Origin: Kutzneria chonburiensis
Lineage (GTDB): Bacteria; Actinomycetota; Actinomycetes; Mycobacteriales; Pseudonocardiaceae
Assembly: GCF_028622115.1 (NCBI RefSeq)
Contig: NZ_CP097263.1
Span: 1,922,001-1,986,000 of the forward strand
Length of the DNA: 64,000 bases
Direction: 5' to 3'
How positions within the stretch are numbered: the first letter of the stretch is position 1; every line of letters begins with the position of its first letter. Made by a program: the position numbers and the translations under genes. Below, piece by piece: positions 1-64,000 of this stretch. Below the pieces are notes generated by a model that made no database searches, was not told the origin of the DNA, and saw only the letters and a list, made by a program, of their open reading frames with translations.

Positions 1-96
1 CACGTCCACCGGCTCGCCCCGGACGGCCTCCTCGAACGCGGAGAACCGGTCGCCGATCGCCCCGGCGAAGTTCGCGATCCGGATGGGACGCGCCAT
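1..96 (-). CDS. AtuA-like acyclic terpene utilisation protein, N-terminal part
   Basis: Only the first 32 codons are inside the window; the rest lies beyond base 1. The start is the ATG at 96-94, preceded by a good GGAGG ribosome site in the reverse strand about eight bases away. The N-terminus reads MARPIRIANFAGAIGDRF, which matches the conserved opening of the AtuA / DUF1446 family (RP-R-IAN-SG-GDR). Family members are linked to acyclic terpene or acyl-CoA catabolism. It lies 21 bases downstream of the large regulator on the same strand and could be co-transcribed. The family call rests on a short stretch only. Confidence 0.6.
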   Translation of the reverse strand, partial: MARPIRIANFAGAIGDRFSAFEEAVRGEPVDV

Positions 97-117
97 GGTC
101 GCTGCCTCCAGAAATGG

Positions 118-2346
118 TCAGCTGGGAACGGTTTCGGTCGTGCGGAGGTGGCGGCGAAGGCGCTCGGCCTCCTCGTTCCGGTGCTGGGCATGGTAGAGCT
201 CGATGGCCTCGGACCACACGCCGTGCGCCTCGGCGAGCTGGTTCAGGGCGTGGTGGGGATGGCCGAGCGCCTCCAACGTGCTGGCGAGCTGATAGAGGTC
301 GCCGACGGTACGAAGCAACGCGACCGACTGCCGGTAGTGCTCGATGGCGTCGGCATGACGGCCGAGGTGGTGGTCGATGTAGCCGAGGCTGTCCAGGACA
401 ACGGCTTCGCTGTCCTGGTCGTGCAGACGTCGTTGCAGCGTCAGGGCTTGCTGGCAGTACTCCCACGCCTGGTCGAAGTCGCCGAGCTTGGCGGCGTACC
501 ACCCGACCGAGTTGAGCGCGTCGGCCTCCCACTCCAGGGCGTGCAGGTCCTGGTAGATCCGCAGCGCCTGGACGGCATGCCGGTACGCCTGCCGATCCTG
601 CCCGGCCCGGCCCAGCACATACGTGAACATCTGATGCACGTTGGCCAGTTCCTCAGGTCTCCCACGGCCTTCCGCGAGGGCGAGGGCCTGCTGGAGGTGA
701 TCCAACGCCGCCGTCGGCCGGCCGTCCCGGACCAGCGCCAGTGCCACCAGGCGGCGGGTTTCGATGCGCGCCGAGGTGTCGCCGAGCCGTTCGGCCGCGG
801 CGAGGCCGAGTTCCGTGACGGCGATGTCGTCCACGAGATAGCTGCGTCGGTAGTGGAAACGGTTCACGCTCCACGCCAACTGCCACACCACATCGTCCCA
901 GCCGGCGGTGACGGCCGAGCGCTGGACGGCGAGCAGACACGCGTGCTCGGCGGCGAACCACGCCATGACGGCGTTGTCGTCCTTCAACGCGACGGGAACG
1001 ACATCGGACGGCGGCAGGCTGATCGGATGCCGCTTGGGGGCCAGCTGCCGGTCGCCGGCGAACGCGGTGTGGAGGTAGAACTCGGCCAGCCGGCGTAACG
1101 CGGCGTCCCGGTCGTCGGCCGACAGACAGCAGTCGGCCTGCTCGATGGCGAGCTCGCGAACGAGGTCGTGCATCGAGTACCGGTCGGCCGGCTGTCGATC
1201 GATCAGCGAGGATTCCTCCAACTCGCGCAACACCTTCCGCAGCCGAGCCGGCGGAAGACCGGTCAGGGTGGTCGCGGCCGGCACACCGATGTCCGGACCG
1301 GGCGCGATGCCCAACAGCGCGAACACCGTGCGTTGCCCGGTGCTCAGGGTCCGCATCGACCACGACAGCACCGACGGCACGCTGGCCGCCGGATCGTCGT
1401 CGTCCAACGCGGTCAGGCCGGATTCCCGCAGTTCAGCGGCGAACTCGGCCAGCGGGATGCGCGGGCGGGTCTGGGCCCGGCCGGCCACGATGGCCAAAGC
1501 CAGGGGATACCGTCCGCACAACGCGATCAGCTGCGCCACCGCATCGGGTTCGGCGGCAACACGCGGCTCGCCCAGTCGCAACGTCAGCAGCGCGGAGGCG
1601 TCGTTCTCGTCCAGGGTCCCCAGCGGCAGGTGGTACGCGCCGTGCCGGAGCACCAGTGCCGTGAGGGTCCGCCGGCTGGTCGCCAGCACGGTGCAGGTCG
1701 GCGTGCCGGGCAGTAGCGGTACGACCTGGTCGGCGGTGGCGGCGTTGTCGAGGACGACCAGCATTCGCCGACCGGCGACCAGACTCCGGTACAGGGTGAT
1801 CTGACCGTCCAGGGTCGTCGGCAGTCGGCCGTCGTCGACGCCGAATGCGTCGAGGAAGCCGCGCACCGCGGTCGACGCGTCCAGGGGTTCGTGGTCGGGA
1901 CTGAACCCCTGGAGATCGACGAACAACTGGCCGTCCGGGAAGCGGTCGGCGTGTGTGTGGGCCCAGTGCAAGGCCAGCCAGGTCTTGCCGATGCCGCCGG
2001 AACCGACGACGACCCGGATCTCGCTGTCGCCGGCCCGGTCCAGCGCGGTGAGCTCGGCGTCACGACCGGCGAACCCGGGCGACGGCGACGGCAGCTGCCG
2101 GATCGCCCGGCTCGGCGGCGGCTCCTCGGCCGTGCCCAATCCGGCCAACTGCTCACGTTCGTGCGGCGTCAGCCCCAGCGCATCGGCCAGTTGGCGCAGC
2201 GACGCACGCCGGGGATTGCTGCGGGTTCCGTTCTCCAGCCCGCGGATCGTCCGGGTCGAGACGCCCGACAGGTCGGCCAGCGACTCCTGGGTGAGGCCGG
2301 CGCGCAGACGGAAGTGCTTGAGCATCGTGTCGTACTGCTCGACCAC
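118..2346 (-). CDS. XRE-type HTH / NB-ARC ATPase / TPR transcriptional regulator
   Basis: A cytoplasmic regulator of about 742 residues. An XRE helix-turn-helix occupies roughly residues 8-62 (RLRAGLTQESLADLSGVSTR). An NB-ARC/STAND ATPase follows, with a Walker A motif GSGGIGKT at 115-122 and a Walker B-like LVVLDN further on. The C-terminal third is made of tetratricopeptide repeats. This is the AfsR/SARP-like layout without the SARP activation domain, common in actinomycete secondary-metabolism and signalling loci. I chose the GTG at 2346 because GGAGG sits five bases upstream; the ATG at 2325 (MLKHF) is an alternative. An upstream extension to 2616 is open but has no ribosome site and runs across the neighbouring operator. 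The target is unknown; the AtuA-like gene downstream is a candidate. Confidence 0.85.
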   Translation of the reverse strand: MVEQYDTMLKHFRLRAGLTQESLADLSGVSTRTIRGLENGTRSNPRRASLRQLADALGLTPHEREQLAGLGTAEEPPPSRAIRQLPSPSPGFAGRDAELTALDRAGDSEIRVVVGSGGIGKTWLALHWAHTHADRFPDGQLFVDLQGFSPDHEPLDASTAVRGFLDAFGVDDGRLPTTLDGQITLYRSLVAGRRMLVVLDNAATADQVVPLLPGTPTCTVLATSRRTLTALVLRHGAYHLPLGTLDENDASALLTLRLGEPRVAAEPDAVAQLIALCGRYPLALAIVAGRAQTRPRIPLAEFAAELRESGLTALDDDDPAASVPSVLSWSMRTLSTGQRTVFALLGIAPGPDIGVPAATTLTGLPPARLRKVLRELEESSLIDRQPADRYSMHDLVRELAIEQADCCLSADDRDAALRRLAEFYLHTAFAGDRQLAPKRHPISLPPSDVVPVALKDDNAVMAWFAAEHACLLAVQRSAVTAGWDDVVWQLAWSVNRFHYRRSYLVDDIAVTELGLAAAERLGDTSARIETRRLVALALVRDGRPTAALDHLQQALALAEGRGRPEELANVHQMFTYVLGRAGQDRQAYRHAVQALRIYQDLHALEWEADALNSVGWYAAKLGDFDQAWEYCQQALTLQRRLHDQDSEAVVLDSLGYIDHHLGRHADAIEHYRQSVALLRTVGDLYQLASTLEALGHPHHALNQLAEAHGVWSEAIELYHAQHRNEEAERLRRHLRTTETVPS

Positions 2347-2469
2347 TCCGGCCTCCACCGTCCGTACCGCTACGGGTGCCGACAGTAGCGTCCGGCCGGC
2401 ACCATGTGTCCGGTTCGTGGCCGGGTGCGCCCAAGAGAGCAATGGTGCTTGCCCATTGCCGTGTCGGCT

Positions 2470-2494
2470 AGTACTTTCCTGGTAGGAAAGTACT
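2470..2494. promoter_or_regulatory. Perfect 10-bp inverted repeat operator upstream of membrane/HTH gene pair
   Basis: AGTACTTTCC at 2470-2479 is exactly mirrored by GGAAAGTACT at 2485-2494, with a five-base spacer TGGTA. It ends 14 bases before the ATG at 2509, so a bound protein would block the promoter or the ribosome site. The second gene of the pair is a winged-helix regulator, so autoregulation is the natural reading. That reading is inference; the symmetry is seen directly. Confidence 0.65.
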
Positions 2495-2508
2495 GTCGGG
2501 GAGGGAAC

Positions 2509-2988
2509 ATGGAAGTCGAGCCGGAAGACGCCGCGCGGGCCCTGGACGAGATCCGCCTGCGGCGGGAGCAGGTGCTCACGCGGAAGGTCATTCCCGCCTG
2601 GCACTGGTGGGGGCACGCGGCGCTGATCGTGATGCTCTCGGCGTGCATCGAGACCGGTGGCGTCTTCGTCTGGGTCGGTGTCGGCGTGTTCATGGCCGTC
2701 GGGCTGGCCATCGACCTGCCGGTGCGCCGCCGGGCCCGCGCCGCCGCGCCCCGCCGCAGCCTGGCCGGCCCCGGTTCCGGCTGGCGAACGCTGCTCGCGC
2801 TGTTGACGTTCCTGGTGGTCGTGCTGGGGGTGTGCCTGGCGACCGGGCTCACCCTCAAGGCGTTCGGCGTGCCCTATCCGGGGACGATCGCCGCCACCGT
2901 CGGCGCGCTGGTGTTCGCGGTGGCCGGGCAGCTGCTCGTGCGCTACGAGCAGACGATGCTGGTGCGGCTGTCCAGGGGGCGCGGATGA
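2509..2988 (+). CDS. Small integral membrane protein paired with a winged-helix regulator
   Basis: About 159 residues. The first 35 residues are charged and cytoplasmic-looking. Two hydrophobic segments follow (from HWWGHAALIVML and on to AVGLAIDL), then a basic loop (VRRRARAAAPRR), then two more (from LLALLTFLVVVLG to GALVFAVAGQLLV), giving four membrane helices. The start is the ATG at 2509 behind a GGGGAGGG ribosome site; longer frames upstream run through the inverted repeat and have no ribosome site. Its stop overlaps the start of the next gene by four bases (ATGA), so translation is probably coupled. I do not recognise a function. Membrane protein plus small wHTH pairs of this type are common in actinobacteria. 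Confidence 0.75.
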   Translation: MEVEPEDAARALDEIRLRREQVLTRKVIPAWHWWGHAALIVMLSACIETGGVFVWVGVGVFMAVGLAIDLPVRRRARAAAPRRSLAGPGSGWRTLLALLTFLVVVLGVCLATGLTLKAFGVPYPGTIAATVGALVFAVAGQLLVRYEQTMLVRLSRGRG

Positions 2989-3338
2989 CGCCGCGGTTCG
3001 ACGAACTGATCCACGCCCCCACGCGGTTGTCGCTGGTCGCCTTCCTGGCCGCGACCGGCTGGGCCGACTTCGCCGTGCTGCGCGACAGCGTGGGACTGTC
3101 CGACTCCGCCTTGTCCAAGCAGCTCACAACGCTGGAGCAGGCCGGCTACGTGGAGATCCGCAAGGCCTTCGTCGGGAAGCGGCCGCGTACGTCGGCCCGG
3201 CTCACCCCGGACGGCCGGACCGCCTTCGACCAGCATGTGCTGGCCCTCCAGGAGATCGTCGCCGGGGCGGGCGCGTCGGTAGTCCCGCCGGGTCAGTCCC
3301 GCAGCGCCGGCACGGTCACGCCGGCCAGCTCCGAGTAG
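2985..3338 (+). CDS. Winged-helix (MarR/ArsR-like) transcriptional regulator
   Basis: About 117 residues. The region LSLVAFLAATGWADFAVLRDSVGLSDSALSK through the following wing (GYVEIRKAF and RPRTSARLTPDGR) has the pattern of small winged-helix regulators of the COG1846 type. It overlaps the upstream membrane-protein gene by four bases and probably acts with it, perhaps binding the inverted repeat at 2470-2494. Its 3' end overlaps the oppositely oriented MBL-fold gene by 46 bases, so the two transcripts would be complementary at their tails. Ligand and regulon are unknown. Confidence 0.8.
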   Translation: MTPRFDELIHAPTRLSLVAFLAATGWADFAVLRDSVGLSDSALSKQLTTLEQAGYVEIRKAFVGKRPRTSARLTPDGRTAFDQHVLALQEIVAGAGASVVPPGQSRSAGTVTPASSE

Positions 3339-4948
3339 ATGATGAACTTGAACGGGGCCAGCGCCTGGTTGCGTTCGACCAGCCGCAGCAGGGTTTCCTG
3401 GCGCAGCTCGGCGATCGTCGTGCTGGCGGGGTTGGTACGCAGGGCGAGGTCGGCCAGGCGCAGGGCCGGCGGCAGGTCGTCACGGTCGAGCAGGTCGCGG
3501 ATGACCCGGGTGTAGACGCTTTCGTCGCCGCCGGTCAGCAGGTCGAGCACCGCCGCCCACGCGGACGGCGTGACCGGGTCGATGCTGTCGAGGTCGGGCT
3601 GCCAGTAGCCGGTGCGCTGCCGGTGGACCCGACGGATCATGTTGTCCCGCATGATGAGGTACGGCAGCACGACGTCCGGGTTGTCCCGTAGCACCGCCGG
3701 CAGGTGGTTGCGGTCGAGCATGTCGAACACCGTCGCGCCGGCCCGGATGTCGGCCCGGATCACCTGGTAGAGGTCGTCGAAGGCGATACGCAGCGCGGGA
3801 ATCACGCCGACGGTGAAGTTGGCCGTCAGCGTGGGGTGCCCGTGGATGAGCAGGCGTGGCCCCAGATCCTCGACGGTGCGCAGCGTGTCGATCAGGCCCT
3901 CTGCGGAGCCCTCGGCGAAGAACGGCGCGCCGAGATACGGCATCAGCACGTCACCGACGAACGTGACTCCGCGCTCGGGCACGTCGACCAGCAGCGCGTC
4001 ATCGGTCTCGCCGCCGTGCACCGGAATCAGGTGGAAGTCGACACCGCCGATGGTCACCGTCTCGGGCTCGGTGACGAGGTGGTCCGGCGCGGCCTGCACA
4101 CGGTGCTCGGCGCCGGCCGGCATGAATCGCTTCCACAGCAAGGGAACGTCGTTCTGGTGCTCGATCTCCTCGGCCAGACCGGACTGGGCGATCACCTGGA
4201 CACCGTGTCCCAGCAACGCGTTCAGGCCGCCGACGTGGTCGAAGTGCCCGTGCGTGATGATCACGTGGCTGAGCGGCAGCGCCGTGTGGGCCGCGACCGC
4301 CTGCAACGCCGCCCGCGCGTTGTCCTCGGTGCTGCCCGCGTCGATCGCGACCAGTGAGCTGTCCGTTGCCACGAAGGCGATATCGGCGAAGTCGTAGCCC
4401 TGGGCCACGAAGACCCGGTCGGCGAACTCGCGCACCGCCGGCGGCGTGAACCGGAAGCCGTCCGCTTCGGTCATCCAGTAGTCGATGGTCAGCTCGGGCA
4501 GGTCCGATTCAGCCGTCAGACCGACCTTGCGCAGCGCCGTCGCCGAATCCTCGGTCCGGCCGGCCACTCGGTAGGCGTTGCCCACCGCACGCAGGGCGGC
4601 GCGGCGCAGGCCGATCGGGAAGTCGTGCAGTGCCGTCACGAATTCGAGATCGGCGATGGCGTCGTCGGTGCGGCCGAGCTGCACCGGCAGCTGGGTCAGG
4701 ACCAGGCCACGGAAGTAGTTGGGCAGGCCGGGGCCGGCGGCCACGGCCTTGTCGAGCTTGTCCAGCGCGTCGGCCAGCCGGCCGTCCATCAGCCTGGCCT
4801 GGAAGAGCCCGGCGGCGGCGAGCAGTAACGGGTCCCCGGGCCGTTGGCCGGACAGCTCGGCGAAGAGCTCGTACGCCTCGTCGTCGCGGCGGGCCGCCGC
4901 GAGCTGGCCGATGAGGGCGAGCACCGTGCGGGGGAGGGAGTGGGCCAC
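3293..4948 (-). CDS. TPR-containing MBL-fold metallohydrolase (alkyl-sulfatase-like)
   Basis: About 551 residues with no signal peptide. The N-terminal 150 residues are TPR-like helices. A metallo-beta-lactamase domain follows, with the zinc motif THGHFDH at 232-238, a later HGGETDD histidine and a GDVLMPYLG aspartate site. The C-terminal part resembles the dimerisation region of alkyl-sulfatase-type hydrolases. The only in-frame start is the GTG at 4948, which has no clear ribosome site because a TGA lies just upstream. An ATG at 5010 in another frame has an AAAGG site and opens a plausible N-terminus (MTSKPRVARFSSVEALTAA). One missing base near 4955 would join the two, so the true start may be 5010. 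The gene is divergent from an HxlR regulator, a likely controller. Confidence 0.75.
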   Translation of the reverse strand: MAHSLPRTVLALIGQLAAARRDDEAYELFAELSGQRPGDPLLLAAAGLFQARLMDGRLADALDKLDKAVAAGPGLPNYFRGLVLTQLPVQLGRTDDAIADLEFVTALHDFPIGLRRAALRAVGNAYRVAGRTEDSATALRKVGLTAESDLPELTIDYWMTEADGFRFTPPAVREFADRVFVAQGYDFADIAFVATDSSLVAIDAGSTEDNARAALQAVAAHTALPLSHVIITHGHFDHVGGLNALLGHGVQVIAQSGLAEEIEHQNDVPLLWKRFMPAGAEHRVQAAPDHLVTEPETVTIGGVDFHLIPVHGGETDDALLVDVPERGVTFVGDVLMPYLGAPFFAEGSAEGLIDTLRTVEDLGPRLLIHGHPTLTANFTVGVIPALRIAFDDLYQVIRADIRAGATVFDMLDRNHLPAVLRDNPDVVLPYLIMRDNMIRRVHRQRTGYWQPDLDSIDPVTPSAWAAVLDLLTGGDESVYTRVIRDLLDRDDLPPALRLADLALRTNPASTTIAELRQETLLRLVERNQALAPFKFIIYSELAGVTVPALRD

Positions 4949-5109
4949 CGGATGGCGGCCGTCAGGGCTTCAACCGAGGAAAACCGGGCTACACGAGGCT
5001 TGCTGGTCATCGTCAGGGCCTTTCGTGGTGGGTTCGTGGTTGAAGACTACACACACATGGTTGATTTTTTCTACTTGGTGATTGAGTTCCTGACCCTTAC
5101 CCTGGTGGC

Positions 5110-5769
5110 ATGCGCAGCTACGGCCACTTCTGCTCGGTCGCCCGGGCCCTCGACGTCGTCGGCGACCGCTGGACCCTGCTGATCGTGCGCGAGCTGCTGC
5201 TCCAGGGCCCGTGCCGGTTCACCGACCTGCGCAACGGCCTGCCGGGAATCGCGCCGAACCTGCTGTCCACCCGGCTCAAGGAGCTCGAGGCGGCCGGGCT
5301 GATCACCCGCGAGGACGCGCCGCCGCCGATCGCCACCGTCCTCTACACGCTGAGCGAGACCGGCCAGGCGCTGGCGCCGACGTTGAAGGCGCTCGGGCAG
5401 TGGGGGCTGCGGTTCATGGCCGAGGAACGGCCGGAGGACGCGTTTCGGGCGCAGTGGCTGGCCTACGCCCCGGAATGGTTCACGGTGGACGCTGGCGGGC
5501 CGCCCGCGGTCATCCAGCTCGTGGCCGGTGGCGAAGCGGCCGTGATCGAACTGGGCGACGGCGAGGTCCGCACGCGGGTCGGTCGCGCCACCGAGCCCGA
5601 CCTCGTCCTGGACGGGCCGCCGCGAGCCGTGCTCGGCCTGCTCAACGGGCTCATCGGTGTCGAGGTCGCCGAGCAGCTCGGCCTGGTCGCCACCGGCCGC
5701 CGTGAGCTGCTCGGCCGCCTGCGGCCGATCGCCTCAGTTGACGCCGAAGGTGACGGTGATCAGCCGTAG
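5110..5769 (+). CDS. HxlR-family winged-helix regulator with C-terminal SCP2-like domain
   Basis: About 219 residues. The first 100 residues carry the HxlR signature: an early cysteine (YGHFCSVARALDVVGDRW), TLLIVRELL, then RFTDLRNGLPGIAPNLLSTRLKEL and the wing. The C-terminal 110 residues (from about EWFTVDAGG) look like an SCP2/sterol-carrier sensor domain, a known fusion in actinobacterial HxlR proteins. It is transcribed away from the MBL-fold hydrolase, with about 160 bases between them, and probably represses that gene in response to an organic or reactive ligand. Its 3' end overlaps the GH3-like gene tail-to-tail by about 36 bases if the latter is read through its frameshift. Confidence 0.88.
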   Translation: MRSYGHFCSVARALDVVGDRWTLLIVRELLLQGPCRFTDLRNGLPGIAPNLLSTRLKELEAAGLITREDAPPPIATVLYTLSETGQALAPTLKALGQWGLRFMAEERPEDAFRAQWLAYAPEWFTVDAGGPPAVIQLVAGGEAAVIELGDGEVRTRVGRATEPDLVLDGPPRAVLGLLNGLIGVEVAEQLGLVATGRRELLGRLRPIASVDAEGDGDQP

Positions 5770-8258
5770 CCCGGTGCCGTCGAACGTGACGTACAGGTCG
5801 CATTTCTCCTTGAGCGGGGCCAACTTCGCCGTGATCACCGCGGCCCGTGAGTCCGGCTGGACCGTGATGGAGGAGAGCAGGGGGCCGTCCACGGCGTCGG
5901 CGTGCAGGTGCACAGTGACGGGCTGGTCGCCGACGTGGGCCGCGACCAGCCCCAGGATCGCACTCCGGTGGTGTCACAGCGAAGGAAGCCGAGCCAGGCG
6001 CCCGGCCGCGTCGGCCACATCACCGGGCACGCCCGGTCGTCGGTGTCCACGACGACGACACCGGCCGACAGGTCCGCCGTGCTCGCGCGAACTCCGCCCT
6101 CGGCCAGCTTGCGGCCGCGAAGTGTGGTGCCGTGCACGGTGATCGTGGCCGTGCCGACGAAATCGTCGGACGAGCGGCCGACGCACACCTCGTGGGTGCC
6201 GGTCTCCACCACCCAGCGCTGATCGACGACGTCCCAGAAGGCGAGGTCGGAGGCCCGCAACAGGAAGTGCACCGTGCGGCTGGACTGCGGCGCCAGGGTG
6301 ATCTTCTGGAAGTCGCGGAGTTGCTTGTGCGGCTGGGGGACCGCGGAATCGAGTTGGCGCGTGTAGAGCTGCACGACCTCGGCGCACTCGCGGAAACCGG
6401 TGTTGCGCACCGGAACCGAGATCACGATCTCCTGGTCGTCGGTGAGTGTCGTGCCGCTGAGCCGTGGTTGGCCGTACTCGAAGGTGGTGTACGTGAGGCC
6501 GTGTCCGAAGGGGTACAACGGCTTGCTGTCGGTGTACATGTAGGTCCACCCGCCGGCAACGGCGTCGCGGTCCGGCTCGGCTGTGACGTCTTCGTCGCTG
6601 CGATACCAGGTCTGCGGCAGCCGGCCCGACGGAGCCTGCTCGCCGAACAGGATCTCGACCAGCGCGGCGCTCGTCGTCCGTCCACTCGGGACGGACCAGA
6701 GGATCGCCGGCACGTAGTCGTCTTCCCAGGCCAGCGCATAGGGCTGCGGACTGAGCACCGCCAGCACGCTGTTCGCGTTGGCGGCGCGGACTTCTCGGAT
6801 GAGACGGTGCTGCTGGGCGGGCAACGCCATGCTCTTGCGCAGCCGACCCCGGTTGTCGTCCGCCGCCGGGTTGTCGCCGACGGCCAGCACGACGATGTCG
6901 ACGTTGCGGGCGAGTTCGGCCGCGTGCGCAGCACCGTCCACAATGGTCTCCCATCGCAGCGGAGTGGCCCGGGAACGGTCGGTCGTGGTGGAAATGCCGT
7001 GGTCGGACCGGTCCATCGTGAGATAGACGCCGGCCGACACGTCGCCGGCCAGCAGCGTGCCGTCGGGCTGTAGCTCGGCGGTCATGTGCAGGTCGCCGGC
7101 CTGCAACGTGAAGCGGCCGGGCTGCCACTCGGTCATCTCCAGCTCGATGTCGAGCCGTACGTCGGTGTCGGCGGCGGTCAGCCGCACCCGGTCGGCGCCG
7201 GTGCCGTGACGGACCACGTCGACGCGCTTCTCCAGTTCCTCGACGAGTTCGGCGCCTTGCGGACCGAGCACGGCGACGCGGAGACCGGGGCTCGTGAGCA
7301 GTGGCAGCAGACCGTCGTTGCGCAGCAACACGATCGACTCTCGGGCCGCCTGCCGGGCCAGCCTCCGGTGCGCACGCCGATCGACCCGGGTCTCGTCGCC
7401 GGGGCCCAGTCGTTGGCGCAGCGTCAGGATTCGGCGCGCGGCAAGGGAAAGCCGCTGGTTCGGCACCGTGCCGACGCGGTGGCCCTCGGCCAGCTCCGCG
7501 CGGACGTCCCAGGGCCCGAGGAAGCCGTCCACGTCCATCCGCAGTGTCTGCACCGCCGCACCCCGGGCCGGCGGCGTCTTGGCCTCGAACCACACCACGG
7601 CGTTGTCGCCGCTCCACGTCCGGACGACCTCGCTCACCAGGAACGCCGCCATCGCGGGCGCACGGCCGAAGCGTTCCAGCGACAGCACCGCGCCGACCGC
7701 GCCGCCGAGCTCGAAGCACGCCCGGTAGACGGTCAGCTGGTGCTCGTGGGTCAGCCGCAGGTTGAACGACTCGCGGGGATTGGTGTCCGCGTTCTCACCC
7801 CACCACATGACCGGCGCGGTGCGCAGTTGCTCGTCGTCCGGCCCGCGCAGGCCGGCCGTGTGCAGGGCGGCGAGCTTGGCGCACAGCAGGGGGTCCTCGG
7901 CGTAACGGTGCTCGTTGCGGCCCAGCCGGGGATCCTCCAGCGGGACCGGCGCCGGCATCTCCCGGACGGGTCCCGCGCCGGCCGCGCGGATCTCGTCGGC
8001 CACGGCCGCCCCGACCTGGAATGCCAGGTGCGGATTCCAGCTGCTGCCAAGCCCGAGTGGTGGCGGGAAAACCGTCGAGACGTCCTCGGTGACCGCGTGC
8101 ACGGTGAAATCCGTCTCGGGAAGACGCAGTCGCGGTACGGCCGGCTGGGCCGGTCCGAACAATTCGATCTTGTCGGCGGGACTCAATCGAGTCAGTTCGC
8201 GTTCGACGGTTCGACGATCTGCGGTCGGATCGTCGTGAAGCACGCGTGCGGATCGCAC
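5734..8258 (-). CDS. Catalytically degenerate GH3-family protein with 3' frameshift
   Basis: The fold is glycoside hydrolase family 3: LGRNEHRYAEDP, RESIVLLRNDGLLPL, the second alpha/beta domain (VDIVVLAVGDNP), GRLPQTWYRSDED, LYPFGHGLTYTTF and a fibronectin-III end. The catalytic machinery is missing. Where active GH3 enzymes have a KH motif this one reads MWWGEN (residues 151-156), and where the nucleophile SD should follow VV it reads VVWFEA (221-226). It may be a pseudo-enzyme or a sugar-binding protein. The GTG at 8258 follows a GGGGG ribosome site. The frame breaks between about 5955 and 5990: a minus-one shift restores a sensible C-terminus (VHLHADAVDGPLLSSITVQ) ending at 5734, whereas the uncorrected frame ends in nonsense at 5835. 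There is no signal peptide. It is divergent from the GH12 gene. Confidence 0.8.
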
Positions 8259-8354
8259 CGCTACCCCCAATGCTGCGCCGCCGCCCCGATCGGACGGCCG
8301 CCTTCGATCATGTGGAGCAGCAGTGTTTACGCTGGACGCGGCGCGGTCAAGACC

Positions 8355-8684
8355 GTCGAACATCGAATGTGTCGAATTCTCATGTTTTCCCCCATAGGCA
8401 CGAACCCGCAGGTCATCGGGTCACTGATGGTCAAGTCGGCGGCCGTCCGGTCGGGTGACGGGCGCGATGGAGTGGATCGGGACGCGGGTGAAGAATCGGC
8501 ACCGTCGAATCTTCGACTCGTCGTACTACGTTTCTTTTGTCGAATTGCCGTCGAAGGCGCAGGTCGGTGCCGACCGGTCGGATCGGCCCTGTTCAGCTGT
8601 GAAACGTCGGTTCTTGACCGGTCGGCAATTGGCCTGCGACAGTGCAACCGGTCGGCGGCATTCTCCCTGGTGAAGAAATTCGAC
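8355..8684. promoter_or_regulatory. Cluster of GTCGAA motifs in the GH3/GH12 intergenic region
   Basis: The 469-base gap 8259-8727 holds no gene. It contains GTCGAA seven times counting both orientations: 8355, 8371, 8504, 8512 (reverse), 8539, 8550 and 8679 (reverse). The copies at 8504-8517 form an inverted repeat with a two-base spacer; those at 8539 and 8550 form a direct repeat one helical turn apart. Chance would give well under one copy. The 17-base stretch 8539-8555 recurs exactly at 29012-29028 before the ROK gene. A multi-site operator region for both divergent genes is the likely role. Confidence 0.5.
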
Positions 8685-8727
8685 GGCCGCCATCTGTGCA
8701 ACGTCGCCCAGAAGGGAAAGTCTTTTC

Positions 8728-9420
8728 ATGCGCACAATCCTGCGATTCGCCCTGCCCGTCGTGGCCGCGGCCGCCGCCGTGGTGCTGACCGCGACCTCGG
8801 CCCAGGCCGCCACCTGGTCCTCGTCCGACAAGTTCGGGTCGTGGTCCAACGGCGGATACACCATCAGCAACGACGTCTGGGGCGGCGGCGCCGGCCCGCA
8901 GACGATCTGGGCCAACTCGTACAGCAACTGGGGAGTGTCGTCCAACCAGCCGAACACCGGCGGCGTGAAGTCCTATCCGCACTCGGGACGGGCCATCAAC
9001 CGGACGCTGAGCAGCATCGGCAGTGTGACCAGTTCCTTCAACGTGTCGGTGCCGGGCGCGGGCGCCTATGAGACGGCCTACGACATCTGGGCCAACAACA
9101 ACGCCTACGAGATCATGCTGTGGATGAACAAGACCGGCGCGGTCGGGCCGATCGGCAGCCTCCAGACCACGGTGTCGGTCGGCGGCCACACCTGGGACGT
9201 CTACAAGGGGTCCAACGGCTCCAACGCGGTGTTCTCGTTCCTGCGGCACGGCAACACCAGCTCCGGCTCGGTGGACATCAAGGCGGTGCTGAACTGGATC
9301 AAGTCGAAGGGCTGGTTCGGCGATGTCACGCTGGGCGACGTCCAGTTCGGCTTCGAGATCACCTCCACCGGAACCTCGCGGAGCTTCACCTCCAACAGCT
9401 TCTCGGTGCACTCCTCCTGA
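8728..9420 (+). CDS. Secreted GH12 endo-beta-1,4-glucanase / xyloglucanase
   Basis: About 230 residues. A Sec signal peptide (MRTILRFALPVV...SAQA, cut near residue 27) precedes a single GH12 beta-jelly-roll domain. The nucleophile glutamate is in EIMLW (E128) and the acid/base glutamate in FGFEIT (E210). No carbohydrate-binding module is present. GH12 enzymes cut beta-1,4-glucan, beta-glucan or xyloglucan; the xyloglucan-type enzymes elsewhere in this window make xyloglucan plausible, but specificity cannot be read from sequence. The start follows an AAGGGAAAG ribosome region. A strong hairpin lies just after the stop. Confidence 0.92.
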   Translation: MRTILRFALPVVAAAAAVVLTATSAQAATWSSSDKFGSWSNGGYTISNDVWGGGAGPQTIWANSYSNWGVSSNQPNTGGVKSYPHSGRAINRTLSSIGSVTSSFNVSVPGAGAYETAYDIWANNNAYEIMLWMNKTGAVGPIGSLQTTVSVGGHTWDVYKGSNGSNAVFSFLRHGNTSSGSVDIKAVLNWIKSKGWFGDVTLGDVQFGFEITSTGTSRSFTSNSFSVHSS

Positions 9421-9426
9421 CTGGGG

Positions 9427-9456
9427 GTCGGCGGGGCGCGCGTGCGCCCCGCCGAC
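9427..9456 (+). terminator. Strong GC hairpin after GH12
   Basis: GTCGGCGGGGCGC at 9427-9439 pairs perfectly with GCGCCCCGCCGAC at 9444-9456 across a four-base loop, starting six bases past the GH12 stop. No T-tract follows, which is common for actinobacterial terminators. Confidence 0.75.
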
Positions 9457-9492
9457 ATTGCGAACGGGTTTCTGGCTCTTGACGTCCGGAGT

Positions 9493-9522
9493 CTGACTGC
9501 GTAGACATGACTACGCAGTCAG
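9493..9522. promoter_or_regulatory. Perfect 12-bp inverted repeat upstream of lacI-type gene
   Basis: CTGACTGCGTAG at 9493-9504 is mirrored exactly by CTACGCAGTCAG at 9511-9522, with spacer ACATGA. It lies 44-73 bases before the regulator start at 9566, where an autoregulatory operator is expected. A GTCGAA hexamer follows at 9545. It could instead be part of a terminator structure for the GH12 gene, but that gene already has its own hairpin. Confidence 0.6.
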
Positions 9523-9565
9523 GCTCCTGACCTGCATCGATACTGTCGAACGTGCGGGAGACGTC

Positions 9566-10615
9566 ATGGTGCGAGTGACCCGGGACGGCGACGGCCACGC
9601 GCCGGTGCGCAGCGTGGACGTGGCGCGGCTGGCCCAGGTCTCGCAGAAGACGGTGTCGCGGGTCTTCAACGACGAGCAGTACGTGTCCGACGAGGTGCGC
9701 AGCCGCGTGCTGGCGGCCGCCGACCGGCTCGGGTACCGGCTCAACAACGCGGCGCGGGTGCTGGCCTCCGGCCGTACTCGCTCCATCGGCGTCGTCACCC
9801 TGGGCACCGCGATGTACGGTCCCGCCTCGCTGCTGATGGGCATCGAGCGCGCGGTTCGGGACGCGGGGTACACCCTCCGGGTGGCCACCACGGCGGAAGG
9901 CGACCCCGGGGGTGTCGCCGGTGCCGTGGAGTCCCTGCTGGACCAGGGCGTGGACGGCATCGTCGCGTCGGAGCCGATCGACGAGGGCACCGGCTCCGTC
10001 CGGGTCGACGTGCCGGTGCTGGTGCTCGGCGCGCCGCCCGTGTTCAGCGCCCCGCGCGTGGTGACGGCCGGTGTCGACGCCGCCCTGCTGGCCCAGGTGG
10101 CCACCAAGCACCTGCTCGATCTGGGGCACCAGACGGTGCACCACGTTGCCGGGCCGCAACAGTGGTTCTCCGCCCGTGATCGGCTCGACGGCTGGCGTAC
10201 CGCGTTGCGGGCACACGGCTGCCGCGAGCCCACGGTCGTCGAAGGCGACTGGACGGCCGAGTCCGGTTACGCCGCCGGACGCGAACTGGCCGGGATCGGC
10301 GACGTCAGCGCGGTGTTCGCGGCCAACGACGACATGGCCATCGGTCTGATCCGGGCGCTGCTCGAAGCCGGCCTGCGGGTGCCGGAGGACGTCAGCGTGG
10401 TCGGGTTCGACGACATCCCGCTGGCCGCCTACGTGACGCCGCCGCTGACCACCGTGCGGCAGCCGTTCGACGCCGTCGCCCGTGAAGGCCTGAAGTTGTT
10501 GGTGCACGCGATAGAACAGCCGGACGCCCCGGCCGGGAGCGCGACCGAACCGCCGGTCGAGCTCCTCGTCCGCCGCTCGACCGCGCCGCCGCGCGGAGCA
10601 GCTCGAACCGAATAA
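9566..10615 (+). CDS. LacI-family transcriptional regulator of the arabino-oligosaccharide locus
   Basis: About 349 residues. The N-terminal helix-turn-helix is SVDVARLAQVSQKTVSRVFN followed by the hinge region (LGYRLNNAARVLASG), and the rest is a periplasmic-binding-protein-like effector domain ending in the usual GFDDIPLAAYVTPPLTTVRQP segment. The ATG at 9566 has a GGGAGA ribosome site. It heads a same-strand group of ABC importer, GH42 and GH93, so it most likely senses an imported arabinan- or galactan-derived sugar. Candidate operators are the inverted repeat at 9493-9522 and possibly the TGTTAGCGCTAACA-type sites; which of these it binds cannot be settled from sequence. Confidence 0.9.
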   Translation: MVRVTRDGDGHAPVRSVDVARLAQVSQKTVSRVFNDEQYVSDEVRSRVLAAADRLGYRLNNAARVLASGRTRSIGVVTLGTAMYGPASLLMGIERAVRDAGYTLRVATTAEGDPGGVAGAVESLLDQGVDGIVASEPIDEGTGSVRVDVPVLVLGAPPVFSAPRVVTAGVDAALLAQVATKHLLDLGHQTVHHVAGPQQWFSARDRLDGWRTALRAHGCREPTVVEGDWTAESGYAAGRELAGIGDVSAVFAANDDMAIGLIRALLEAGLRVPEDVSVVGFDDIPLAAYVTPPLTTVRQPFDAVAREGLKLLVHAIEQPDAPAGSATEPPVELLVRRSTAPPRGAARTE

Positions 10616-10722
10616 CCCGACGAGCCGGCCGAAAACCCTCGGGGCGCACCGGCTCGGCCACACCCCCGCACACGCCGCCGCCAGGTGTGTCGAACGCGCC
10701 TGCCCATGACGGGAGTCCCACC

Positions 10723-12078
10723 ATGTCCCCACAACCCTTGAACCGCAGATCCTTCTTCGCCGCGGCGGGCGCCGTGTCGCTGGGCGCGGCGCTGGCCGCC
10801 TGTGGCGGCGACACCGGCAGCGCGCAGTCGGTCAGTCAGTCCGATGTGGACAAGGCGCTGTCCACGCCGACCGAGCTGACCTTCTGGACCTGGCTGCCCA
10901 ACGTCGACCGGGAAGTCGCGCTGTTCCAGAAGAAGTACCCGGCGATCAAGGTGAACGTGGTCAACGCCGGGCAGGGCACGCCGCAGTACACCAAGCTGCG
11001 GACCGCGCTTCAGGCCGGCGCGGGCGCGCCGGACATGGTGCAGATCGAGTACCAGTACATCCCGACCTTCACCATCACCGACAGCCTGCTCGATCTGCGG
11101 CCCTACGGCGCCGCCGCGCTCAAGAGCCAGTTCGTGGACTGGACGTGGGGCCAGGTGACCGGGGCCGGCGGCGAGATCTGGGCCATGCCGCAGGACACCG
11201 GCCCGATGGGACTGCTGTACCGGCAGGACATCTTCGACCAGCACGGCATCACGGTGCCCAAGACCTGGGACGAGTTCGCCGACGCCGCGCACAAGCTGCA
11301 CGCCGCCGACCCGAACGTCTATCTGACCAACCTGGCGGCCAATCAGGCCGCGGCCTGGCACGGGCTGCTCTGGCAGGCCGGCGCCAAGCCGTACGTCAGC
11401 ACCGGCAAGAGCGACATCGCCATCAGTGTTAGCGATAACATCAGTAAGCGGCTCGGGAGTTACTGGGGTGGACTGGCCCGCGACGGTGTCATCGGCACCG
11501 AGCCGGACTTCACCGACGCCTGGTATTCGGCGCTGAACAACGGCAAGTACGCCACCTGGATCACCGCCGCCTGGGGGCCGGTCTTCCTGTCCGGCTCGGC
11601 CAAGGCCACGGCCGGCAAGTGGCGGGCGGCCCCGCTGCCGCAGTGGGACGCCGGCTCGCCGCACTCGGGCAACTGGGGCGGCTCCACCACAGCGGTGATC
11701 AAGACGACCAAGAACCCCATCGTCGCCGCCATGTTCGCCAAGTTCCTCAACACCGATCCGGCATCGACCAAGATGTTCGCCACCGAGCAGTTCCTGTTCC
11801 CGGCGACCAAGGCGGTGCTGGCCGACCCGGCCTTCGCCGGCGACAAGCCCGCGTTCTACGGCGGCCAGGCCGTCAACCAGGTGTTCGCCGACATCGGCAA
11901 CACCGTCAGCTCCTCGTTCCAGTGGCCGCCGTTCCTGGACCAGGTGGTCACCGACTGGACGGAGACGGTCGGCAAGTCGTTGGCCGACAAGACCGACACC
12001 GTCGCCGCGCTCGACCAGTGGCAGTCGCGGATCACCGCGTTCGCCAAGAACCAGGGATTCACGGTCGGTGGGAAATGA
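10723..12078 (+). CDS. ABC sugar importer, solute-binding lipoprotein
   Basis: About 451 residues. The N-terminus has a twin-arginine-type motif (NRRSFF) and a lipobox LAAC with the lipidated cysteine at residue 27. The rest is an extracellular solute-binding protein of family 1 (TFWTWLPNVDREVALFQKKYP at the start of the mature domain). It delivers oligosaccharides to the two permeases that follow. The ATG at 10723 was chosen because the lipoprotein signal starts there. No ATPase gene is in the locus; actinobacterial sugar importers commonly share MsiK encoded elsewhere. A LacI-type palindrome at 11427-11440 lies inside the gene and is built from codons unusual for its surroundings (AGT GTT AGC GAT AAC ATC AGT). 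Confidence 0.92.
   Translation: MSPQPLNRRSFFAAAGAVSLGAALAACGGDTGSAQSVSQSDVDKALSTPTELTFWTWLPNVDREVALFQKKYPAIKVNVVNAGQGTPQYTKLRTALQAGAGAPDMVQIEYQYIPTFTITDSLLDLRPYGAAALKSQFVDWTWGQVTGAGGEIWAMPQDTGPMGLLYRQDIFDQHGITVPKTWDEFADAAHKLHAADPNVYLTNLAANQAAAWHGLLWQAGAKPYVSTGKSDIAISVSDNISKRLGSYWGGLARDGVIGTEPDFTDAWYSALNNGKYATWITAAWGPVFLSGSAKATAGKWRAAPLPQWDAGSPHSGNWGGSTTAVIKTTKNPIVAAMFAKFLNTDPASTKMFATEQFLFPATKAVLADPAFAGDKPAFYGGQAVNQVFADIGNTVSSSFQWPPFLDQVVTDWTETVGKSLADKTDTVAALDQWQSRITAFAKNQGFTVGGK
11427..11440. promoter_or_regulatory. Intragenic LacI-type palindrome TGTTAGCGATAACA
   Basis: A 14-base near-perfect palindrome with a central CG, 704 bases into the solute-binding-protein gene. It is the same sequence as the site at 54298 and one base from the perfect intergenic copy at 28725. 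Confidence 0.6.
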
Positions 12079-12956
12079 GGGCGGTGACCATGGGACCGCG
12101 TCGGGCCGGGGCGCTGTTCGTCGCCCCGTTCCTCGCGCTGTTCCTGCTGCTCTTCCTGGCCCCGCTCGGCTACGCCGCCTATCTCAGCCTGTTCCAGCAC
12201 CGGCTGATCGGCGGCACGGTGTTCGTCGGGCTGGACAACTACCTCAAGGCCGTCACCGATCCGGTGTTCCTACGCGGAGTCGCCCGCGTTGCCACGTTCT
12301 TCGTGATCCAGGTGCCGGTAATGCTGGTGCTGGCCCTGGTGTTCGCGCTAACACTGGACAGCGGCCTGCTGCGGCTGGCGCGGGTGGTGCGGCTGGGCAT
12401 CTTCGTGCCGTACGCGGTGCCGAGCGTGGTCGCCGCGCTGATGTGGGGCTACCTCTACGGCCGGGACTACGGGCCGTTCGCCCAACTCGGGCGGCTGCTG
12501 CACGTGCCGGTGCCGGACTTCCTCGGCGGCAGCTGGCTGTTGGGCAGCCTGGCCAACGTCGTGACGTGGGAGTTCGTCGGCTACAACATGATCATCCTGT
12601 ACGCGGCGCTGCGCACCATCTCGCCCGACCTGTACGAGGCGGCCGCGGTGGACGGCGCCGGGGCGTGGCGGATCGCCTGGTCGGTCAAGCTGCCGGCGCT
12701 GCGGCCGGCGCTGGTGCTGACCCTGCTGTTCTCGGTGATCGGCAGCTTCCAGCTGTTCAACGAGCCGAAACTGCTCCAGCCACTGGCTCCCGCCGTGATC
12801 GACAGCGGCTACACGGCCAACCTCTACGCCTACTCGCTCGCGTTCACCGGCCAGCAGGTCAACTACGCGGCCACCGTGTCCTTCCTGCTGGGCCTGGTCA
12901 TCGTGGCGGTGTCGTACGGCTTCCTGTTCGCCTCGAACCGGAGGAGGGAAGTGTGA
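12075..12956 (+). CDS. ABC sugar importer permease (MalF-type)
   Basis: About 293 residues with six predicted membrane helices. The MalF-type coupling motif is EAAAVDGAGAWRIAWSVKLPALRP. The ATG at 12075 overlaps the stop of the binding-protein gene (ATGA); an internal ATG at 12090 behind GAGGGCGG is an equally good start. It pairs with the next gene to form the transmembrane channel. A TGTTCGCGCTAACA palindrome lies inside the gene at 12340-12353 and brings the rare codons CTA and ACA. Confidence 0.93.
   Translation: MRAVTMGPRRAGALFVAPFLALFLLLFLAPLGYAAYLSLFQHRLIGGTVFVGLDNYLKAVTDPVFLRGVARVATFFVIQVPVMLVLALVFALTLDSGLLRLARVVRLGIFVPYAVPSVVAALMWGYLYGRDYGPFAQLGRLLHVPVPDFLGGSWLLGSLANVVTWEFVGYNMIILYAALRTISPDLYEAAAVDGAGAWRIAWSVKLPALRPALVLTLLFSVIGSFQLFNEPKLLQPLAPAVIDSGYTANLYAYSLAFTGQQVNYAATVSFLLGLVIVAVSYGFLFASNRRREV
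12340..12353. promoter_or_regulatory. Intragenic LacI-type palindrome TGTTCGCGCTAACA
   Basis: A 14-base site 265 bases into the permease gene, with one deviation from the perfect palindrome. The identical 14-mer occurs inside the GH115 gene at 53089-53102. Confidence 0.55.
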
Positions 12957-13870
12957 CCGCTACCATTTCCGCCCCACCAAGCACTTCGGTCGCCGGCCGG
13001 GTGTCGACGCCCCGCCGCCGGAGCCGCCGCAGCACACCGCTGACCATCGCCATGGTCGCGGCGCTGGCGTACTTCCTGTTGCCGCTGGTGTGGCTGCTGA
13101 TCTCGGCGACGAAGAACACCCAGGACCTGTTCACCACGTTCGGGCTCTGGTTCTCCCGGTCCCCGCAACTGCTGGCCAACGTCGGCGCGACGGTGACCCA
13201 CGACGGCGGCGTGTTCCTGCGCTGGCTGCTCAACACCGTGCTGTACGCGGGCGTGAGCGCCGTCGGCGCCGCGCTGCTGGCCGCGGCGGCGGGCTACGGC
13301 TTCGCCAAGTTCCGGTTCCGTGGCCACGGCGCGTGGTTCAACCTGGTCGTCGGCGCGGTCATGGTGCCGACCACCGCGCTGGCCATCCCGACGTACCTGC
13401 TGTTCGCGCAGGTCGGCCTGGTCGACACACCGATGGCGGTGATCCTGCCGTCGCTGGTCAACCCGTTCGGCCTGTTCCTGATGCGGGTCTACGCGCAGGA
13501 CGCGGTGCCCGACCACGTGATCGAGGCGGCCCGCATCGACGGCGCGGGGGAGTGGCGGATCTTCGCGCAGATCGCGTTGCGGCTGCTGGCCCCGGGACTC
13601 GTCACGGTCGTGCTGTTCACGCTCGTCGCGACGTGGAACAACTACTTCCTGCCGCTGATCATGCTCAATGACCCGAAGCTGTATCCGGTGACGGTGGGGC
13701 TGGCCTCCTGGGCGGCCCAGGCGCAGAACGGCGGCGCCGGCGCCAGCGGCGAGATGCTGCCGCTGGTGGTCACCGGATCCCTGCTGTCGATCGTGCCCCT
13801 CGTCGTCGCTTTCCTGCTGCTGCAACGGTACTGGCAGAGCGGCCTGGCCGCCGGCAGCGTCAAGCAGTGA
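12953..13870 (+). CDS. ABC sugar importer permease (MalG-type)
   Basis: About 305 residues with a basic, proline-rich cytoplasmic N-terminus and six membrane helices. The coupling motif is EAARIDGAGEWRIFAQIALRLLAPG. The GTG at 12953 overlaps the previous stop (GTGA) and has a GAGGAGGG ribosome site, so translation is coupled. It completes the importer with the upstream permease and lipoprotein. The family (carbohydrate uptake transporter 1) usually takes di- to oligosaccharides, here probably those released by the adjacent GH93 enzyme. Confidence 0.93.
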   Translation: MTATISAPPSTSVAGRVSTPRRRSRRSTPLTIAMVAALAYFLLPLVWLLISATKNTQDLFTTFGLWFSRSPQLLANVGATVTHDGGVFLRWLLNTVLYAGVSAVGAALLAAAAGYGFAKFRFRGHGAWFNLVVGAVMVPTTALAIPTYLLFAQVGLVDTPMAVILPSLVNPFGLFLMRVYAQDAVPDHVIEAARIDGAGEWRIFAQIALRLLAPGLVTVVLFTLVATWNNYFLPLIMLNDPKLYPVTVGLASWAAQAQNGGAGASGEMLPLVVTGSLLSIVPLVVAFLLLQRYWQSGLAAGSVKQ

Positions 13871-13893
13871 CCACCCCGCTGGGAGGTTCGTCC

Positions 13894-15984
13894 ATGGCGG
13901 TGTTGCCCGCCCGCGTCCTGTTCGGTGCCGCGTACTACCACGAGTACCAGCCGACCGACCGGCTCAAGACCGATCTCGCCCTGATGGTCGAGGCCCGGTT
14001 CAGCGTGATCCGGGTCGGCGAGTCGGTGTGGTCGACCTGGGAGCCGGAGAACGGCCGGTTCGACCTCGAGTGGTTGCAGCCGGTGCTCGACGGCGCCCAC
14101 GAGCGTGGGATCTCCGTCATCCTGGGCACGCCGACCTACGCCGTGCCGCCGTGGCTGGCCCGTCAGTACCCGGAGATCGCGGGGGAGCGGGCCACCGGGC
14201 ACCGCATCGGCTGGGGCGCTCGGCAGGAGGTCGACTTCACCCACGCCGCGTTCCGGTTTCACGCCGAGCGGGTGATCCGCCAGATCCTCGGCCGGTACGC
14301 CGCGCACCCGGCCGTGATCGGGTTCCAGGTGGACAACGAGCCGGGCTTGGAGTTGCTGCACAACCACGGTGTGTTCCAACGGTTCGTCGACCACCTGCGG
14401 GACACCTACGGCGACGTCGAGACGCTGAACCGCGAGTGGGGCCTGGTCTACTGGTCGCACCGACTGTCCACCTGGGCCGATCTGTGGACGCCGGACGGCA
14501 ACGCCCAGCCGCAGTACGATGTGGCCTGGCGGGCCTTCCAGGCCGCTCAGGTCAACGAGTTCATCGGCTGGCAGGCGGACATCGTCCGCGAGTTCGCCCG
14601 TCCTGAGCAGTTCGTGACCACCTGCATCTCCTACACGCGGCGGGCCGTCGAGGACGACCAGCTGACCGACCGGCTGGACGTCACGGCCGGCAACCCGTAC
14701 TACGACATGCAGGACGGGCTCGAGCTGCCCGATCCCACTCCGGACGGCCACCAGCAGAAGTGGAAGAACACCGGGGTGTGGTCGTTGTACGAGACCGCCG
14801 ACCAGATGTTCTCCTCGCGCCAGGAACCGTTCCTGGTCACCGAGACCAACGCCGGCAGCATCGGCTTCCCGTGGGACAACCGCCCGGGCTACGACGGCCA
14901 GTGGCGGCAGGCCGCCTGGGCGTTGGTGTCCCGGGGTGCGCGGATGATCGAGTACTGGCACTGGCACACGCTCCACTTCGGCGCCGAAACCTATTGGGGC
15001 GGCGTCCTTCCGCACAGCGGCGTGCCCGGCCGCACCTACGCCGAGCTGGCCCGGCTGGGCGCGGAGTTCGAGACCGCCGGCCCGCTGGTCGCCGGCCTCG
15101 AGCCCGATGCCGACATCACGATGGTCTACTCCACGGCCAGCAAGTGGCTCATGGAGAAGTATCCGCCACTGTCCACTGCGGACGGAGGCCCGGATTCTGC
15201 TGCGTACCACCGGTTCTTCGACCCGTTCTACCGGGGAGCGTTCGACGCCGGCCGGCAGGTGCGGATCGTGCATGCCCGTCAACTGCACGACCTCGACCCG
15301 GCACGGCATCCCGTGCTGATCGTCCCCGCGCTGTACGTCGTCGACGACGCCACTCTCGACTGGCTGGAATCCTATGCGCGGGCCGGCGGACACCTCGTCA
15401 TCGGCGCGCGCACGGCTTACGCGGACCAGGAAGCGCGTGCCCGCAACGAAGTTGCGCCCGCCCGACTGGTCGAGGCAGCGGGCGTTCACTACGACGAGTT
15501 CAGCAACCTGACACGCGACATTCCCTTACGCGGCAAGGGAATGGACCTGCCCGAGGGGGCGGCCGCCACCCGATGGGTCGACGGTCTCAAGGCCACTGAC
15601 GCCCAGGTCCTGGTCGAGTACGATCACCCGCACTTCGGCCGGTGGCCGGCGGTCACGACCCGTCGGCACGGCGAAGGCCGGGTCACGTACGTCGGCACCG
15701 TGCCCGATCGCAAGCTGGCCCGGGCATTGGCGTCCTGGCTGGCCCCGGTGGCGTGCAGCGGCTGGCCCATCCTTCCCGAATCCGTGACGGTGTCGACCGG
15801 GACCTCCCCGGACGGCCGGCGCGTCCACGTGGTGCACAACTGGGGCTGGTCGCCGAACGGCGTCCCGGTGCCGGTGGACCTGTCGGATGCGTTGGACGGC
15901 ACCATTTTCCGCACCGGCCAGGCATTGCGCCTCGGCGCGTGGGACGTTCGTGTTCTCGTCGGCGCGGCCCCTACGACGAAGTAG
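13894..15984 (+). CDS. GH42 family glycosidase (beta-galactosidase or arabinopyranosidase)
   Basis: About 696 residues with no signal peptide, so it acts on imported sugars. It opens with the GH42 pattern (LFGAAYYHEYQP, then RVGESVWSTWEP). The acid/base glutamate is E149 in VDNEPG and the nucleophile E317 in LVTETNAGS. A trimerisation-like domain and a beta domain follow. The ATG at 13894 has a GGGAGG ribosome site; a GTG at 13867 overlapping the permease stop is possible but less convincing. Some GH42 enzymes act on arabinopyranosides, which would suit this locus. The gene contains a TTA leucine codon at 15526-15528, rare in high-GC actinomycetes and a possible bldA-type control point. Confidence 0.88.
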   Translation: MAVLPARVLFGAAYYHEYQPTDRLKTDLALMVEARFSVIRVGESVWSTWEPENGRFDLEWLQPVLDGAHERGISVILGTPTYAVPPWLARQYPEIAGERATGHRIGWGARQEVDFTHAAFRFHAERVIRQILGRYAAHPAVIGFQVDNEPGLELLHNHGVFQRFVDHLRDTYGDVETLNREWGLVYWSHRLSTWADLWTPDGNAQPQYDVAWRAFQAAQVNEFIGWQADIVREFARPEQFVTTCISYTRRAVEDDQLTDRLDVTAGNPYYDMQDGLELPDPTPDGHQQKWKNTGVWSLYETADQMFSSRQEPFLVTETNAGSIGFPWDNRPGYDGQWRQAAWALVSRGARMIEYWHWHTLHFGAETYWGGVLPHSGVPGRTYAELARLGAEFETAGPLVAGLEPDADITMVYSTASKWLMEKYPPLSTADGGPDSAAYHRFFDPFYRGAFDAGRQVRIVHARQLHDLDPARHPVLIVPALYVVDDATLDWLESYARAGGHLVIGARTAYADQEARARNEVAPARLVEAAGVHYDEFSNLTRDIPLRGKGMDLPEGAAATRWVDGLKATDAQVLVEYDHPHFGRWPAVTTRRHGEGRVTYVGTVPDRKLARALASWLAPVACSGWPILPESVTVSTGTSPDGRRVHVVHNWGWSPNGVPVPVDLSDALDGTIFRTGQALRLGAWDVRVLVGAAPTTK

Positions 15985-15994
15985 AGAGGCATCG

Positions 15995-17746
15995 ATGTTC
16001 CCTGCCAACAGATTCCTCCGGGTGGCGCTGCTGATCGCCGTCGCCCTGGTGCTGTCGGTCTGCGCGCCCGCGCAGGCCCAGACCAGCTCCGTGCAGACCG
16101 TGTTCACACCGACCGCGGCCGCCGGCTACGTCAACCCGGGCGTCATGTACGCGCGGGCGCTCACCTTGCAGCACAACGGCTCCGCCAACGGCACCATGCT
16201 GAGCACGTTCGAGGTGTACACGAACTCGACGCCGTACTTCCCGGTGTACCAGAGCACCGATGGCGGGCACAGCTGGTCGTACCTGTCCAGGGTCACCGAC
16301 ACCGTGAACGGCTTCGGGATGCGTTGGAATCCGCAGATCTACGAACTCCCGGCCCCGCTGGGCACACTGCCGGCCGGCACACTGCTGGAGGCTGGGCTGT
16401 CGGTGCCGGCCGACCGAACGTCGACCGAGATCCTGTTGTACGCCAGCACTGATCGCGGCAGGTCGTGGAAGTTGCTGAGCTCGGTGGCCAAGGGCGGCCC
16501 GGCGTGGGTGAACGACCCCAACACGCCGATCTGGGAGCCATTCCTGCTGATGAGCAACGGAAAGCTCATCGTCTACTACTCCGACCAGCGGCAGAATCCC
16601 GTGCACTCGCAGAAGCTGGTGCACCAGACCAGCACCGACGGCGTGCACTGGCGGCCGGTCGTCGACGACGTCGCCTACCCGGCCCAGTCCGCCCGGCCCG
16701 GCATGGCCACCGTCGCGGCCATCGGCGGCGGCCGGTGGATCATGACCTACGAGTACTGCGGCGCCCCGGCCGGCAGCTGCCCGGCGTACTACCGGATCGC
16801 CACCGACCCGGAGAAGTTCGCCGCCGCCGACGATCACCAGATCGTGCTCAACGACGGCACCAAGCCGTGCTGCCAGCCGTATGTCGTCTGGACGCCCAGT
16901 GGCGGCCCGAACGGCACCATCGTCGTCACCACCGGCGGCCAGACCGCACTGTCGATCAACACCGCCGGCGGCGATCCGACCGCCTGGCGTTCGCAGGCCT
17001 CCAACGCCCCCGGCGGCTACAGCCGCTCGCTGATGCTCATGCCCGACGGCAACACTGTCATGACGCTCACCGGCGGCTACCACGACAGCAACTACCTCAA
17101 CCAGGTGCAGTACGCGTTCGACCACATCGCACCGGGCATCTCCTCCGGCGCGACCTACACCCTGACCAATGGCCGCACCACCCTGACCTCGCCCATCACC
17201 CGCCAGCCCGACGGCTACTTCCGCTTGAAGGACGAGCAGGAGTGGTCCATCGTCCAGCAGACCGACGGCAGCTACACGCTGACCAGCCGCCGCAACGGGG
17301 ACAGCTCTCCACAGTGGACGCTCACGCAGACCGCGCTGCCCGACCTCACCGCCGGTGATTTCACCCTGCAGAACGACTTCGGCAAATACCTGGAGATCCC
17401 GGCCGGCTCCACCGCTGCCGGCACGCAGGCGGACCAGTGGTGGTATGCCGACCAACCCTGGCATCTGTGGCACTTCACCGCCGCGACCGGCGGCTACCGG
17501 ATCGTCAACGTCCAATCCGGACTCGCGCTCACCGACACCGGCTCGATCACGCAGACCGCGGTCGGCGGCGACAACCAGGTCTGGACGCTCGTGCCGAAGG
17601 GCAGCCGGTTCCTGGTCAGGAATGTCGGCACCGGGCGGTTCCTGACCATCGCCCAGGGCGTGCCGACCGATCTGGCCAAGGCGTTGTCCTGGACCGAGAT
17701 CGACACGCCGGACCAGTACTGGACGGTCCGCCGGATCAACAACTGA
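15995..17746 (+). CDS. Secreted GH93 exo-alpha-1,5-L-arabinanase with ricin-like domain
   Basis: About 583 residues. A Sec signal peptide (FLRVALLIAVALVLSVCAPAQA) is followed by a six-bladed sialidase-type propeller with typical blade repeats (YQSTDGGHSWSYLSR, YASTDRGRSWKLLSS), the GH93 fold, to about residue 390. The C-terminal 170 residues form a ricin-type beta-trefoil (DFTLQNDFGKYLEIPAGS and a related later repeat) for carbohydrate binding. GH93 enzymes release arabinobiose from the non-reducing ends of arabinan. The ATG at 15995 follows an AGAGAGG site 10 bases after the GH42 stop, so it ends the LacI-ABC-GH42-GH93 group and points to arabino-oligosaccharide import. Confidence 0.85.
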   Translation: MFPANRFLRVALLIAVALVLSVCAPAQAQTSSVQTVFTPTAAAGYVNPGVMYARALTLQHNGSANGTMLSTFEVYTNSTPYFPVYQSTDGGHSWSYLSRVTDTVNGFGMRWNPQIYELPAPLGTLPAGTLLEAGLSVPADRTSTEILLYASTDRGRSWKLLSSVAKGGPAWVNDPNTPIWEPFLLMSNGKLIVYYSDQRQNPVHSQKLVHQTSTDGVHWRPVVDDVAYPAQSARPGMATVAAIGGGRWIMTYEYCGAPAGSCPAYYRIATDPEKFAAADDHQIVLNDGTKPCCQPYVVWTPSGGPNGTIVVTTGGQTALSINTAGGDPTAWRSQASNAPGGYSRSLMLMPDGNTVMTLTGGYHDSNYLNQVQYAFDHIAPGISSGATYTLTNGRTTLTSPITRQPDGYFRLKDEQEWSIVQQTDGSYTLTSRRNGDSSPQWTLTQTALPDLTAGDFTLQNDFGKYLEIPAGSTAAGTQADQWWYADQPWHLWHFTAATGGYRIVNVQSGLALTDTGSITQTAVGGDNQVWTLVPKGSRFLVRNVGTGRFLTIAQGVPTDLAKALSWTEIDTPDQYWTVRRINN

Positions 17747-17806
17747 GCAGTGATCGGGCACCCGATGTTCATGTGCCGGCAAGGGAGAACGGCGTACCGT
17801 GGGCCG

Positions 17807-18190
17807 ATGAACACAGGAGACCTGACGCGGACGGCGCTGGCGGCGATCCGCATCTTCAACGGCGCGGTGGGACTGTTCGCGGCCCGGCGCATGGCCGCGC
17901 AACTCGGCGGCGAACTGGGCGAGGACAAGAGATTTGTCTATCCGGCCCGAATGTTCGGGATCCGGACGATCGTGCTCGGCGTCGATCTCCTGACCCTGCG
18001 GGCGAACGACCCGGGGGCGCGCCGGGTGCTGCAACAGGCTGTCCTGATCCACGCGTCCGACACGGCGTCGGCGGCCTATGCCGGCTGGCGGGGCGAGCTG
18101 CCGGCGAAGGCCGCCAAGTTCACCACGGCGGTGTCCGCGGTCAACACCGCCTTGGCGGTCGTCTCGTTGGCTACCTGTCGCCGGCAGTGA
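17807..18190 (+). CDS. Small protein of unknown function (DUF4267-like)
   Basis: About 127 residues. It is mildly hydrophobic and has repeated features such as RIFNGAVGLFAARRMAAQLG and ARMFGIRTIVLGVDLL, reminiscent of small actinobacterial membrane-associated proteins often filed as DUF4267. The ATG at 17807 follows a purine-rich stretch. It is the first gene after the arabinan locus, and its last 20 bases overlap the AraC regulator on the other strand. I cannot assign a function. Confidence 0.6.
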   Translation: MNTGDLTRTALAAIRIFNGAVGLFAARRMAAQLGGELGEDKRFVYPARMFGIRTIVLGVDLLTLRANDPGARRVLQQAVLIHASDTASAAYAGWRGELPAKAAKFTTAVSAVNTALAVVSLATCRRQ

Positions 18191-19028
18191 CCGAATGCCG
18201 GAACTCGCCCGGCGTCGTCCCGGTGTGGCGGGTGAAGAACTTGCCGAAGTTGGTGGGTTCGCTGAACCCCAGTCGCCGGGCGATGGCGGCCACGGGCTCG
18301 TCGGTGTGCGCGAGCAGCCGGCGAGCCTCCAGCGCTACCCGCTCGTCGATCACGTGCTTGACCGGTTGTCCGGTGGCGGCCAGGCAGGCGCGGGTGAGCG
18401 TGCGCACGGTATACCCGAGCCGCTGCGCGTAATCCTCGGCGCGACGGGTCGTCCGGTACGAGCGCGCCAGCTCGGCCCGGAACCGGGCGTACGGCTCGCC
18501 GCCGGCGTGCGGGTCGTCGGCCTCGTCCGGGCGCGGCAGCCGGTCGATCTGGAGCAGCAGCGCGGCCAGCAGGAACTGGAGGATCTCCGTCGAGACGAGC
18601 CCGTCGCCCCGGGTGAACTCGGCCCGCAGCTGGTCGAGCAGCGCGGCGACGAGGGTGTGGTCGGGGCCGGCGTCGAGCTGCCAGCAGACCGGTCCTGACC
18701 AGTCGGCGACCAGGCGGTCGGCCCCGCTGAACGGGGCCGGGAAGGCGGACGTGAACAGCACGTGCGGGCCGTTCATCGCGCCCGACCAGTCATAGCGCTG
18801 CACCTGGCCCGGCCGGATCCACAGCAGCGTGCCCGGGCGGCAGGGGTACGTGGTGAAGTCGGCCGCCCGGTCGCCGTGGCCCTCGGTGACGAGGTTGATG
18901 GTGTGGAAATCCGTGCGGTGCACCGCATCGGGCAGTTCCATCCGGCCGCGCAGGGTGGCGAGGTCGGTGACCTCGAAGCCGGCCCCGCCCGCGTCGGGCG
19001 GGTTGAAGCCGTACTCCGGGATCGACAT
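18171..19028 (-). CDS. AraC-family transcriptional regulator
   Basis: About 285 residues. The N-terminal cupin-like sensor domain (HRTDFHTINLVTEGHGDRAADFTTYPCRPG) is followed by a two-helix-turn-helix AraC domain in the last 100 residues (YAQRLGYTVRTLTRACLAAT, then IARRLGFSEPTNFGKFF). The ATG at 19028 has an AGGAG site. It is divergent from the MBL-fold gene at 19146, with 117 bases between them, and probably controls it. The cupin type and neighbours suggest a small-molecule stress or catabolic signal rather than polysaccharide. Confidence 0.92.
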   Translation of the reverse strand: MSIPEYGFNPPDAGGAGFEVTDLATLRGRMELPDAVHRTDFHTINLVTEGHGDRAADFTTYPCRPGTLLWIRPGQVQRYDWSGAMNGPHVLFTSAFPAPFSGADRLVADWSGPVCWQLDAGPDHTLVAALLDQLRAEFTRGDGLVSTEILQFLLAALLLQIDRLPRPDEADDPHAGGEPYARFRAELARSYRTTRRAEDYAQRLGYTVRTLTRACLAATGQPVKHVIDERVALEARRLLAHTDEPVAAIARRLGFSEPTNFGKFFTRHTGTTPGEFRHSVTAGDR

Positions 19029-19145
19029 CGGGCCGCTCCTGTCCGATTTTGACCATTGCCGGTCGTCAGCGTACCTCGCCCGTTCGGCGTGTCCGGGACG
19101 AGAGTGTCGGCGAACCACCCCGCTCGACCACCCAGGGAGCTCATC

Positions 19146-19925
19146 ATGTTCGGCACCATCACCGTCCTCGACCGGGGTGCGGTCCGCATCCACACCTACG
19201 TGGCTCCGGACGACAGCGTGAACGTCACCACGCACCTGATCGAGACCCCGAACCGGATCATCGCGGTGGACGGGCAGTTCCTGGCGGGCTACGCCGACGA
19301 GGTCGTGGCCTACGCGCACACCATCGGCAAGCCGCTGGACCGGCTGATCGTCACGCACGCCCACCCGGACCACTACTACGGCGCGGCCCGCTTCGGCGCG
19401 CCGATCCACGCCCTGGCCGCTGTGCGGGACCAGATCGCCGCGCTGGGCGACGCCCTGGACCCGACCGGCGCCACCGTGCTGGCCGCCGATGTCACGCCCA
19501 CGGTCGAGGTGGTGCCGGGCAGCGAGGTGATCGACGGTATTCCCTTCGTGTTCGAGGCGTACTCGGGTGGCGAGGCGGCCGACGAGCTGGTGATCAAGCT
19601 GCCGGCGCAGCGGGTGCTCGTCGCGCAGGACCTGGTGTATCACGACATTCACCTGTTCCTGGGCAACAACGACATCGCCGGCTGGCGGCAGGCGCTGGAC
19701 AAGCTGGCCGTCGACGGCGCCTACGACGCCGTCCTGGCCGGGCACGGCGCGCCGGCCGGCCCCGAGGTATTCGCGGAATTGCAGCGATACCTGGACGATG
19801 CGGGCGTGCTGCTCGGCGACGACGGCGACGCGTACAAGGCGGCAATCATCCGTCGGTATCCGAACTACTCCGGCCGGCTCCTGATTGACATCGCCAACGG
19901 ATACCTGTTCGGCACCGGACATTGA
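19146..19925 (+). CDS. MBL-fold metallohydrolase
   Basis: About 259 residues with no signal peptide. The zinc motif is intact: THAHPDHYYG (H71, H73, D75, H76), with a later AQDLVYHD metal-bridging aspartate and an AGHG histidine. The ATG at 19146 follows a GGGAG site. It is divergent from the AraC regulator and upstream of a related but altered MBL-fold gene. The substrate is unknown; proteins of this size include lactonases and thioesterase-like hydrolases. Confidence 0.85.
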   Translation: MFGTITVLDRGAVRIHTYVAPDDSVNVTTHLIETPNRIIAVDGQFLAGYADEVVAYAHTIGKPLDRLIVTHAHPDHYYGAARFGAPIHALAAVRDQIAALGDALDPTGATVLAADVTPTVEVVPGSEVIDGIPFVFEAYSGGEAADELVIKLPAQRVLVAQDLVYHDIHLFLGNNDIAGWRQALDKLAVDGAYDAVLAGHGAPAGPEVFAELQRYLDDAGVLLGDDGDAYKAAIIRRYPNYSGRLLIDIANGYLFGTGH

Positions 19926-19932
19926 GTCGTCG

Positions 19933-19953
19933 AACGCGAGTTCTCTTCGCGTT
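19933..19953 (+). terminator. Small hairpin after the MBL-fold gene
   Basis: AACGCGA at 19933-19939 pairs with TCGCGTT at 19947-19953 across a seven-base loop, eight bases past the stop codon. It is short and has no T-tract, so it is a weak candidate. Confidence 0.4.
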
Positions 19954-20096
19954 GATGGTGGACATGAATTTACGGTGACAGGCTTGAGCCGGAGGAATTC
20001 CGGTGGTTATGGTCCACCTGCCCCAGCAGCGGTGTCGAATGAATCGAAAGCGCCATAACCTCTCGGTTGAGCACTCCTCACGTATGGAGCCCCGGC

Positions 20097-20903
20097 ATGA
20101 GTGATCTCCACTTCACCGTACTCGACCTCGATTTCCCGGTCGGGTCGAAGAACAAGACCGCGACCCTGGTGACCGGCGGGCACGACGCGCTGCTGGTGGA
20201 CGCCGGCTTCACGCGCGCCGACGGTCACCGGATCGTCGCCGCCGTGCTGGACTCCGGCCGAAGACTCACCACGGTGTTCATCAGCCACGGCGATCCGGAC
20301 TTCTACTTCGGCGCCGAAGTGATCGCCGACGCGTTCCCGGACGCGGTGTTCGTCGCCACGCCACCGGTCATCGACCACATCACGCATTCCTACCAGGCCA
20401 AGCTCAAGGCGTGGGAGGCGCTGGGCCCGAACCTGCCGACGCGGCTGGTCGAGCTGACGCCGCTGCTCGGGGACCTGGTGCTGGAGAGCTATTTCTTCCA
20501 GCTGCGCGGCGGGGTCGACCCGCTGCCGGATCGGCACTACCTCTGGCAGTACGAACATCGGGCGATTCTCGGCGGCGTGCTGCTATTCGCACACGAGCAT
20601 GTGTGGCTGGCCGACACGCCGAAAACGGCGCAGCGCGTCGCATGGGACGCCCTGCTGAAGGAGATGGCCGCGCTGGAACCGCAGCTGGTCGTGGCCGGAC
20701 ATCGCCTGCCGGCCGCGCCGGCCGACGCCGCGGCGATCGCCGACACCCGGGAGTACCTGGTGGCGTTCGAGGAGGAACTGGCCGCGGCGCCCGACGGTGC
20801 GGCGCTGACCGAGGCGCTGCTGGAACGCTTTCCCGATCACGGCATGGTGATCGCGGCGCAGATCGGCGCCAGGGTCGCCAAGGGCGAGATGATCTGGGCA
20901 TGA
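20097..20903 (+). CDS. MBL-fold-like protein with altered metal motif
   Basis: About 268 residues of MBL-superfamily shape (ATLVTGGHDALLVDAGF, VFISHGDPDFYFG, then VVAGHRLP). The metal motif is changed: the usual HxHxDH reads H64-G-D66-P-D68-F69, so two histidine ligands are replaced by Asp and Phe. It may bind one metal or none, or use another chemistry. The ATG at 20097 is the first with a plausible upstream site. It is followed with a four-base overlap by an NTF2-like gene, so the two probably act together. Confidence 0.78.
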   Translation: MSDLHFTVLDLDFPVGSKNKTATLVTGGHDALLVDAGFTRADGHRIVAAVLDSGRRLTTVFISHGDPDFYFGAEVIADAFPDAVFVATPPVIDHITHSYQAKLKAWEALGPNLPTRLVELTPLLGDLVLESYFFQLRGGVDPLPDRHYLWQYEHRAILGGVLLFAHEHVWLADTPKTAQRVAWDALLKEMAALEPQLVVAGHRLPAAPADAAAIADTREYLVAFEEELAAAPDGAALTEALLERFPDHGMVIAAQIGARVAKGEMIWA

Positions 20904-21298
20904 GCGAGCACACGCTGGCCGCGGTGGTGCGGCGGCAGTACCTGGCCGCGGCGGCCGGCGACCTGGAAGCGTTGCGGGCCACGCTCGCCCCGGATGTCGA
21001 GTGGACGGAGATGGCCGGGTTCCCGCTGGCCGGCACCTACCGCACGCCGGAGGACGTCACCGCCAACGTGATGGAGAAGCTGACGCAGGACTGGGAAGAC
21101 TGGACCGCGCACGACGACAGCTATGTGGTCGACGGCGAGAACGTCGTCGTGCTGGCCCGGTACACCGCGGTGAACCGGGCCACCGGGAAACTGCTGAACG
21201 TGCGGGTGGCCCACCACTTCGTGGTGCGCGGTGGGCTGATCGTCCGGTTCGAACAGTTCGTCGACACCGCCCTGGTGCGGGCGGCCATGGCCGACTGA
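20900..21298 (+). CDS. SnoaL/NTF2-like small protein
   Basis: About 132 residues in the cone-shaped NTF2 pattern of the ketosteroid-isomerase/SnoaL group (RQYLAAAAGDLEALRATLAPDVEWTEMAG, later GGLIVRFEQFVDTALV). Its ATG overlaps the previous stop (ATGA). Such proteins are isomerases, hydrolases or binding proteins for small lipophilic compounds; the sequence does not say which. With the upstream MBL-like gene it forms a two-gene unit that ends at a clear hairpin. Confidence 0.82.
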   Translation: MSEHTLAAVVRRQYLAAAAGDLEALRATLAPDVEWTEMAGFPLAGTYRTPEDVTANVMEKLTQDWEDWTAHDDSYVVDGENVVVLARYTAVNRATGKLLNVRVAHHFVVRGGLIVRFEQFVDTALVRAAMAD

Positions 21299-21302
21299 CG
21301 GC

Positions 21303-21338
21303 GGGGGCCGGGAATCCTGCACCAGATTCCCGACCCCC
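21303..21338. terminator. Hairpin between convergent genes
   Basis: GGGGGCCGGGAATC at 21303-21316 pairs with GATTCCCGACCCCC at 21325-21338 with one mismatch, followed by TTT. It lies between the NTF2-like gene and the end of the minus-strand glycosidase operon and can serve both. Confidence 0.7.
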
Positions 21339-21373
21339 TTTCGTCGACCCGAACCCGCCGCCGGGCCGACGAG

Positions 21374-23506
21374 TCAGGAGACGGCGATGACCGCGTTGTG
21401 GTCGCCGCCCGGCGTGACGCTCACGGTGAACAGGTGGGTGGAAGCGTTGTAGGACACCGTGCCGGCGCTGCCGTCGGTCGCCGTCACCTGCGGGGCCGAC
21501 GGGGCGTAACCGTGCAGGGTGACCGACTTCTCGCTGGATGCGAACGCCACCGTGGCGTGCACTGTGCCGTTGTCCGACAGCTGCGAGATTCGCTTGCCGC
21601 CCAACGACACGAACTTGCCGGCGTCGCCGAGGAAGGCGATCCCGGACTGTCCGACCGGTGCGATCACGTAGTACGAGCCGGAGTTGACCGTGTCGGTGAA
21701 GGTGCCGCCGGCCGGCACGATCTTGCCGGTGCCGGTGAAGTAGTTGTACACGTAGGCGTCGCCGGCCACCCCGACGTTGCTCGGGCTGAAGCCGACCGCC
21801 TGGGAGCCGTTGTTGCGGGCATAGGCGAAGACGTAGCCGTCGCGCAGTCCATTGTGGTCGGTGTAGGTGCCGGCCACCATCGGCGCGCTCGAGTTCTGCG
21901 CCACCGCCGGGTAGACGGAGTCCAGCGGCACCAGCGAGACGTCCGGCTTGACGATCACGCCGTCGCCGCGGACCGTCTTGGCCAGGTTCGACACGCTCTC
22001 CTTGCCGATCGCGTCACCCACGCCGACCATGCCGCCGGACAGCGTGGACAGCACCAGGTTGTTGGTCTCGGTGCTCATGAAGACGTCGGTCCACGGCCAT
22101 TCGCCCAGCGCGCCGGCCATCCGCGAGTCGAACAGGAACGTGTCCCACTTGCTCCGGTCGAACCGGTCAAGGCTGACCCTGGTCGTCTGGAGGTTCTGGT
22201 ACTGCGTGCTCTGGAGGTTGTTCCATGGCAACGCCATGCAGTACTGGAGGGTGACATTGTCCGCGGCGGCCGAGTGGGCCATGTTGCCGAGGAAGGCGTT
22301 GGGGTCGCTGAGGTTGTAGTGCGGCTGGGCATCGGCGGACAGCCAGTCCTGCTCGTACGTGACGACCCCGGAGTTGGCCAGGTAGCTCATGGTGCTGTTC
22401 CAGAAGTTCGGGTCCGTGATCACGGAGCCGGACATCGAGTACTGCCCGTGGTAGGGACTGGACGGGTCGATCCACCGGGCGTGCGTGATCAGCGGGAGGT
22501 TGACCTGTTTCTGGAACGCGGCCAGCCCGCCGGGGAACAGATCCGGTGCGGCGCGGTAGGTGTACTCGCCGCCGCGGTTGGTTCCATTGCCCTGCCAGCT
22601 GTTCGACGACCCCTTCGGATACCACCAGCTGTCCAGCTGCATGTAACCCAACGGAATCCCGCGTGAGGCGAAGTCCTGGGCGACGGCGGTCAGCGTGCCG
22701 GCATACCCCTTGGACGTATCGTAGTTGTAGTAGTAGGTGGCGCCGTTGTCCGTCCAGTAGCCCAGCTTGTTGAGCGTGGCGTTGGCGTCATTGGCGATCG
22801 TGTGCTTCCCGCCCAGCGCCATCAGCGCCGAACCCCAAGTGCCATAGGTGTTGTTGACGCCGTCACCCAGCGCCAGCACCGTGCGGTGGGTGAAGTTCGC
22901 CGGCAGCGTCGACACGCCGGAGATGATGCCGGCCGCCACAGTGTTGCTACTGCTGCGAGTCAGGTTCGCCACCGCGAAGTTGTCGGCGGCGGATATCAGG
23001 TAGCCGTGGTTCTGCGCGTCGAACGTCAACAGTGGACTGTCGTGGGCCACCGATCCGTTGAACTGGTACGGGGACCAGGCCGCGTCCTGAAAGGACTCGT
23101 GGTAGGGCAGCGCGGGCGCGGCCAGCGACGGGAACGGCGTGCCGGTGTTGGCCGCTGAGGTCGTGTTGGTAGCGCTGAACAGCACCACCGGAGTGTTCTG
23201 GTACACCCGGATGCTGGCCGTGCGCCGCACGCTGTCGGTGTAGGCGAAGTCGATCTCCTGGTACGGGCCGACAGCGTCGCTACCGGATGCGTTGCTCTGG
23301 CTGGTGACCGGGTGGCCGACGCCGCCGGTGAACGTCCAGGCGGCCGGCTGGGTGGTGTGGAGCTGGTAGCTGCCGTCGGCGGCCACGGACGCGGTGATCC
23401 CGGACGCGGCGACCTTGGCCGGCGGCGTCTGGGCGCTGGCTGTGCCGCCGGTGCACGCCAGGCCGGCGACCAGCAGCGCCGCCACCGGAAGAGTGAGCTT
23501 GTTCAT
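21374..23506 (-). CDS. Secreted putative glycoside hydrolase of unassigned family
   Basis: About 710 residues with a Sec signal peptide (MNKLTLPVAALLVAGLACTG...ASA). An N-terminal beta-rich domain to about residue 240 is followed by a TIM-barrel-like region with aromatic, acidic strand ends of a retaining glycosidase: LGYWTDNGATYYYNYD, GYMQLDSWWYPKG, VVTYEQDWLSADAQ and a later RVSLDRFDRSKWD, then a beta C-domain. The layout is reminiscent of clans GH-D and GH31-like enzymes, but no family signature is convincing. The ATG at 23506 has a GGAGA site. It is the last gene of the GH30-GH54-GH54-GH29 operon, so a side-chain-removing activity on arabinan, xylan or arabinogalactan is likely. Confidence 0.7.
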   Translation of the reverse strand: MNKLTLPVAALLVAGLACTGGTASAQTPPAKVAASGITASVAADGSYQLHTTQPAAWTFTGGVGHPVTSQSNASGSDAVGPYQEIDFAYTDSVRRTASIRVYQNTPVVLFSATNTTSAANTGTPFPSLAAPALPYHESFQDAAWSPYQFNGSVAHDSPLLTFDAQNHGYLISAADNFAVANLTRSSSNTVAAGIISGVSTLPANFTHRTVLALGDGVNNTYGTWGSALMALGGKHTIANDANATLNKLGYWTDNGATYYYNYDTSKGYAGTLTAVAQDFASRGIPLGYMQLDSWWYPKGSSNSWQGNGTNRGGEYTYRAAPDLFPGGLAAFQKQVNLPLITHARWIDPSSPYHGQYSMSGSVITDPNFWNSTMSYLANSGVVTYEQDWLSADAQPHYNLSDPNAFLGNMAHSAAADNVTLQYCMALPWNNLQSTQYQNLQTTRVSLDRFDRSKWDTFLFDSRMAGALGEWPWTDVFMSTETNNLVLSTLSGGMVGVGDAIGKESVSNLAKTVRGDGVIVKPDVSLVPLDSVYPAVAQNSSAPMVAGTYTDHNGLRDGYVFAYARNNGSQAVGFSPSNVGVAGDAYVYNYFTGTGKIVPAGGTFTDTVNSGSYYVIAPVGQSGIAFLGDAGKFVSLGGKRISQLSDNGTVHATVAFASSEKSVTLHGYAPSAPQVTATDGSAGTVSYNASTHLFTVSVTPGGDHNAVIAVS

Positions 23507-23559
23507 CAGGGGCGTCTCCGAACAGTGTGATGAGGTGGTGGCGGCGACGAAAACGGGGC

Positions 23560-25098
23560 TCAGCCGGGAATCGGACCGGAGAAGGTCAGCTTCACGACGT
23601 AGGCGAGGGCGTTGAAGGGCGCGGTCGCGGACGGCATCGTGAAATGGAGTCCCGCGCTGTCCTGTGTCGGCCGGGGCAGCGTGAGGTAGCTGCCGGTGAC
23701 GTTGTTCAGCAGCTGCGCTGAGACCAGCGTGCCGAGGTTGAGGCGGCTCGACGTCAGCGTGCTGACGGTCATCGTCCCGCCCTGCCAGCCCAACGCGGTC
23801 GCGTACAGCACCTTGCTGTCGGTGCTGCGGGTGAAGCGGATATCCTGCGGTGTACCGGGTTTGGGGCCGGTGAACGAGCCGCCGCCCATCTTGGTCGGGC
23901 CCTCGCCGTAGGAACTCCAGGCCCGGGTGCCGTAGATCGACTCGCCGAACCGGCCGAGGTAGTCGCCGATGGTGAGCAGGATGCTCTGCTGGCCGGCCGG
24001 AATGGTGCCGTCGGCCATCGGCGCGATGTTCAGGATCGTGGTGCCGCCCTTGCTGACCCGGTCGATGATCGAGTGCAGGATCGCCTTGGCCGCGTAGTAG
24101 CCGATGCCGTTGGTGTAGCACCAGCTCGAGCTGGAGATGCTGTCGTCGGTCTCCCAGTACGGCGTCAGCAGCCCGGCCGGACCGCCACGCTCGTAGTCGA
24201 ACACCTCGCCGCGATTGTCGAGGCCGTCCTTGTAGGTGGCGACCACGTCCTTGTTCCAGGACACGGCCTTGTTGTAGTAGTACGAAAGGAAGTTCAGCCG
24301 CTGCGACTCGGTCACCCGGGACAGGTCGAAGTCCTGGTAGATCAGGTCGGGCTGGTAGCCGTCGATGACCTCACGCAGCTTGTCGTACCACAGCTGGTTC
24401 TCCGCGGTCGTGCCGAGCTGCCCGTACAGCTTTTTCAGCGTGGTCGTGGACTGCGCCGGCACGTGGTCGTAGTACCCGTTGAAGTGGTAGGCGTGGTGCA
24501 GGGCGCACATGAATTTCAGGCCCTGCCCGCGGATCGCCTGCCCGTGCAGGCCGACCAGGTCCAACTTGGGGCCGGTCCGCACCGAGTTCCACTCGTTGGC
24601 CTGGCTGTTCCACATCGAGTACCCGTCGTGGTGCTCGGCCACCGGGCCGGCGAACTTCGCGCCGGCCGCCTTGAACAGCTGGGCCCACGCGGTGGGATCG
24701 AATTTCCCGCCCGCGGACACCAGCTTCGGCGCGAACTGGGTGAAGTGGCCCGACTTGTCGTTGGCCCCGTTGATGAAGTTGTGGTACGGCCAGGCCGTCG
24801 GGCTGCCGTAGGTGTTGACGTGGTGGGTGTTGCAGCTGTCACCGGAGATGTACATCCGGCGCGGGTACCACTCGTTGCCGTAGGCCGGCACGCTGAAGAC
24901 GCCCCAGTGGTAGTAGATGCCGAACTTGGCGTCCTGGAACCAGGTCGGGGCCGGTGGATGCTGGTCGACCGAGGCCCAGGTCGGGGTGTAGCTGCTCGGG
25001 CCGGTGGTCGCGGCGGCATCGGGGGCGAAGCGCAGCAGGCCGAACGCGGTGGCGGTGCCGGCAGCGGCGAGCAGGGTGCGACGGTTGATCGGGGACAT
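23560..25098 (-). CDS. Secreted GH29 alpha-L-fucosidase-like enzyme
   Basis: About 512 residues with a twin-arginine signal (INRRTLLAAAGTATAFGLL). The GH29 catalytic domain shows FGIYYHWGVFSVPAYGNEWY, AEHHDGYSMW and the nucleophile aspartate D256 in LIYQDFD; a later KGGTTILNIAPMADGTIP segment is typical, and a beta-sandwich ends the protein. GH29 enzymes remove alpha-L-fucose, though relatives act on other deoxy sugars. The start is ATG 25098 (MSPINRR) rather than the GTG nine bases upstream, because AAGG is better placed. Gaps to neighbours are 53 and 69 bases on the same strand, within one operon. Confidence 0.88.
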   Translation of the reverse strand: MSPINRRTLLAAAGTATAFGLLRFAPDAAATTGPSSYTPTWASVDQHPPAPTWFQDAKFGIYYHWGVFSVPAYGNEWYPRRMYISGDSCNTHHVNTYGSPTAWPYHNFINGANDKSGHFTQFAPKLVSAGGKFDPTAWAQLFKAAGAKFAGPVAEHHDGYSMWNSQANEWNSVRTGPKLDLVGLHGQAIRGQGLKFMCALHHAYHFNGYYDHVPAQSTTTLKKLYGQLGTTAENQLWYDKLREVIDGYQPDLIYQDFDLSRVTESQRLNFLSYYYNKAVSWNKDVVATYKDGLDNRGEVFDYERGGPAGLLTPYWETDDSISSSSWCYTNGIGYYAAKAILHSIIDRVSKGGTTILNIAPMADGTIPAGQQSILLTIGDYLGRFGESIYGTRAWSSYGEGPTKMGGGSFTGPKPGTPQDIRFTRSTDSKVLYATALGWQGGTMTVSTLTSSRLNLGTLVSAQLLNNVTGSYLTLPRPTQDSAGLHFTMPSATAPFNALAYVVKLTFSGPIPG

Positions 25099-25167
25099 TG
25101 CGGACACCTTTCGGGCAGGGCTTCGCGGCGTGACGGCCGCCGCAGGCGGCGGCCGTCACGGGATCGG

Positions 25168-26220
25168 TCAGCGGTATCCGGCGGAGACGACGTTGGCCTG
25201 CACCGCGTTCTCGGTGGCGTCGGACGGATAGCCCGACGTCATCACGCCTTCGTAGAAGGTGCCGGCGGAGCCGTGGCTGTTGTCGCCACCGATGCCGAGG
25301 ATGATCGCGCCCTGCTTGCGCATCGGGTTGTAGCCCGAGACGTTGGGGCGCTTGCCGTCGTAGAACGTCGACACGCCGCCGGACTGCGCGTTGGCGCCGC
25401 GGATGGCCCAGTGGTTGGCGCCGCCCTTGACGATGGCTGTCAGGTAGCGGTTGCTTATCGTCGGGTCGTTGGCGTTGTAGTGCTGGTTCACGCCGGAGAA
25501 CAGGCCGTTCTCCAGGTCGGCCATGATCCACGGGCCGTTGCCGGCGCCGTAGCCCCAGACCTTGATCTTCCCGAAGTAGATCGCTTCCATGGTGCCGTTG
25601 CCGTCGTCACGGGAGTTGGTCTCGGCGTTGCCGTAGTCGAAGCAGCAGCCGCCGTTGGAGTGCGTGCCGTCGAGGATGGCGTACATGCCCTCGGGCTGGT
25701 CGCCGGTGGCGATGCCGTTGGTCTTGTTGTTGCGGTAGCCCGTTCCCGGGGCGACGAAGACGCCGTAGGCCTTGTGCCCGCCGACCGTGGTCGGCGCGGC
25801 GGTGGCGTTCGCGAGGTTGTCGTAGCCGCCCGCCGCGGGACCCTGGAAACCGCCGGGCGGCGCCTGGGTCAGGTTGTTGCCACGGCCCGACTGGTCGTAT
25901 ATCACGGTGATCAGACAGGTCGTGTTGGCGCAGAAGGAATCCTGCGCGGCGGCGTTGGCGTAGCCGCCGGCCGAAAGCAGGCCGATGTTGGCGGTGTGGC
26001 TGTCCGAACTGCGCCGGACCTGGTACAGCGGGCCGTTGTAGGCCGAGTAGAGGGCCCGGGTGGTGCTGTGCGCGGCTACGCACGGTGTGCCGCCGGCCGC
26101 GTAGATGTCGCACGGGCCGCTGCCGGCCGCCGAAGCCGTCTGTGCTCCGACGACGCCCACACCGGTGAGGGCGAGGCCGACAGCCGCGGAGGTGACTGCC
26201 AGCCTTCCGAACTTCCGCAC
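25168..26220 (-). CDS. Secreted GH54 alpha-L-arabinofuranosidase, copy 1
   Basis: About 350 residues. A signal peptide ending near QTASAA is followed by a GH54 catalytic domain (GPCDIYAAGGTPCVAAHSTT). Likely nucleophile and acid/base are E237 in ADLENGLF and D313 in GIGGDNSHG, by analogy with fungal AbfB. The CBM42 that usually follows in GH54 proteins is absent. The start is GTG 26220 behind an AAGGGAG site. It removes arabinofuranose side chains from arabinoxylan or arabinan. The next gene upstream is a paralogue 31 bases away. Confidence 0.92.
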   Translation of the reverse strand: MRKFGRLAVTSAAVGLALTGVGVVGAQTASAAGSGPCDIYAAGGTPCVAAHSTTRALYSAYNGPLYQVRRSSDSHTANIGLLSAGGYANAAAQDSFCANTTCLITVIYDQSGRGNNLTQAPPGGFQGPAAGGYDNLANATAAPTTVGGHKAYGVFVAPGTGYRNNKTNGIATGDQPEGMYAILDGTHSNGGCCFDYGNAETNSRDDGNGTMEAIYFGKIKVWGYGAGNGPWIMADLENGLFSGVNQHYNANDPTISNRYLTAIVKGGANHWAIRGANAQSGGVSTFYDGKRPNVSGYNPMRKQGAIILGIGGDNSHGSAGTFYEGVMTSGYPSDATENAVQANVVSAGYR

Positions 26221-26251
26221 GGATGTGCTCCCTTCTCTGTGACGATGTCCG

Positions 26252-27283
26252 TCAGCGGTAGCCGGCGGCGACGATGCTCGCCTGCACCGCGGTGTCGGTC
26301 GCGTCCGACGGATAGCCGGACACCATGGCCCCCTCGTAGAAGGTCCCCTGGCTCAGATTGGTGTTCTGGGCGCAGCAGTCGCCGCCGCTGCCGAGCACGA
26401 TCGCCCCCTGCTTGCGCATGGGGTTGTAGCCGTGGGGGAGTGCGCCGTCCCATAACGTGCTGAGGGCGCCGGCCTGTGCGTTGCTGCCCTTGAGTGCGAA
26501 CCGTGTGGTGCCGTTGTTCTTCAGCATCGCCGTGACGTACCTGTCGGTGAACGCCCGCTGGTTCGGGTTCCACTTCGAGCTGCCGCCGGGGAACAGGCCG
26601 TACTCCAGGTCGGCCTGCACCCAGGGGCCGGTGCCGGTGCAGCCGCCGAACCAGCAGCTGGTGCTGAAGTTGATGGCGTCCATCGCGCCGGCCCCGTCGG
26701 CGCGGCGGTCGGTCTCGCTGTTGCCGTAGTCGAAGCAGCAGCCGTGGTTGACGTGCGTGCCGCTGGTGACCATGTACTCGCCCTCGGGGGCGCTGCCCTT
26801 GGGTACGCCGGTGCTGGAACCGTTGCGCCAGTAGCTGTTCCCCGGGTTGATGTACAGCGAATAGACCTTGTGCCCGCCGGCCGTGAGGGACTCGCGGGCC
26901 GCGGCGGCCGGGGTGTCGTGGCCGCCGGCGCCGCCCGGTCCCTGGTAGGCCAGGTCGTTGCCGTGGCCGGACTGGTCGTAGAGGACGGTGATCACGCAGG
27001 AAGTGCCGGCACAGAAGGCATCCTGGGCCGCGGCATCGGCGTAACCGCCCCTGGCCAGCACGCCGATGCTCGCGGTCCGGCTGTCCGAGCCGCGTCGGAC
27101 CTGGTAGAGCGGGCCGTTGTAGGCGGCGTAGAGAGCCCTGGTGGTGCTGTGGGCGGCTACGCAAGGGGTTCCGCCGGCCGCGTAGATGTCGCACGGCAGG
27201 CTGGTGGCCGCCGCTGCCACCGGGGCCGTGACGCAGGCGATCGCGACAGCGACGGCTAGGGCCCAGATTTTACTGCTTCGCAT
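26252..27283 (-). CDS. Secreted GH54 alpha-L-arabinofuranosidase, copy 2
   Basis: About 343 residues and clearly a paralogue of the adjacent GH54 gene: it shares CDIYAAGGTPCVAAHSTTRA, GCCFDYGN and TFYEGAMVSGYPSDAT. The probable catalytic residues are E227 in ADLEYGLF and D302 in GSGGDCC. It differs in an extra cysteine-containing loop (STSCWFGGCTGTG) beside the nucleophile and CC in place of NS after the acid residue, so the two copies may prefer different linkages. The ATG at 27283 follows a GGGAAG site. There is no CBM42. Confidence 0.92.
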   Translation of the reverse strand: MRSSKIWALAVAVAIACVTAPVAAAATSLPCDIYAAGGTPCVAAHSTTRALYAAYNGPLYQVRRGSDSRTASIGVLARGGYADAAAQDAFCAGTSCVITVLYDQSGHGNDLAYQGPGGAGGHDTPAAAARESLTAGGHKVYSLYINPGNSYWRNGSSTGVPKGSAPEGEYMVTSGTHVNHGCCFDYGNSETDRRADGAGAMDAINFSTSCWFGGCTGTGPWVQADLEYGLFPGGSSKWNPNQRAFTDRYVTAMLKNNGTTRFALKGSNAQAGALSTLWDGALPHGYNPMRKQGAIVLGSGGDCCAQNTNLSQGTFYEGAMVSGYPSDATDTAVQASIVAAGYR

Positions 27284-27301
27284 GGCTTCCCGGCCTTTCG
27301 G

Positions 27302-28693
27302 TCAGCGCGTGATGCGGAAGGTCACGAGGGATCGCCCGGGCACGGTCGCGGTGAAGGCGCCGTTGGTGAGCGGAATCGAGGCCTGGGCGGCGATGTTGCT
27401 GCTGCCGTTGGTCAGGTAGGGCGTCACGGTCCCGCTGGACAGGCCGGTATTGGCCGTGGTGTACGCCGCCGACGTGCTGCTGGTGCCGGAATTGAGCGCC
27501 ACCACGATGATCGAGCCGTCTGGGTTCTTGTAGGCCGACACCTGGAGGCCGCCGGTGGTGCTGCTGGCCGAGATCCGGGTCGCGCCGGGGCGGATGAACC
27601 GGCTGTAGTTGGCCAGCGAGTAGTAGCGCTTGGCCGGGGTCAGCGTCGAGCCGCGCAGCCCGATCAGCGAGCTGTCGTGGCTGGTGGTGCTGATGCCCCA
27701 GAAGTAGAAGAAGGCGTTGAGGTTCGCGCCGGTCAGGCCGGCCTGCACGTGCTGGGCCCAGGTGAAGCCGTCGGCCTGGTTGCCGTCGTCCCACGCCCCG
27801 TCCCACTGGTTGCCGTTGACCGACCACTCGGACTGCCAGACCGGCTGGCCACTGGTGTTGACGGGCGTGGTCGGCGCGCCGGAGTAGCCGTGGCTGGTGT
27901 AGACGCCCGCGTTGCCCTGTACCGCGCTGACGTAGCTGGGGAGCTGGTTGAAGCCCAGCGTGTCGCAGCAGGTGATCTTCGTGGACAGCCCGGACGAGCG
28001 CAGCGTCGGGCCGAGCACGGACAGGAAGTTGGCCGCCTGTGTTGGCGTGAACAGCATGCTGCCGAAGCCGCCGGTGCTCGTTGCCGGCTCGTTGACGAAG
28101 CCCAGTGTCGAGGGCGTGACCCCGGCTGACGCCCAGAACTTGGCGTCCTGCACGAGGTAGTTGGCGTAGGCCTGCCGCCAGTCACCCGAGGAGCACGAGA
28201 CGCCCGGCACGCCACACAGCCCGCCGCGCTGGGCACTGTTGGTCATGAAGCTCGGCGGCTCCCAGGCGTTGTTGTAGAAGTTCGTGACCCCGTAGCCGTT
28301 CTTGGCCTGCTGGGCCAGCCACAGCTGCCCCTCCTCGGTGCCGCCGTTGCTCGGGTTCCACACGTACTGCGGGGGCGCCGACGGGCTGCCGGGGCTGCGC
28401 GGCTCGATGGAGGCGCTGCCGGACGGGATGTCGTTGCGGATGATGGTGAAACCGGCGCCGCTGGTCGGGCTGAACAGCATGTCCAGCGCCTGCTTCTGGG
28501 CTGCGCCGGTGAGCCCTCGAATGGCGTTGGCCATGCCGAAGGACTCGGAGATGCCGAATCCGTCGATTCGCTGGTAGGTGGTGGCGCCGTTGACGGACAC
28601 CGTCGTCGCGGCGTCGGCCGGGATCGCGCAGAGCGGGCCGAGGCCCGCGATCGCCGCGGCGACCAGCGCGATACGACGGGTGGGTCGGGACAT
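27302..28693 (-). CDS. Secreted GH30 glycosidase, first gene of arabinan/xylan-side-chain operon
   Basis: About 463 residues with a Sec signal peptide ending near IPADAA. The GH30 barrel starts at YQRIDGFGISESFGMANAIRG; the acid/base is E202 in FVNEPATS and the nucleophile E289 in VWQSEWS. A side beta-domain closes the protein (SLVTFRITR). GH30 includes endo-xylanases, glucuronoxylanases and endo-beta-1,6-galactanases; I cannot fix the subfamily. The ATG at 28693 has GGAGG. A perfect TGTTAGCGCTAACA palindrome lies 32-45 bases upstream. Eighteen bases separate it from the next gene, so it heads a five-gene operon. Confidence 0.9.
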   Translation of the reverse strand: MSRPTRRIALVAAAIAGLGPLCAIPADAATTVSVNGATTYQRIDGFGISESFGMANAIRGLTGAAQKQALDMLFSPTSGAGFTIIRNDIPSGSASIEPRSPGSPSAPPQYVWNPSNGGTEEGQLWLAQQAKNGYGVTNFYNNAWEPPSFMTNSAQRGGLCGVPGVSCSSGDWRQAYANYLVQDAKFWASAGVTPSTLGFVNEPATSTGGFGSMLFTPTQAANFLSVLGPTLRSSGLSTKITCCDTLGFNQLPSYVSAVQGNAGVYTSHGYSGAPTTPVNTSGQPVWQSEWSVNGNQWDGAWDDGNQADGFTWAQHVQAGLTGANLNAFFYFWGISTTSHDSSLIGLRGSTLTPAKRYYSLANYSRFIRPGATRISASSTTGGLQVSAYKNPDGSIIVVALNSGTSSTSAAYTTANTGLSSGTVTPYLTNGSSNIAAQASIPLTNGAFTATVPGRSLVTFRITR

Positions 28694-28724
28694 GGTGGCC
28701 TCCGTATCGGCCGCAGGGAGGAAG

Positions 28725-28738
28725 TGTTAGCGCTAACA
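28725..28738. promoter_or_regulatory. Perfect LacI-type operator TGTTAGCGCTAACA
   Basis: A perfect 14-base palindrome with central CG, 32-45 bases upstream of the GH30 start, in the position of the promoter of the minus-strand operon. It is the only intergenic copy of this motif family in the window; seven variants lie inside genes. Confidence 0.75.
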
Positions 28739-29011
28739 TCACGCGCCGCGGGGCTGGTGGGCAGGGTTGCCGTGCGATGGGCTAGCGGCCCTCGTCCGAT
28801 GGGACGTCAGGCCCGGGGCGGCGAGGCCCGAATTCCTTGGAACACCGATACTTGGTCACGTTCGCACGTCCTTGGGCGAGTGTGGGCGGGGCCGAAGCGC
28901 TCGTCACGGTCCGCGACTGCGCTGTTGCTCGGACCGCATGCCGATGCTGGAACCTGGCTGTCGGCGGTGTCAACAGGTTGAACAAATTTCACCGAATGGT
29001 CCCACCGGCTC

Positions 29012-29036
29012 GTCGAATTGCCGTCGAATATGGTCA
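29012..29036. promoter_or_regulatory. GTCGAA direct repeat before the ROK gene
   Basis: The 372-base gap 28739-29110 has no gene. Within it, GTCGAATTGCCGTCGAA at 29012-29028 exactly repeats the sequence at 8539-8555. The second half continues as GTCGAATATGGTCA, matched with one change at 30360-30373 before the esterase operon. The hexamers are 11 bases apart, one helical turn. A site for the ROK regulator itself is a reasonable guess. Confidence 0.45.
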
Positions 29037-29110
29037 GGCGTACGCGAGGCACACCCGGGATTTTGTTCACTGCTTGTCGGGCCGGCGGCCACGGGTGTAC
29101 ATCTCGGTTC

Positions 29111-30330
29111 GTGCACAGGGAGATTCCGGCGGCGCGGCCGGGAAATCGCGAGCGGGTCGTCGAGCTGCTGCGGACCCGCGGCGCCCTGAGCCGAGCGGAC
29201 ATCGCCCGGTTGCTCGACGTCTCCCGGGCGACAGTGTCCAATGTGGTCGCCGTGCTCCAAGCCGCCGGGTTGCTGGTGGAGAGCGGCAGCACCGGCAGCG
29301 GGGCTCAGCAGCGGCGCGGCCGTCCCGGCAGCCTGCTCACGCTCAACCCTTCGGCCGGGGCCGTGGTGGGGATCGACTTCGGGCACACGCACGTCCGGGT
29401 CATCGTGGCCGACCTGGCGCACACGGTGCTGGCCGAACACGTCCGGACGTTGGAACGTGACCACGACGCGCGCGACGCGCTGCGCATGGCCAGCGTGCTC
29501 GCCCGTGAGGCGCTGGCCGCCGCGGACGTGGCGCAGGGCAAGGTGATCGGGGTCGGGGCCGGCCTGCCGGGGCCGATCAACACCCGAACCGGCGCGATCG
29601 GGTCGTCCAGCATCGGCCCGAGCTGGGTCGGCCTGCGGCCCGCGGACGAGCTCGGCACGCTGCTCGGGCTGCCGGTGATCGTCGACAACGTGGGCAATCT
29701 CGGCGCGCTGGCCGAGGTCACCTGGGGCGCGGGCCGTGGCGCGCAGGTGGCCGTGTACATCAAGCTCGATGCCGGTGTCGGCGCCGGGTTCGTGCTCGGC
29801 GGGCGGCTGTACCGCGGGGCCTGCGGGACGGCGGCCGAGTTCGGCCACATGACCATCGACCCGGCCGGGCCGATCTGCCGGTGCGGCAACCGAGGCTGCC
29901 CGAGACGTTCGTGAGCGTGCCGGCCCTGCTGGACCAGTTGGGGTCACGGCACGACGGCGCCCGCACCGCCCAGGACATGGTGCGGTCGGCGCTCGACGGC
30001 GACCGTGCGGGGGTGCGGGTGCTGGCCGACGCGGGTCAGCGTATCGGCGCGGCCGTGGCCATCATCTGCAACCTGGTGAACCCGGACCGTGTGATCATCG
30101 GCGGCGAGTTGTCGGCCGCGTATGACATTCTGGTCCCGTCACTGCGCACCGCCCTTGAACGGGACGCGCTGCCGTTCGCCTCCGCGCAGGTGACCGTGTG
30201 CCGAGGACAGCTCGGCGACCGTGCCGTGGCACTGGGCTCCGTCGCTGCCGTCCTCCACTCCACCAGCGGATTTCTCCGACGCTCGCGACCCGATGGGCCT
30301 GGCGCTGAACAAAATGCCGCCATGCGGTAG
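29111..30330 (+). pseudogene. ROK-family sugar regulator/kinase homologue with one-base frameshift
   Basis: A winged helix (RERVVELLRTRGALSRADIA, then LLDVSRATVSNVV) is joined to a ROK domain with an ATP-site-like DFGHTHVRV, AGLPGPIN, and the zinc motif CRCGNRGC. In the first frame the protein stops at 29914, just after this motif. The remaining half of the ROK domain continues in another frame from about 29896 (ETFVSVPALLDQL to the end at 30330). One missing base in the CCC near 29900 explains the break: the sequence reads GC-PRRS where families have GC-LE. The start is probably GTG 29111, with a weak ribosome site. If the break is real the regulator is inactive; if a sequence error, it is a normal xylose/glucose-type ROK repressor. 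Confidence 0.75.
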
Positions 30331-30511
30331 CGCCGATCGGCCGTGTGGACGGCTTTTCGGTCGAATATGTTCAAGTCGTTGACATCCTCCGCTTCCCGGT
30401 CCCACCATCGGTCCTCGCGACGACGGGCCGGCGGAAGTGACCGGTCCCGCACCGCGCTCTCGGCTTTCGCACCTCGCCGGAATTCCCTGACGTGACAAGG
30501 AAGAGGGCGTC

Positions 30512-31414
30512 ATGAGAAGCTCAGTCCACGTGCGCCGGCGCACCGCCGGACTCGCCGCAGTGGCGGCGGTTCTCGCGCTCATCACCGCAGCGCCACCGGC
30601 GTCCGCGCAGCCGTCCGGCACCACTCGCGGCCCGAACCCGACCATGGCCATGATCGAGGCCAGTCGTGGCCCGTTCGCGACCGCGCAGCTGAATGTCGCT
30701 CCGGGCAACGGATTCAACGGTGGCACCATCTACTACCCGACCGACACGAGCCTCGGCACCTGGGGTGCGGTCGCCATCGTGCCCGGATACACCGCCCTGT
30801 TCCGCAACGAGGAAGCCTGGATGGGACCATGGCTCTCCTCGTTCGGCTTCGTGGTGATCGGCGTGGAGACCCTCAGCCGCACCGACAGCGCCGACGCCCG
30901 GGGCACGGAACTGTTGGCTGCCTTGACCTATCTTACCCAGCGCAGCCCGGTGCGCGATCGCGTCGACCCGGCTCGTCTGTCGGTCATCGGCCACTCGGCC
31001 GGCGGCGCCGGCGCCATCCTCGCGGCCGAGCGACAGCCGTCGTTGCGGGCCGCGGTGGGGCTGGCGCCCGGCTCCCCGGTGGGGAGCACCTCCCTGGCCA
31101 CCGACCACGTGCCCATGATGATCGTCGGCGGACAGCGCGACGCCGTGGTCACACCGACCTATCTGAACAACCTCTACGCCACGGTTCCGGCCGCGACCCA
31201 GAGCGACTTCGTGCAGATCGCCGGCGCCGATCACGTCTACTACACCCATCCGAACAACGTCGAGATGAAGGTCTTGATCCCGTGGCTCAAGACCTTTGTG
31301 GACGGTGACGCCCGCTACACCCCGTTCCTGTGCCCGAAGCTGCCGGACCCCAGCGGAATCTCGCTCTACCGACCCAAGTGCCCGTACACGCCGCCGGCCG
31401 GGCGGCAGCCGTGA
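30512..31414 (+). CDS. Secreted polyester hydrolase / cutinase-like alpha/beta hydrolase
   Basis: About 300 residues with a Sec signal peptide. The mature protein follows actinobacterial cutinases and PET-hydrolase-type enzymes along its length: RGPNPT near the start, GGTIYYPTDTS, the oxyanion loop PGYT (91-94), the nucleophile elbow GHSAGG (S162), D210 in GGQRDAV, H241 in GADHVYY, and a C-terminal disulfide pair C274/C290 (FLCP, KCPY). It differs from well-studied cutinases at two substrate-site positions: Ala after the nucleophile instead of Met, and Gly where LxPW has Trp. The natural substrate may be cutin, suberin or other plant polyester. The ATG at 30512 has an AAGAGGG site; the next gene overlaps by four bases. 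Confidence 0.88.
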   Translation: MRSSVHVRRRTAGLAAVAAVLALITAAPPASAQPSGTTRGPNPTMAMIEASRGPFATAQLNVAPGNGFNGGTIYYPTDTSLGTWGAVAIVPGYTALFRNEEAWMGPWLSSFGFVVIGVETLSRTDSADARGTELLAALTYLTQRSPVRDRVDPARLSVIGHSAGGAGAILAAERQPSLRAAVGLAPGSPVGSTSLATDHVPMMIVGGQRDAVVTPTYLNNLYATVPAATQSDFVQIAGADHVYYTHPNNVEMKVLIPWLKTFVDGDARYTPFLCPKLPDPSGISLYRPKCPYTPPAGRQP

Positions 31415-32748
31415 GCCGACCGCGCGCGTACCGGCTCGCGGCGCTCACCTGCGGCTTGCTGGTGATGGTGACGCCAACCGCGCCGGCGATGGCCGCGAGC
31501 CAGACCGTGACGGTGGACCTGTCGAGCACGCAGGGGCCGCCGCAGTACCGGGCCTCGGGCACGCTGTACGGGATGACGGAGAACGGGGCCAACCCGCCGG
31601 ACCACTTCTACCGCGACATCAAATGGCACTTCGAACGGGCCGGCGGCGCCCAGCTGGACCGGCCCGGCGGCTGGGTGTCCGGCAAGTTCGCCCGGCGCTG
31701 GAACTCCACGCTCGCCCAGGCTCGCCGTACCGCCGCGCTCGGCGGGACGTTCATCATCCTGCCGCACGATCTGTGGGGCGCCGACGGCACGTCCGGCCTG
31801 CGGTTCCCCGGCGACAACGGCGACTGGACGGATTTCGACGACTTCTTGGCCACCGTGCTGTCGGACGTGAAGGCCGCCGGGCTCACCGTGGAGTGGGACA
31901 TCTGGAACGAGCCGGATCTGAGCGGGTTCTGGGGACGGCCGCAGTCGCAGTACCTCGCCATGTGGTCCCGCGCCTATCGCCGGATCCGCGCGGTGTTCCC
32001 GACCGCGGTCATCGTCGGGCCGAGCACGGCCGGCAAGCCGTCGGCCGGCAGCGGGTGGTGGCGGGCGTTCCTTGATCAGGCCAAGGCCGACCACACGCTG
32101 CCCGACGTCTACAGCTGGCACGACGAACCCGGCGACCCGGTGGCGGAGCGGGCGAGCGCGGACGCGCTGCTGGCCGAGCATGGTATCGCCAACACTCGCC
32201 CGTACCAGATCAACGAGTACGGCACCCACGGCCAGCAGAACGCCGGCTACGGCGGCTGGTTCATCGGCCGGCTGGAGCGCGCCGGCGCGGACGGCCTGCG
32301 CGGCAACTGGGGCAGCGGCGCGAACCTGCACGACTTCGCGGCCAACCTGCTCGTCAAGAACGGCGCGGGCCAGTACCAGCCGCGGGGCGAGTGGTGGATG
32401 TATCAGTTCTACGGCGGCATGACCGGAAGCCTGGCCGCCACGACACCGAGCGCCGACGTCGAGGCGGTGGCCACGAGAACCACCGGCGCGGCCAAGGTCC
32501 TGCTCGGCAATCGTGGCAGCGCCGGCACTGTGAGCGTGAACATCAATCGCTTGGACGCTGTGCCCGGTCTCGTGACCGGCGGACAGGTCCGGGTGATCGT
32601 GCAGCGCGTGCCCGACAACAACGGCGGCGCCGTCACCGGCCCGGTCACCGTTACCGACCACATCGTCGGCGTCGAGGGCAACTCGGTCGCCGTGTCCGTG
32701 CCGTGGACCAACGCCAGCGACGGCTACACCGTCACGGTGCTGCCTTGA
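31411..32748 (+). CDS. Secreted clan GH-A glycoside hydrolase (GH39-like)
   Basis: About 445 residues from the GTG at 31411, whose GTGA overlaps the stop of the esterase gene. A signal peptide ends near APAMAA. The barrel carries WDIWNEPDL with the acid/base E167 and YQINEYGTHG with the nucleophile E269, the clan GH-A pattern. Similarity is closest in feel to GH39 and relatives, but I cannot place it in a family. The last 110 residues form a beta domain. Translational coupling to the polyester hydrolase and proximity to the feruloyl-esterase-like gene suggest a shared target, such as ester-linked wall polysaccharide. Confidence 0.8.
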   Translation: MSRPRAYRLAALTCGLLVMVTPTAPAMAASQTVTVDLSSTQGPPQYRASGTLYGMTENGANPPDHFYRDIKWHFERAGGAQLDRPGGWVSGKFARRWNSTLAQARRTAALGGTFIILPHDLWGADGTSGLRFPGDNGDWTDFDDFLATVLSDVKAAGLTVEWDIWNEPDLSGFWGRPQSQYLAMWSRAYRRIRAVFPTAVIVGPSTAGKPSAGSGWWRAFLDQAKADHTLPDVYSWHDEPGDPVAERASADALLAEHGIANTRPYQINEYGTHGQQNAGYGGWFIGRLERAGADGLRGNWGSGANLHDFAANLLVKNGAGQYQPRGEWWMYQFYGGMTGSLAATTPSADVEAVATRTTGAAKVLLGNRGSAGTVSVNINRLDAVPGLVTGGQVRVIVQRVPDNNGGAVTGPVTVTDHIVGVEGNSVAVSVPWTNASDGYTVTVLP

Positions 32749-32777
32749 CGTGTTTCGTTCGACAGTAGGGAGATCAC

Positions 32778-33704
32778 GTGAAACTCACTCCACCTGGGCG
32801 CATGCTGGCCGTGATAGCGGCCGCCGCCGCACTGCTGGCCACGTCGACCAGCCAGGCAGTGGCGGCCCCGACGGCCTCGGCAGTGCCGGCGGCGTCGACC
32901 GCCGGCTGCGGCCAAGCGCCCACGTTGTCCAGCGGCACGCACACGATCACCAGCAGCGGCAAGGCCCGCAGCTACATCCTGACCCTGCCGAGCAACTACG
33001 ACCGCAACCATCCGTATCGACTGATCTTCGGCCTGCACTGGCTCGGCGGCAACGCCGAGGACGTCGCGACCGGGCGAACCGTGCTGGCCGGCGTCTGGGC
33101 CTACTACGGGCTTCAGCAGCTGTCGGACAACAGCACCATCTTCGTTGCGCCGCAAGGGCTCAACAACGGCTGGGCCAACTCTGGCGGCCAGGACGTCACG
33201 CTCATCGACGACGTGCTCAAGCAGCTCGAGGGCGGCCTCTGTGTCGACACGACACGGGTCTTCTCGGTCGGCTTCAGCTACGGGGCAGCGATGACCTACG
33301 CCTTGGCCTGCGCCCGGCCGACGGTGTTCCGGGCGGTCGCGCTGTACTCCGCCGGCCTGCTCAGCGGGTGCAGCGGCGGCACGCAGCCCGTCGCCTATCT
33401 CGCCTCGCACGGTGTGAGCGACCCGGTCCTGAGCATCGCCGGCGGCCGGTCGCTGCGTGACCGGTTCGTCAAGAACAACCAGTGCACGCCACAGAACCCG
33501 CCCGAGCCGGCGAAGGGCAGCCGCACCCACATCGCCACCACCTATGCCGGCTGTTCGGCCGGCCACCCGGTGGAGTGGGTCGCGTTCGACGGCGGCCATG
33601 ACGCGAGCCCGGCGGACGGCGCGAACGCCACCGCGCCCGCGCCGGTGAAGGGCCGCACCACCTGGCTGCCCAAGGAGACCTGGAAGTTCTTGACGCAGTT
33701 CTGA
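32778..33704 (+). CDS. Secreted CE1-type esterase (feruloyl esterase-like)
   Basis: About 308 residues. A signal peptide with cleavage near AVAAPTA is followed by an alpha/beta hydrolase of the esterase-PHB/feruloyl esterase group: RSYILTLPSNYDRNHPYRL, the elbow GFSYGA with S167, and a C-terminal FDGGH carrying the histidine. Paired cysteines suggest disulfides. Such enzymes free ferulate from arabinoxylan or pectic side chains; acetyl xylan esterases also fall here. The GTG at 32778 has AGGGAG and lies 29 bases after the GH-A gene, so the three form one transcript that ends at a nearby hairpin. Confidence 0.87.
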   Translation: MKLTPPGRMLAVIAAAAALLATSTSQAVAAPTASAVPAASTAGCGQAPTLSSGTHTITSSGKARSYILTLPSNYDRNHPYRLIFGLHWLGGNAEDVATGRTVLAGVWAYYGLQQLSDNSTIFVAPQGLNNGWANSGGQDVTLIDDVLKQLEGGLCVDTTRVFSVGFSYGAAMTYALACARPTVFRAVALYSAGLLSGCSGGTQPVAYLASHGVSDPVLSIAGGRSLRDRFVKNNQCTPQNPPEPAKGSRTHIATTYAGCSAGHPVEWVAFDGGHDASPADGANATAPAPVKGRTTWLPKETWKFLTQF

Positions 33705-33712
33705 GTGGACAC

Positions 33713-33742
33713 GGCGCCGGGGATCCACGGATCTTCGGCGCC
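33713..33742 (+). terminator. Hairpin after the CE1 esterase
   Basis: GGCGCCGGGGATCC at 33713-33726 can pair with GGATCTTCGGCGCC at 33729-33742, with two G-U pairs and a tight loop, starting nine bases past the stop. No T-tract follows. Confidence 0.5.
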
Positions 33743-33837
33743 AGTTCATCGAAACAGCCGTCGAACGACGTTGACGCCGTCACGAGGCGACTCCTAGCCT
33801 CCGGGCAATCGGCTGTTGCGCGCCACCGGAGGTCCCT

Positions 33838-35682
33838 GTGCCCAAGCCCGAATCTCCGTTGTGCCAAGGGCAATTCCTCTCCGGTGGGGTGCCGCTGCCG
33901 CCGTTGCGCATACCGCGGTCCGATATGGACCTGGACCAGCAGCCGATTTCGCTTGTCCGCTGGCGGGAGGACGCGAAGATCGGGTTGTTCGTCCACTGGG
34001 GCGTGTATGCCGGGCCGGGCAAGGGGGAGTGGCACCAGCACGAGGCGCGGATCAAGCCGAGCGTGTACCGCGGCTTCCTCGAGGACGATTCGCCGGAGCA
34101 GTTCACCGCCGATCGCTACGACCCGGCGGCGTGGGTGCGGCTGGCCGAGGAGATGGGTGCGAAGTACGTGGTGCTGACCGCGCGCCACCACGACGGCTTC
34201 GGCCTCGCCGCCAACTCCCATCCGAACGCCTGGACGAGCCTCCAGCCGCCGCTCGAGCGGGACTTCGTCGCCGAGTACGTGTCCGCGGTGCGAGCAGCCG
34301 GTCTGAAGGTCGGGCTGTACTACTCGCCGATCGACTGGCGCTACCCGGGTTATTACAACGTCACAGGTGCAGCGAGGCCTTCACCGTGGAACCTGGAGGA
34401 CTCCTCCGACGCCTTCGACTATCACGCCGACGCACGCGTGTTGAAGGAGGAGGTCTACCAGGCGGTCAAGCAGTTGGTGACCGAGTACGGCCCGATCGAC
34501 GACCTGTGGTGGGACGGGGGCTGGCTGGCCGAGGAGGGCCTCGACGCCGACGCCGCCTTCTTCTGGGAGCCCGGCCGTTTCCGCGATCCGGCCAACGAGT
34601 GGCCGGTGGACGAGTACGGCTCCATCGACGACTCGACCGGGCGACCGCTGGGGTTGATGGGGATGGTCCGTGCCCACCAGCCGCACCTCGTGGCGAACTC
34701 CCGTTCCGGTTGGGCCGGTGACTATGGCGTCGAAGAGGGCAGCTACGTGTCGACCGGGCCGCTGCGCCGAGGCCTGGTGGAGAAGACCTTCACCATTCGG
34801 GGCCACTGGGGCTACACCGCGGCGGCCACGTCGATGAGCTACGACGAGATCGTCGCCTTGGTGGTCAACAGCCTCGTCCGGAACATGACCACCCTCATCA
34901 ACGTCGGTCCGGACCGGCACGGCGAGGTGCCGCAGGACTCGGTCGACGTGCTGCGCCGGCTCGGCACCTTCCTGTCCGAGTGCGGCGAGTCCGTCTACCA
35001 CACGCGGGGCGGCCCGTGGCAGCCCGTCGACGGCCAGGTCGGCTATACCTACCGTGGCGCAACCTTTTATGTGCACCTGTTGCCCGGGCAACCCGCCGGC
35101 CGGTTCACCACACCGGCGATCGGCGACGCCCGCGTCCGTCGCGTTTTCGACGTGCGCACCAAGCGGAATCTGCCGTTCCAGGTGAGCCTGGACGGCCGCG
35201 TGACGATCTCCGACATCGACCGCCGCGGACATCGGCCGGATACCGTGCTCGCCGTGATGTTGGACCGCTCAGTCGTGGCCACCGATGTCGCGGCCGCCGG
35301 AATCGCCACGGCGGACAGCGAAGTTAGCGGTAACACCGCCGCCAGCGCGATCGACGGCGACACGGCCACTCGGTGGTGTGCGGCCGATGATGCCGTCGGT
35401 CATCGGCTCCAGGTCGACCTGGGCCGCTTCGTCGACCTCACCGGCGTCCGGATCGCGTGGGAGCTGCCGGACCAGACCTACCGCTACCGCCTCGACAGCT
35501 CGATCGACGGCATCACGTGGTCCACCGTCGCCGACCGCACCGACAACACCGACACCGCGCAGGTCCACACCTTGGCCTGCACCGGGACGACACGCCATCT
35601 GCGCGTCACGGTCACGGGCCTGGACACCGGCCGTCGGGCCTCGATCCGTTCGTTCGAGGTCTTCGACCGCCCGTTCAGCTGA
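33838..35682 (+). CDS. GH29 alpha-L-fucosidase with C-terminal F5/8-type (CBM32) domain
   Basis: About 614 residues with no signal peptide. The GH29 domain spans about residues 35-360: GLFVHWGVYAGPGKGEWH, TARHHDGFGL and the nucleophile D226 in DLWWDGGW. A beta domain follows, then an F5/8 type C (discoidin, CBM32-like) domain over the last 140 residues (GNTAASAIDGDTATRW). The GTG at 33838 has GGAGG six bases before it. As an intracellular fucosidase it could act on imported fucosylated xyloglucan oligosaccharides. A LacI-type palindrome at 35322-35335 lies at the start of the CBM32-coding part and uses A/T-ending codons. Confidence 0.9.
   Translation: MPKPESPLCQGQFLSGGVPLPPLRIPRSDMDLDQQPISLVRWREDAKIGLFVHWGVYAGPGKGEWHQHEARIKPSVYRGFLEDDSPEQFTADRYDPAAWVRLAEEMGAKYVVLTARHHDGFGLAANSHPNAWTSLQPPLERDFVAEYVSAVRAAGLKVGLYYSPIDWRYPGYYNVTGAARPSPWNLEDSSDAFDYHADARVLKEEVYQAVKQLVTEYGPIDDLWWDGGWLAEEGLDADAAFFWEPGRFRDPANEWPVDEYGSIDDSTGRPLGLMGMVRAHQPHLVANSRSGWAGDYGVEEGSYVSTGPLRRGLVEKTFTIRGHWGYTAAATSMSYDEIVALVVNSLVRNMTTLINVGPDRHGEVPQDSVDVLRRLGTFLSECGESVYHTRGGPWQPVDGQVGYTYRGATFYVHLLPGQPAGRFTTPAIGDARVRRVFDVRTKRNLPFQVSLDGRVTISDIDRRGHRPDTVLAVMLDRSVVATDVAAAGIATADSEVSGNTAASAIDGDTATRWCAADDAVGHRLQVDLGRFVDLTGVRIAWELPDQTYRYRLDSSIDGITWSTVADRTDNTDTAQVHTLACTGTTRHLRVTVTGLDTGRRASIRSFEVFDRPFS
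35322..35335. promoter_or_regulatory. Intragenic LacI-type palindrome AGTTAGCGGTAACA
   Basis: A 14-base variant of TGTTAGCGCTAACA inside the GH29-CBM32 gene, about 1.48 kb from its start. The codons read GTT AGC GGT AAC within a run of G/C-ending codons. Confidence 0.5.
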
Positions 35683-35690
35683 CCCGCGAC

Positions 35691-35742
35691 GCTGGGAAGG
35701 GGGCCTTCCTCGACTCCGAGTGGAGGAAGGCCCCTTCCCAGC
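35691..35742. terminator. Long bidirectional terminator hairpin
   Basis: The 21-base arm 35691-35711 (starting GCTGGGAAGGGGG) pairs with the 20-base arm 35723-35742 (ending CCCCTTCCCAGC) with a single bulged G. It lies between the convergent GH29-CBM32 and GH5 genes and can stop both transcripts. Confidence 0.88.
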
Positions 35743-35762
35743 ATGCGTCGGGAGCGTTGTGC

Positions 35763-37460
35763 TCAGGTGGTGCCGGTGATCGTGGTGCCGGACTTGGTCA
35801 CGTGGTAGGTCACGGTGGTGCCGCTCCAGAAGTGGAAGGTCAGCGTCACCGGCGACCCGTCGGTGATCGCGTTGACGAAGGTCGGGAGCACCGTGATGGC
35901 GTTGTGGGGGTAGTCGGGGGAGAACGCCGTGTTGAACTGCTGGTACGAGGTCCAGTTCGCCGGGCCGGCGTTGGTGCCGTCGGCGTACCGGGCCTCCATG
36001 GTGGCCAGCCTGTCTCCACGGAACTGGGCCGGCACGGACAGGGAACCCGTGCCGGTGGCGGCCGACAGCACGGGCTGGTCGAACGTGGCCACGGCGATGG
36101 ACCACGGGACGCCGCTGGAGTACCGGGCCTGAATGGTCGCGTTGACACCGTAGGCGCGGTTGCCGACCAGGGTGGTGAGCTCAGGAGCGGTCAACGTGAT
36201 CTGGTTGCCGGCCACGGTGTAGTCCCGGCCGGGGACGAGCGGTGTGGTGCCCCGCCACAGCCCCAGGAACCTGGCACCGTTCGGGTTCAGCGTGAGCGTC
36301 TGGGCGGTGACGGCGCCGGACTTCGGCACGTAGACGGTGTCGGTGGACGCGGTGCCCGAGCGGGTGGTGTAAGCCGACTTGATCTGCGCGAACAGGCCGG
36401 GGTCACGCCACTGGAAACTGGTGCGGTTGAGGAACGAGCCGGCGTCCCACAGCGCGGTGGTGACGCCGCTGAGGCGAGCCTGGTAGCCGAGCTGCTCGAA
36501 GTACTTCATCGCCTCGCCCCGCTCGACGGCGTCGGGCTGGGTGTAGTCCGGGTAGCTGAGCAGGCCGAACTCGCCGACGTAGACCGGGATGCCCTTGGCG
36601 ACGAACGTGCTGCGCATGCGGGCGAAGGTGTCGACCATGTCCTGCTGGGTGGTGGCGTCGAACCTTGTGGTGCCAGCGATGTTGGCGCTGAACGGCCAGT
36701 AGCCGTAGTAGTGCACTGTGGCGACGAGGTTGTGGTCGTGCAGCGAGGTCATCTCGGCGGACAGGTTGTCCATCAGCGTCTGGTCCGGCGTGCAGCCCAG
36801 TGTGGGGAGGACGAGAAGACGTGAGGCGTTGCCGCCGCCGGTCTGCCGCACAATGGTGTGGAACGACGTGTTCAGCTCGTTCATGAACTGCGTCTTCTGG
36901 GCATCGGTCGCGTTGTTGAACTGCGGTTCGTTGACGCTTTCGAGCAGCAGCGATCGTGGTTCGTCCCGGAACGCGGTGGCGATCTGCTGCCAGGTGGCGT
37001 TGAACCGGGCCAGCACGGTGTCGTGGTCCGAGGCCATGTTGGCGATCCACTGCCACGAATCGTGGTGGACGTTGAGCTCCACGTAGAGACCGTCGGCCAG
37101 CGCCCAGTCGACGACCTGCTTGACCCGGGTGAGGAACGTGGCGTCGATCGTGTACGGGGTGCCGGCCGACTGATGGCCGCTCCACGTGACCGGAATCCGC
37201 ACGCTGTGGAAGCCCTGGGCCCGGATGGTGTCGAAAAGTGGCTTGGTGACAAGAGGATTGCCCCAGGACGTCTCGTCCGGGATGGCGTCGAGGGTATTGC
37301 CGAGGTTCCAGCTGGGCTGCATCGCGGCCACGGCCGCCATCGGGTCCGACGGCACGGACCGATGCGCCGGTGCGGCTGCGGCGGTCGTGCCGCCTGCGAC
37401 GAACATCGCCACGAGCGCAGCTGTCGCTAATCGGCGTCCCGCTTTCCTCCACTGTGCCAT
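35763..37460 (-). CDS. Secreted GH5 endo-glucanase/xyloglucanase with Ig-like C-terminal domains
   Basis: About 565 residues with a long signal peptide (RRLATAALVAMFVAGGTTAAAA). The GH5 domain spans about residues 40-370: PSWNLGNTLDA, VRIPVTWSGHQ, acid/base E178 in SVNEPQF, nucleophile E297 in VYVGEFGL. The pattern resembles subfamily GH5_4, which includes endo-xyloglucanases. A CBM-X2-like Ig domain (FLGLWRGTTPLVPGRDYTV) and another beta domain complete it. The ATG at 37460 has AGGAGAA. It is the last gene of the eight-gene operon, 12 bases after the GH36-GH43 gene, and would generate the oligosaccharides the importer takes up. Confidence 0.9.
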   Translation of the reverse strand: MAQWRKAGRRLATAALVAMFVAGGTTAAAAPAHRSVPSDPMAAVAAMQPSWNLGNTLDAIPDETSWGNPLVTKPLFDTIRAQGFHSVRIPVTWSGHQSAGTPYTIDATFLTRVKQVVDWALADGLYVELNVHHDSWQWIANMASDHDTVLARFNATWQQIATAFRDEPRSLLLESVNEPQFNNATDAQKTQFMNELNTSFHTIVRQTGGGNASRLLVLPTLGCTPDQTLMDNLSAEMTSLHDHNLVATVHYYGYWPFSANIAGTTRFDATTQQDMVDTFARMRSTFVAKGIPVYVGEFGLLSYPDYTQPDAVERGEAMKYFEQLGYQARLSGVTTALWDAGSFLNRTSFQWRDPGLFAQIKSAYTTRSGTASTDTVYVPKSGAVTAQTLTLNPNGARFLGLWRGTTPLVPGRDYTVAGNQITLTAPELTTLVGNRAYGVNATIQARYSSGVPWSIAVATFDQPVLSAATGTGSLSVPAQFRGDRLATMEARYADGTNAGPANWTSYQQFNTAFSPDYPHNAITVLPTFVNAITDGSPVTLTFHFWSGTTVTYHVTKSGTTITGTT

Positions 37461-37472
37461 GAGCTGTTCTCC

Positions 37473-40400
37473 TCAGATCTCGAGCGGTTGGTAGTCGAAC
37501 CAGTCGAAGTGGACAGTGCCCGCGCCGGCGTACATGCCGATGACGCGACCGGTGAAGCCGCCGGCCACCTCGGTCGACAGGTAGCGCCCGTCCAGTTCGG
37601 CGAGTGTGGTCAGCACGCCGGCCGCGTCCTCGATGCCGAGGCGGATGAGATCGGGGCCGGAACGGGCGTCGTTCTGCGGCTGGGGAACGATGTGCGCGCT
37701 AACCACCAGTGGCCCGGCGGCAACCGGCTGGGACGCGACCACCGTGCGGAGTGGACCGATGCGGGCGAGCACCGACACCTCCCCGTCGGCCACCTCGATC
37801 TCGTAGTGGTGTTGCTCGTCCATACGTACGGCCAGGCCGCCACGGCCATCGGCCAGGTCGATCAGCACCCGGGTCACACACGACGGATGTTGCTGGCGCC
37901 GACCGACGAAGACGACATCGGGTTCGTCCATCGACGATCCGACAGCGTGCAGGGTCAGCCAACCGGGTTGTTCCCTGGTGGTACAGGTCTTCTCGCTGCG
38001 GCTGCGCAGCGACAGCCATTCCGGCGCGAGCTCGCCGAGGTCGAAGTCGTCACGTGGAGCCGGCGCGGAGCCAGGCCGGAGCGGCCAGGGCGGCACGGCC
38101 ATCGTCGGCGACAGCCCGCCGACGACCGGCCAACCGTCCACAAAGGTCACCGGCACGAGGAACGTCTCCCGCCCGAGTACGTGCCAGCCGGGAGTGCCGC
38201 CGCCCGGTCGAACTCCCAGCAGCACCATCCACCATGACCCGTCCGGCGCCTGCACGAGGTCCGCGTGCCCGGTGTTCTGGATGGCGTAGTCGGTGCTGCG
38301 GTGGCTGAGGATCGGGTTGGCCGGGCACGGCTCGAACGGTCCGGCCGGCGTGCTGCCGCGAGCCACCGAAACCCCGTGTCCCCGTTCGGTTCCACCCTCG
38401 GCGATCATCAGGTACCAGAACTCGCCGATCCGGTAGAGGTGCGGCGCCTCCGGTGCCTTCGCACCCGGCGTGCCGGACCAGAGCTGTTGCGGCACACCGA
38501 AGGTCTCACCGGTGTGCGGGTCGATGCGGATCTGGGAGACGCCGGCGACCGTGCACCAGCAGTTGCCGTCGTCGTCCCAGGCCAGATCGGGATCGATGCC
38601 GCCGACCCCGGGCAGTCGCACCGGATCCGACCACGGTCCGGCCGGATCGGTCGCGGTCACGATCAGGTTGCCGCCGTCGCTGACGTTGGTCACGATCAGC
38701 CAGAACCGGCCGTCGTGATGGCGTAGGGTCGGCGCGTAGATGCCGGCCGACGACGGCGTGTCGACCGGCAGCCGGAGCTGGCCCGGTCGGTCAAGGACGT
38801 TGCCGATCTGCTGCCAGTGCACCAGATCCCGGCTGTGGAAGATCGGCACACCCGGGAAGTACTCGAAGGTGGAACACACGAGGTAGTAGTCCTCGCCGAC
38901 CCGGCAGACGCTGGGGTCCGGGTGGAAGCCGGGGATCACGGGATTGGCGAACACAGGGTCAATTCCTTCGGTGCGAAGGCGTAGCAGCACGGCGGACGGC
39001 GCGGTCGGCAGGGTCACCGTGAGATCGGCGGCATCCACCGTGAACACGGCCTGGCTGGTCGAGGGGTAGAGCAGTTCGGCATCGCGGACATGCGGCAGGC
39101 GCAAGGTGGTGGTGTCATCGCCGCCGCGACGCCACACGGTGAGGTAGGTGACGTTTGAGGCGCACAAGGAAAGCGCTATCCATGGGTCGTCCCACGCCGG
39201 CAGGCCGAGTGGCCAGGACGGCACGGCGGTCGGGATGTCCGCGCGAATTGCTTTGTAGACGGCGACCGCCTCGTGTACCAGGTCACGGGCCTCTGGTGTG
39301 AGCTCGGGGAGGTTGCCGGACAGGTGGATCCGGCCCAGCATCGCGTTGGCCATGGTGAAGGCGACTTCGTCGAGGGTGTCGGACGGTTGCGGGTACGCCC
39401 AGACGGCGCCTTGCTCCGGGGTGACGGCAGTGGGGGCAGAGGCCGCGATCGGCGCGTAGCGGGCCAGGTTCTGCTGGTCGCTGGTGGAGTGCAGTTGAAG
39501 CCGTGACAGCAGGGCGTAATCGGTGCGCATACCGCCGGAGGCACAGTTTTCCAGCACCAGACCGGGATGTCGGTCGAGGACGCCGTCGAGCCAGTCGAGA
39601 TGGGCCCGGTTGTGCCCGAGCAGGCCGGCGGCCGGGGTCTCGTCCGGGCCGGCGCTGGTGCCGGAGCCGGGGTCGATGTTGTGGTCCAGCTTGAGGTAGC
39701 CGATGCCCCAGCCGACCAGGCGATCCACGACCCGGTCCAGGTGGTCGCGGGCAGCGGGGTGACGCAGATCGAGGTGGTGCCGGCCGGTCTCGCTGATGCG
39801 AACCCCGTTGCGCCGGAAGAAGGCTTCGTCGGGCAGCGTGGTAGCCAGTGGACTGCGCACGCCGATCACCTCGGGTTCCAGCCAGAGCCCGGGCACCATG
39901 CCACGGTCACGGATGCGATCGAGGACCTCGTGGATCCCGTTGGGGAAGCGCGAAGCGGCCGGCTCCCAGGCGCCGACACTGTCCCACCAGCCGGCATCGT
40001 CGTCGTACCAGCCGGCGTCGATCACGAAGTACTCCGCGCCGGCAGCCGCCGCCGCGTCGATGTGCGGCAGCAGCTTGGCCGTGGTGGGATCTCCCATCAG
40101 GCAGTTCATGTAGTCGTTGAAGACTACGGAAAGCCAGCGGCGGTCGGGATGTGGCCGGCGGAGCGCACGCCGGTATCGTGTCAAAGCGGCGAACGCGTCG
40201 TAGAGTCCACTATGGACCGCCAGGGCGACGGGGACGGTACGGAACTCTGCGCCGGGCGGGAGCACGTGCCGCCAGCCATGGTGGCCGTCACTCGGGCCGG
40301 ACAGCGCGAGGTAGGCGGTGTCCTCCCGTTCGCCGCATTCCCACCGCCAGCCGCCGCCGTTGTGCTCGATCTGCCACAGCCAGGTGCGGCCGGTTCGATG

Positions 40401-40988
40401 GTCGGTGAGGCCGCCCATCGGCAGGTGGTCGCAGCTGGACCACACGCCCTGCCCGGCTTTGGTGAAGCCGCCTTTGCCGTTGCGGTAGTGGACCCGGCCG
40501 CCGAGTTCGGGCGACGTCAGCCGCAATGGCCCTTGCTGCCAACGGTATTCGGCCAGCCAGTCGTTCTCGGCCCACAGCACATCTGTCGCCTCAAGTCCGC
40601 CAACCACGAACGAGGTCACCGACTCCAGTGACAGCGGCGTTTCCCCTTCGTTGCGCAGGATGACTTCGCTGCGCAGCACGGGAATACCGTCCGGCGTGCG
40701 GTAGCGCACCGTCGCCGCAAGGTTGCTCACCGGGTCGTGGAGTTCGACGGCGAGCACGTGCCACTGATCCACGCATCCGCTGACGTGCCGCCGATAGCGC
40801 ATCCGGCTGCCGATGGCGGTGTCGATGAGCCGGTGGCTCGACCAGTGGCGACCGTGGCCGGCGGCGGTCACCTCGATCAACGGCAGGTCAGCGTCGAAGG
40901 AGTGACGCAGTCGAGCAACGCCGTCCTGGATGCCGATCTCCACCGTCAGGGCCTCGTGGCCCCAGCGGATCGTCTGTTCGTCGGACAC
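37473..40988 (-). CDS. GH36 alpha-galactosidase - GH43 bifunctional fusion enzyme
   Basis: About 1171 residues with no signal peptide. Residues 1-670 form a GH36 alpha-galactosidase with N-terminal beta super-sandwich, GLWLEPEVIGV, nucleophile D435 in YLKLDHN and acid/base D504 in STSDQQN. From about residue 679 a GH43 enzyme begins without a break (FANPVIPGFHPDPS, general base D691), with GIDPD near 799-801 and the acid E847 in APEAPHLY, followed by the concanavalin-like C-domain of beta-xylosidase/arabinofuranosidase GH43 proteins. Both sites look intact, so one chain should remove galactose and arabinose or xylose. GTG 40988 lies 11 bases after the GH42 stop behind an AAAGG site. I know no standard family with this order. 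Confidence 0.9.
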   Translation of the reverse strand: MSDEQTIRWGHEALTVEIGIQDGVARLRHSFDADLPLIEVTAAGHGRHWSSHRLIDTAIGSRMRYRRHVSGCVDQWHVLAVELHDPVSNLAATVRYRTPDGIPVLRSEVILRNEGETPLSLESVTSFVVGGLEATDVLWAENDWLAEYRWQQGPLRLTSPELGGRVHYRNGKGGFTKAGQGVWSSCDHLPMGGLTDHRTGRTWLWQIEHNGGGWRWECGEREDTAYLALSGPSDGHHGWRHVLPPGAEFRTVPVALAVHSGLYDAFAALTRYRRALRRPHPDRRWLSVVFNDYMNCLMGDPTTAKLLPHIDAAAAAGAEYFVIDAGWYDDDAGWWDSVGAWEPAASRFPNGIHEVLDRIRDRGMVPGLWLEPEVIGVRSPLATTLPDEAFFRRNGVRISETGRHHLDLRHPAARDHLDRVVDRLVGWGIGYLKLDHNIDPGSGTSAGPDETPAAGLLGHNRAHLDWLDGVLDRHPGLVLENCASGGMRTDYALLSRLQLHSTSDQQNLARYAPIAASAPTAVTPEQGAVWAYPQPSDTLDEVAFTMANAMLGRIHLSGNLPELTPEARDLVHEAVAVYKAIRADIPTAVPSWPLGLPAWDDPWIALSLCASNVTYLTVWRRGGDDTTTLRLPHVRDAELLYPSTSQAVFTVDAADLTVTLPTAPSAVLLRLRTEGIDPVFANPVIPGFHPDPSVCRVGEDYYLVCSTFEYFPGVPIFHSRDLVHWQQIGNVLDRPGQLRLPVDTPSSAGIYAPTLRHHDGRFWLIVTNVSDGGNLIVTATDPAGPWSDPVRLPGVGGIDPDLAWDDDGNCWCTVAGVSQIRIDPHTGETFGVPQQLWSGTPGAKAPEAPHLYRIGEFWYLMIAEGGTERGHGVSVARGSTPAGPFEPCPANPILSHRSTDYAIQNTGHADLVQAPDGSWWMVLLGVRPGGGTPGWHVLGRETFLVPVTFVDGWPVVGGLSPTMAVPPWPLRPGSAPAPRDDFDLGELAPEWLSLRSRSEKTCTTREQPGWLTLHAVGSSMDEPDVVFVGRRQQHPSCVTRVLIDLADGRGGLAVRMDEQHHYEIEVADGEVSVLARIGPLRTVVASQPVAAGPLVVSAHIVPQPQNDARSGPDLIRLGIEDAAGVLTTLAELDGRYLSTEVAGGFTGRVIGMYAGAGTVHFDWFDYQPLEI

Positions 40989-40999
40989 TGGGCCCTTTC

Positions 41000-42958
41000 T
41001 CAGCGCAGCACGGCGCAACCGCCGGGCGGCAGTTCGCGCACGGTGGTGGCGGTGACGAGGTCGTGAGCGGCTTCCGGTAGGCGCACCGGTTCGGTGGTGT
41101 GGTTGAGCACGAAGCGCCAGTGCCGGCCGTCCGGGGCATGACGCGTGACGCACTCGACGCCGGGCGGCAGGTCCGGCAGATCTGGTGTGACATCGGCATC
41201 GGCCAGCAGACGCGCCACCAGAGCGGCATAGGCGGCGTCGTCGAGACGGGTGGACACGTACCAAGCTCGGCCGTGCCGGGTGACGGCCGGAGAGTCGGCG
41301 AGCATGCCGGTGGTGTACGTGGCAACGGCTTCCGCACCGTCCAGTCGCACGGACTCGCTCCAGACGGAGGCAAATGTGCCGTCGGACAGCGGGATTCGCT
41401 CGTCGCGCGCGAGCGGCCGGTGCTCCTCGACTCGAATGCCCAGCGCCTGCCGCAACTCAGCTGTCGGGTAGCCGCCAAGCCGCGCGTGGAGGCGCTCATC
41501 GACCACGCCGGTTGCGTACTGCACGAGCAGCGTGCCCCCGGCCTCGACATAACGGCGCAGGTTTGCCGCGCCTGCATCGGAAAGCACGAACAACGCCGGC
41601 GCGAGCACGAAGCGGTAGCCGTGAAGGTCATCCTCGGGATGGGCGAAATCGGTGGTGACGCCGGCATCCCACAGCACCCGATGGACGCGGCCGAGGGTTG
41701 AGTGGTAATTGAGGTCGGCAGACGGTGAGCCGTCGCCTGTCATGGCCCACCAAGAGTCGGAATCGTGGAGGACGGCGACGTCGGCCCGGACGGTGGAACC
41801 GGCCAGCTCGCCCAGCCGACCGAGGATCTCCCCGAGTTCCGTCACCTCACGGTGGATGCGGCTGTCCGGCCCGGCGTGCGGGACCATCGCCGAATGCCAC
41901 TGCTCGGCCCCGGCCTTGGACTGCCGCCACTGGAAGAACAGGGCGCCATCGGAACCGTGGGCGATGTGGGCGAGGCTGTGCCGCAGGATGTCGCCGGGTT
42001 CCTTGGGGAGAATGCGATCGCCCACGTAGACGGTGTTCGTCCCCTGCTCCATCAGCAGCCACGGGCGGCCAGCGCCGAACGACCGGGCCCGGTCGCCGCC
42101 GAACGCGGTGTCGGCGGCGGCGTCGATGCCGGGCGCGATCGGATAGTGGTCGATGGCGACCACGTCGACTTCCCGGCCGAACTGCCACAGGTCGAGGTTC
42201 TGGTAGCCGGGCACCATGAGGTTGGTCGTCACCGGGCGGTCGCTGTGGGCGCGGATCGCGTCGCGCTGTTCGCGGTAGGCGGCGAGCACCTCGTCCGACC
42301 AGAACCGCCGGAAGTCGAGCGCCTGACCGGGGTTCTTGTGCCACTGGGTGGCGCGCGGCGGCAAAATCTGCTCCCACGCCGTGTAGTGCTGGCTCCAGAA
42401 GGCCGTTCCCCAGGCTTCGTTCACCGCGTCGAGCGAGAGGTAGCGCTCACACAGCCAGGCGCGGAACGCTTCGGCGACATGGTCGCACCAGCACAGTGTC
42501 GTGTATTCGTTGTGCACGTGCCACAACGCCAGCCCGGGATGGTCGCCGTAGCGTTCGGCCAGGGCGGAGGCGATGCGGCGGGCTGCCGTGCGATAGGCCG
42601 GCGCGGCGGTGCAATAGGTGTCGCGGCTGCCGTGCACGAGCCGAACGCCTTCGGCGGTGACCGGCAGCGCATCGGGGTGGGCGAAGGTGAACCAGGGCGG
42701 GGGAGAAGCGGTCGGGGTAGCCAAGTTAGCGCTAACACCGTTGGCATGTAGGCGATCGAGGTGGGCGTCGAGCCAGGCGAAGTCGAAGACGCCCTCCGCC
42801 GGTTCCAACAGAGCCCAGGAGAAGACGCCGACCGTGGCCAGGTTGACCTTGGCCCGGCGCATCAGCTCGTCGTCCTCCTTCCAGACCGGCTCGTCCCACT
42901 GTTCGGGGTTGTAGTCGCCGCCGAAGGCCAGCCCACCGAGCCGGTTGGTCAGGCTCAT
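41000..42958 (-). CDS. GH42 beta-galactosidase
   Basis: About 652 residues with no signal peptide. The GH42 signature is GGDYNPEQWDEPVWKEDDELM near the start. The acid/base is E151 in HVHNEYTTL and the nucleophile E304 in LLMEQGTN. The trimerisation domain (VLAPALFVLSDAGAANLRRYVEAGG) and C-terminal beta domain are present, so length is normal. The ATG at 42958 overlaps the GH31 stop by four bases and has GGGGGCGG. In a xyloglucan pathway it would remove the beta-galactose on side chains. A palindrome at 42724-42737 lies about 220 bases into the gene. Confidence 0.93.
   Translation of the reverse strand: MSLTNRLGGLAFGGDYNPEQWDEPVWKEDDELMRRAKVNLATVGVFSWALLEPAEGVFDFAWLDAHLDRLHANGVSANLATPTASPPPWFTFAHPDALPVTAEGVRLVHGSRDTYCTAAPAYRTAARRIASALAERYGDHPGLALWHVHNEYTTLCWCDHVAEAFRAWLCERYLSLDAVNEAWGTAFWSQHYTAWEQILPPRATQWHKNPGQALDFRRFWSDEVLAAYREQRDAIRAHSDRPVTTNLMVPGYQNLDLWQFGREVDVVAIDHYPIAPGIDAAADTAFGGDRARSFGAGRPWLLMEQGTNTVYVGDRILPKEPGDILRHSLAHIAHGSDGALFFQWRQSKAGAEQWHSAMVPHAGPDSRIHREVTELGEILGRLGELAGSTVRADVAVLHDSDSWWAMTGDGSPSADLNYHSTLGRVHRVLWDAGVTTDFAHPEDDLHGYRFVLAPALFVLSDAGAANLRRYVEAGGTLLVQYATGVVDERLHARLGGYPTAELRQALGIRVEEHRPLARDERIPLSDGTFASVWSESVRLDGAEAVATYTTGMLADSPAVTRHGRAWYVSTRLDDAAYAALVARLLADADVTPDLPDLPPGVECVTRHAPDGRHWRFVLNHTTEPVRLPEAAHDLVTATTVRELPPGGCAVLR
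42724..42737. promoter_or_regulatory. Intragenic LacI-type palindrome AGTTAGCGCTAACA
   Basis: The 12-base core is a perfect palindrome. On the coding strand it reads GGT GTT AGC GCT AAC TTG (Gly-Val-Ser-Ala-Asn-Leu), a run of codons avoided in the rest of the gene. Confidence 0.6.
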
Positions 42959-44982
42959 GACCGCCCCCTGACCGGGAGTTCGGTGCCGTCGCGCAGGAAC
43001 AACGGGATCCGCGAGAGCGGGGCCGGCACGGTGATCATCTGGCCGCCCTCGTGCTCCTCGCCCGTCCACGCGTCCGTCCAGCCGGCGCCACCGGGCAGGT
43101 ACACAGCCCGTTCCCGCGCGCCGGCCGCGGTGATCGGGGCGACGAGCAGGTCCGGGCCGAGCAGGAAGGCGTCCTCGACCAGCCAGGAGCCGGGGTCGTC
43201 CGGGAACTCCAGGAACAGCGGGCGCATCGGCGGCACACCGGTCTCGGCGGTGGTGCGCATCTGCGCCATCACGTACGGCCGCAGCCGCTCCCGCAGCCGC
43301 AGGTGCTCGGCCAGGATCTCGTAGACCTCCTCGCCGTACGACCAGACCTCGTTGGGCAGGCCGGTCATCGAGGGCTCCAACACCTGCGATGGACCGCGGA
43401 AGCCGTGCAGACGGAACAGCGGGCAGAAGGTGCCGTACTCGAACCACCGCACCAGCACCTCACGATAGGCCGGATCGTCCGGGTCACCGCCGTGGAAACC
43501 GCCGATATCGGTTGTCCACCAAGGGATTCCCGACAACATCACGTTCAGTCCGGCCTTGATCTGCACCCGCAGCGAAGCGAAGTCGGTCCCGATGTCGCCC
43601 GACCACAGCGCGGCCCCGTAACGCTGCGCGCCGGCCCAGGACGAACGGTTCAGCGACACGATCTCGGTCTCGCCGGCGGCCCGCAGGCCGTCGTGCACCA
43701 TCCGCGCGTTCTCCCGTGGATAGAGATTGCCGACTTCCAGACCAGGACCGGCGTGGTAGCGCAAACCGTTCTGGTGGCCGGGCTTCAGCTCCGGCTCGGA
43801 AGCATCCAGCCAGAAGACCTTGATGCCGAGCGAGTGATAGCCGCGCCGGATCTGCTCCCAGACGTAGTCCCGCGCCTCGGGATTGGTCGCGTCGTAGAAG
43901 GCGACCTGCGCGGAGTACGCGCCCAGGCCCTTGTCCGGCCAGTCGGCGTGCGCGACCGGGCCGTACTCGGAGCCGATGAACAGGCCCTGGTCCAGCATCG
44001 GATGGAAGTTGTCGCTGCCCGGGCTGACCGACGGCCACACCGAGACCATCAGTTTGACGCCGAGCTCGTCCAGTTCACGGACCATCGCCGCCGGATCGGG
44101 CCACTCGGCCGGGTCGAACCGCCACTCGCCCAGATGCGTCCAGTGGAAGAAGTCGCTGACGATCACCGACAGCGGCAGCCCACGCCGCTTGTACTCGCGG
44201 GCGACTTCGAGCAGCTCCTCCTGGGTGCGGTAGCGCAGCTTGCACTGCCAGAACCCGGCCGCCCACTCGGGAAGCTCGGGGGCGTGACCGGTGGCGTCGG
44301 CGTAGCGGCGCAGGACGGAGGCCGGCTGGCCGGCGGTGATCCAGTAGTCGATCTGCCGGGCACTGTCAGCGACCCACCGGGTGCCGGTCTCGGCCAGCTC
44401 GACGCGACCGATCGCGGGGGAGTTCCACAGCAATCCGTAGCCACGGTTGGAGATCAGCAGCGGGATGGTCACTTCACCGTTGCGCTGCACCAGGTCGACG
44501 ACCGCGCCCTTCTGGTCGAGCAGACCGTGCGTGCGCTGGCCGAGCCCGTACAGCCGCTCGCCGGGATAGGCACGGAACCGTTGTTCGAGCCGGTGATAGC
44601 CGTTGCCGGTGGCGGTGGCCAGACGTGGCCCCGGCCACCAGAAATGGGCCGGCTGCTCGGCGAGGAGCTCGCTGCCGTCCTCGGTACGCAGGAAGGTCAA
44701 CCGCCCGGCCGCCGCCGGCAGATCGGGCGTGAGCCGGCCCTCGGTGCCGGCGTCGATGCACACGGCGATACCGCCGTTGATCAGGGTGGCATAGTGCTCG
44801 TTGACCGTGATCTGCGCCTTGCTGCCGGGTGGCGGCGAATCGAGCAGCGCGCCGGGCACGTCGACGAGCGGACCACCGTACGTGACCCGGACCCGGAGGG
44901 CGTCCGGTCCCCACGGCTCGATGCGCAGAGTCTCGCCGTGGGCCCGCCACTCGAGGGCGTCGCCGAGGTCACGGAAGTGCAT
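42955..44982 (-). CDS. GH31 alpha-xylosidase / alpha-glucosidase
   Basis: About 675 residues with no signal peptide. The GH31 barrel shows QCKLRYRTQEELLEVAREYKRRGLP, the nucleophile D393 in FWLDASEPE and the acid/base D463 in LWSGDIGTD. The domain order (N-terminal beta sandwich, barrel, two C-terminal beta domains) and length fit bacterial alpha-xylosidases such as YicI relatives. In this context it should take alpha-xylose from xyloglucan oligosaccharides. The ATG at 44982 has AAGGAG. It overlaps the GH42 gene by four bases and lies 69 bases after the regulator gene. Confidence 0.92.
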   Translation of the reverse strand: MHFRDLGDALEWRAHGETLRIEPWGPDALRVRVTYGGPLVDVPGALLDSPPPGSKAQITVNEHYATLINGGIAVCIDAGTEGRLTPDLPAAAGRLTFLRTEDGSELLAEQPAHFWWPGPRLATATGNGYHRLEQRFRAYPGERLYGLGQRTHGLLDQKGAVVDLVQRNGEVTIPLLISNRGYGLLWNSPAIGRVELAETGTRWVADSARQIDYWITAGQPASVLRRYADATGHAPELPEWAAGFWQCKLRYRTQEELLEVAREYKRRGLPLSVIVSDFFHWTHLGEWRFDPAEWPDPAAMVRELDELGVKLMVSVWPSVSPGSDNFHPMLDQGLFIGSEYGPVAHADWPDKGLGAYSAQVAFYDATNPEARDYVWEQIRRGYHSLGIKVFWLDASEPELKPGHQNGLRYHAGPGLEVGNLYPRENARMVHDGLRAAGETEIVSLNRSSWAGAQRYGAALWSGDIGTDFASLRVQIKAGLNVMLSGIPWWTTDIGGFHGGDPDDPAYREVLVRWFEYGTFCPLFRLHGFRGPSQVLEPSMTGLPNEVWSYGEEVYEILAEHLRLRERLRPYVMAQMRTTAETGVPPMRPLFLEFPDDPGSWLVEDAFLLGPDLLVAPITAAGARERAVYLPGGAGWTDAWTGEEHEGGQMITVPAPLSRIPLFLRDGTELPVRGRS

Positions 44983-45051
44983 GGGAGTGCTCCTTGTTCG
45001 GGCGCGCTGAACCGGACCATGCCGTGGGCATGGTCTGGTGTGGGTGACCGG

Positions 45052-46074
45052 CTAGCGCGGGGCGGGGCCGGTGCTCTCGCGGACGGTCAGGACGGGATCG
45101 AGCAGCACGAGCTCATCGGTGGGCCGACCGCCGCGACCGGCCGCGACGATCCGGCCCATCACCTGCTCGACGGCCACGCGGCCGAGTTGCTTGGTCGGGC
45201 CGGTCACGGCGGTCAGCCGCGGGGAGTACTGCTCGGCCAGCTGCTCCGGGCACAGCGCCACCACGGAGGCGTCCTCCGGCACTGTACGACCGAGGCCCCG
45301 CAACAGGTTCAGCAACGGACCGATCGCGCCCTCGTTCTGCACCACGAAACCCGTGGTGTCGGGCCGGTCGGCCAGGATGCGGGCCAAGGTTCCCGCAGTG
45401 CTCTCGTACGTCCCCTCGCACGGCCGATGCAAGAACCGAAGCCCACGGAGTTCGGCGCGGGCACGAAAGCCGGCGAGGGTGCGCTCGGCATAACCCGCAT
45501 GCCGGTGGTACACACCGGAGCCGTAGCCGATGAACGCGATCTCACGGTGCCCGAGGTCGGCCAGGTGATCAGCGCACAACGCCCCGGCGGCGGCGAAGTC
45601 ATGGTCCACACAGGACACACCGGCCGGGTTGTCCGGCAGGCCGATCAACGCGGCCTGTGTGCCCTGCGCCCGTAACGCGGGAATGCGCTCGTCGTCCAGT
45701 TCGACGTCCATCAGGATCACGCCGTCGGCCAGGCCGCTGGCCGCGACCCTACGCACGCCGTCCACACCCTCGTCGTTGGTGATCAGCAGGACGTCGTAGC
45801 CGTGCTGGCGGGCGGCCATGGTCACCGAGATGGCGATTTCCATCATGATCGGCACGTAGACGTCGGCCCGCAGCGGCACCACCAGCGCGATGATGTGGGA
45901 GCGCCGCGCGGCCAGCGCCCTTGCCCCGGCGTTGGGGTGGTAGCCCAGCTCCACCACCGACTGCTCGACCCGGCGGCGGGTCTGCTCGGAGATGGACCGC
46001 TTGCCGCTGAGCACGTAGCTGACCGTGCTGGCCGAGACGCCCGCGTGCTTGGCCACATCGTTGAGTGTCACCAT
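45052..46074 (-). CDS. LacI-family regulator inside the xyloglucan-type operon
   Basis: About 340 residues. The helix-turn-helix is LNDVAKHAGVSASTVSYVLS followed by the hinge LGYHPNAGARALAARR. The effector domain starts IIALVVPL and contains IGYGSGVYHRHAGYAERTLAG and FVVQNEGA. The ATG at 46074 has AGGAG. It lies between the importer and the catabolic enzymes of one minus-strand run, with a 14-base gap to the permease, so it is probably co-expressed with its targets as a feedback repressor. Candidate operators are the three TCGAAGCGCTT-like sites at 49650-49782. Confidence 0.92.
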   Translation of the reverse strand: MVTLNDVAKHAGVSASTVSYVLSGKRSISEQTRRRVEQSVVELGYHPNAGARALAARRSHIIALVVPLRADVYVPIMMEIAISVTMAARQHGYDVLLITNDEGVDGVRRVAASGLADGVILMDVELDDERIPALRAQGTQAALIGLPDNPAGVSCVDHDFAAAGALCADHLADLGHREIAFIGYGSGVYHRHAGYAERTLAGFRARAELRGLRFLHRPCEGTYESTAGTLARILADRPDTTGFVVQNEGAIGPLLNLLRGLGRTVPEDASVVALCPEQLAEQYSPRLTAVTGPTKQLGRVAVEQVMGRIVAAGRGGRPTDELVLLDPVLTVRESTGPAPR

Positions 46075-46088
46075 CGATGCTCCTCGGG

Positions 46089-47030
46089 TCAGCCCTTGAT
46101 CGCGCCGGTGAGCACACCGGTGCGGAAGTGCTTCTGCATGAACGGGTACACGATCAGCAGCGGCACCAGGGTCAATACCACCACGGCCATCTGGAGCGAC
46201 AGCGGGGCGGTCTGGACCTGGCCGGTGCCGAAGCCGGAGTTGACCGAGCCGGGCATGCCGTTGCCGCGGTTGACGAAGGTCAGCAGCACGTACTGGAGCG
46301 GCCATTTCTGACTGTCGGTCGGCAGGTACAGCATCACGTTGAAGAACGCGTTCCAGTAGCCGACGGCGTAGAACAGCGCGATCACCGCGGTCACCGCGCG
46401 GGATGTCGGCAGCACGATCGACCACAGGATCCGCCACTCGCCCGCGCCGTCCATCCGGGCCGCGTCGATCAACTCGGACGACGTGTTCGAGTAGAACGAC
46501 CGCAGCACCAGGATGTTGAACACCGAGACGGCGCTGGGCAGGATCAGCGACCACCACTGGCCGTAGCCGCCGAGGTCGGTCACCACCAGAAAGGTGGGGA
46601 TCAGGCCGCCGCTGAGGAACATGGTGACGATCAGCGTGATCAGGATGACCCGGTGGCCGAGCGAACGGGGCCGGGACAGGCCGTAGGCGCACAGCACCGA
46701 GACCACCATGGACACCACCGTGCCGACCAGGGTGATGCCCAGGCTGACCAGCAGCGCTGTCCGTACGGTCGGGTCGCTGAGCATCTCACGGTACGGCTCC
46801 AGCGTCAGGCCTTCCGGCCAGATCACCAGGCCGCCGGCGCGGTTGATGGCGGCCGGCGTCGACAGGCTGGTGACCACGATGATCCACAGCGGCACCAGGA
46901 CCACGGCCAGCACCCCGCCGAGGGTGAGTCCCTTGGCAGCCTGGCCGACCGTCGTCGGCGGTTCCTCCCACGGCGCCCGCCTGTCCACCCGCGAAGCGGC
47001 CGTGACGGGTCGTTCGATCGTCAGTGTCAT
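46089..47030 (-). CDS. ABC oligosaccharide importer permease (LplC/MalG-type)
   Basis: About 313 residues with a cytoplasmic N-terminus and six membrane helices. The coupling motif is IDAARMDGAGEWRILWSIVLPTSRAV, and the end FMQKHFRTGVLTGAIKG is typical of the LplC-like subgroup. Its ATG overlaps the stop of the other permease (ATGA) so translation is coupled; there is no strong ribosome site of its own. It forms the channel with the next gene and the large lipoprotein. Confidence 0.93.
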   Translation of the reverse strand: MTLTIERPVTAASRVDRRAPWEEPPTTVGQAAKGLTLGGVLAVVLVPLWIIVVTSLSTPAAINRAGGLVIWPEGLTLEPYREMLSDPTVRTALLVSLGITLVGTVVSMVVSVLCAYGLSRPRSLGHRVILITLIVTMFLSGGLIPTFLVVTDLGGYGQWWSLILPSAVSVFNILVLRSFYSNTSSELIDAARMDGAGEWRILWSIVLPTSRAVTAVIALFYAVGYWNAFFNVMLYLPTDSQKWPLQYVLLTFVNRGNGMPGSVNSGFGTGQVQTAPLSLQMAVVVLTLVPLLIVYPFMQKHFRTGVLTGAIKG

Positions 47031-47947
47031 CTGCGGTACAACCCGTCCTCGCCGAAGGCGTGCGCCAGCCGGTTGGCGCCCCAGATGAGCACCAGCGAGA
47101 TGACGCTCTTGAACAGCCCGGCCGCCGCGCCGTAGCTGTAGTTGTTGGTGGTGATGCCGTAGTAGAAGGAGAACGTGTCGAGCACGTCGGCCGCGTCGTG
47201 GCCGACCGCGTCGCGCTGGATGAGGAACTGCTCGAAGCCGACGGACAACGCGTTGCCCAGGCGCAGCACCAGCATCAGCATGATCACGCCGCGCAGGCCG
47301 GGCAGGGTGATGTGCCACATCCGCCGGAACCGGCCGGCCCCGTCCGCCGCGGCCGCCTCGTACAGGTCGGTGTTGATGGCGGCCAGCGCGGCCAGGAACA
47401 CGATGATGCTCCAGCCGGCCTCCTTCCACACCGCCTGTGAGGTCACCAGCAGCGCGAACGTGCTGGGGTTGGTCATGATGTCCCAGGTGCCGATGTCGTG
47501 CGTGCGCAGGAACTGGTTGAGCACGCCGGCGCCGCCGAGCATCTGCTGGAAGATCGTGATGGCCAGCACCCACGAGAAGAAGTGCGGCAGGTAGACGATG
47601 GACTGGATGAAGTTGCGCAGCCGCTCGGACAGCACCGAGTTGAGCAGCAGGGCCAGCGCGATGGGAATCGGGAAGAACAGCACCAGCTGCACGAAGCTGA
47701 GGTAGAGCGTGTTGCCCAGCGCCTGCCAGAACAGCGGGTCGCCGAACAGCGCCCGGAACTGGTCGAGGCCGACCCAGTCGCTGTGCCACACGCCGACCAG
47801 CGGGTCGTACTCCTGGAACGCGGTGACCAGGCCGAACAGCGGCGCGTAGTTGAAGACCACCAGCAGGACGACCGCGGGCACGACCATCAGCAGCAGCGCC
47901 CGGTCCCGCCGCAGCCGGACCCGCCAACTGAGTCGCGGGTTGGTCAT
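47027..47947 (-). CDS. ABC oligosaccharide importer permease (LplB-type)
   Basis: About 306 residues with six membrane helices and the LplB-type coupling motif EAAAADGAGRFRRMWHITLPGLRG. The N-terminus RRDRALLLMVVPAVVLLVVFNYAPLFG is characteristic of importers for larger glycans. The ATG at 47947 overlaps the stop of the lipoprotein gene by four bases. LplB/LplC-type systems with long binding proteins usually take complex oligosaccharides, which suits xyloglucan fragments. The ATPase is not encoded nearby. Confidence 0.93.
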   Translation of the reverse strand: MTNPRLSWRVRLRRDRALLLMVVPAVVLLVVFNYAPLFGLVTAFQEYDPLVGVWHSDWVGLDQFRALFGDPLFWQALGNTLYLSFVQLVLFFPIPIALALLLNSVLSERLRNFIQSIVYLPHFFSWVLAITIFQQMLGGAGVLNQFLRTHDIGTWDIMTNPSTFALLVTSQAVWKEAGWSIIVFLAALAAINTDLYEAAAADGAGRFRRMWHITLPGLRGVIMLMLVLRLGNALSVGFEQFLIQRDAVGHDAADVLDTFSFYYGITTNNYSYGAAAGLFKSVISLVLIWGANRLAHAFGEDGLYRR

Positions 47948-49620
47948 TGGCCGGTGCCGTACTTGTTCAGCACGTTGTCGGTCATCCACTGCTTGAGCCG
48001 GTCGCCGCCGCCGGACTTCCAGCTGGCGATGGCCGCCTGCACGTCGGAGACCTTCTTCTTGCCGTGGTAGCAGTCCTTGATGGTGTCCTCCACGGCCTGC
48101 GCGGCGTCGGCCGTCGCGGCCCACTGCGGCATGCTGATGTTCATGCTCCAGAACACCGGCTTGGCCAGCGCCTTCACGTTGGCCGCCTGCCAGGCGGTGT
48201 AGTCCTTGGTGACCACGTCGGCGCCGGGGTTGCTGATCACCGAGGACGGCGAGGCCAGGAACGGGTAGGTGGTGGCCTGCACGTACTTCTTGCCGTCGTC
48301 GGTGGCGGTCGGCACCCCGTTCTGGCGGTTGAAGTGCACGCCCTCGACCCCGAAGTTGACCATGGTGTACTCGGCCGTGCCGTAGGGCGCGGCCAGGTAG
48401 TTGGCGACGGCCAGCAGCTCCTCGATCTGCTCGGGCTTGAGATTGGCGTTGAGGTAGCTGAGCGCGCGGGCCGATGCGTCGGCCCACTGCCGGGGCGTGG
48501 ACTTGCCGTCGGCCGACAGGGCGTTGAGCGCGCCGCGCCGGTAGCTCGGGGTCGCCGCGGTGCCGGACTGGTGGTCGCCGAGGTTCCACGCGCCGGTGCC
48601 GTCGCCCTTGACCAGGATCTGGCCGGCGTAGAAGCGGGTGTTGCCGCCGGCGTTGCTGTTGGAGATCGCGTCCGGGTGCAGGTAGCCCGAGTTGGCCAGC
48701 TGGTAGTGCCACTGCATGGCGTCGAGGAACTGCGGCAGCTCGTACTTGTGCACCAGCTTGCCGTCCTGGACGGTCCACTTGAGCGGCAGGTCCCATGACG
48801 GGAACAGGTAGGTCCACACGTCGCCGAAGGCCCACACGTTGCGCTTGGCGTCGGTCAGCTCCTTGCCCAGGTTCATCAGGTCCTCGGCGGACTTCACCTG
48901 GTCGGCGGTGATGCCACGGGCGTCGAAGATGTCACGGCGGTAGAAGAGCGCGCCGATGACCGAGAAGCCGCTGGAGTACGAGGGAATGCCGTAGAGCTTG
49001 TCGCCCCAGGCGCCGGCCCGCCACGCGGCGGTGGGGACGGCGGCCAGGTTCGGGTACTTCTTGATCTTGTCGCCGGCCAGGTACGGGGTCAGGTCGGCCA
49101 GCTGCGTGCCGGCCAGCTCGCCGACGTTGAAGTTGGGATTCCACCAGGCCGGCAACTGGATCCAGTCGGGCAGCTTCCTGGCCGCCGTCATCGTCGGCAC
49201 GATCGTGTTGTAGTTGGTGCCGTCGGCCGGCTTCATCGTCAGGGTGAGGCCGAGCGCCGCGTTCATGGCCTGGTAGAACGAGTTGTCGGCGGCCGGCACC
49301 GTTCCCCACAGCGGCGTGACCGCGGTGTAGCTGCCGCCCTTGCCCGGCTTGCCGGACACGGTGGCGACCGGAGTGGCCGGGTAGCTGAGGAACCCGGGGT
49401 CGGTCATCATGTCCGGCCCGCCGGCGACCGAGGCGATGTCCGGCTTGACCGCGGTGCTGGGCACGTAGGCCGGCAGCGCGTCCTTGAGGCCGGCCGCGCT
49501 GTTCGTGCCGGTCGAGGCGGCCGTGCCGCCGCTGCACGCGGACAGCAGCGGGGCCGCCGCGACGGCGCCGGCGATGGACGCGGCGGTACCGAGGAAACGT
49601 CTGCGGTTCAACTCGTTCAT
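47944..49620 (-). CDS. ABC oligosaccharide importer, large solute-binding lipoprotein (LipO-type)
   Basis: About 558 residues, long for the family as in LipO-type binders of complex glycans. The signal has a twin-arginine-like NRRRFLGTAASIAG and a lipobox LSAC with cysteine 29. The mature domain (PAWWNPNFNVGELAGTQLADL and IPSYSSGFSVIGALFYRRDIF) is a family 1 solute-binding fold. The ATG at 49620 has GGAGAAGGG at a somewhat long spacing. It is the first gene of the eight-gene run ending at 35763. Its upstream region, shared with a divergent GH3, holds three repeated operator-like sites. Confidence 0.9.
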   Translation of the reverse strand: MNELNRRRFLGTAASIAGAVAAAPLLSACSGGTAASTGTNSAAGLKDALPAYVPSTAVKPDIASVAGGPDMMTDPGFLSYPATPVATVSGKPGKGGSYTAVTPLWGTVPAADNSFYQAMNAALGLTLTMKPADGTNYNTIVPTMTAARKLPDWIQLPAWWNPNFNVGELAGTQLADLTPYLAGDKIKKYPNLAAVPTAAWRAGAWGDKLYGIPSYSSGFSVIGALFYRRDIFDARGITADQVKSAEDLMNLGKELTDAKRNVWAFGDVWTYLFPSWDLPLKWTVQDGKLVHKYELPQFLDAMQWHYQLANSGYLHPDAISNSNAGGNTRFYAGQILVKGDGTGAWNLGDHQSGTAATPSYRRGALNALSADGKSTPRQWADASARALSYLNANLKPEQIEELLAVANYLAAPYGTAEYTMVNFGVEGVHFNRQNGVPTATDDGKKYVQATTYPFLASPSSVISNPGADVVTKDYTAWQAANVKALAKPVFWSMNISMPQWAATADAAQAVEDTIKDCYHGKKKVSDVQAAIASWKSGGGDRLKQWMTDNVLNKYGTGQ

Positions 49621-49649
49621 GGCAGCGGCGGCCCTTCTCCGGTGAAGTG

Positions 49650-49782
49650 TCGAAGCGCTTGAATTGACGCCGACCGTAGCGGGCCGTTTTCTTCTTCGAC
49701 AAGCGTTTCGATGAGTCCGGAAACCGCACTGACCGGGCTCGTTGACAGCACCAGGGCCGCATGCGACGGTCGAAGCGCTCCA
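49650..49782. promoter_or_regulatory. Three TCGAAGCGCTT-like operator sites in the importer/GH3 divergent region
   Basis: TCGAAGCGCTTGA lies at 49650-49662, TCGAAACGCTTG at 49711-49700 on the reverse strand, and TCGAAGCGCTCCA at 49770-49782. Each has the central CG of LacI-family sites. The three sit between the importer start (49620) and the GH3 start (49813), where one regulator could control both directions. The LacI gene at 45052-46074 is the obvious candidate. Confidence 0.6.
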
Positions 49783-49812
49783 CCTTCTGCCGCTGCCCGA
49801 GGGGTTCCCCAC

Positions 49813-52608
49813 GTGAGTTCGCTGCCCGACGCCGCCATCGAGCGGCCGCCCTTCCGCGACCCCAGGCTGGATCTGGACAAGCGCATCGACGACCTGCTGC
49901 ACCGGCTGACGCCGGACGAGCGGCTCGCCATGCTGCACCAGTACTCGCCGGCCGTGCCGCGCCTCGGCCTCGCCGCGTTCCGCACCGGATCCGAAGCCCT
50001 GCACGGGGTTTCCTGGCTCGGCCCGGCCACCGTCTTCCCGCAGGCGGTGGGGCTCGGGGCGACCTGGGACGACGAGCTGGTGCACCGCGTTGCCGAGGCC
50101 GTGTCGACGGAGCTGCGGGCCTTCCACTACCACCGGCAGCCGCTGGTCGGCGACGGCGCGATCAGCCTGCAGGCCTGGGCCCCGGTGGTGAACCTGCTGC
50201 GCGACCCGCGGTGGGGGCGCAACGAGGAGGGCTACTCCGAGGACCCGGTGCACACCGCCCGGCTGGCGATCGCGTACTGTCGCGGGCTCACCGGCGACGA
50301 TCCGCGGTTCCTGCGGACGGCCACGGTGCTCAAGCACTTTCTGGCCTACAACAACGAGAACGACCGCTGCACCACGTCGTCCAGCGTGCGGCCGCGGGTG
50401 TTGCAGGAGTACGACCTGGCCGCGTTCCGTCCGGTCGTCGCCTCGGGTGCGGTCACCGGCGCGATGGCCGCGTACAACCTCGTCAACGGGCATCCCTGCC
50501 ACGTCAGCCCGCTCATCGAGACCGAGCTGCGGCGCTGGACCGACGACGAGCTGTTCGTGGTCAGCGACGCCGAAGCGCCGTCGAACCTGGTCGACCCGGA
50601 GCACTATTTCGACGATCACGCCGAATCCCATGCCGCGGCGCTGAAAGCGGGCATCGACAATTTCACCGACCACGGTCAGGACGGCGATGTCCCGATCGGA
50701 CGGTTGCGTGATGCGTTGGCGCGCGGGCTGATCGCTCAGTCCGATGTGGACCGTGCCGTGCGGCGGCAGCTGCTGGTCCGGTTCCGGCTCGGCGAGTTCG
50801 ACGCTGATCTCGACCCGTACGCGGCCATCGGCCCGGAGGTGATCAACTGCGCCGGGCACCGTGGACTCGCGCTGCGCGCCGCGACGGAGTCCGTTGTGCT
50901 GCTGCGCAACGACGGTCTGTTGCCGTTGTCTGATGGCCTTCGGGTTGCCGTGATCGGGCCGCTGGCCGACATGCTGTGCGAGGACTGGTACAGCGGCACG
51001 ATGCCGTACCAGGTCACGGTCGCGGCCGGGCTGGCCGAACGCCTTGGCGACGTGTCGTGGGTGGAGGGCTCCGATCGCATCGCCTTGCGGTCGAGCTCGA
51101 CCAGCGAACCGCTCGGTTCCTTTGACGTCGTCGACTGGGGCGGCGGCGCCGTGACGCTGCGGTCGGTCGACAACGGCCGCTACCTGAGTCTCCAGGAGGA
51201 CAACACCCTCGTCGCCGACAAGGAGTTGTTGAAGAGCTGGGAGGTTCGCGAGACCTTCCGGCTGGAGGCCGATGGCGGCTTCGTGCTGCTGCGCAGTGTC
51301 CACACCGGACGGTACGCCGTCGTCGATCCGGACGACGGCCTTGTCACCGTCACCGCGGAGTCGCCGGTCAACGCCGAGCGTTGGCATCGTGACGTGCTGC
51401 GCGACGGCACGGCGGTGGCAGTGGCCGCGGCCAAGGCGGCCGACGTCGCGATCGTCGTGCTCGGCAACCACCCGATGATCAACGGCCGTGAGACCGAGGA
51501 CCGGGCGAACATCGCCCTGCCGGACGGGCAGGAATCCTTGCTGCGCGCGGTCGCCGCGGTCCGGCCGCAGACGGCGCTGGTCGTGATGAGCAGCTTTCCC
51601 TACGCCCTCGACTGGGCCGACGAACACCTGCCCGCCGTGGTGTGGACCTCCCACGGCGGGCAGGAATCCGGCAACGCGCTGGCCGCCGTGCTGCTGGGCG
51701 ACGCCGAGCCGGCGGGCCGGTTGCCGCAGACCTGGTACCGGCGTGACGACACGCTGCCGCATCCGCTCGACTACGACATCATCAAGGCCGGCTGGACCTA
51801 CCAGTATCACCGCACGATGCCGCTGTACCCGTTCGGCCATGGCCTGTCCTACACCGACTTCGCCTACAGCGACCTGCGGTTGTCCAGTGCCGCGGTGGCT
51901 GAGGACGGATCTGTTGACGTGTCGGTGATGTTGGCGAACACAGGACCGAGGCCCGGGGCCGAAGTCGTCCAGCTCTATGTCCGGCCGATACACCCGCGCT
52001 ACGAGGCGCCCCGCCTGCGGCTGGCCGGTTTCACCAAGGTTCGGCTGGACGTGGGGGAGCGCCGTGAGGTCACCTTCCAGCTGCCAGCCGAAGAGCTCGC
52101 CCACTGGGACGTCGGCACGAACGCCTTCACCGTCGATCCTGGCGAGTACGAGGTGCTGATCGCCCGGTCCGCCGAGTACATCGCGTTGTCAGCCCCATTG
52201 ACGGTGACGGGACCGCCGCCTGCCGCAAGGGTCGTGCTCGATCGCCGCACCGGTGCGGTCGACTTCGACGACTACGCCAACGTCACGCTCGTCGACGCCA
52301 CCCGGACCGCCGGCTACGCCGTCGCCTCGTCGTGGCCGTCCACGCCTGCGCACCTGTGGTTCCGTGCCGTGGACCTGTCGGGCGCCACCAGCGTTGACGT
52401 CGAGGTTGCCCGGGAAGTCGACGGCCCGGCCCGGCTGGAGATTCGCGTCGGTGGTCAGCGGCTGGGCGAGATCACCGTGCCGGTGACCGGTGATCGCTAC
52501 GCCTGGACCACCGTCGGGACCGACCTGCCGGCGCGGTTGGACGGCGTCCACGACCTCCAGCTGGTGCTGCACGGGGACTTCCGCCTGGCCGCGTTCCGAC
52601 TCGGCTGA
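49813..52608 (+). CDS. GH3 beta-glucosidase with inserted fascin-like beta-trefoil
   Basis: About 931 residues with no signal peptide. It is an intact GH3: RWGRNEEGYSEDP, the KH motif in LKHFLAYNNEND (K174, H175), the nucleophile D252 in FVVSDAEAP, the second domain and a fibronectin-III end. Between the halves of the second domain an insert of about 100 residues (DNGRYLSLQEDN, then VHTGRYAVVDPDDG) looks like a fascin-type beta-trefoil, perhaps a sugar-binding unit. A further C-terminal beta domain follows. The GTG at 49813 has GAGGGG. It is divergent from the importer operon and would finish the glucan backbone after side-chain removal. Its stop is one base from that of GH115. Confidence 0.92.
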   Translation: MSSLPDAAIERPPFRDPRLDLDKRIDDLLHRLTPDERLAMLHQYSPAVPRLGLAAFRTGSEALHGVSWLGPATVFPQAVGLGATWDDELVHRVAEAVSTELRAFHYHRQPLVGDGAISLQAWAPVVNLLRDPRWGRNEEGYSEDPVHTARLAIAYCRGLTGDDPRFLRTATVLKHFLAYNNENDRCTTSSSVRPRVLQEYDLAAFRPVVASGAVTGAMAAYNLVNGHPCHVSPLIETELRRWTDDELFVVSDAEAPSNLVDPEHYFDDHAESHAAALKAGIDNFTDHGQDGDVPIGRLRDALARGLIAQSDVDRAVRRQLLVRFRLGEFDADLDPYAAIGPEVINCAGHRGLALRAATESVVLLRNDGLLPLSDGLRVAVIGPLADMLCEDWYSGTMPYQVTVAAGLAERLGDVSWVEGSDRIALRSSSTSEPLGSFDVVDWGGGAVTLRSVDNGRYLSLQEDNTLVADKELLKSWEVRETFRLEADGGFVLLRSVHTGRYAVVDPDDGLVTVTAESPVNAERWHRDVLRDGTAVAVAAAKAADVAIVVLGNHPMINGRETEDRANIALPDGQESLLRAVAAVRPQTALVVMSSFPYALDWADEHLPAVVWTSHGGQESGNALAAVLLGDAEPAGRLPQTWYRRDDTLPHPLDYDIIKAGWTYQYHRTMPLYPFGHGLSYTDFAYSDLRLSSAAVAEDGSVDVSVMLANTGPRPGAEVVQLYVRPIHPRYEAPRLRLAGFTKVRLDVGERREVTFQLPAEELAHWDVGTNAFTVDPGEYEVLIARSAEYIALSAPLTVTGPPPAARVVLDRRTGAVDFDDYANVTLVDATRTAGYAVASSWPSTPAHLWFRAVDLSGATSVDVEVAREVDGPARLEIRVGGQRLGEITVPVTGDRYAWTTVGTDLPARLDGVHDLQLVLHGDFRLAAFRLG

Positions 52609-52609
52609 T

Positions 52610-55600
52610 TCACCGCTGGACGCTCGCCGGCGGCCCGAGGTAGCTCGGCCGGAGGCCGCCGGTGTCGACCACCAGCTTCTGCACGATGACCGTGGGATCG
52701 ACCATCCAGAACTTCAGCGTGTGCGGTCCCGGCGTGCCGATGGTGTGCCGGGTCCGCGTCAGGTTGATGTTGTCGGAGGTGTTGCGCTCCCACTGCCGGT
52801 TCAGCGCGGTGCTGTCCGACCCCGTCGCCGCGATCACGTCGACCACCTGCGGCGCCTGGTCGTCGAAGGCGACGGCGTAGCGGAGCCCGGGTGTGGGCAG
52901 GACGTCGTTGCGGGGTGAGAGATAGGCCCAGACGGTGACGACGCCGGTGGTGAACAGCGACATCCGGTATTCAAGGCGCGGGCCGGTGCCGGCGGGCTGG
53001 CTCGTGGCGGTGACCGGGAACGGCTTCATGCCGGCTCCGTGGCGACCGATGTCCGGAATGCGTTGCCAGGTCACACCGTGCGCAGCAATGTTCGCGCTAA
53101 CATCATCGGCGTTGACGGACACGTATCCATTGGCTTCGACGAAGCCGTGTCCCCAGGTGGGCGGTAGCTCCCGGTGGGCGACCACGGCCCGGACGGTCAC
53201 GCTCTCGCCCGCGCCGGTGATGACCACCGGCACCGTGGTCGTGCCGATCGGGGCCCGTCGCCAGTCGACGTGGAACGTCACCCGGGTCTGCCGGTCCACG
53301 ACGCCGGCCGGGCGATCGGCCACAAGCCACGGCGTATCGGTCCACACGCGATAGGTGAACCGCTTGGCGCCACGGTTGAACACGTCGATGTACTGCGCCG
53401 GCTGGCTCTGGAACGGGCTGAACTCCGGCAGCATGGCGGTCTCGGACGCACCCGGCCAGGACAGCGCGGAGCCGTCGATAGCCACTCCCAGCACGCCGTC
53501 CTCGGCCAGCGGGATGCGGCGGACAGCCGGGAACAGCACATCGGGAATGGCGGCGTTGTCGACCTGCGGCTGCTGCCAGCCGGCGTCCGGCCCGTAGCGG
53601 GCGACGTCGCCGTAGTCGATGTGCGGCTGCGTCTGGAAGCCACGCCACTTCCCGCCGGCGATCTCGGTGTTGAAGCGGTCGGCCAGGGCGAGGTCCTGGG
53701 CGAACCGGGCCTCGGCCTCGTCGGCCAGGTCGTTGGCTGCCGCCCGGCCCTGCTCGGCGTACAGGAGGTTGGTGAACTCGGCCCGGCGCAGTGCGTGGAG
53801 GTTGGCCATCGAGGACACCTCGTACTGCACCAGTTCGAAGTACGGGTCCCGCGACGCGGCCGGCAGCCGGTCGCCGATCTGTTCGGCTCGCACGGCCAGC
53901 TGGTGCCACTGATCGGTGACCCGGTCCAGCTCGCCGTAGTCGACCAGGCTGTACGGGCTGGCCTGGTCGTCGTAGACGATGGCCGTCGGATCGGTCGAGG
54001 GATCCTTGCCCGGGGCGACACTGATGCGCCGGTTGAGCAACTCGGGTTTGCGCAGCGCTTGCAGCCGGCCGTAGTCGTGCAGCAGGTCACCGAGCTCGTC
54101 GGCGACTCCGGCGCCGAGGTTCTGTCCGGCGTACCCACGTTCCCAGGTGGACAGTTCCGACAGCGGCAGCGCGGTCGGATTCCAGGCGTAGTCCAGGAAG
54201 AACTGCAACGGCAGCTCGTTGCCCTTCAGGTCGCCGACGTTGGCCACCCACAGCCGCCTGATCCCGTACTCGTAGGCCTGGTTGAGCTGCTCCCAGGTGT
54301 TAGCGATAACACTGGTGTCGTTCCACTTGTAGCAGCGGCCCGACCCGACGAAGTCGAAGTGGTAGTACAGGCCGTACCCGCCGGACCGTGACGGCAGGCC
54401 CGGGTCAGGCAGCTTGCGCAGGTTTCCCCAGTTGTCGTCGGGAAAGACGACCGTGACGTCGTCGGCCGGCCGCAGGCCCTCGACCCAGTACCGCATCACT
54501 TCGGTGTAGAGCGTCCACACCTGGGGGACCGTCGCCGGGTCGCGCCCGGTGACGTCGGCCAGGATCTTCCGCTCGGCGGCCAGGATGTCGCGCATCAGGT
54601 CGATGCTGTCACCGTCGGGCAGCCGGGTGTCGCCGGTGCCGCGCATGCCGACGGTCACCACGCCCTCGAAGTCCTGGGTCACCATGCGGCGGATGCCGTC
54701 GGCCCAGTACGCCCGGAGCGCGTCGGCGTTGTGCCGGAAGCTCCACTCGCCCGTGCCGCCATACGGATCGTGCCCCGGCGTGGTGATCGTGCCGTCCGGG
54801 CCGCGGACGGCCGGGACGGCGTGCCGGTTCCACTCCTCTATGCCCCGCATCATCGGCGCTTCGTGCGAGGTCCCCATGACGATCCCGTACCGCTTGGCCG
54901 TGGCGTGGTTGAGCGGATCGTCCTCGGCGAAGGCCCGCCCCCACACTGCCGGCCACAGGTAGTTCGCCCGCAGCCGCAGCATGGTCTCGAAGACCTTCTC
55001 GTAGAAGCCGTGGTTGAAGCCGCCGGGATGGCCGGGCGCGAGTCCCGGCCCGAAGAAGGCCGGCGCCCACGTGCCCAGCGCCGGATTCTCGTCGTTGATG
55101 AACAATCCTCGGTATTTGACCGCCGGCGGGCCGAGGCTGTGCCGGCCGGGCCGCACGTGCAGCTCGTGACGGTGCAGCGGCGGCACATCGTCCCACCAGT
55201 ACCACGGCGAGACACCGATCTGCCGGGAGATCTCGTAGATGCCGTAGATCGTGCCGCGCTGATCGCTGCCGGTCACCACCAGCGCGCGCTGCGCGGACCG
55301 GGTCACGGTCTCGGTCAGCGAAGTCTCCCACCGGCCGGCGATCCCGGTCGTGTCCAGACCGACGGCCCGCACCAACGGGCTCGCGTCCAACGAGCCGATC
55401 AGCACGACTTCGGCGACCGCCGGCACATGGTCGACGTACAGTCCCGGGCGGACGCCGGTGACCCGCTCGATATCGGCCTGGAGGTCACGGGCCGCGCGCA
55501 CGACACCGGGGTGGTCAGCGGAGCTGACCACCAGTGGCGTGGCCTTTCCGTTGGCCACCAACGGAAAGTCTTCCGGGCCGCCGCGGGACGACAGGTACTG

Positions 55601-55657
55601 CCCCGCGGCAAGGGCTCCTGCCATGCCGAGAAATCCTCGTCGTCCCAACGGTGCCAT
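52610..55657 (-). CDS. GH115 xylan alpha-1,2-glucuronidase
   Basis: About 1015 residues. Residues 1-30 look like a twin-arginine-type signal (LGRRGFLGMAGALAAGQYL). The GH115 core includes GIYEISRQIGVSPWYWWDDVPP, KYRGLFINDENPALGTWAP, YLWPAVWGRAF, GTSHEAPM and DFEGVVTVGMRGTGD, all characteristic. The C-terminal third holds two beta domains with a carbohydrate-binding look. GH115 removes (methyl)glucuronic acid from intact xylan. The ATG at 55657 has GGGGAGG. It is divergent from a LacI regulator and belongs with the GH11 and GH10 xylanases downstream of that. Two LacI-type palindromes lie inside it. Confidence 0.93.
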   Translation of the reverse strand: MAPLGRRGFLGMAGALAAGQYLSSRGGPEDFPLVANGKATPLVVSSADHPGVVRAARDLQADIERVTGVRPGLYVDHVPAVAEVVLIGSLDASPLVRAVGLDTTGIAGRWETSLTETVTRSAQRALVVTGSDQRGTIYGIYEISRQIGVSPWYWWDDVPPLHRHELHVRPGRHSLGPPAVKYRGLFINDENPALGTWAPAFFGPGLAPGHPGGFNHGFYEKVFETMLRLRANYLWPAVWGRAFAEDDPLNHATAKRYGIVMGTSHEAPMMRGIEEWNRHAVPAVRGPDGTITTPGHDPYGGTGEWSFRHNADALRAYWADGIRRMVTQDFEGVVTVGMRGTGDTRLPDGDSIDLMRDILAAERKILADVTGRDPATVPQVWTLYTEVMRYWVEGLRPADDVTVVFPDDNWGNLRKLPDPGLPSRSGGYGLYYHFDFVGSGRCYKWNDTSVIANTWEQLNQAYEYGIRRLWVANVGDLKGNELPLQFFLDYAWNPTALPLSELSTWERGYAGQNLGAGVADELGDLLHDYGRLQALRKPELLNRRISVAPGKDPSTDPTAIVYDDQASPYSLVDYGELDRVTDQWHQLAVRAEQIGDRLPAASRDPYFELVQYEVSSMANLHALRRAEFTNLLYAEQGRAAANDLADEAEARFAQDLALADRFNTEIAGGKWRGFQTQPHIDYGDVARYGPDAGWQQPQVDNAAIPDVLFPAVRRIPLAEDGVLGVAIDGSALSWPGASETAMLPEFSPFQSQPAQYIDVFNRGAKRFTYRVWTDTPWLVADRPAGVVDRQTRVTFHVDWRRAPIGTTTVPVVITGAGESVTVRAVVAHRELPPTWGHGFVEANGYVSVNADDVSANIAAHGVTWQRIPDIGRHGAGMKPFPVTATSQPAGTGPRLEYRMSLFTTGVVTVWAYLSPRNDVLPTPGLRYAVAFDDQAPQVVDVIAATGSDSTALNRQWERNTSDNINLTRTRHTIGTPGPHTLKFWMVDPTVIVQKLVVDTGGLRPSYLGPPASVQR
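53089..53102. promoter_or_regulatory. Intragenic LacI-type palindrome TGTTCGCGCTAACA
   Basis: Identical to the site at 12340-12353. On the coding strand it gives GAT GTT AGC GCG AAC ATT, again with unusual A/T-ending codons, about 2.56 kb into the GH115 gene. Confidence 0.55.
54298..54311. promoter_or_regulatory. Intragenic LacI-type palindrome TGTTAGCGATAACA
   Basis: Identical to the site at 11427-11440, and extended by one base pair to GTGTTAGCGATAACAC. It lies about 1.35 kb into the GH115 gene and 1.2 kb from the other internal site. Confidence 0.6.
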
Positions 55658-55691
55658 CGCGTCCTCCCCGGCAGGGCGGGCAGCGGGAGAT

Positions 55692-55722
55692 CCGAAAGAT
55701 TCGGTGACAGCCTCGAAACTAG
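55692..55722. promoter_or_regulatory. GAAA-type operator elements between GH115 and its LacI regulator
   Basis: CCGAAAGATTCGG at 55692-55704 is an inverted repeat (CCGAA, TTCGG, three-base spacer). Nearby, TCGAAACTAG at 55713-55722 carries the GAAACT half of the GAAACTTTC motif known before actinomycete xylanase genes. They lie in the 128-base gap between the two divergent starts. Confidence 0.5.
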
Positions 55723-55785
55723 GGCGGTCGCCGCATCGCGTCAAGGGGGACCGTTCCGGCCGCCGATGGCTTACCATCCGAAGCC

Positions 55786-56832
55786 ATGGGTGCCGAGCAA
55801 GCCGTGACCGCGGACGGAGTTTCGACCACGCCGGCCGGCATCCCGACGCTGGCCGAGATCGCCGCGACGGCCGGCGTCAGCGTTCCGACAGTTTCGAAGG
55901 TCCTCAATGGCCGGGCCGACGTCGCCCCCGGCACCCGGGCCCGGGTCGAGGAACTGCTGCGGGACCACGGCTACCGGCGCAAGCGCGGCGGCGCGCGCCC
56001 GTCCAAGCTGCTCGACCTGGTCTTCCACGAGCTGGACAGCGCGTGGGCGATGGAGGTCATCCGGGGCGTGGAGAACGTGGCCCGCCGCGAGGACATGAGC
56101 ATCGTGCTGTCCGAGTCGGCCGGCCGGCTCACCCCGGGCCAGACCTGGGTGGACGGGGTGCTGGCCCGCCGCCCCAGCGGCGTGGTGCTGGTGCTGTCCG
56201 GCCTGGACCAGGTCCAGCGGGCCCAGCTGACCAGCCGGGACATCCCGTTCGTGGTGCTGGACCCGGCCGGTGACCCGGCCGACGGCGTGCCCGCGGTCGG
56301 CGCCAACAACTGGCTCGGCGGCCTGACCGCCACCCGGCACCTGGTCGAGCTGGGCCACCGGCGGATCGCCATGCTCGGTGGGCCGTTCCGGATGATGTGC
56401 AGCCGCGCGCGGGTCGACGGCTACCGCACCGCGCTGGAGACCGCCGGCATCGGCGTCGACCCGGCGCTGGTGCGGGAGGGCACCTTCCACCACGAGTCCG
56501 GCTACACGGTCGGCCGGGAGCTGCTGACCCTGCCCGACCGGCCGACCGCGGTCTTCGCCGGCAACGACCTGCAGGCCCTCGGCATCTACGAGGCCGCCCG
56601 TGAGCTGGGCCTTCGCATCCCCGACGAGCTCAGCGTGGTCGGCTTCGACGACCTGCCGCTGGCCCGCTGGGTCGGCCCGCCGCTGACCACCGTGCGTCAG
56701 CCGCTGGTGGCGATGGCCGAGACCGCCACCCAGCTCGCGCTCGACCTCGGCCGGGGCCAGCGGCCGGCCGTCACCCGGGTGGACCTGGCCACCACGCTGG
56801 TCGTCCGCAACAGTACAACGGCGGTCCGCTGA
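55786..56832 (+). CDS. LacI-family xylan regulator (XylR/BxlR-like)
   Basis: About 348 residues. The DNA-binding part TLAEIAATAGVSVPTVSKVL with NGRADVAPGTRARVEELL matches actinobacterial xylose/xylan LacI repressors. The effector domain has the usual NNWLGGLTATRHLVELGHRR, FAGNDLQALGIYEAAREL and GFDDLPLARWVGPPLTTVRQP. The ATG at 55786 was kept because the alternative internal starts have no ribosome site. It is divergent from GH115 and upstream of GH11, CE4 and GH10, with GAAA-type palindromes on both sides, so it probably represses both transcripts until xylo-oligosaccharides appear. Confidence 0.9.
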   Translation: MGAEQAVTADGVSTTPAGIPTLAEIAATAGVSVPTVSKVLNGRADVAPGTRARVEELLRDHGYRRKRGGARPSKLLDLVFHELDSAWAMEVIRGVENVARREDMSIVLSESAGRLTPGQTWVDGVLARRPSGVVLVLSGLDQVQRAQLTSRDIPFVVLDPAGDPADGVPAVGANNWLGGLTATRHLVELGHRRIAMLGGPFRMMCSRARVDGYRTALETAGIGVDPALVREGTFHHESGYTVGRELLTLPDRPTAVFAGNDLQALGIYEAARELGLRIPDELSVVGFDDLPLARWVGPPLTTVRQPLVAMAETATQLALDLGRGQRPAVTRVDLATTLVVRNSTTAVR

Positions 56833-56837
56833 CGGCG

Positions 56838-56850
56838 TCGAAACTTTCGA
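56838..56850. promoter_or_regulatory. XylR-type operator TCGAAACTTTCGA
   Basis: A 13-base palindrome around a central C, six bases after the regulator stop and about 160 bases upstream of the GH11 start. GAAACTTTC-type elements are known upstream of streptomycete xylanase genes and bound by LacI-family regulators. Confidence 0.7.
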
Positions 56851-56925
56851 TGTCCGCGACCGCGGTGGCCGGACCGCGCCACCGGTCGAAGGTCCATTGT
56901 GGACATGGTGCGGGATTCCCGAAAT

Positions 56926-56941
56926 AACAACGAAAGTTGTT
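56926..56941. promoter_or_regulatory. Inverted repeat with CGAAAGTTG core before GH11
   Basis: AACAAC at 56926-56931 mirrors GTTGTT at 56936-56941 around GAAA. It contains GAAAGTT, the reverse half of the GAAACTTTC element, and lies 72 bases before the GH11 start. It may be a second xylan-regulator site or a leader hairpin. Confidence 0.4.
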
Positions 56942-57012
56942 GCCCACGGGTCGTGACCAGGTCGACACTGCTCGACACCACACGGTTTCCTCATCGAGGA
57001 GGACCATCGCCC

Positions 57013-57687
57013 ATGGACCACATCCCCCCGTTTCCGATCACGCGCCGAGGTCTGCTCACCTCCGGGGCGCTGCTCGCCGCCTCCGCGCTGGCCCTGCCGG
57101 CCACGGCGCACGCGGACACCACGATCACGACCAACCAGACCGGCACCAACAACGGGTACTACTACTCGTTCTGGACCGCAGGCGGCGGCTCGGTCGCGAT
57201 GACCCTGTCGTCCGGCGGCAGTTACCGCACACAGTGGACCAACTGCAACAACTTCGTCGCCGGCAAGGGCTGGAGCAACGGCGGCCGGCGCACCGTGAAC
57301 TACTCGGGCAGCTTCTCCCCGTCCGGCAACTCCTACCTGTCGCTCTACGGCTGGACGTCCAACCCGCTGGTCGAGTACTACATCGTCGACAACTGGGGCT
57401 CCTACCGGCCGACCGGCACGCACAAGGGCACGGTCAGCAGCGACGGCGGCACCTACGACATCTACGAGACGACCCGGTACAACGCCCCCTCGGTCGAGGG
57501 CACGCGCACGTTCAACCAGTACTGGAGCGTCCGGCAGAGCCGCCGCACCGGCGGCACGATCACCACCGGCAACCACTTCGACGCGTGGGCCCGCAACGGC
57601 ATGAACCTGGGTAGCTTCCGCTACTACATGATCCTCGCCACCGAGGGCTACCAGAGCAGCGGCAGCTCCTCCATCACGGTGAGCTGA
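57013..57687 (+). CDS. Secreted GH11 endo-1,4-beta-xylanase
   Basis: About 224 residues. A twin-arginine signal ([21 protein letters not shown]) ends near THA. The single GH11 beta-jelly-roll shows GYYYSFWT, the nucleophile E121 in [21 protein letters not shown] and the acid/base E211 in [11 protein letters not shown]. No xylan-binding domain follows; it ends shortly after the catalytic domain. The ATG at 57013 has GAGGAGG. A deacetylase gene starts three bases after the stop, as in the xylanase-deacetylase pairs of several actinomycetes. Confidence 0.95.
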
Positions 57688-57690
57688 GCC

Positions 57691-58343
57691 ATGCGAAGGA
57701 CTTCCTGCTGCTTGCGGCGGCCCTGACCGCCGCCGTGCTCACCCCGGGCGTCGCGGACGCCGCGCCCTGCAACGGCTATGTCGGGCTGACCTTCGACGAC
57801 GGTCCGTCCGACGCGCATACCCCGGCCCTCCTCAATGCCCTGCGGCAGAACGGTTTGCGGGCAACGGTGTTCAACGAGGGCCAGTACGCCGCCGCGTATC
57901 CGGCGCAGGTACGGGCCGAGGCCGCGGCCGGCATGTGGATCGGCAACCACAGCTACACCCACCCGCACATGACGCAGCTGAGCCAGGCGCAGATGGACAG
58001 CGAGATCACCCGGACCCAGCAGGCGATCGCCGCCGCCGGCGGCGGCACGCCGTCCCTGTTCCGCCCGCCGTACGGGGAAACCAACGCGACGCTGCGGACC
58101 GTCGAGGCCAACCACGGCCTGACACAGGTCATCTGGGACGTCGACTCGCAGGACTGGAACGGCGCGAGCGTCGACGCGATCGTGCAGGCCAATGCCCGGC
58201 TCACCAACGGCCAGGTCATCCTGATGCACGAGTGGCCGGCCAACACCCTGGCCGCGATTCCCCGTATCGCGCGGGGACTCGCCGGCCGTGGACTGTGCGC
58301 CGGGCGGATCTCGCCGCAGACCGGCCGCGCCGTCGCACCGTAA
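57691..58343 (+). pseudogene. CE4 polysaccharide (acetyl xylan) deacetylase with frameshifted signal peptide
   Basis: The NodB/CE4 domain is complete: TFDDGPSD, HSYTHPHM, RPPYGETNATL, IWDVDSQDW and VILMHEW. It should remove acetyl groups from xylan next to the GH11 xylanase. The start is broken. The only in-frame start is GTG 57735, which would cut off the signal peptide, yet the frame before it reads FLLLAAALTAAVLTPGVADA, a good signal sequence. An ATG at 57691, three bases after the GH11 stop, is one base out of frame; adding one base near 57698-57701 gives M-R-R-x-FLLLAAAL. So either one base is missing from the sequence or the gene is defective in export. Confidence 0.8.
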
Positions 58344-58376
58344 CCACGCCATCCCGCCACGCAAGAGGGGACCATT

Positions 58377-59762
58377 GTGCCCAGAACCACCACGGCGCTC
58401 GCCGCCGCGGCCACGCTGGCTGTCGGCGGGCTGCTGCTCGCCGCCGTCACCAGTCAGGCCGGCGCGGCCGGCACCGGCCTGAAAACCCTGGCCGAGGCCA
58501 AGGGAATCTACTTCGGCACCGCGCTCACCCAGTCCAACCTGAGCAACTCCACCCTGACCGCGGTGGCCGGCGCCCAGTTCGACATGGTGACGCCGGGCAA
58601 CGAGATGAAGTGGGACACCACCGAACCGTCCAACGGCAGCTACAACTTCGGGCCGGGCGACGCCATCGTGTCCTTTGCGCAGTCGCACGACATGCGGGTG
58701 CGCGGGCACAACCTGGTGTGGCACAGCCAGTTGCCGGGCTGGGTCAACGGCCTGCCGAGCAACCAGGTGCAGGCGGCGATGGAAGCGCACATCACCACCG
58801 AGGCCACCCACTACAAGGGCAAGCTCTACGCCTGGGACGTGGTCAACGAGCCGTTCAACGAGGACGGCAGCCTGCGCCAGGACGCCTTCTACAACGCCAT
58901 GGGCAGCGGCTATCTGGCCGACGCGCTGCGCACCGCGCACGCCGCCGACCCGAATGCCAAGCTGTACCTGAACGACTACAACATCGAGGGTCAGAACGCC
59001 AAGAGCGACGGCATGTACCGGCTCGTGTCGCAGCTGAAGTCGCAGGGCGTGCCGATCGACGGCGTCGGACTGGAGAGCCACTTCATCGTCGGCCAGGTGC
59101 CGTCCAGCATGCGGGCCAACATGCAGCGCTTCACCGCGCTGGGCCTCGACGTCGCCATCACCGAGCTGGACGACCGGATCCAGTTGCCGGCCAACAGCTC
59201 CACGCTGGCCCAGCAGGCCACCGACTACGCCACGGTGGTGAACAACTGCCTCGCGGTCAGCCGCTGCGTCGGCGTGTCCCAGTGGGGCGTCGGCGATGCC
59301 GACTCGTGGATTCCGGGCACCTTCCCGGGCCAGGGCGCTGCCACCATGTACGACAACAACTACCAGCCCAAACCGGCCTACAACTCGACGGCCACGGCGC
59401 TCGGCGGCTCGACCACGACGACCACCACCACACCGCCTCCACCGCCGAATTCCACCTGCGCGGTCACGGACTCGGTGAACGCCTGGAACACCGGCCTCAC
59501 CGAGAGCATCACGATCACCAACACCGGCACCGCGCCGATCAACGGCTGGTCGCTGGCCTTCACCCTGGCCGGCGGGCAGACCGTCACCTCGGCGTGGAAC
59601 GCCTCGATCACGCCGGCCAGCGGCCAGGTGGCCGCGAAGAACGTGGGCTACAACGGATCCGTCGCCCCCGGCGCGTCGGTCTCGTTCGGCTTCCAGGCCA
59701 CTCATACCGGCAACACCTCCGCACCCGGCGACTTCACCCTGAACGGAACTCGCTGCGCCTGA
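58377..59762 (+). CDS. Secreted GH10 endo-xylanase with C-terminal CBM2
   Basis: About 461 residues. Signal peptide to about residue 31; GH10 barrel to about 340 with MVTPGNEMKWD, GHNLVWHSQLPGW, acid/base E158 in DVVNEPF and nucleophile E263 in ITELDDR. A Thr/Pro linker (about 345-360) leads to a CBM2 (CAVTDSVNAWNTGLTESITI to the final Cys). CBM2 binds cellulose or xylan and keeps the enzyme on the wall. The GTG at 58377 has AGAGGGG and follows the deacetylase stop by 33 bases, so GH11, CE4 and GH10 form one unit ending at a strong hairpin. Confidence 0.95.
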   Translation: MPRTTTALAAAATLAVGGLLLAAVTSQAGAAGTGLKTLAEAKGIYFGTALTQSNLSNSTLTAVAGAQFDMVTPGNEMKWDTTEPSNGSYNFGPGDAIVSFAQSHDMRVRGHNLVWHSQLPGWVNGLPSNQVQAAMEAHITTEATHYKGKLYAWDVVNEPFNEDGSLRQDAFYNAMGSGYLADALRTAHAADPNAKLYLNDYNIEGQNAKSDGMYRLVSQLKSQGVPIDGVGLESHFIVGQVPSSMRANMQRFTALGLDVAITELDDRIQLPANSSTLAQQATDYATVVNNCLAVSRCVGVSQWGVGDADSWIPGTFPGQGAATMYDNNYQPKPAYNSTATALGGSTTTTTTTPPPPPNSTCAVTDSVNAWNTGLTESITITNTGTAPINGWSLAFTLAGGQTVTSAWNASITPASGQVAAKNVGYNGSVAPGASVSFGFQATHTGNTSAPGDFTLNGTRCA

Positions 59763-59804
59763 CCGAACGCCGGCCCCGACCACGGTCGGGGCCGGTTTTC
59801 GGTC
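59761..59804. terminator. Two-tiered bidirectional terminator
   Basis: The core stem CCGGCCCCGACC (59770-59781) pairs with GGTCGGGGCCGG (59784-59795) and is followed by TTTT. An outer stem GACCGAA (59761-59767) pairs with TTCGGTC (59798-59804). It overlaps the stops of the convergent GH10 and GH5 genes and works on both strands. Confidence 0.9.
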
Positions 59805-61245
59805 AGAACGAAGAGAAGTGAGCGCGAACACCCGCACCGAACGCCGTCGGCGTGCCGTCGTACGAGGTGATCAGCGACGGCCCGCTCGAGCAGTCCCAGG
59901 TGTTCCAGGTCCACGCCAGGTAGGAGGCGGCGTGCTGGTCCAGCCACGACATCAGGCCGTCCACATAGGAGTGTCCGCAGTCGTTCTCGCCGATCTCGCC
60001 GGCCACCAGCGGCACCTTGGCCGCCACCGGCGCGATCTGGCTGTCCCAGCAGGACGACGACGAGCACGTGTTGAAGTTGTACGAGTGCCAGGACGCGGCC
60101 AGGTTGTGCAGTGGATCGGTCGGCTCGTAGGTCAGCCACTGCGACAGGTCGTTGGCGTACGCCAGGCCGCCCACCATGATCACGTTGTCCGCGCCGGCCG
60201 ATCGCACGGCGCTGACCAGCGACTGCGTTCCGGCCACCTGGTACGGGATGCCGGCGCAGGTGCCGCCGTCGCGCAGGCAGGCCCAGCCGTTGGCCGTGGC
60301 GCGGTCCGGATACGGCTCGTTGAACAGGTCGAACACGGTCGAGTCGTCGCCCTTGAAGGCCGCCGCGACCTGGCTCCAGAACGTCGGCGCGTACTGCGCG
60401 TCCGGCATGGGCTTCTGGCAGGTGGCGTTGACGTCCGAGCAGCCGGCGGAGTTGCCGGTGTACTGGCCGTGCGTCCAGTGCAGCTCGACGATCGCGACGA
60501 TCCCGTTCTGGTGCAACAGGTTCACGTAGTCCTTGATCGCGTTCTGGTAGGTCGTGCCGGCGTACTGCGGCTTCACGTCGGACAGCGCCAGCCAGCAGTC
60601 CTCGTTGAGCGGCACCCGGACGGCGTTGACGTGCCAGCTCTTGATGGCCGCGACGGACGTCGCGTCCACCGGGCCGTCGAAGATGCCGTTGCCCTGCACG
60701 CACGCGAACTCCGCGCCGGACCGGTTGACCCCGTGCAGCGTCACCGTTTTCCCGTCGGCGTCCACGAAGTGGTTGCCGGACACCCGCAGCGCGGGTGCGG
60801 GTCCGCCGGGCGGGGGAGGCGGCGGGGGAGGAGTGGTTCCGTTGCAGGGACTGCCGTTGACGGCGAAGTCGGTCGGTTTGTCGTTGCTGCCGCTGTAACT
60901 GAAGTTCGCGCCCGCGGTGACCGAGCCGCTCGGCGGCACGGTCGCGTTCCACGGCTGGTTGGCCACGCTGACTGTCTTGCCGGACTGCGACCACGTGCCG
61001 TTCCAGCCCTGCTGGAGGGTCTGGTTGCCGGCGTACGAGTAGGTCAGCCGCCAGCCGGACAGTGGCGCGGCGCCGAGATTGCCGATGGTGACCGAGGCGG
61101 TGAAGCCGGTGCCCCAGTCGTTGACGGTGTAGTCGACGCGGCAGGCGAGCGTGCCGTCGGCGGCGGCCGGCGCGCTCGGCCCGGCCAGGCCGACCAGGGC
61201 GAAGGTCGCGGCGAGCAGGGGTGCGGCGAAGGTGCCCAATCGCAT
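59803..61245 (-). CDS. Secreted CBM2-GH5 endoglucanase
   Basis: About 480 residues. Signal peptide to about residue 29; CBM2 over about 33-134 (CRVDYTVNDWGTGFTASVTI to NGSPC); a Pro-rich linker; GH5 from about 150 with HGVNRSGAEFAC, VELHWTHG, acid/base E310 in LFNEPYP and nucleophile E417 in LVAGEIGE. The layout matches actinomycete cellulases of subfamily GH5_1 type. The ATG at 61245 has GAGGAG. It is divergent from the GH6 gene, with two CebR-like sites in the shared 266-base region. Confidence 0.94.
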   Translation of the reverse strand: MRLGTFAAPLLAATFALVGLAGPSAPAAADGTLACRVDYTVNDWGTGFTASVTIGNLGAAPLSGWRLTYSYAGNQTLQQGWNGTWSQSGKTVSVANQPWNATVPPSGSVTAGANFSYSGSNDKPTDFAVNGSPCNGTTPPPPPPPPGGPAPALRVSGNHFVDADGKTVTLHGVNRSGAEFACVQGNGIFDGPVDATSVAAIKSWHVNAVRVPLNEDCWLALSDVKPQYAGTTYQNAIKDYVNLLHQNGIVAIVELHWTHGQYTGNSAGCSDVNATCQKPMPDAQYAPTFWSQVAAAFKGDDSTVFDLFNEPYPDRATANGWACLRDGGTCAGIPYQVAGTQSLVSAVRSAGADNVIMVGGLAYANDLSQWLTYEPTDPLHNLAASWHSYNFNTCSSSSCWDSQIAPVAAKVPLVAGEIGENDCGHSYVDGLMSWLDQHAASYLAWTWNTWDCSSGPSLITSYDGTPTAFGAGVRAHFSSF

Positions 61246-61276
61246 TGTCGCTCCTCGAAGGCAGGGTTACACCGAC

Positions 61277-61290
61277 TGGGAGCGCTTCCA
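61277..61290. promoter_or_regulatory. CebR-like operator TGGGAGCGCTTCCA
   Basis: A 14-base site one base from the cellulose-regulator consensus TGGGAGCGCTCCCA known in streptomycetes and Thermobifida, 32-45 bases upstream of the CBM2-GH5 start. Confidence 0.85.
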
Positions 61291-61450
61291 GAGTGCCAGG
61301 AGAGTAACTCCGGTGGAACTCGCTGTAAACAATTCTGGGCCGAGCGGGGTAAAACACATCCGGCGAATGACCGCAGACCGGGCCATGTGTGGTGAATGTG
61401 AACGCGAACCCTTCCGGTCGGGTTGCTGGCTCGTTACAGTCGGCGTCGAC

Positions 61451-61464
61451 TGGAAGCGCTTCCA
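61451..61464. promoter_or_regulatory. CebR-like operator TGGAAGCGCTTCCA
   Basis: A perfect 14-base palindrome of the CebR type, 48-61 bases upstream of the GH6 start. With the site at 61277 it gives each divergent cellulase gene one operator. No CebR gene is in the window. Confidence 0.85.
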
Positions 61465-61511
61465 GAGCGATCGGTCAGCACTCCCCCAACGCTGCGAGGA
61501 GTACTCCGCAC

Positions 61512-63305
61512 ATGCCTGCAACCGCATCACCCGGCTCCCGTCGCACCCGTCTGATCAGCGGGCTGTCCGCGCTCACCGCCCTCGGACTGACCGCGGGCTT
61601 CCTGGTCGCCACGGGCAACGAGGCCTCGGCCGCCACCGCCTGCAAGGTCGACTACTCGGTCAATCAGTGGAGCACCGGCTTCACCGGCACGGTCACCGTG
61701 ACCAACCTCGGCGACGCCATCGCCAACGGCTGGACGGTCGGCTGGGACTTCGCCGGCAACCAGCAGGTGCAACAGGGCTGGAGCGCCACGGTCACGCAGT
61801 CCGGCCAGCACGTCAGCGCCGCCGGCCCGGACTGGGCGAAGTCACTGGCCACCGGTGCGTCCGCGACCTTCGGCTTCAACGCCTCCTACTCCGGCACGAA
61901 CGCCGTCCCGGCCGCCTTCACGCTCAACGGCACCACCTGCACCGGTTCCGCGCCACCCACCACGACGACCACCACCACGACAACGACCACGACGACCACC
62001 ACGACCGGCAACCCGCCGCCGCCCGGGACCCACGTGGACAACCCCTACGCCGGCGCGAAGGGCTACGTGAACCCGGACTGGTCGAGCGAGGTCACCGCCG
62101 CCGCGGCGACCGCCGGCGGCACGCTCGGCAGCAAGATGTCCAAGGTGGCCAACACCTCCACGGCGGTGTGGCTGGACCGGATCGCCGCCATCGCCGGCAC
62201 CGACACCCAGCGCGGGCTGCGCGCCCACCTGGACGCCGCGCTCGCGCAGGCCACCGGCGGCACGCCCGTCGTCGCCCAGTTCGTGATCTACGACCTGCCG
62301 AACCGGGACTGCGCCGCGCTGGCCTCCAACGGCGAGCTCCAGGTCAGCCAGGACGGCCTGAGCAAGTACAAGTCCCAGTACATCGACCCGATCGCGGCGA
62401 TCATGGCCGACCCGAAGTACGCGAGCCTGCGCATCGTGAACATCGTCGAACCGGACTCGCTGCCCAACCTCGTCACCAACACCTCGATGGCCAAGTGCGC
62501 GGAGGCCCAGTCCAGCGGCGCCTACGTGCAGGGTGTGCAGTACGCGCTGAACAAGCTGCACGCGATCAGCAACGTCTACAACTACATCGACATCGCGCAC
62601 TCGGCCTGGTTGGGCTGGGACAGCAACCTGCAGCCGGCGGTCAACCTGATCACGCAGACGATCAGGGGCACCACGGCCGGCGTGAACAGCGTTGACGGCT
62701 TCATCAGCGACACCGCCAACGACACGCCGGTCACCGAGCCGTACCTGACCGACTCCAGCCTGAACGTCGGCGGGCAGCCGCTCAAGTCGGCCACCTTCTA
62801 CCAGTGGAACCCGTACTTCGACGAGTCCCACTACGACAACGCGATGTACAGCGCGTTCGTGGCGGCGGGTATGCCGAGCAGCATCGGCATGCTGATCGAC
62901 ACCTCGCGCAACGGCTGGGGCGGCTCGGCCCGGCCGACCGGCGCCAGCGGGTCCACAGTGGACACCTACGTCAACTCCGGGCGGATCGACCGGCGGCTGG
63001 CCCGTGGCAACTGGTGCAACCAGGACGGCGCCGGCCTCGGCCAGCGACCGACCGCCAGCCCGGCGCCGCACTTCGACGCCTACGTGTGGATCAAGCCGCC
63101 GGGTGAGTCGGACGGGGCCAGCAAGTCGATCCCGAACGACGAGGGCAAGGGCGCCGATCCGATGTGCGACCCGACCTTCCACGGCAGCCAGCAGGCCAAC
63201 GGCGGCAACCTGACCGGCGCCCTGCCCGACGCGCCGCTGTCCGGGCACTGGTTCCAGGCGCAGTTCGCGCAGCTGGTCACCAACGCCTACCCGCCGGTGC
63301 AGTAG
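61512..63305 (+). CDS. Secreted CBM2-GH6 exo-cellobiohydrolase
   Basis: About 597 residues. Signal peptide to about residue 41; CBM2 at about 44-144; a linker that is almost a pure threonine run (residues about 149-166); then GH6 to the end. GH6 features are YDLPNRDCAA with the acid D267, IVEPDSLPN (E314, D316), and the loops of an exo-acting enzyme (length about 430 residues, SRNGWGG, WIKPPGESDG). It should release cellobiose from the non-reducing ends of cellulose. The ATG at 61512 has GAGGAG. A strong hairpin follows. Confidence 0.95.
   Translation: MPATASPGSRRTRLISGLSALTALGLTAGFLVATGNEASAATACKVDYSVNQWSTGFTGTVTVTNLGDAIANGWTVGWDFAGNQQVQQGWSATVTQSGQHVSAAGPDWAKSLATGASATFGFNASYSGTNAVPAAFTLNGTTCTGSAPPTTTTTTTTTTTTTTTTGNPPPPGTHVDNPYAGAKGYVNPDWSSEVTAAAATAGGTLGSKMSKVANTSTAVWLDRIAAIAGTDTQRGLRAHLDAALAQATGGTPVVAQFVIYDLPNRDCAALASNGELQVSQDGLSKYKSQYIDPIAAIMADPKYASLRIVNIVEPDSLPNLVTNTSMAKCAEAQSSGAYVQGVQYALNKLHAISNVYNYIDIAHSAWLGWDSNLQPAVNLITQTIRGTTAGVNSVDGFISDTANDTPVTEPYLTDSSLNVGGQPLKSATFYQWNPYFDESHYDNAMYSAFVAAGMPSSIGMLIDTSRNGWGGSARPTGASGSTVDTYVNSGRIDRRLARGNWCNQDGAGLGQRPTASPAPHFDAYVWIKPPGESDGASKSIPNDEGKGADPMCDPTFHGSQQANGGNLTGALPDAPLSGHWFQAQFAQLVTNAYPPVQ
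61959..62010 (+). repeat. ACC/ACG triplet tract encoding the GH6 threonine linker
   Basis: About seventeen consecutive threonine codons, almost all ACC or ACG with one ACA. It is a low-complexity linker and also a likely place for slippage or length variation between strains. Confidence 0.85.
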
Positions 63306-63312
63306 TCAGCCT

Positions 63313-63360
63313 CTCCCGTCCCGGGCGGTGCCTCCTCCTCCGACCCGCCCGGGACGGGAG
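63313..63360 (+). terminator. Strong hairpin after GH6
   Basis: CTCCCGTCCCGGGCGG at 63313-63328 pairs perfectly with CCGCCCGGGACGGGAG at 63345-63360 around a pyrimidine-rich loop, eight bases past the stop. Confidence 0.85.
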
Positions 63361-63387
63361 TCCCATTCCGGAAAGGAATCCCTGCGC

Positions 63388-64000
63388 ATGCGTCGACGAC
63401 TGCGGGTCGCCCTTGGCGCCGTGGCGGCGCTGATCGCCGCCCTGATCACACCGACTGTTAACGCCAACGCGGCGGCCGTGGCCTGCACGGTCGTCTATAC
63501 CACCAACGACTGGTCCAACGGCTTCACCGCCAACGTGGCCCTCACCAACAACGGCCCGGCGCTGACCAGCTGGTCGCTGACCTGGACCTTCCTGGACGGC
63601 CAGCAGGTGCAGCAGGGCTGGAGCGCCACCATCACCCAGTCCGGCGCCAAAGTTACCGCTAACAACCTGAGCTACAACGGGAATCTGCCGACGGGTGCGT
63701 CCACGTCCTTCGGCTTCAACGGCAGCAAGGGCGCGGCCAACCGGCCGCCGACGGACTTCGCCGTCAACGGCACCGCCTGCACCGGCCCGAACCAGGCCCC
63801 GACGGTGTCGCTGACCTCGCCGCGCGCCACCGACACCTACAACGCCCCGGCGACCATTCCGTTGGCCGCCACGGCGTCGGACAGCGACGGCACCATCAGC
63901 AAGGTCGAGTTCTACGCCGGCGACACGCTGCTGGCCACCGACACCACCGCCCCGTACGCCGGCAGCTGGACCAACGTGCCGGCCGGCACGTACTCCATCA
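63388..64000 (+). CDS. Secreted CBM2-containing cellulase-type protein, truncated by the window edge
   Basis: The 204 residues visible comprise a signal peptide (RVALGAVAALIAALITPTVNANA), a CBM2 from about residue 32 to 131 (CTVVYTTNDWSNGFTANVAL to NGTAC), then the start of a bacterial Ig-like module (APTVSLTSPRATDTYNAPATI, KVEFYAGDTLLATDT). The catalytic domain, if any, lies beyond base 64000; GH48, GH9, GH74 or a mannanase would all fit next to the GH6 and GH5 cellulases. The ATG at 63388 has GAAAGGA. An intragenic palindrome lies at 63651-63664. Confidence 0.85.
   Translation, partial: MRRRLRVALGAVAALIAALITPTVNANAAAVACTVVYTTNDWSNGFTANVALTNNGPALTSWSLTWTFLDGQQVQQGWSATITQSGAKVTANNLSYNGNLPTGASTSFGFNGSKGAANRPPTDFAVNGTACTGPNQAPTVSLTSPRATDTYNAPATIPLAATASDSDGTISKVEFYAGDTLLATDTTAPYAGSWTNVPAGTYSI
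63651..63664. promoter_or_regulatory. Intragenic LacI-type palindrome AGTTACCGCTAACA
   Basis: A 14-base variant 263 bases into the CBM2 gene, read as AAA GTT ACC GCT AAC, with A/T-ending codons between G/C-ending ones. A weaker half-match lies at 63456-63469 near the signal peptide. Confidence 0.45.

Follow-up and report, generated by a model that had tools for sequence, protein, structure and literature searches.

The window analysed here, a stretch of 64,000 nt from a soil actinomycete, carries a 14-base palindrome, TGTTAGCGCTAACA, that recurs mostly inside genes. Are these copies operators, and what could a repressor do from within a coding sequence? The first-pass annotation had listed eight such sites, seven of them intragenic, and ascribed them to an island-wide regulator. 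All eight exist at the positions given there, with 0–2 mismatches and with both identical pairs; seven are deep in called genes and the one at 28725 is intergenic (Table 1). The host proteins do differ, as claimed, since the six genes match distinct Pfam families.

Table 1. Sites and genes of the window (window positions; the last column gives mismatches to the consensus in orthologues)
Feature	Positions	Strand	Location or evidence	Orthologues
Intragenic operator (predicted) TGTTAGCGATAACA	11427..11440	.	704 nt into solute-binding protein gene	
Intragenic operator (predicted) TGTTCGCGCTAACA	12340..12353	.	250 nt into ABC permease gene	G002: 4
Perfect operator (predicted) TGTTAGCGCTAACA	28725..28738	.	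intergenic, 32 nt upstream of GH30-type gene	
Intragenic operator-like site AGTTAGCGGTAACA	35322..35335	.	alpha-L-fucosidase gene, start of F5/8 type C domain match	
Intragenic operator (predicted) AGTTAGCGCTAACA	42724..42737	.	within GH42 gene	G001: 9
Intragenic operator (predicted) TGTTCGCGCTAACA	53089..53102	.	within GH115 gene	G001: 5; G006: 7
Intragenic operator (predicted) TGTTAGCGATAACA	54298..54311	.	within GH115 gene	G001: 4; G006: 4
Intragenic operator-like site AGTTACCGCTAACA	63651..63664	.	within CBM2 protein gene	G006: 4 (incomplete gene)
Host gene, solute-binding protein (SBP_bac_1)	10723..12078	+	Pfam	
Host gene, ABC permease (BPD_transp_1)	12090..12956	+	Pfam	
Host gene, alpha-L-fucosidase with F5/8 type C domain	33925..35682	+	Pfam	
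Host gene, GH42 beta-galactosidase	41000..42958	-	Pfam	
Host gene, GH115, two sites	52610..55624	-	Pfam	
Host gene, CBM2 protein, continues past window	63388..64000	+	Pfam	
Local LacI-family regulator	9566..10615	+	beside first host operon	
Local LacI-family regulator	55786..56832	+	divergent from GH115 gene	

Intragenic excess of the palindrome

The whole genome was scanned with TGTTAGCGCTAACA, the reversed pattern serving as a control. There are 39 sites with at most one mismatch (0 for the control), 23 of which lie in called genes, and 68 with at most two (9 for the control). The fetched stretches of the genome contain 65 of the 68 sites: 64 are situated at 1.52–1.67, 1.77, 1.93–2.12, 3.03 and 3.21–3.27 Mb, and one further site was found in 17 control blocks of 20 kb. 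The cluster regions were chosen for holding sites, while the whole-genome counts with the reversed pattern are independent of this choice. The sites look like LacI-family operators serving several loci. In this respect the idea of an island-wide regulator stands, but not in its extent, as the sites continue beyond the window into two other regions.

We consider a site deep intragenic if it has at most two mismatches and lies at least 60 nt from the gene start. There are 39 such sites, compared to a mean of 0.475 and a maximum of 3 in 200 codon-preserving shuffles, and thus they far exceed the frequency that codon usage sets for neutral sites. The corresponding numbers at no more than one mismatch are 20 and 0.025, and the window itself has 17 matches with at most three mismatches, 0.74 being expected in shuffles. 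Permuted half-site palindromes (420) have on average 0.49 deep sites, with 10 for the next best one. Exact 10- and 12-bp palindromes were ranked by the ratio of observed to shuffled counts in the fetched genes of this genome; of those present in four or more copies, the present one comes first. The Rfam scan of the window at the gathering threshold gave no match.

It is extremely unlikely that these sites reflect a protein motif or chance, that is, are neutral as proposed for PhoB. In phase 2 many sites read V-S/I/T-A/G-N and in phase 1 many read as a hydrophobic residue followed by A-L-T, and homologous CBM13 domains carry four sites at one place, which may be one event. However, the sites vanish in shuffles that keep the protein, they occur in two frames and in unrelated folds, and 36 deep sites are left after three CBM13 copies are dropped. 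A protein motif, chance and codon bias were rejected on the basis of the codon shuffles, the permuted palindromes and the orthologues (see below), which support selection of the intragenic sites as DNA and not as protein, as the first-pass annotation had it. Single weak sites could be due to chance, though the shuffles contradict this for the whole set. A genome-wide trend of LacI-type operators was also rejected: matches to a CebR-type pattern number 8 in this genome (G000), 8 in G003 and 7 in G006, against 3, 0 and 5, respectively, for its reversed control, with no excess in G000.

Three regions hold 36 of the 39 deep sites. The position of the sites along genes is uniform (KS p 0.76), 7 of 39 being in the last tenth of the gene as counted from its start. 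They occupy 36 host genes (36.4 expected) and 31 transcription units (33.4 expected), no more evenly than by chance, and there is no excess of secondary weak sites beside the main ones. Genes were called by our own codon-usage script, and the Pfam scan covered all but four of the 36 host genes, with matches in 31 out of 32 (the CBM2 gene, called at 1985388–1986356 of the genome, was scanned up to the window end). The scanned host gene at 1603241 appears fused or truncated. Ten of the 32 hosts have no evident sugar link and two are unclear.

Comparison with relatives and a second excess

The relatives compared were four genus mates and one more genome of the family. Of the 69 sites examined there, 59 are intergenic and a single one is deep, and in G013 none of the 17 sites examined (out of 19) is intragenic. 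Orthologues were counted in the stretches fetched around the relatives' sites and in one GH115 locus of G006, which yielded alignable orthologues for 21 deep sites (35 pairs). The mean number of mismatches to the consensus is 1.34 in the sites themselves and 5.8 in the orthologues. The divergence is 0.34 in the sites and 0.128 in the flanks (2.7-fold), and that of third positions is 0.59 and 0.24, respectively. Sites near gene starts are conserved (0.25 vs. 0.5, 8 pairs). The alignments show that the deep sites are mostly recent gains, in some cases made by silent mutations alone. They moved towards the consensus, and this direction of change speaks for selection. Since most of them are recent, the synonymous conservation that the first-pass annotation asked for is lacking at 20 of the 21 alignable deep sites; the sole shared one, at 11427 (1933427 in the genome), is identical in G002.

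Layering on a locally regulated promoter was followed in one example. The site at 2009468, 97 nt into a permease gene, differs by two synonymous changes from two relatives, and the promoter, beside a local LacI gene, has a dyad pair intact in three species. The promoter stretches of units with intragenic sites only contain a dyad in 5 of 11 cases and none in the other 6. Site density is 7.9 per 100 kb in genes that lack an orthologue in the site-bearing loci of the relatives and 18.8 in those that have one, a 2.4-fold enrichment of the latter (p 0.018). In the region 1.517–1.632 Mb, 9 of 11 sites are in genes without such orthologues.

A second excess was observed in G253, which belongs to another genus. 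The 16 stretches fetched contain 30 sites with at most two mismatches; 13 are deep, compared to 0.34 in shuffles, although for two of these the distance to the gene start is 61 and 70 nt, and one belongs to a gene with a weak score. In the 100 kb fetched of one contig there are five sites, spread over 22 kb, every one of them in a gene. The G253 intragenic operators apparently arose independently; the orthologue test comprised 12 pairs for only three sites, all with two mismatches, and some of the orthologues are distant. A high site number per se is not the cause: none of the 15 listed loci is intragenic in G111 (37 sites), and among G112, G245 and G253 two of 15 are, both in G253. The 131 matches of G330 are unrelated: the 15 loci examined, 14 of them outside called genes, have palindromic repeats of about 60 bp with the match at their centre.

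The candidate regulator

Like LacI-family operators, TGTTAGCGCTAACA is an even palindrome with a central CG, symmetric in both the intragenic and the intergenic class, and in the relatives the sites are conserved in the promoters of both the targets and the regulator. The most probable regulator is AraR, a LacI-family member whose two gene copies lie at 1.536 and 1.999 Mb, beyond the window, rather than one of the three LacI proteins encoded within it; the one at 9566..10615, with 47% identity to AraR, is not favoured. In all seven genus genomes the two features agree, AraR and the sites being both present in five and both absent in two. The araR genes have a site of their own: it precedes the first G000 copy, both G013 copies and the genes of G002, G003 and G006 by 34–54 nt and the second G000 copy by about 52 nt, and in G001 it is 69 nt away from the aligned start. 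Sites also precede arabinose genes (FGGY kinase, alpha-L-arabinofuranosidases) and, in G253, GH127 and GH62 genes.

Position -2, outside the search pattern, is occupied by A in 29 of 72 intragenic sites (9.2 expected) and in a fraction of 0.43 of the relatives' promoter sites. Since this outer preference is equal in the two classes, they probably share the same binder; a weaker preference for A at -5 is absent from the intergenic sites of this genome. Binding of the intragenic copies by another protein with the same site preference, either of the LacI family or a nucleoid protein, is accordingly very unlikely, even though the genome has 46 LacI-family HTH matches and AraR-like paralogues at 41–47% identity; the paralogue at 2008332 adjoins a different conserved dyad. 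Altered AraR specificity was rejected, as both G000 copies share the recognition stretch SHMTVSRVIN with G002, G003 and G006. Duplication of AraR is not required, since the excess of G253 goes along with a single copy at 54% identity, the next best being at 48%, whereas among the 17 examined sites of G013, which has two copies at 54–55%, none is intragenic.

Possible roles of the intragenic sites

We estimate at about one half the probability that AraR operators were gained in genes and add arabinose control to existing promoters by a roadblock. In this reading an AraR-type repressor of the LacI family would bind the palindrome as its operator, and its older targets would be the promoters of arabinose and arabinan/arabinoxylan genes. 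Point mutations would create operators inside coding sequences, and selection for binding would favour them. RNA polymerase would start from a promoter that has not changed and that in some cases adjoins a LacI gene of its own, and would be halted inside the gene by the bound repressor until the inducer lifted the block; thus arabinose would control the gene and the promoter would be left alone. The uniform position of the sites along genes is compatible with a roadblock, and LacI roadblocks, according to a part of PMC4132739, have effects of up to 25-fold and can be placed behind a promoter that is itself regulated. On the other hand, one site per unit would suit roadblock regulation better than the observed chance-like spread, the sites in the last tenth would leave most of the transcript, and the ten hosts without an evident sugar link do not fit a sugar roadblock.

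Looping with promoter operators, the other mechanism suggested earlier, is not borne out: 5 of 39 intragenic sites are in units with a promoter site, while length share predicts 4.2 (for the three regions alone, 5 of 36 observed and 5.6 predicted). Moreover, LacI-like tetramers are expected to have a C-terminal tail, whereas the ligand-binding domain of AraR ends three residues before the protein end.

A doubtful but possible alternative is that the sites act together over domains of about 65–115 kb, many AraR dimers raising the local repressor concentration or organising the domain, so that any gene of the domain may carry a site and its position in the gene or unit is irrelevant. This agrees with the random-like spread along genes, over genes and over units, with the confinement to three regions, with the independence of intragenic and promoter sites, and with the wholly intragenic G253 cluster. 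The density in genes without orthologues, to which most sites at 1.517–1.632 Mb belong, hints at a regional and not gene-by-gene cause, and the hosts with no evident sugar role leave room for it. However, it is at odds with the enrichment in genes that have orthologues in the relatives' site-bearing loci and with the lack of the tetramer tail in AraR. We tentatively consider that the repressor may have recruited whole chromosomal neighbourhoods, unrelated genes included, through repeated selection for operators at any coding position. This would be position-independent sugar-responsive silencing of domains that evolved at least twice in one family.

Decoys that soak up repressor after araR duplication, with no local effect, are unlikely: two close AraR copies are indeed seen only in G000 among the seven genus genomes, but decoys need no confinement to a few regions, and G253 has the excess with one AraR copy above 50% identity. 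Repression of cryptic promoters inside genes, known for other factors (a part of PMC9600179), is slightly less likely still. The TANNNT motif yields 7 vs. 12.2 within 60 nt of the sites and 7 vs. 3.7 (sd 2.3) within 24 nt, no clear excess, although other promoter types may be missed.

Related systems are known. In E. coli, lac O2 and gal OI are operators of LacI-family repressors inside genes. Each is a lone auxiliary operator that works with one at the promoter, whereas here there are dozens, mostly in units free of promoter sites and mostly recent gains. In B. subtilis the cre sites of CcpA, a LacI-family regulator of sugar genes, also occur in genes and act as elongation roadblocks at xyl, ara and gnt, while most predicted intragenic cre boxes were set aside as too far from promoters (both from a part of PMC3463425). 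With CcpA some of the coding-region sites are functional; the present case differs in the codon-shuffle excess and lineage-specific directed gain, binding and roadblock being predicted. Bifidobacterial AraQ, AbfR and AauR likewise exert LacI-family control of arabinose and arabino-oligosaccharide genes, but from operators that a part of PMC5928203 places upstream of genes, whereas many putative operators here are intragenic. E. coli PhoB has many little-conserved intragenic sites too, weaker than the intergenic ones and inert noise in the view of the authors (a part of PMC10294691); here, by contrast, the excess is about 80-fold and the sequence change is directed to the consensus.

It has been argued that factor sites within bacterial genes are mainly noise or drift (parts of PMC10294691 and PMC6397444), and in the latter part none of more than 40 factors surveyed had significantly more high-scoring genic sites than expected. 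The sites described here provide a clear, recent counter-example, as the orthologues preserve the state that preceded the gain and another genus has a second excess. The selectability and the role of intragenic sites are now directly testable. The case shows a route for synonymous mutations to rewire a regulon: with operators apparently gained inside genes, in some cases by silent changes only, sugar wiring may therefore have evolved via the coding sequence.

Excess of the palindrome inside genes

The first-pass annotation had reported eight copies of a 14-base LacI-type palindrome in the window, seven of them within genes, and all eight are real. The whole 10.4 Mb genome (G000) contains 68 matches at no more than two mismatches versus 9 for the reversed pattern; at no more than one mismatch the counts are 39 (23 within called genes, 16 intergenic) and 0. 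We analysed 460 kb around the sites (524 kb with the window) and 340 kb of control stretches, covering 65 of the 68 sites, one of these in the 17 control blocks.

Deep sites, that is, intragenic sites at least 60 nt from the gene start, number 39 at no more than two mismatches and 20 at no more than one in 408 genes, whereas 200 codon-preserving shuffles of the same genes yield means of 0.475 and 0.025, which bears out the earlier suggestion of selection on the DNA itself. Across 420 palindromes with permuted half-sites the mean is 0.49 deep sites; the real pattern ranks first with 39, ahead of a runner-up with 10. The intergenic density exceeds the intragenic one (22 sites in 44 kb between genes). 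Twenty deep sites score inside the range of 59 promoter sites from relatives. The reading phase is 2 in 29 cases, 1 in ten and never 0, where the pattern gives an in-frame stop. Third-position GC is reduced as far as about six codons away. Adenines at −2 and −5 are over-represented in the intragenic sites; the former is likewise over-represented in the relatives' promoter sites and own intergenic sites, while the latter is weak in the former set and absent from the latter.

Features of the window and the genome
Feature	Position	Remarks
araR	1536164	site 48 nt upstream; further sites at the next gene, FGGY kinase
second araR	1998862	89% identical; G000 only within its genus; site ~52 nt upstream
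dyads TGTTTACGTCAACA / TGTTGACGTAAACA	2009378, 2009412; fetched loci L076:7261, L061:18863	34 bp apart; between LacI gene and ABC permease operon; conserved in three genus genomes
locus with an added AraR-type site	2009468	site downstream of the intact dyads
gains by synonymous changes	2009565, 2030853	purely synonymous
gains with amino acid changes	1975089, 2026187, 3251146	
site identical in G002	1933427 (window 11427)	exception to the lineage-specific gain
LacI orthologue in G002	G002:C1:418033-419010	in-frame TAG; orthologue of window LacI at 9566
sites in CBM13 (ricin-type) domains	3241086, 3248098, 3255442, 3259155	same place in four domains
presumed CebR-like box TGGGAGCGCTTCCA	window 61277-61290	between GH6/CBM2 gene and divergent gene 59803-61245
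710 aa protein	window 21374-23506	adjoins alpha-L-fucosidase gene; no Pfam match at 0.001
operon of very large genes	1612714-1631570	1717, 1502, 1049 aa; one gene with DUF6603 and kelch repeats; NACHT-domain gene near

Gain of the sites and the predicted regulator

We examined 69 of the 71 sites (no more than one mismatch) in the relatives G001, G002, G003, G006 and G013: 59 are intergenic, nine lie no more than 40 nt from a called start, and one is deep. At no more than two mismatches, the relatives' fetched stretches hold one deep site in 693 kb of coding DNA. Orthologues could be aligned at 21 own deep sites (35 pairs), with on average 1.34 mismatches to the consensus in own sites versus 5.8 in the orthologues; divergence per base is 0.34 for site positions versus 0.128 for the flanking sequence. 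Judging by these alignments, most comparable deep sites are gains of the G000 lineage, directed to the consensus. G002, with the stop codon in its LacI orthologue, still keeps the intragenic site in the adjoining binding protein gene. The site in the four CBM13 domains possibly spread by gene conversion.

Among 46 LacI-type HTH matches in the genome, AraR, encoded outside the window, fits as the predicted regulator. Its orthologues in G002, G003, G006 and G013 have a site 34–54 nt upstream, its distribution in the genus coincides exactly with the five genomes with sites, and its recognition stretch is unchanged. The cellulase gene beside the CebR-like box may answer to a second sugar regulator.

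Proposed roadblock or regional role

Intragenic sites are placed uniformly along the gene length. Out of 236 transcription units, 25 contain sites solely within genes, 21 solely at promoters, and four at both; by a slightly different unit rule, five of 39 intragenic sites are in units with promoter sites. At 2009468 the dyads beside the local LacI gene, which are probable local operators, are intact, and an AraR-type site has been added downstream of them. Because of the uniform position, the mostly separate unit classes and this layering, a putative roadblock of transcription is the favoured mechanism.

Two observations speak against gene-by-gene regulation: deep sites look randomly distributed over genes and units, and ten of 32 scanned hosts have no evident sugar role (NRPS-type adenylation domain, racemase, MFS, carboxylesterase, RidA, HAD, cytosine permease fusion, amidase, ECF sigma, Na/H exchanger), two more being unclear. 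A regional role beyond single genes is opposed by the 2.4-fold enrichment (p 0.018) of deep sites in genes for which the site-bearing loci of the relatives contain an orthologue. However, in the three regions where 36 of the 39 deep sites lie, the remaining genes still have a density of 7.9 sites per 100 kb versus none in 297 kb of control coding DNA, and therefore the sites may have such a role.

In the literature, intragenic sites are described as mostly inert (PMC10294691), as originating by drift (PMC6397444), or, in some cases, as acting on cryptic promoters (PMC9600179); LacI is described as a roadblock (PMC4132739), and an actinobacterial LacI-family regulator has one operator downstream of start sites (PMC5526262). 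Our search, with most subscription journals outside its scope, found neither the exact 14-mer nor any paper describing intragenic operators under lineage-specific selection.

A second excess in the family

A search of 390 family genomes gave the highest count of matches (39) for G000, G330 (131) aside. In the 15 loci examined (L176-L190), the G330 matches belong to an unrelated palindromic repeat: each is the centre of a ~60 bp unit (CGTCGACAACGACGTT..) that lies for the most part outside called genes and may be a mobile or structural element. Loci from four other site-rich genomes gave two deep sites, and G253 holds both. The 16 stretches fetched from that genome contain 13 deep sites versus 0.34 in shuffles; the hosts are sugar permeases, GH127, GH62 and an aldolase-type gene, and also ABC-2 transporter, TetR, FAD-binding and histidine-kinase genes. 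Orthologue comparison (12 pairs, at three of the 13 sites) gives 2.0 own versus 6.8 mismatches. In G013, of the same genus as G253, all 17 examined sites are intergenic. Thus the intragenic excess seems to have evolved on two or more occasions.
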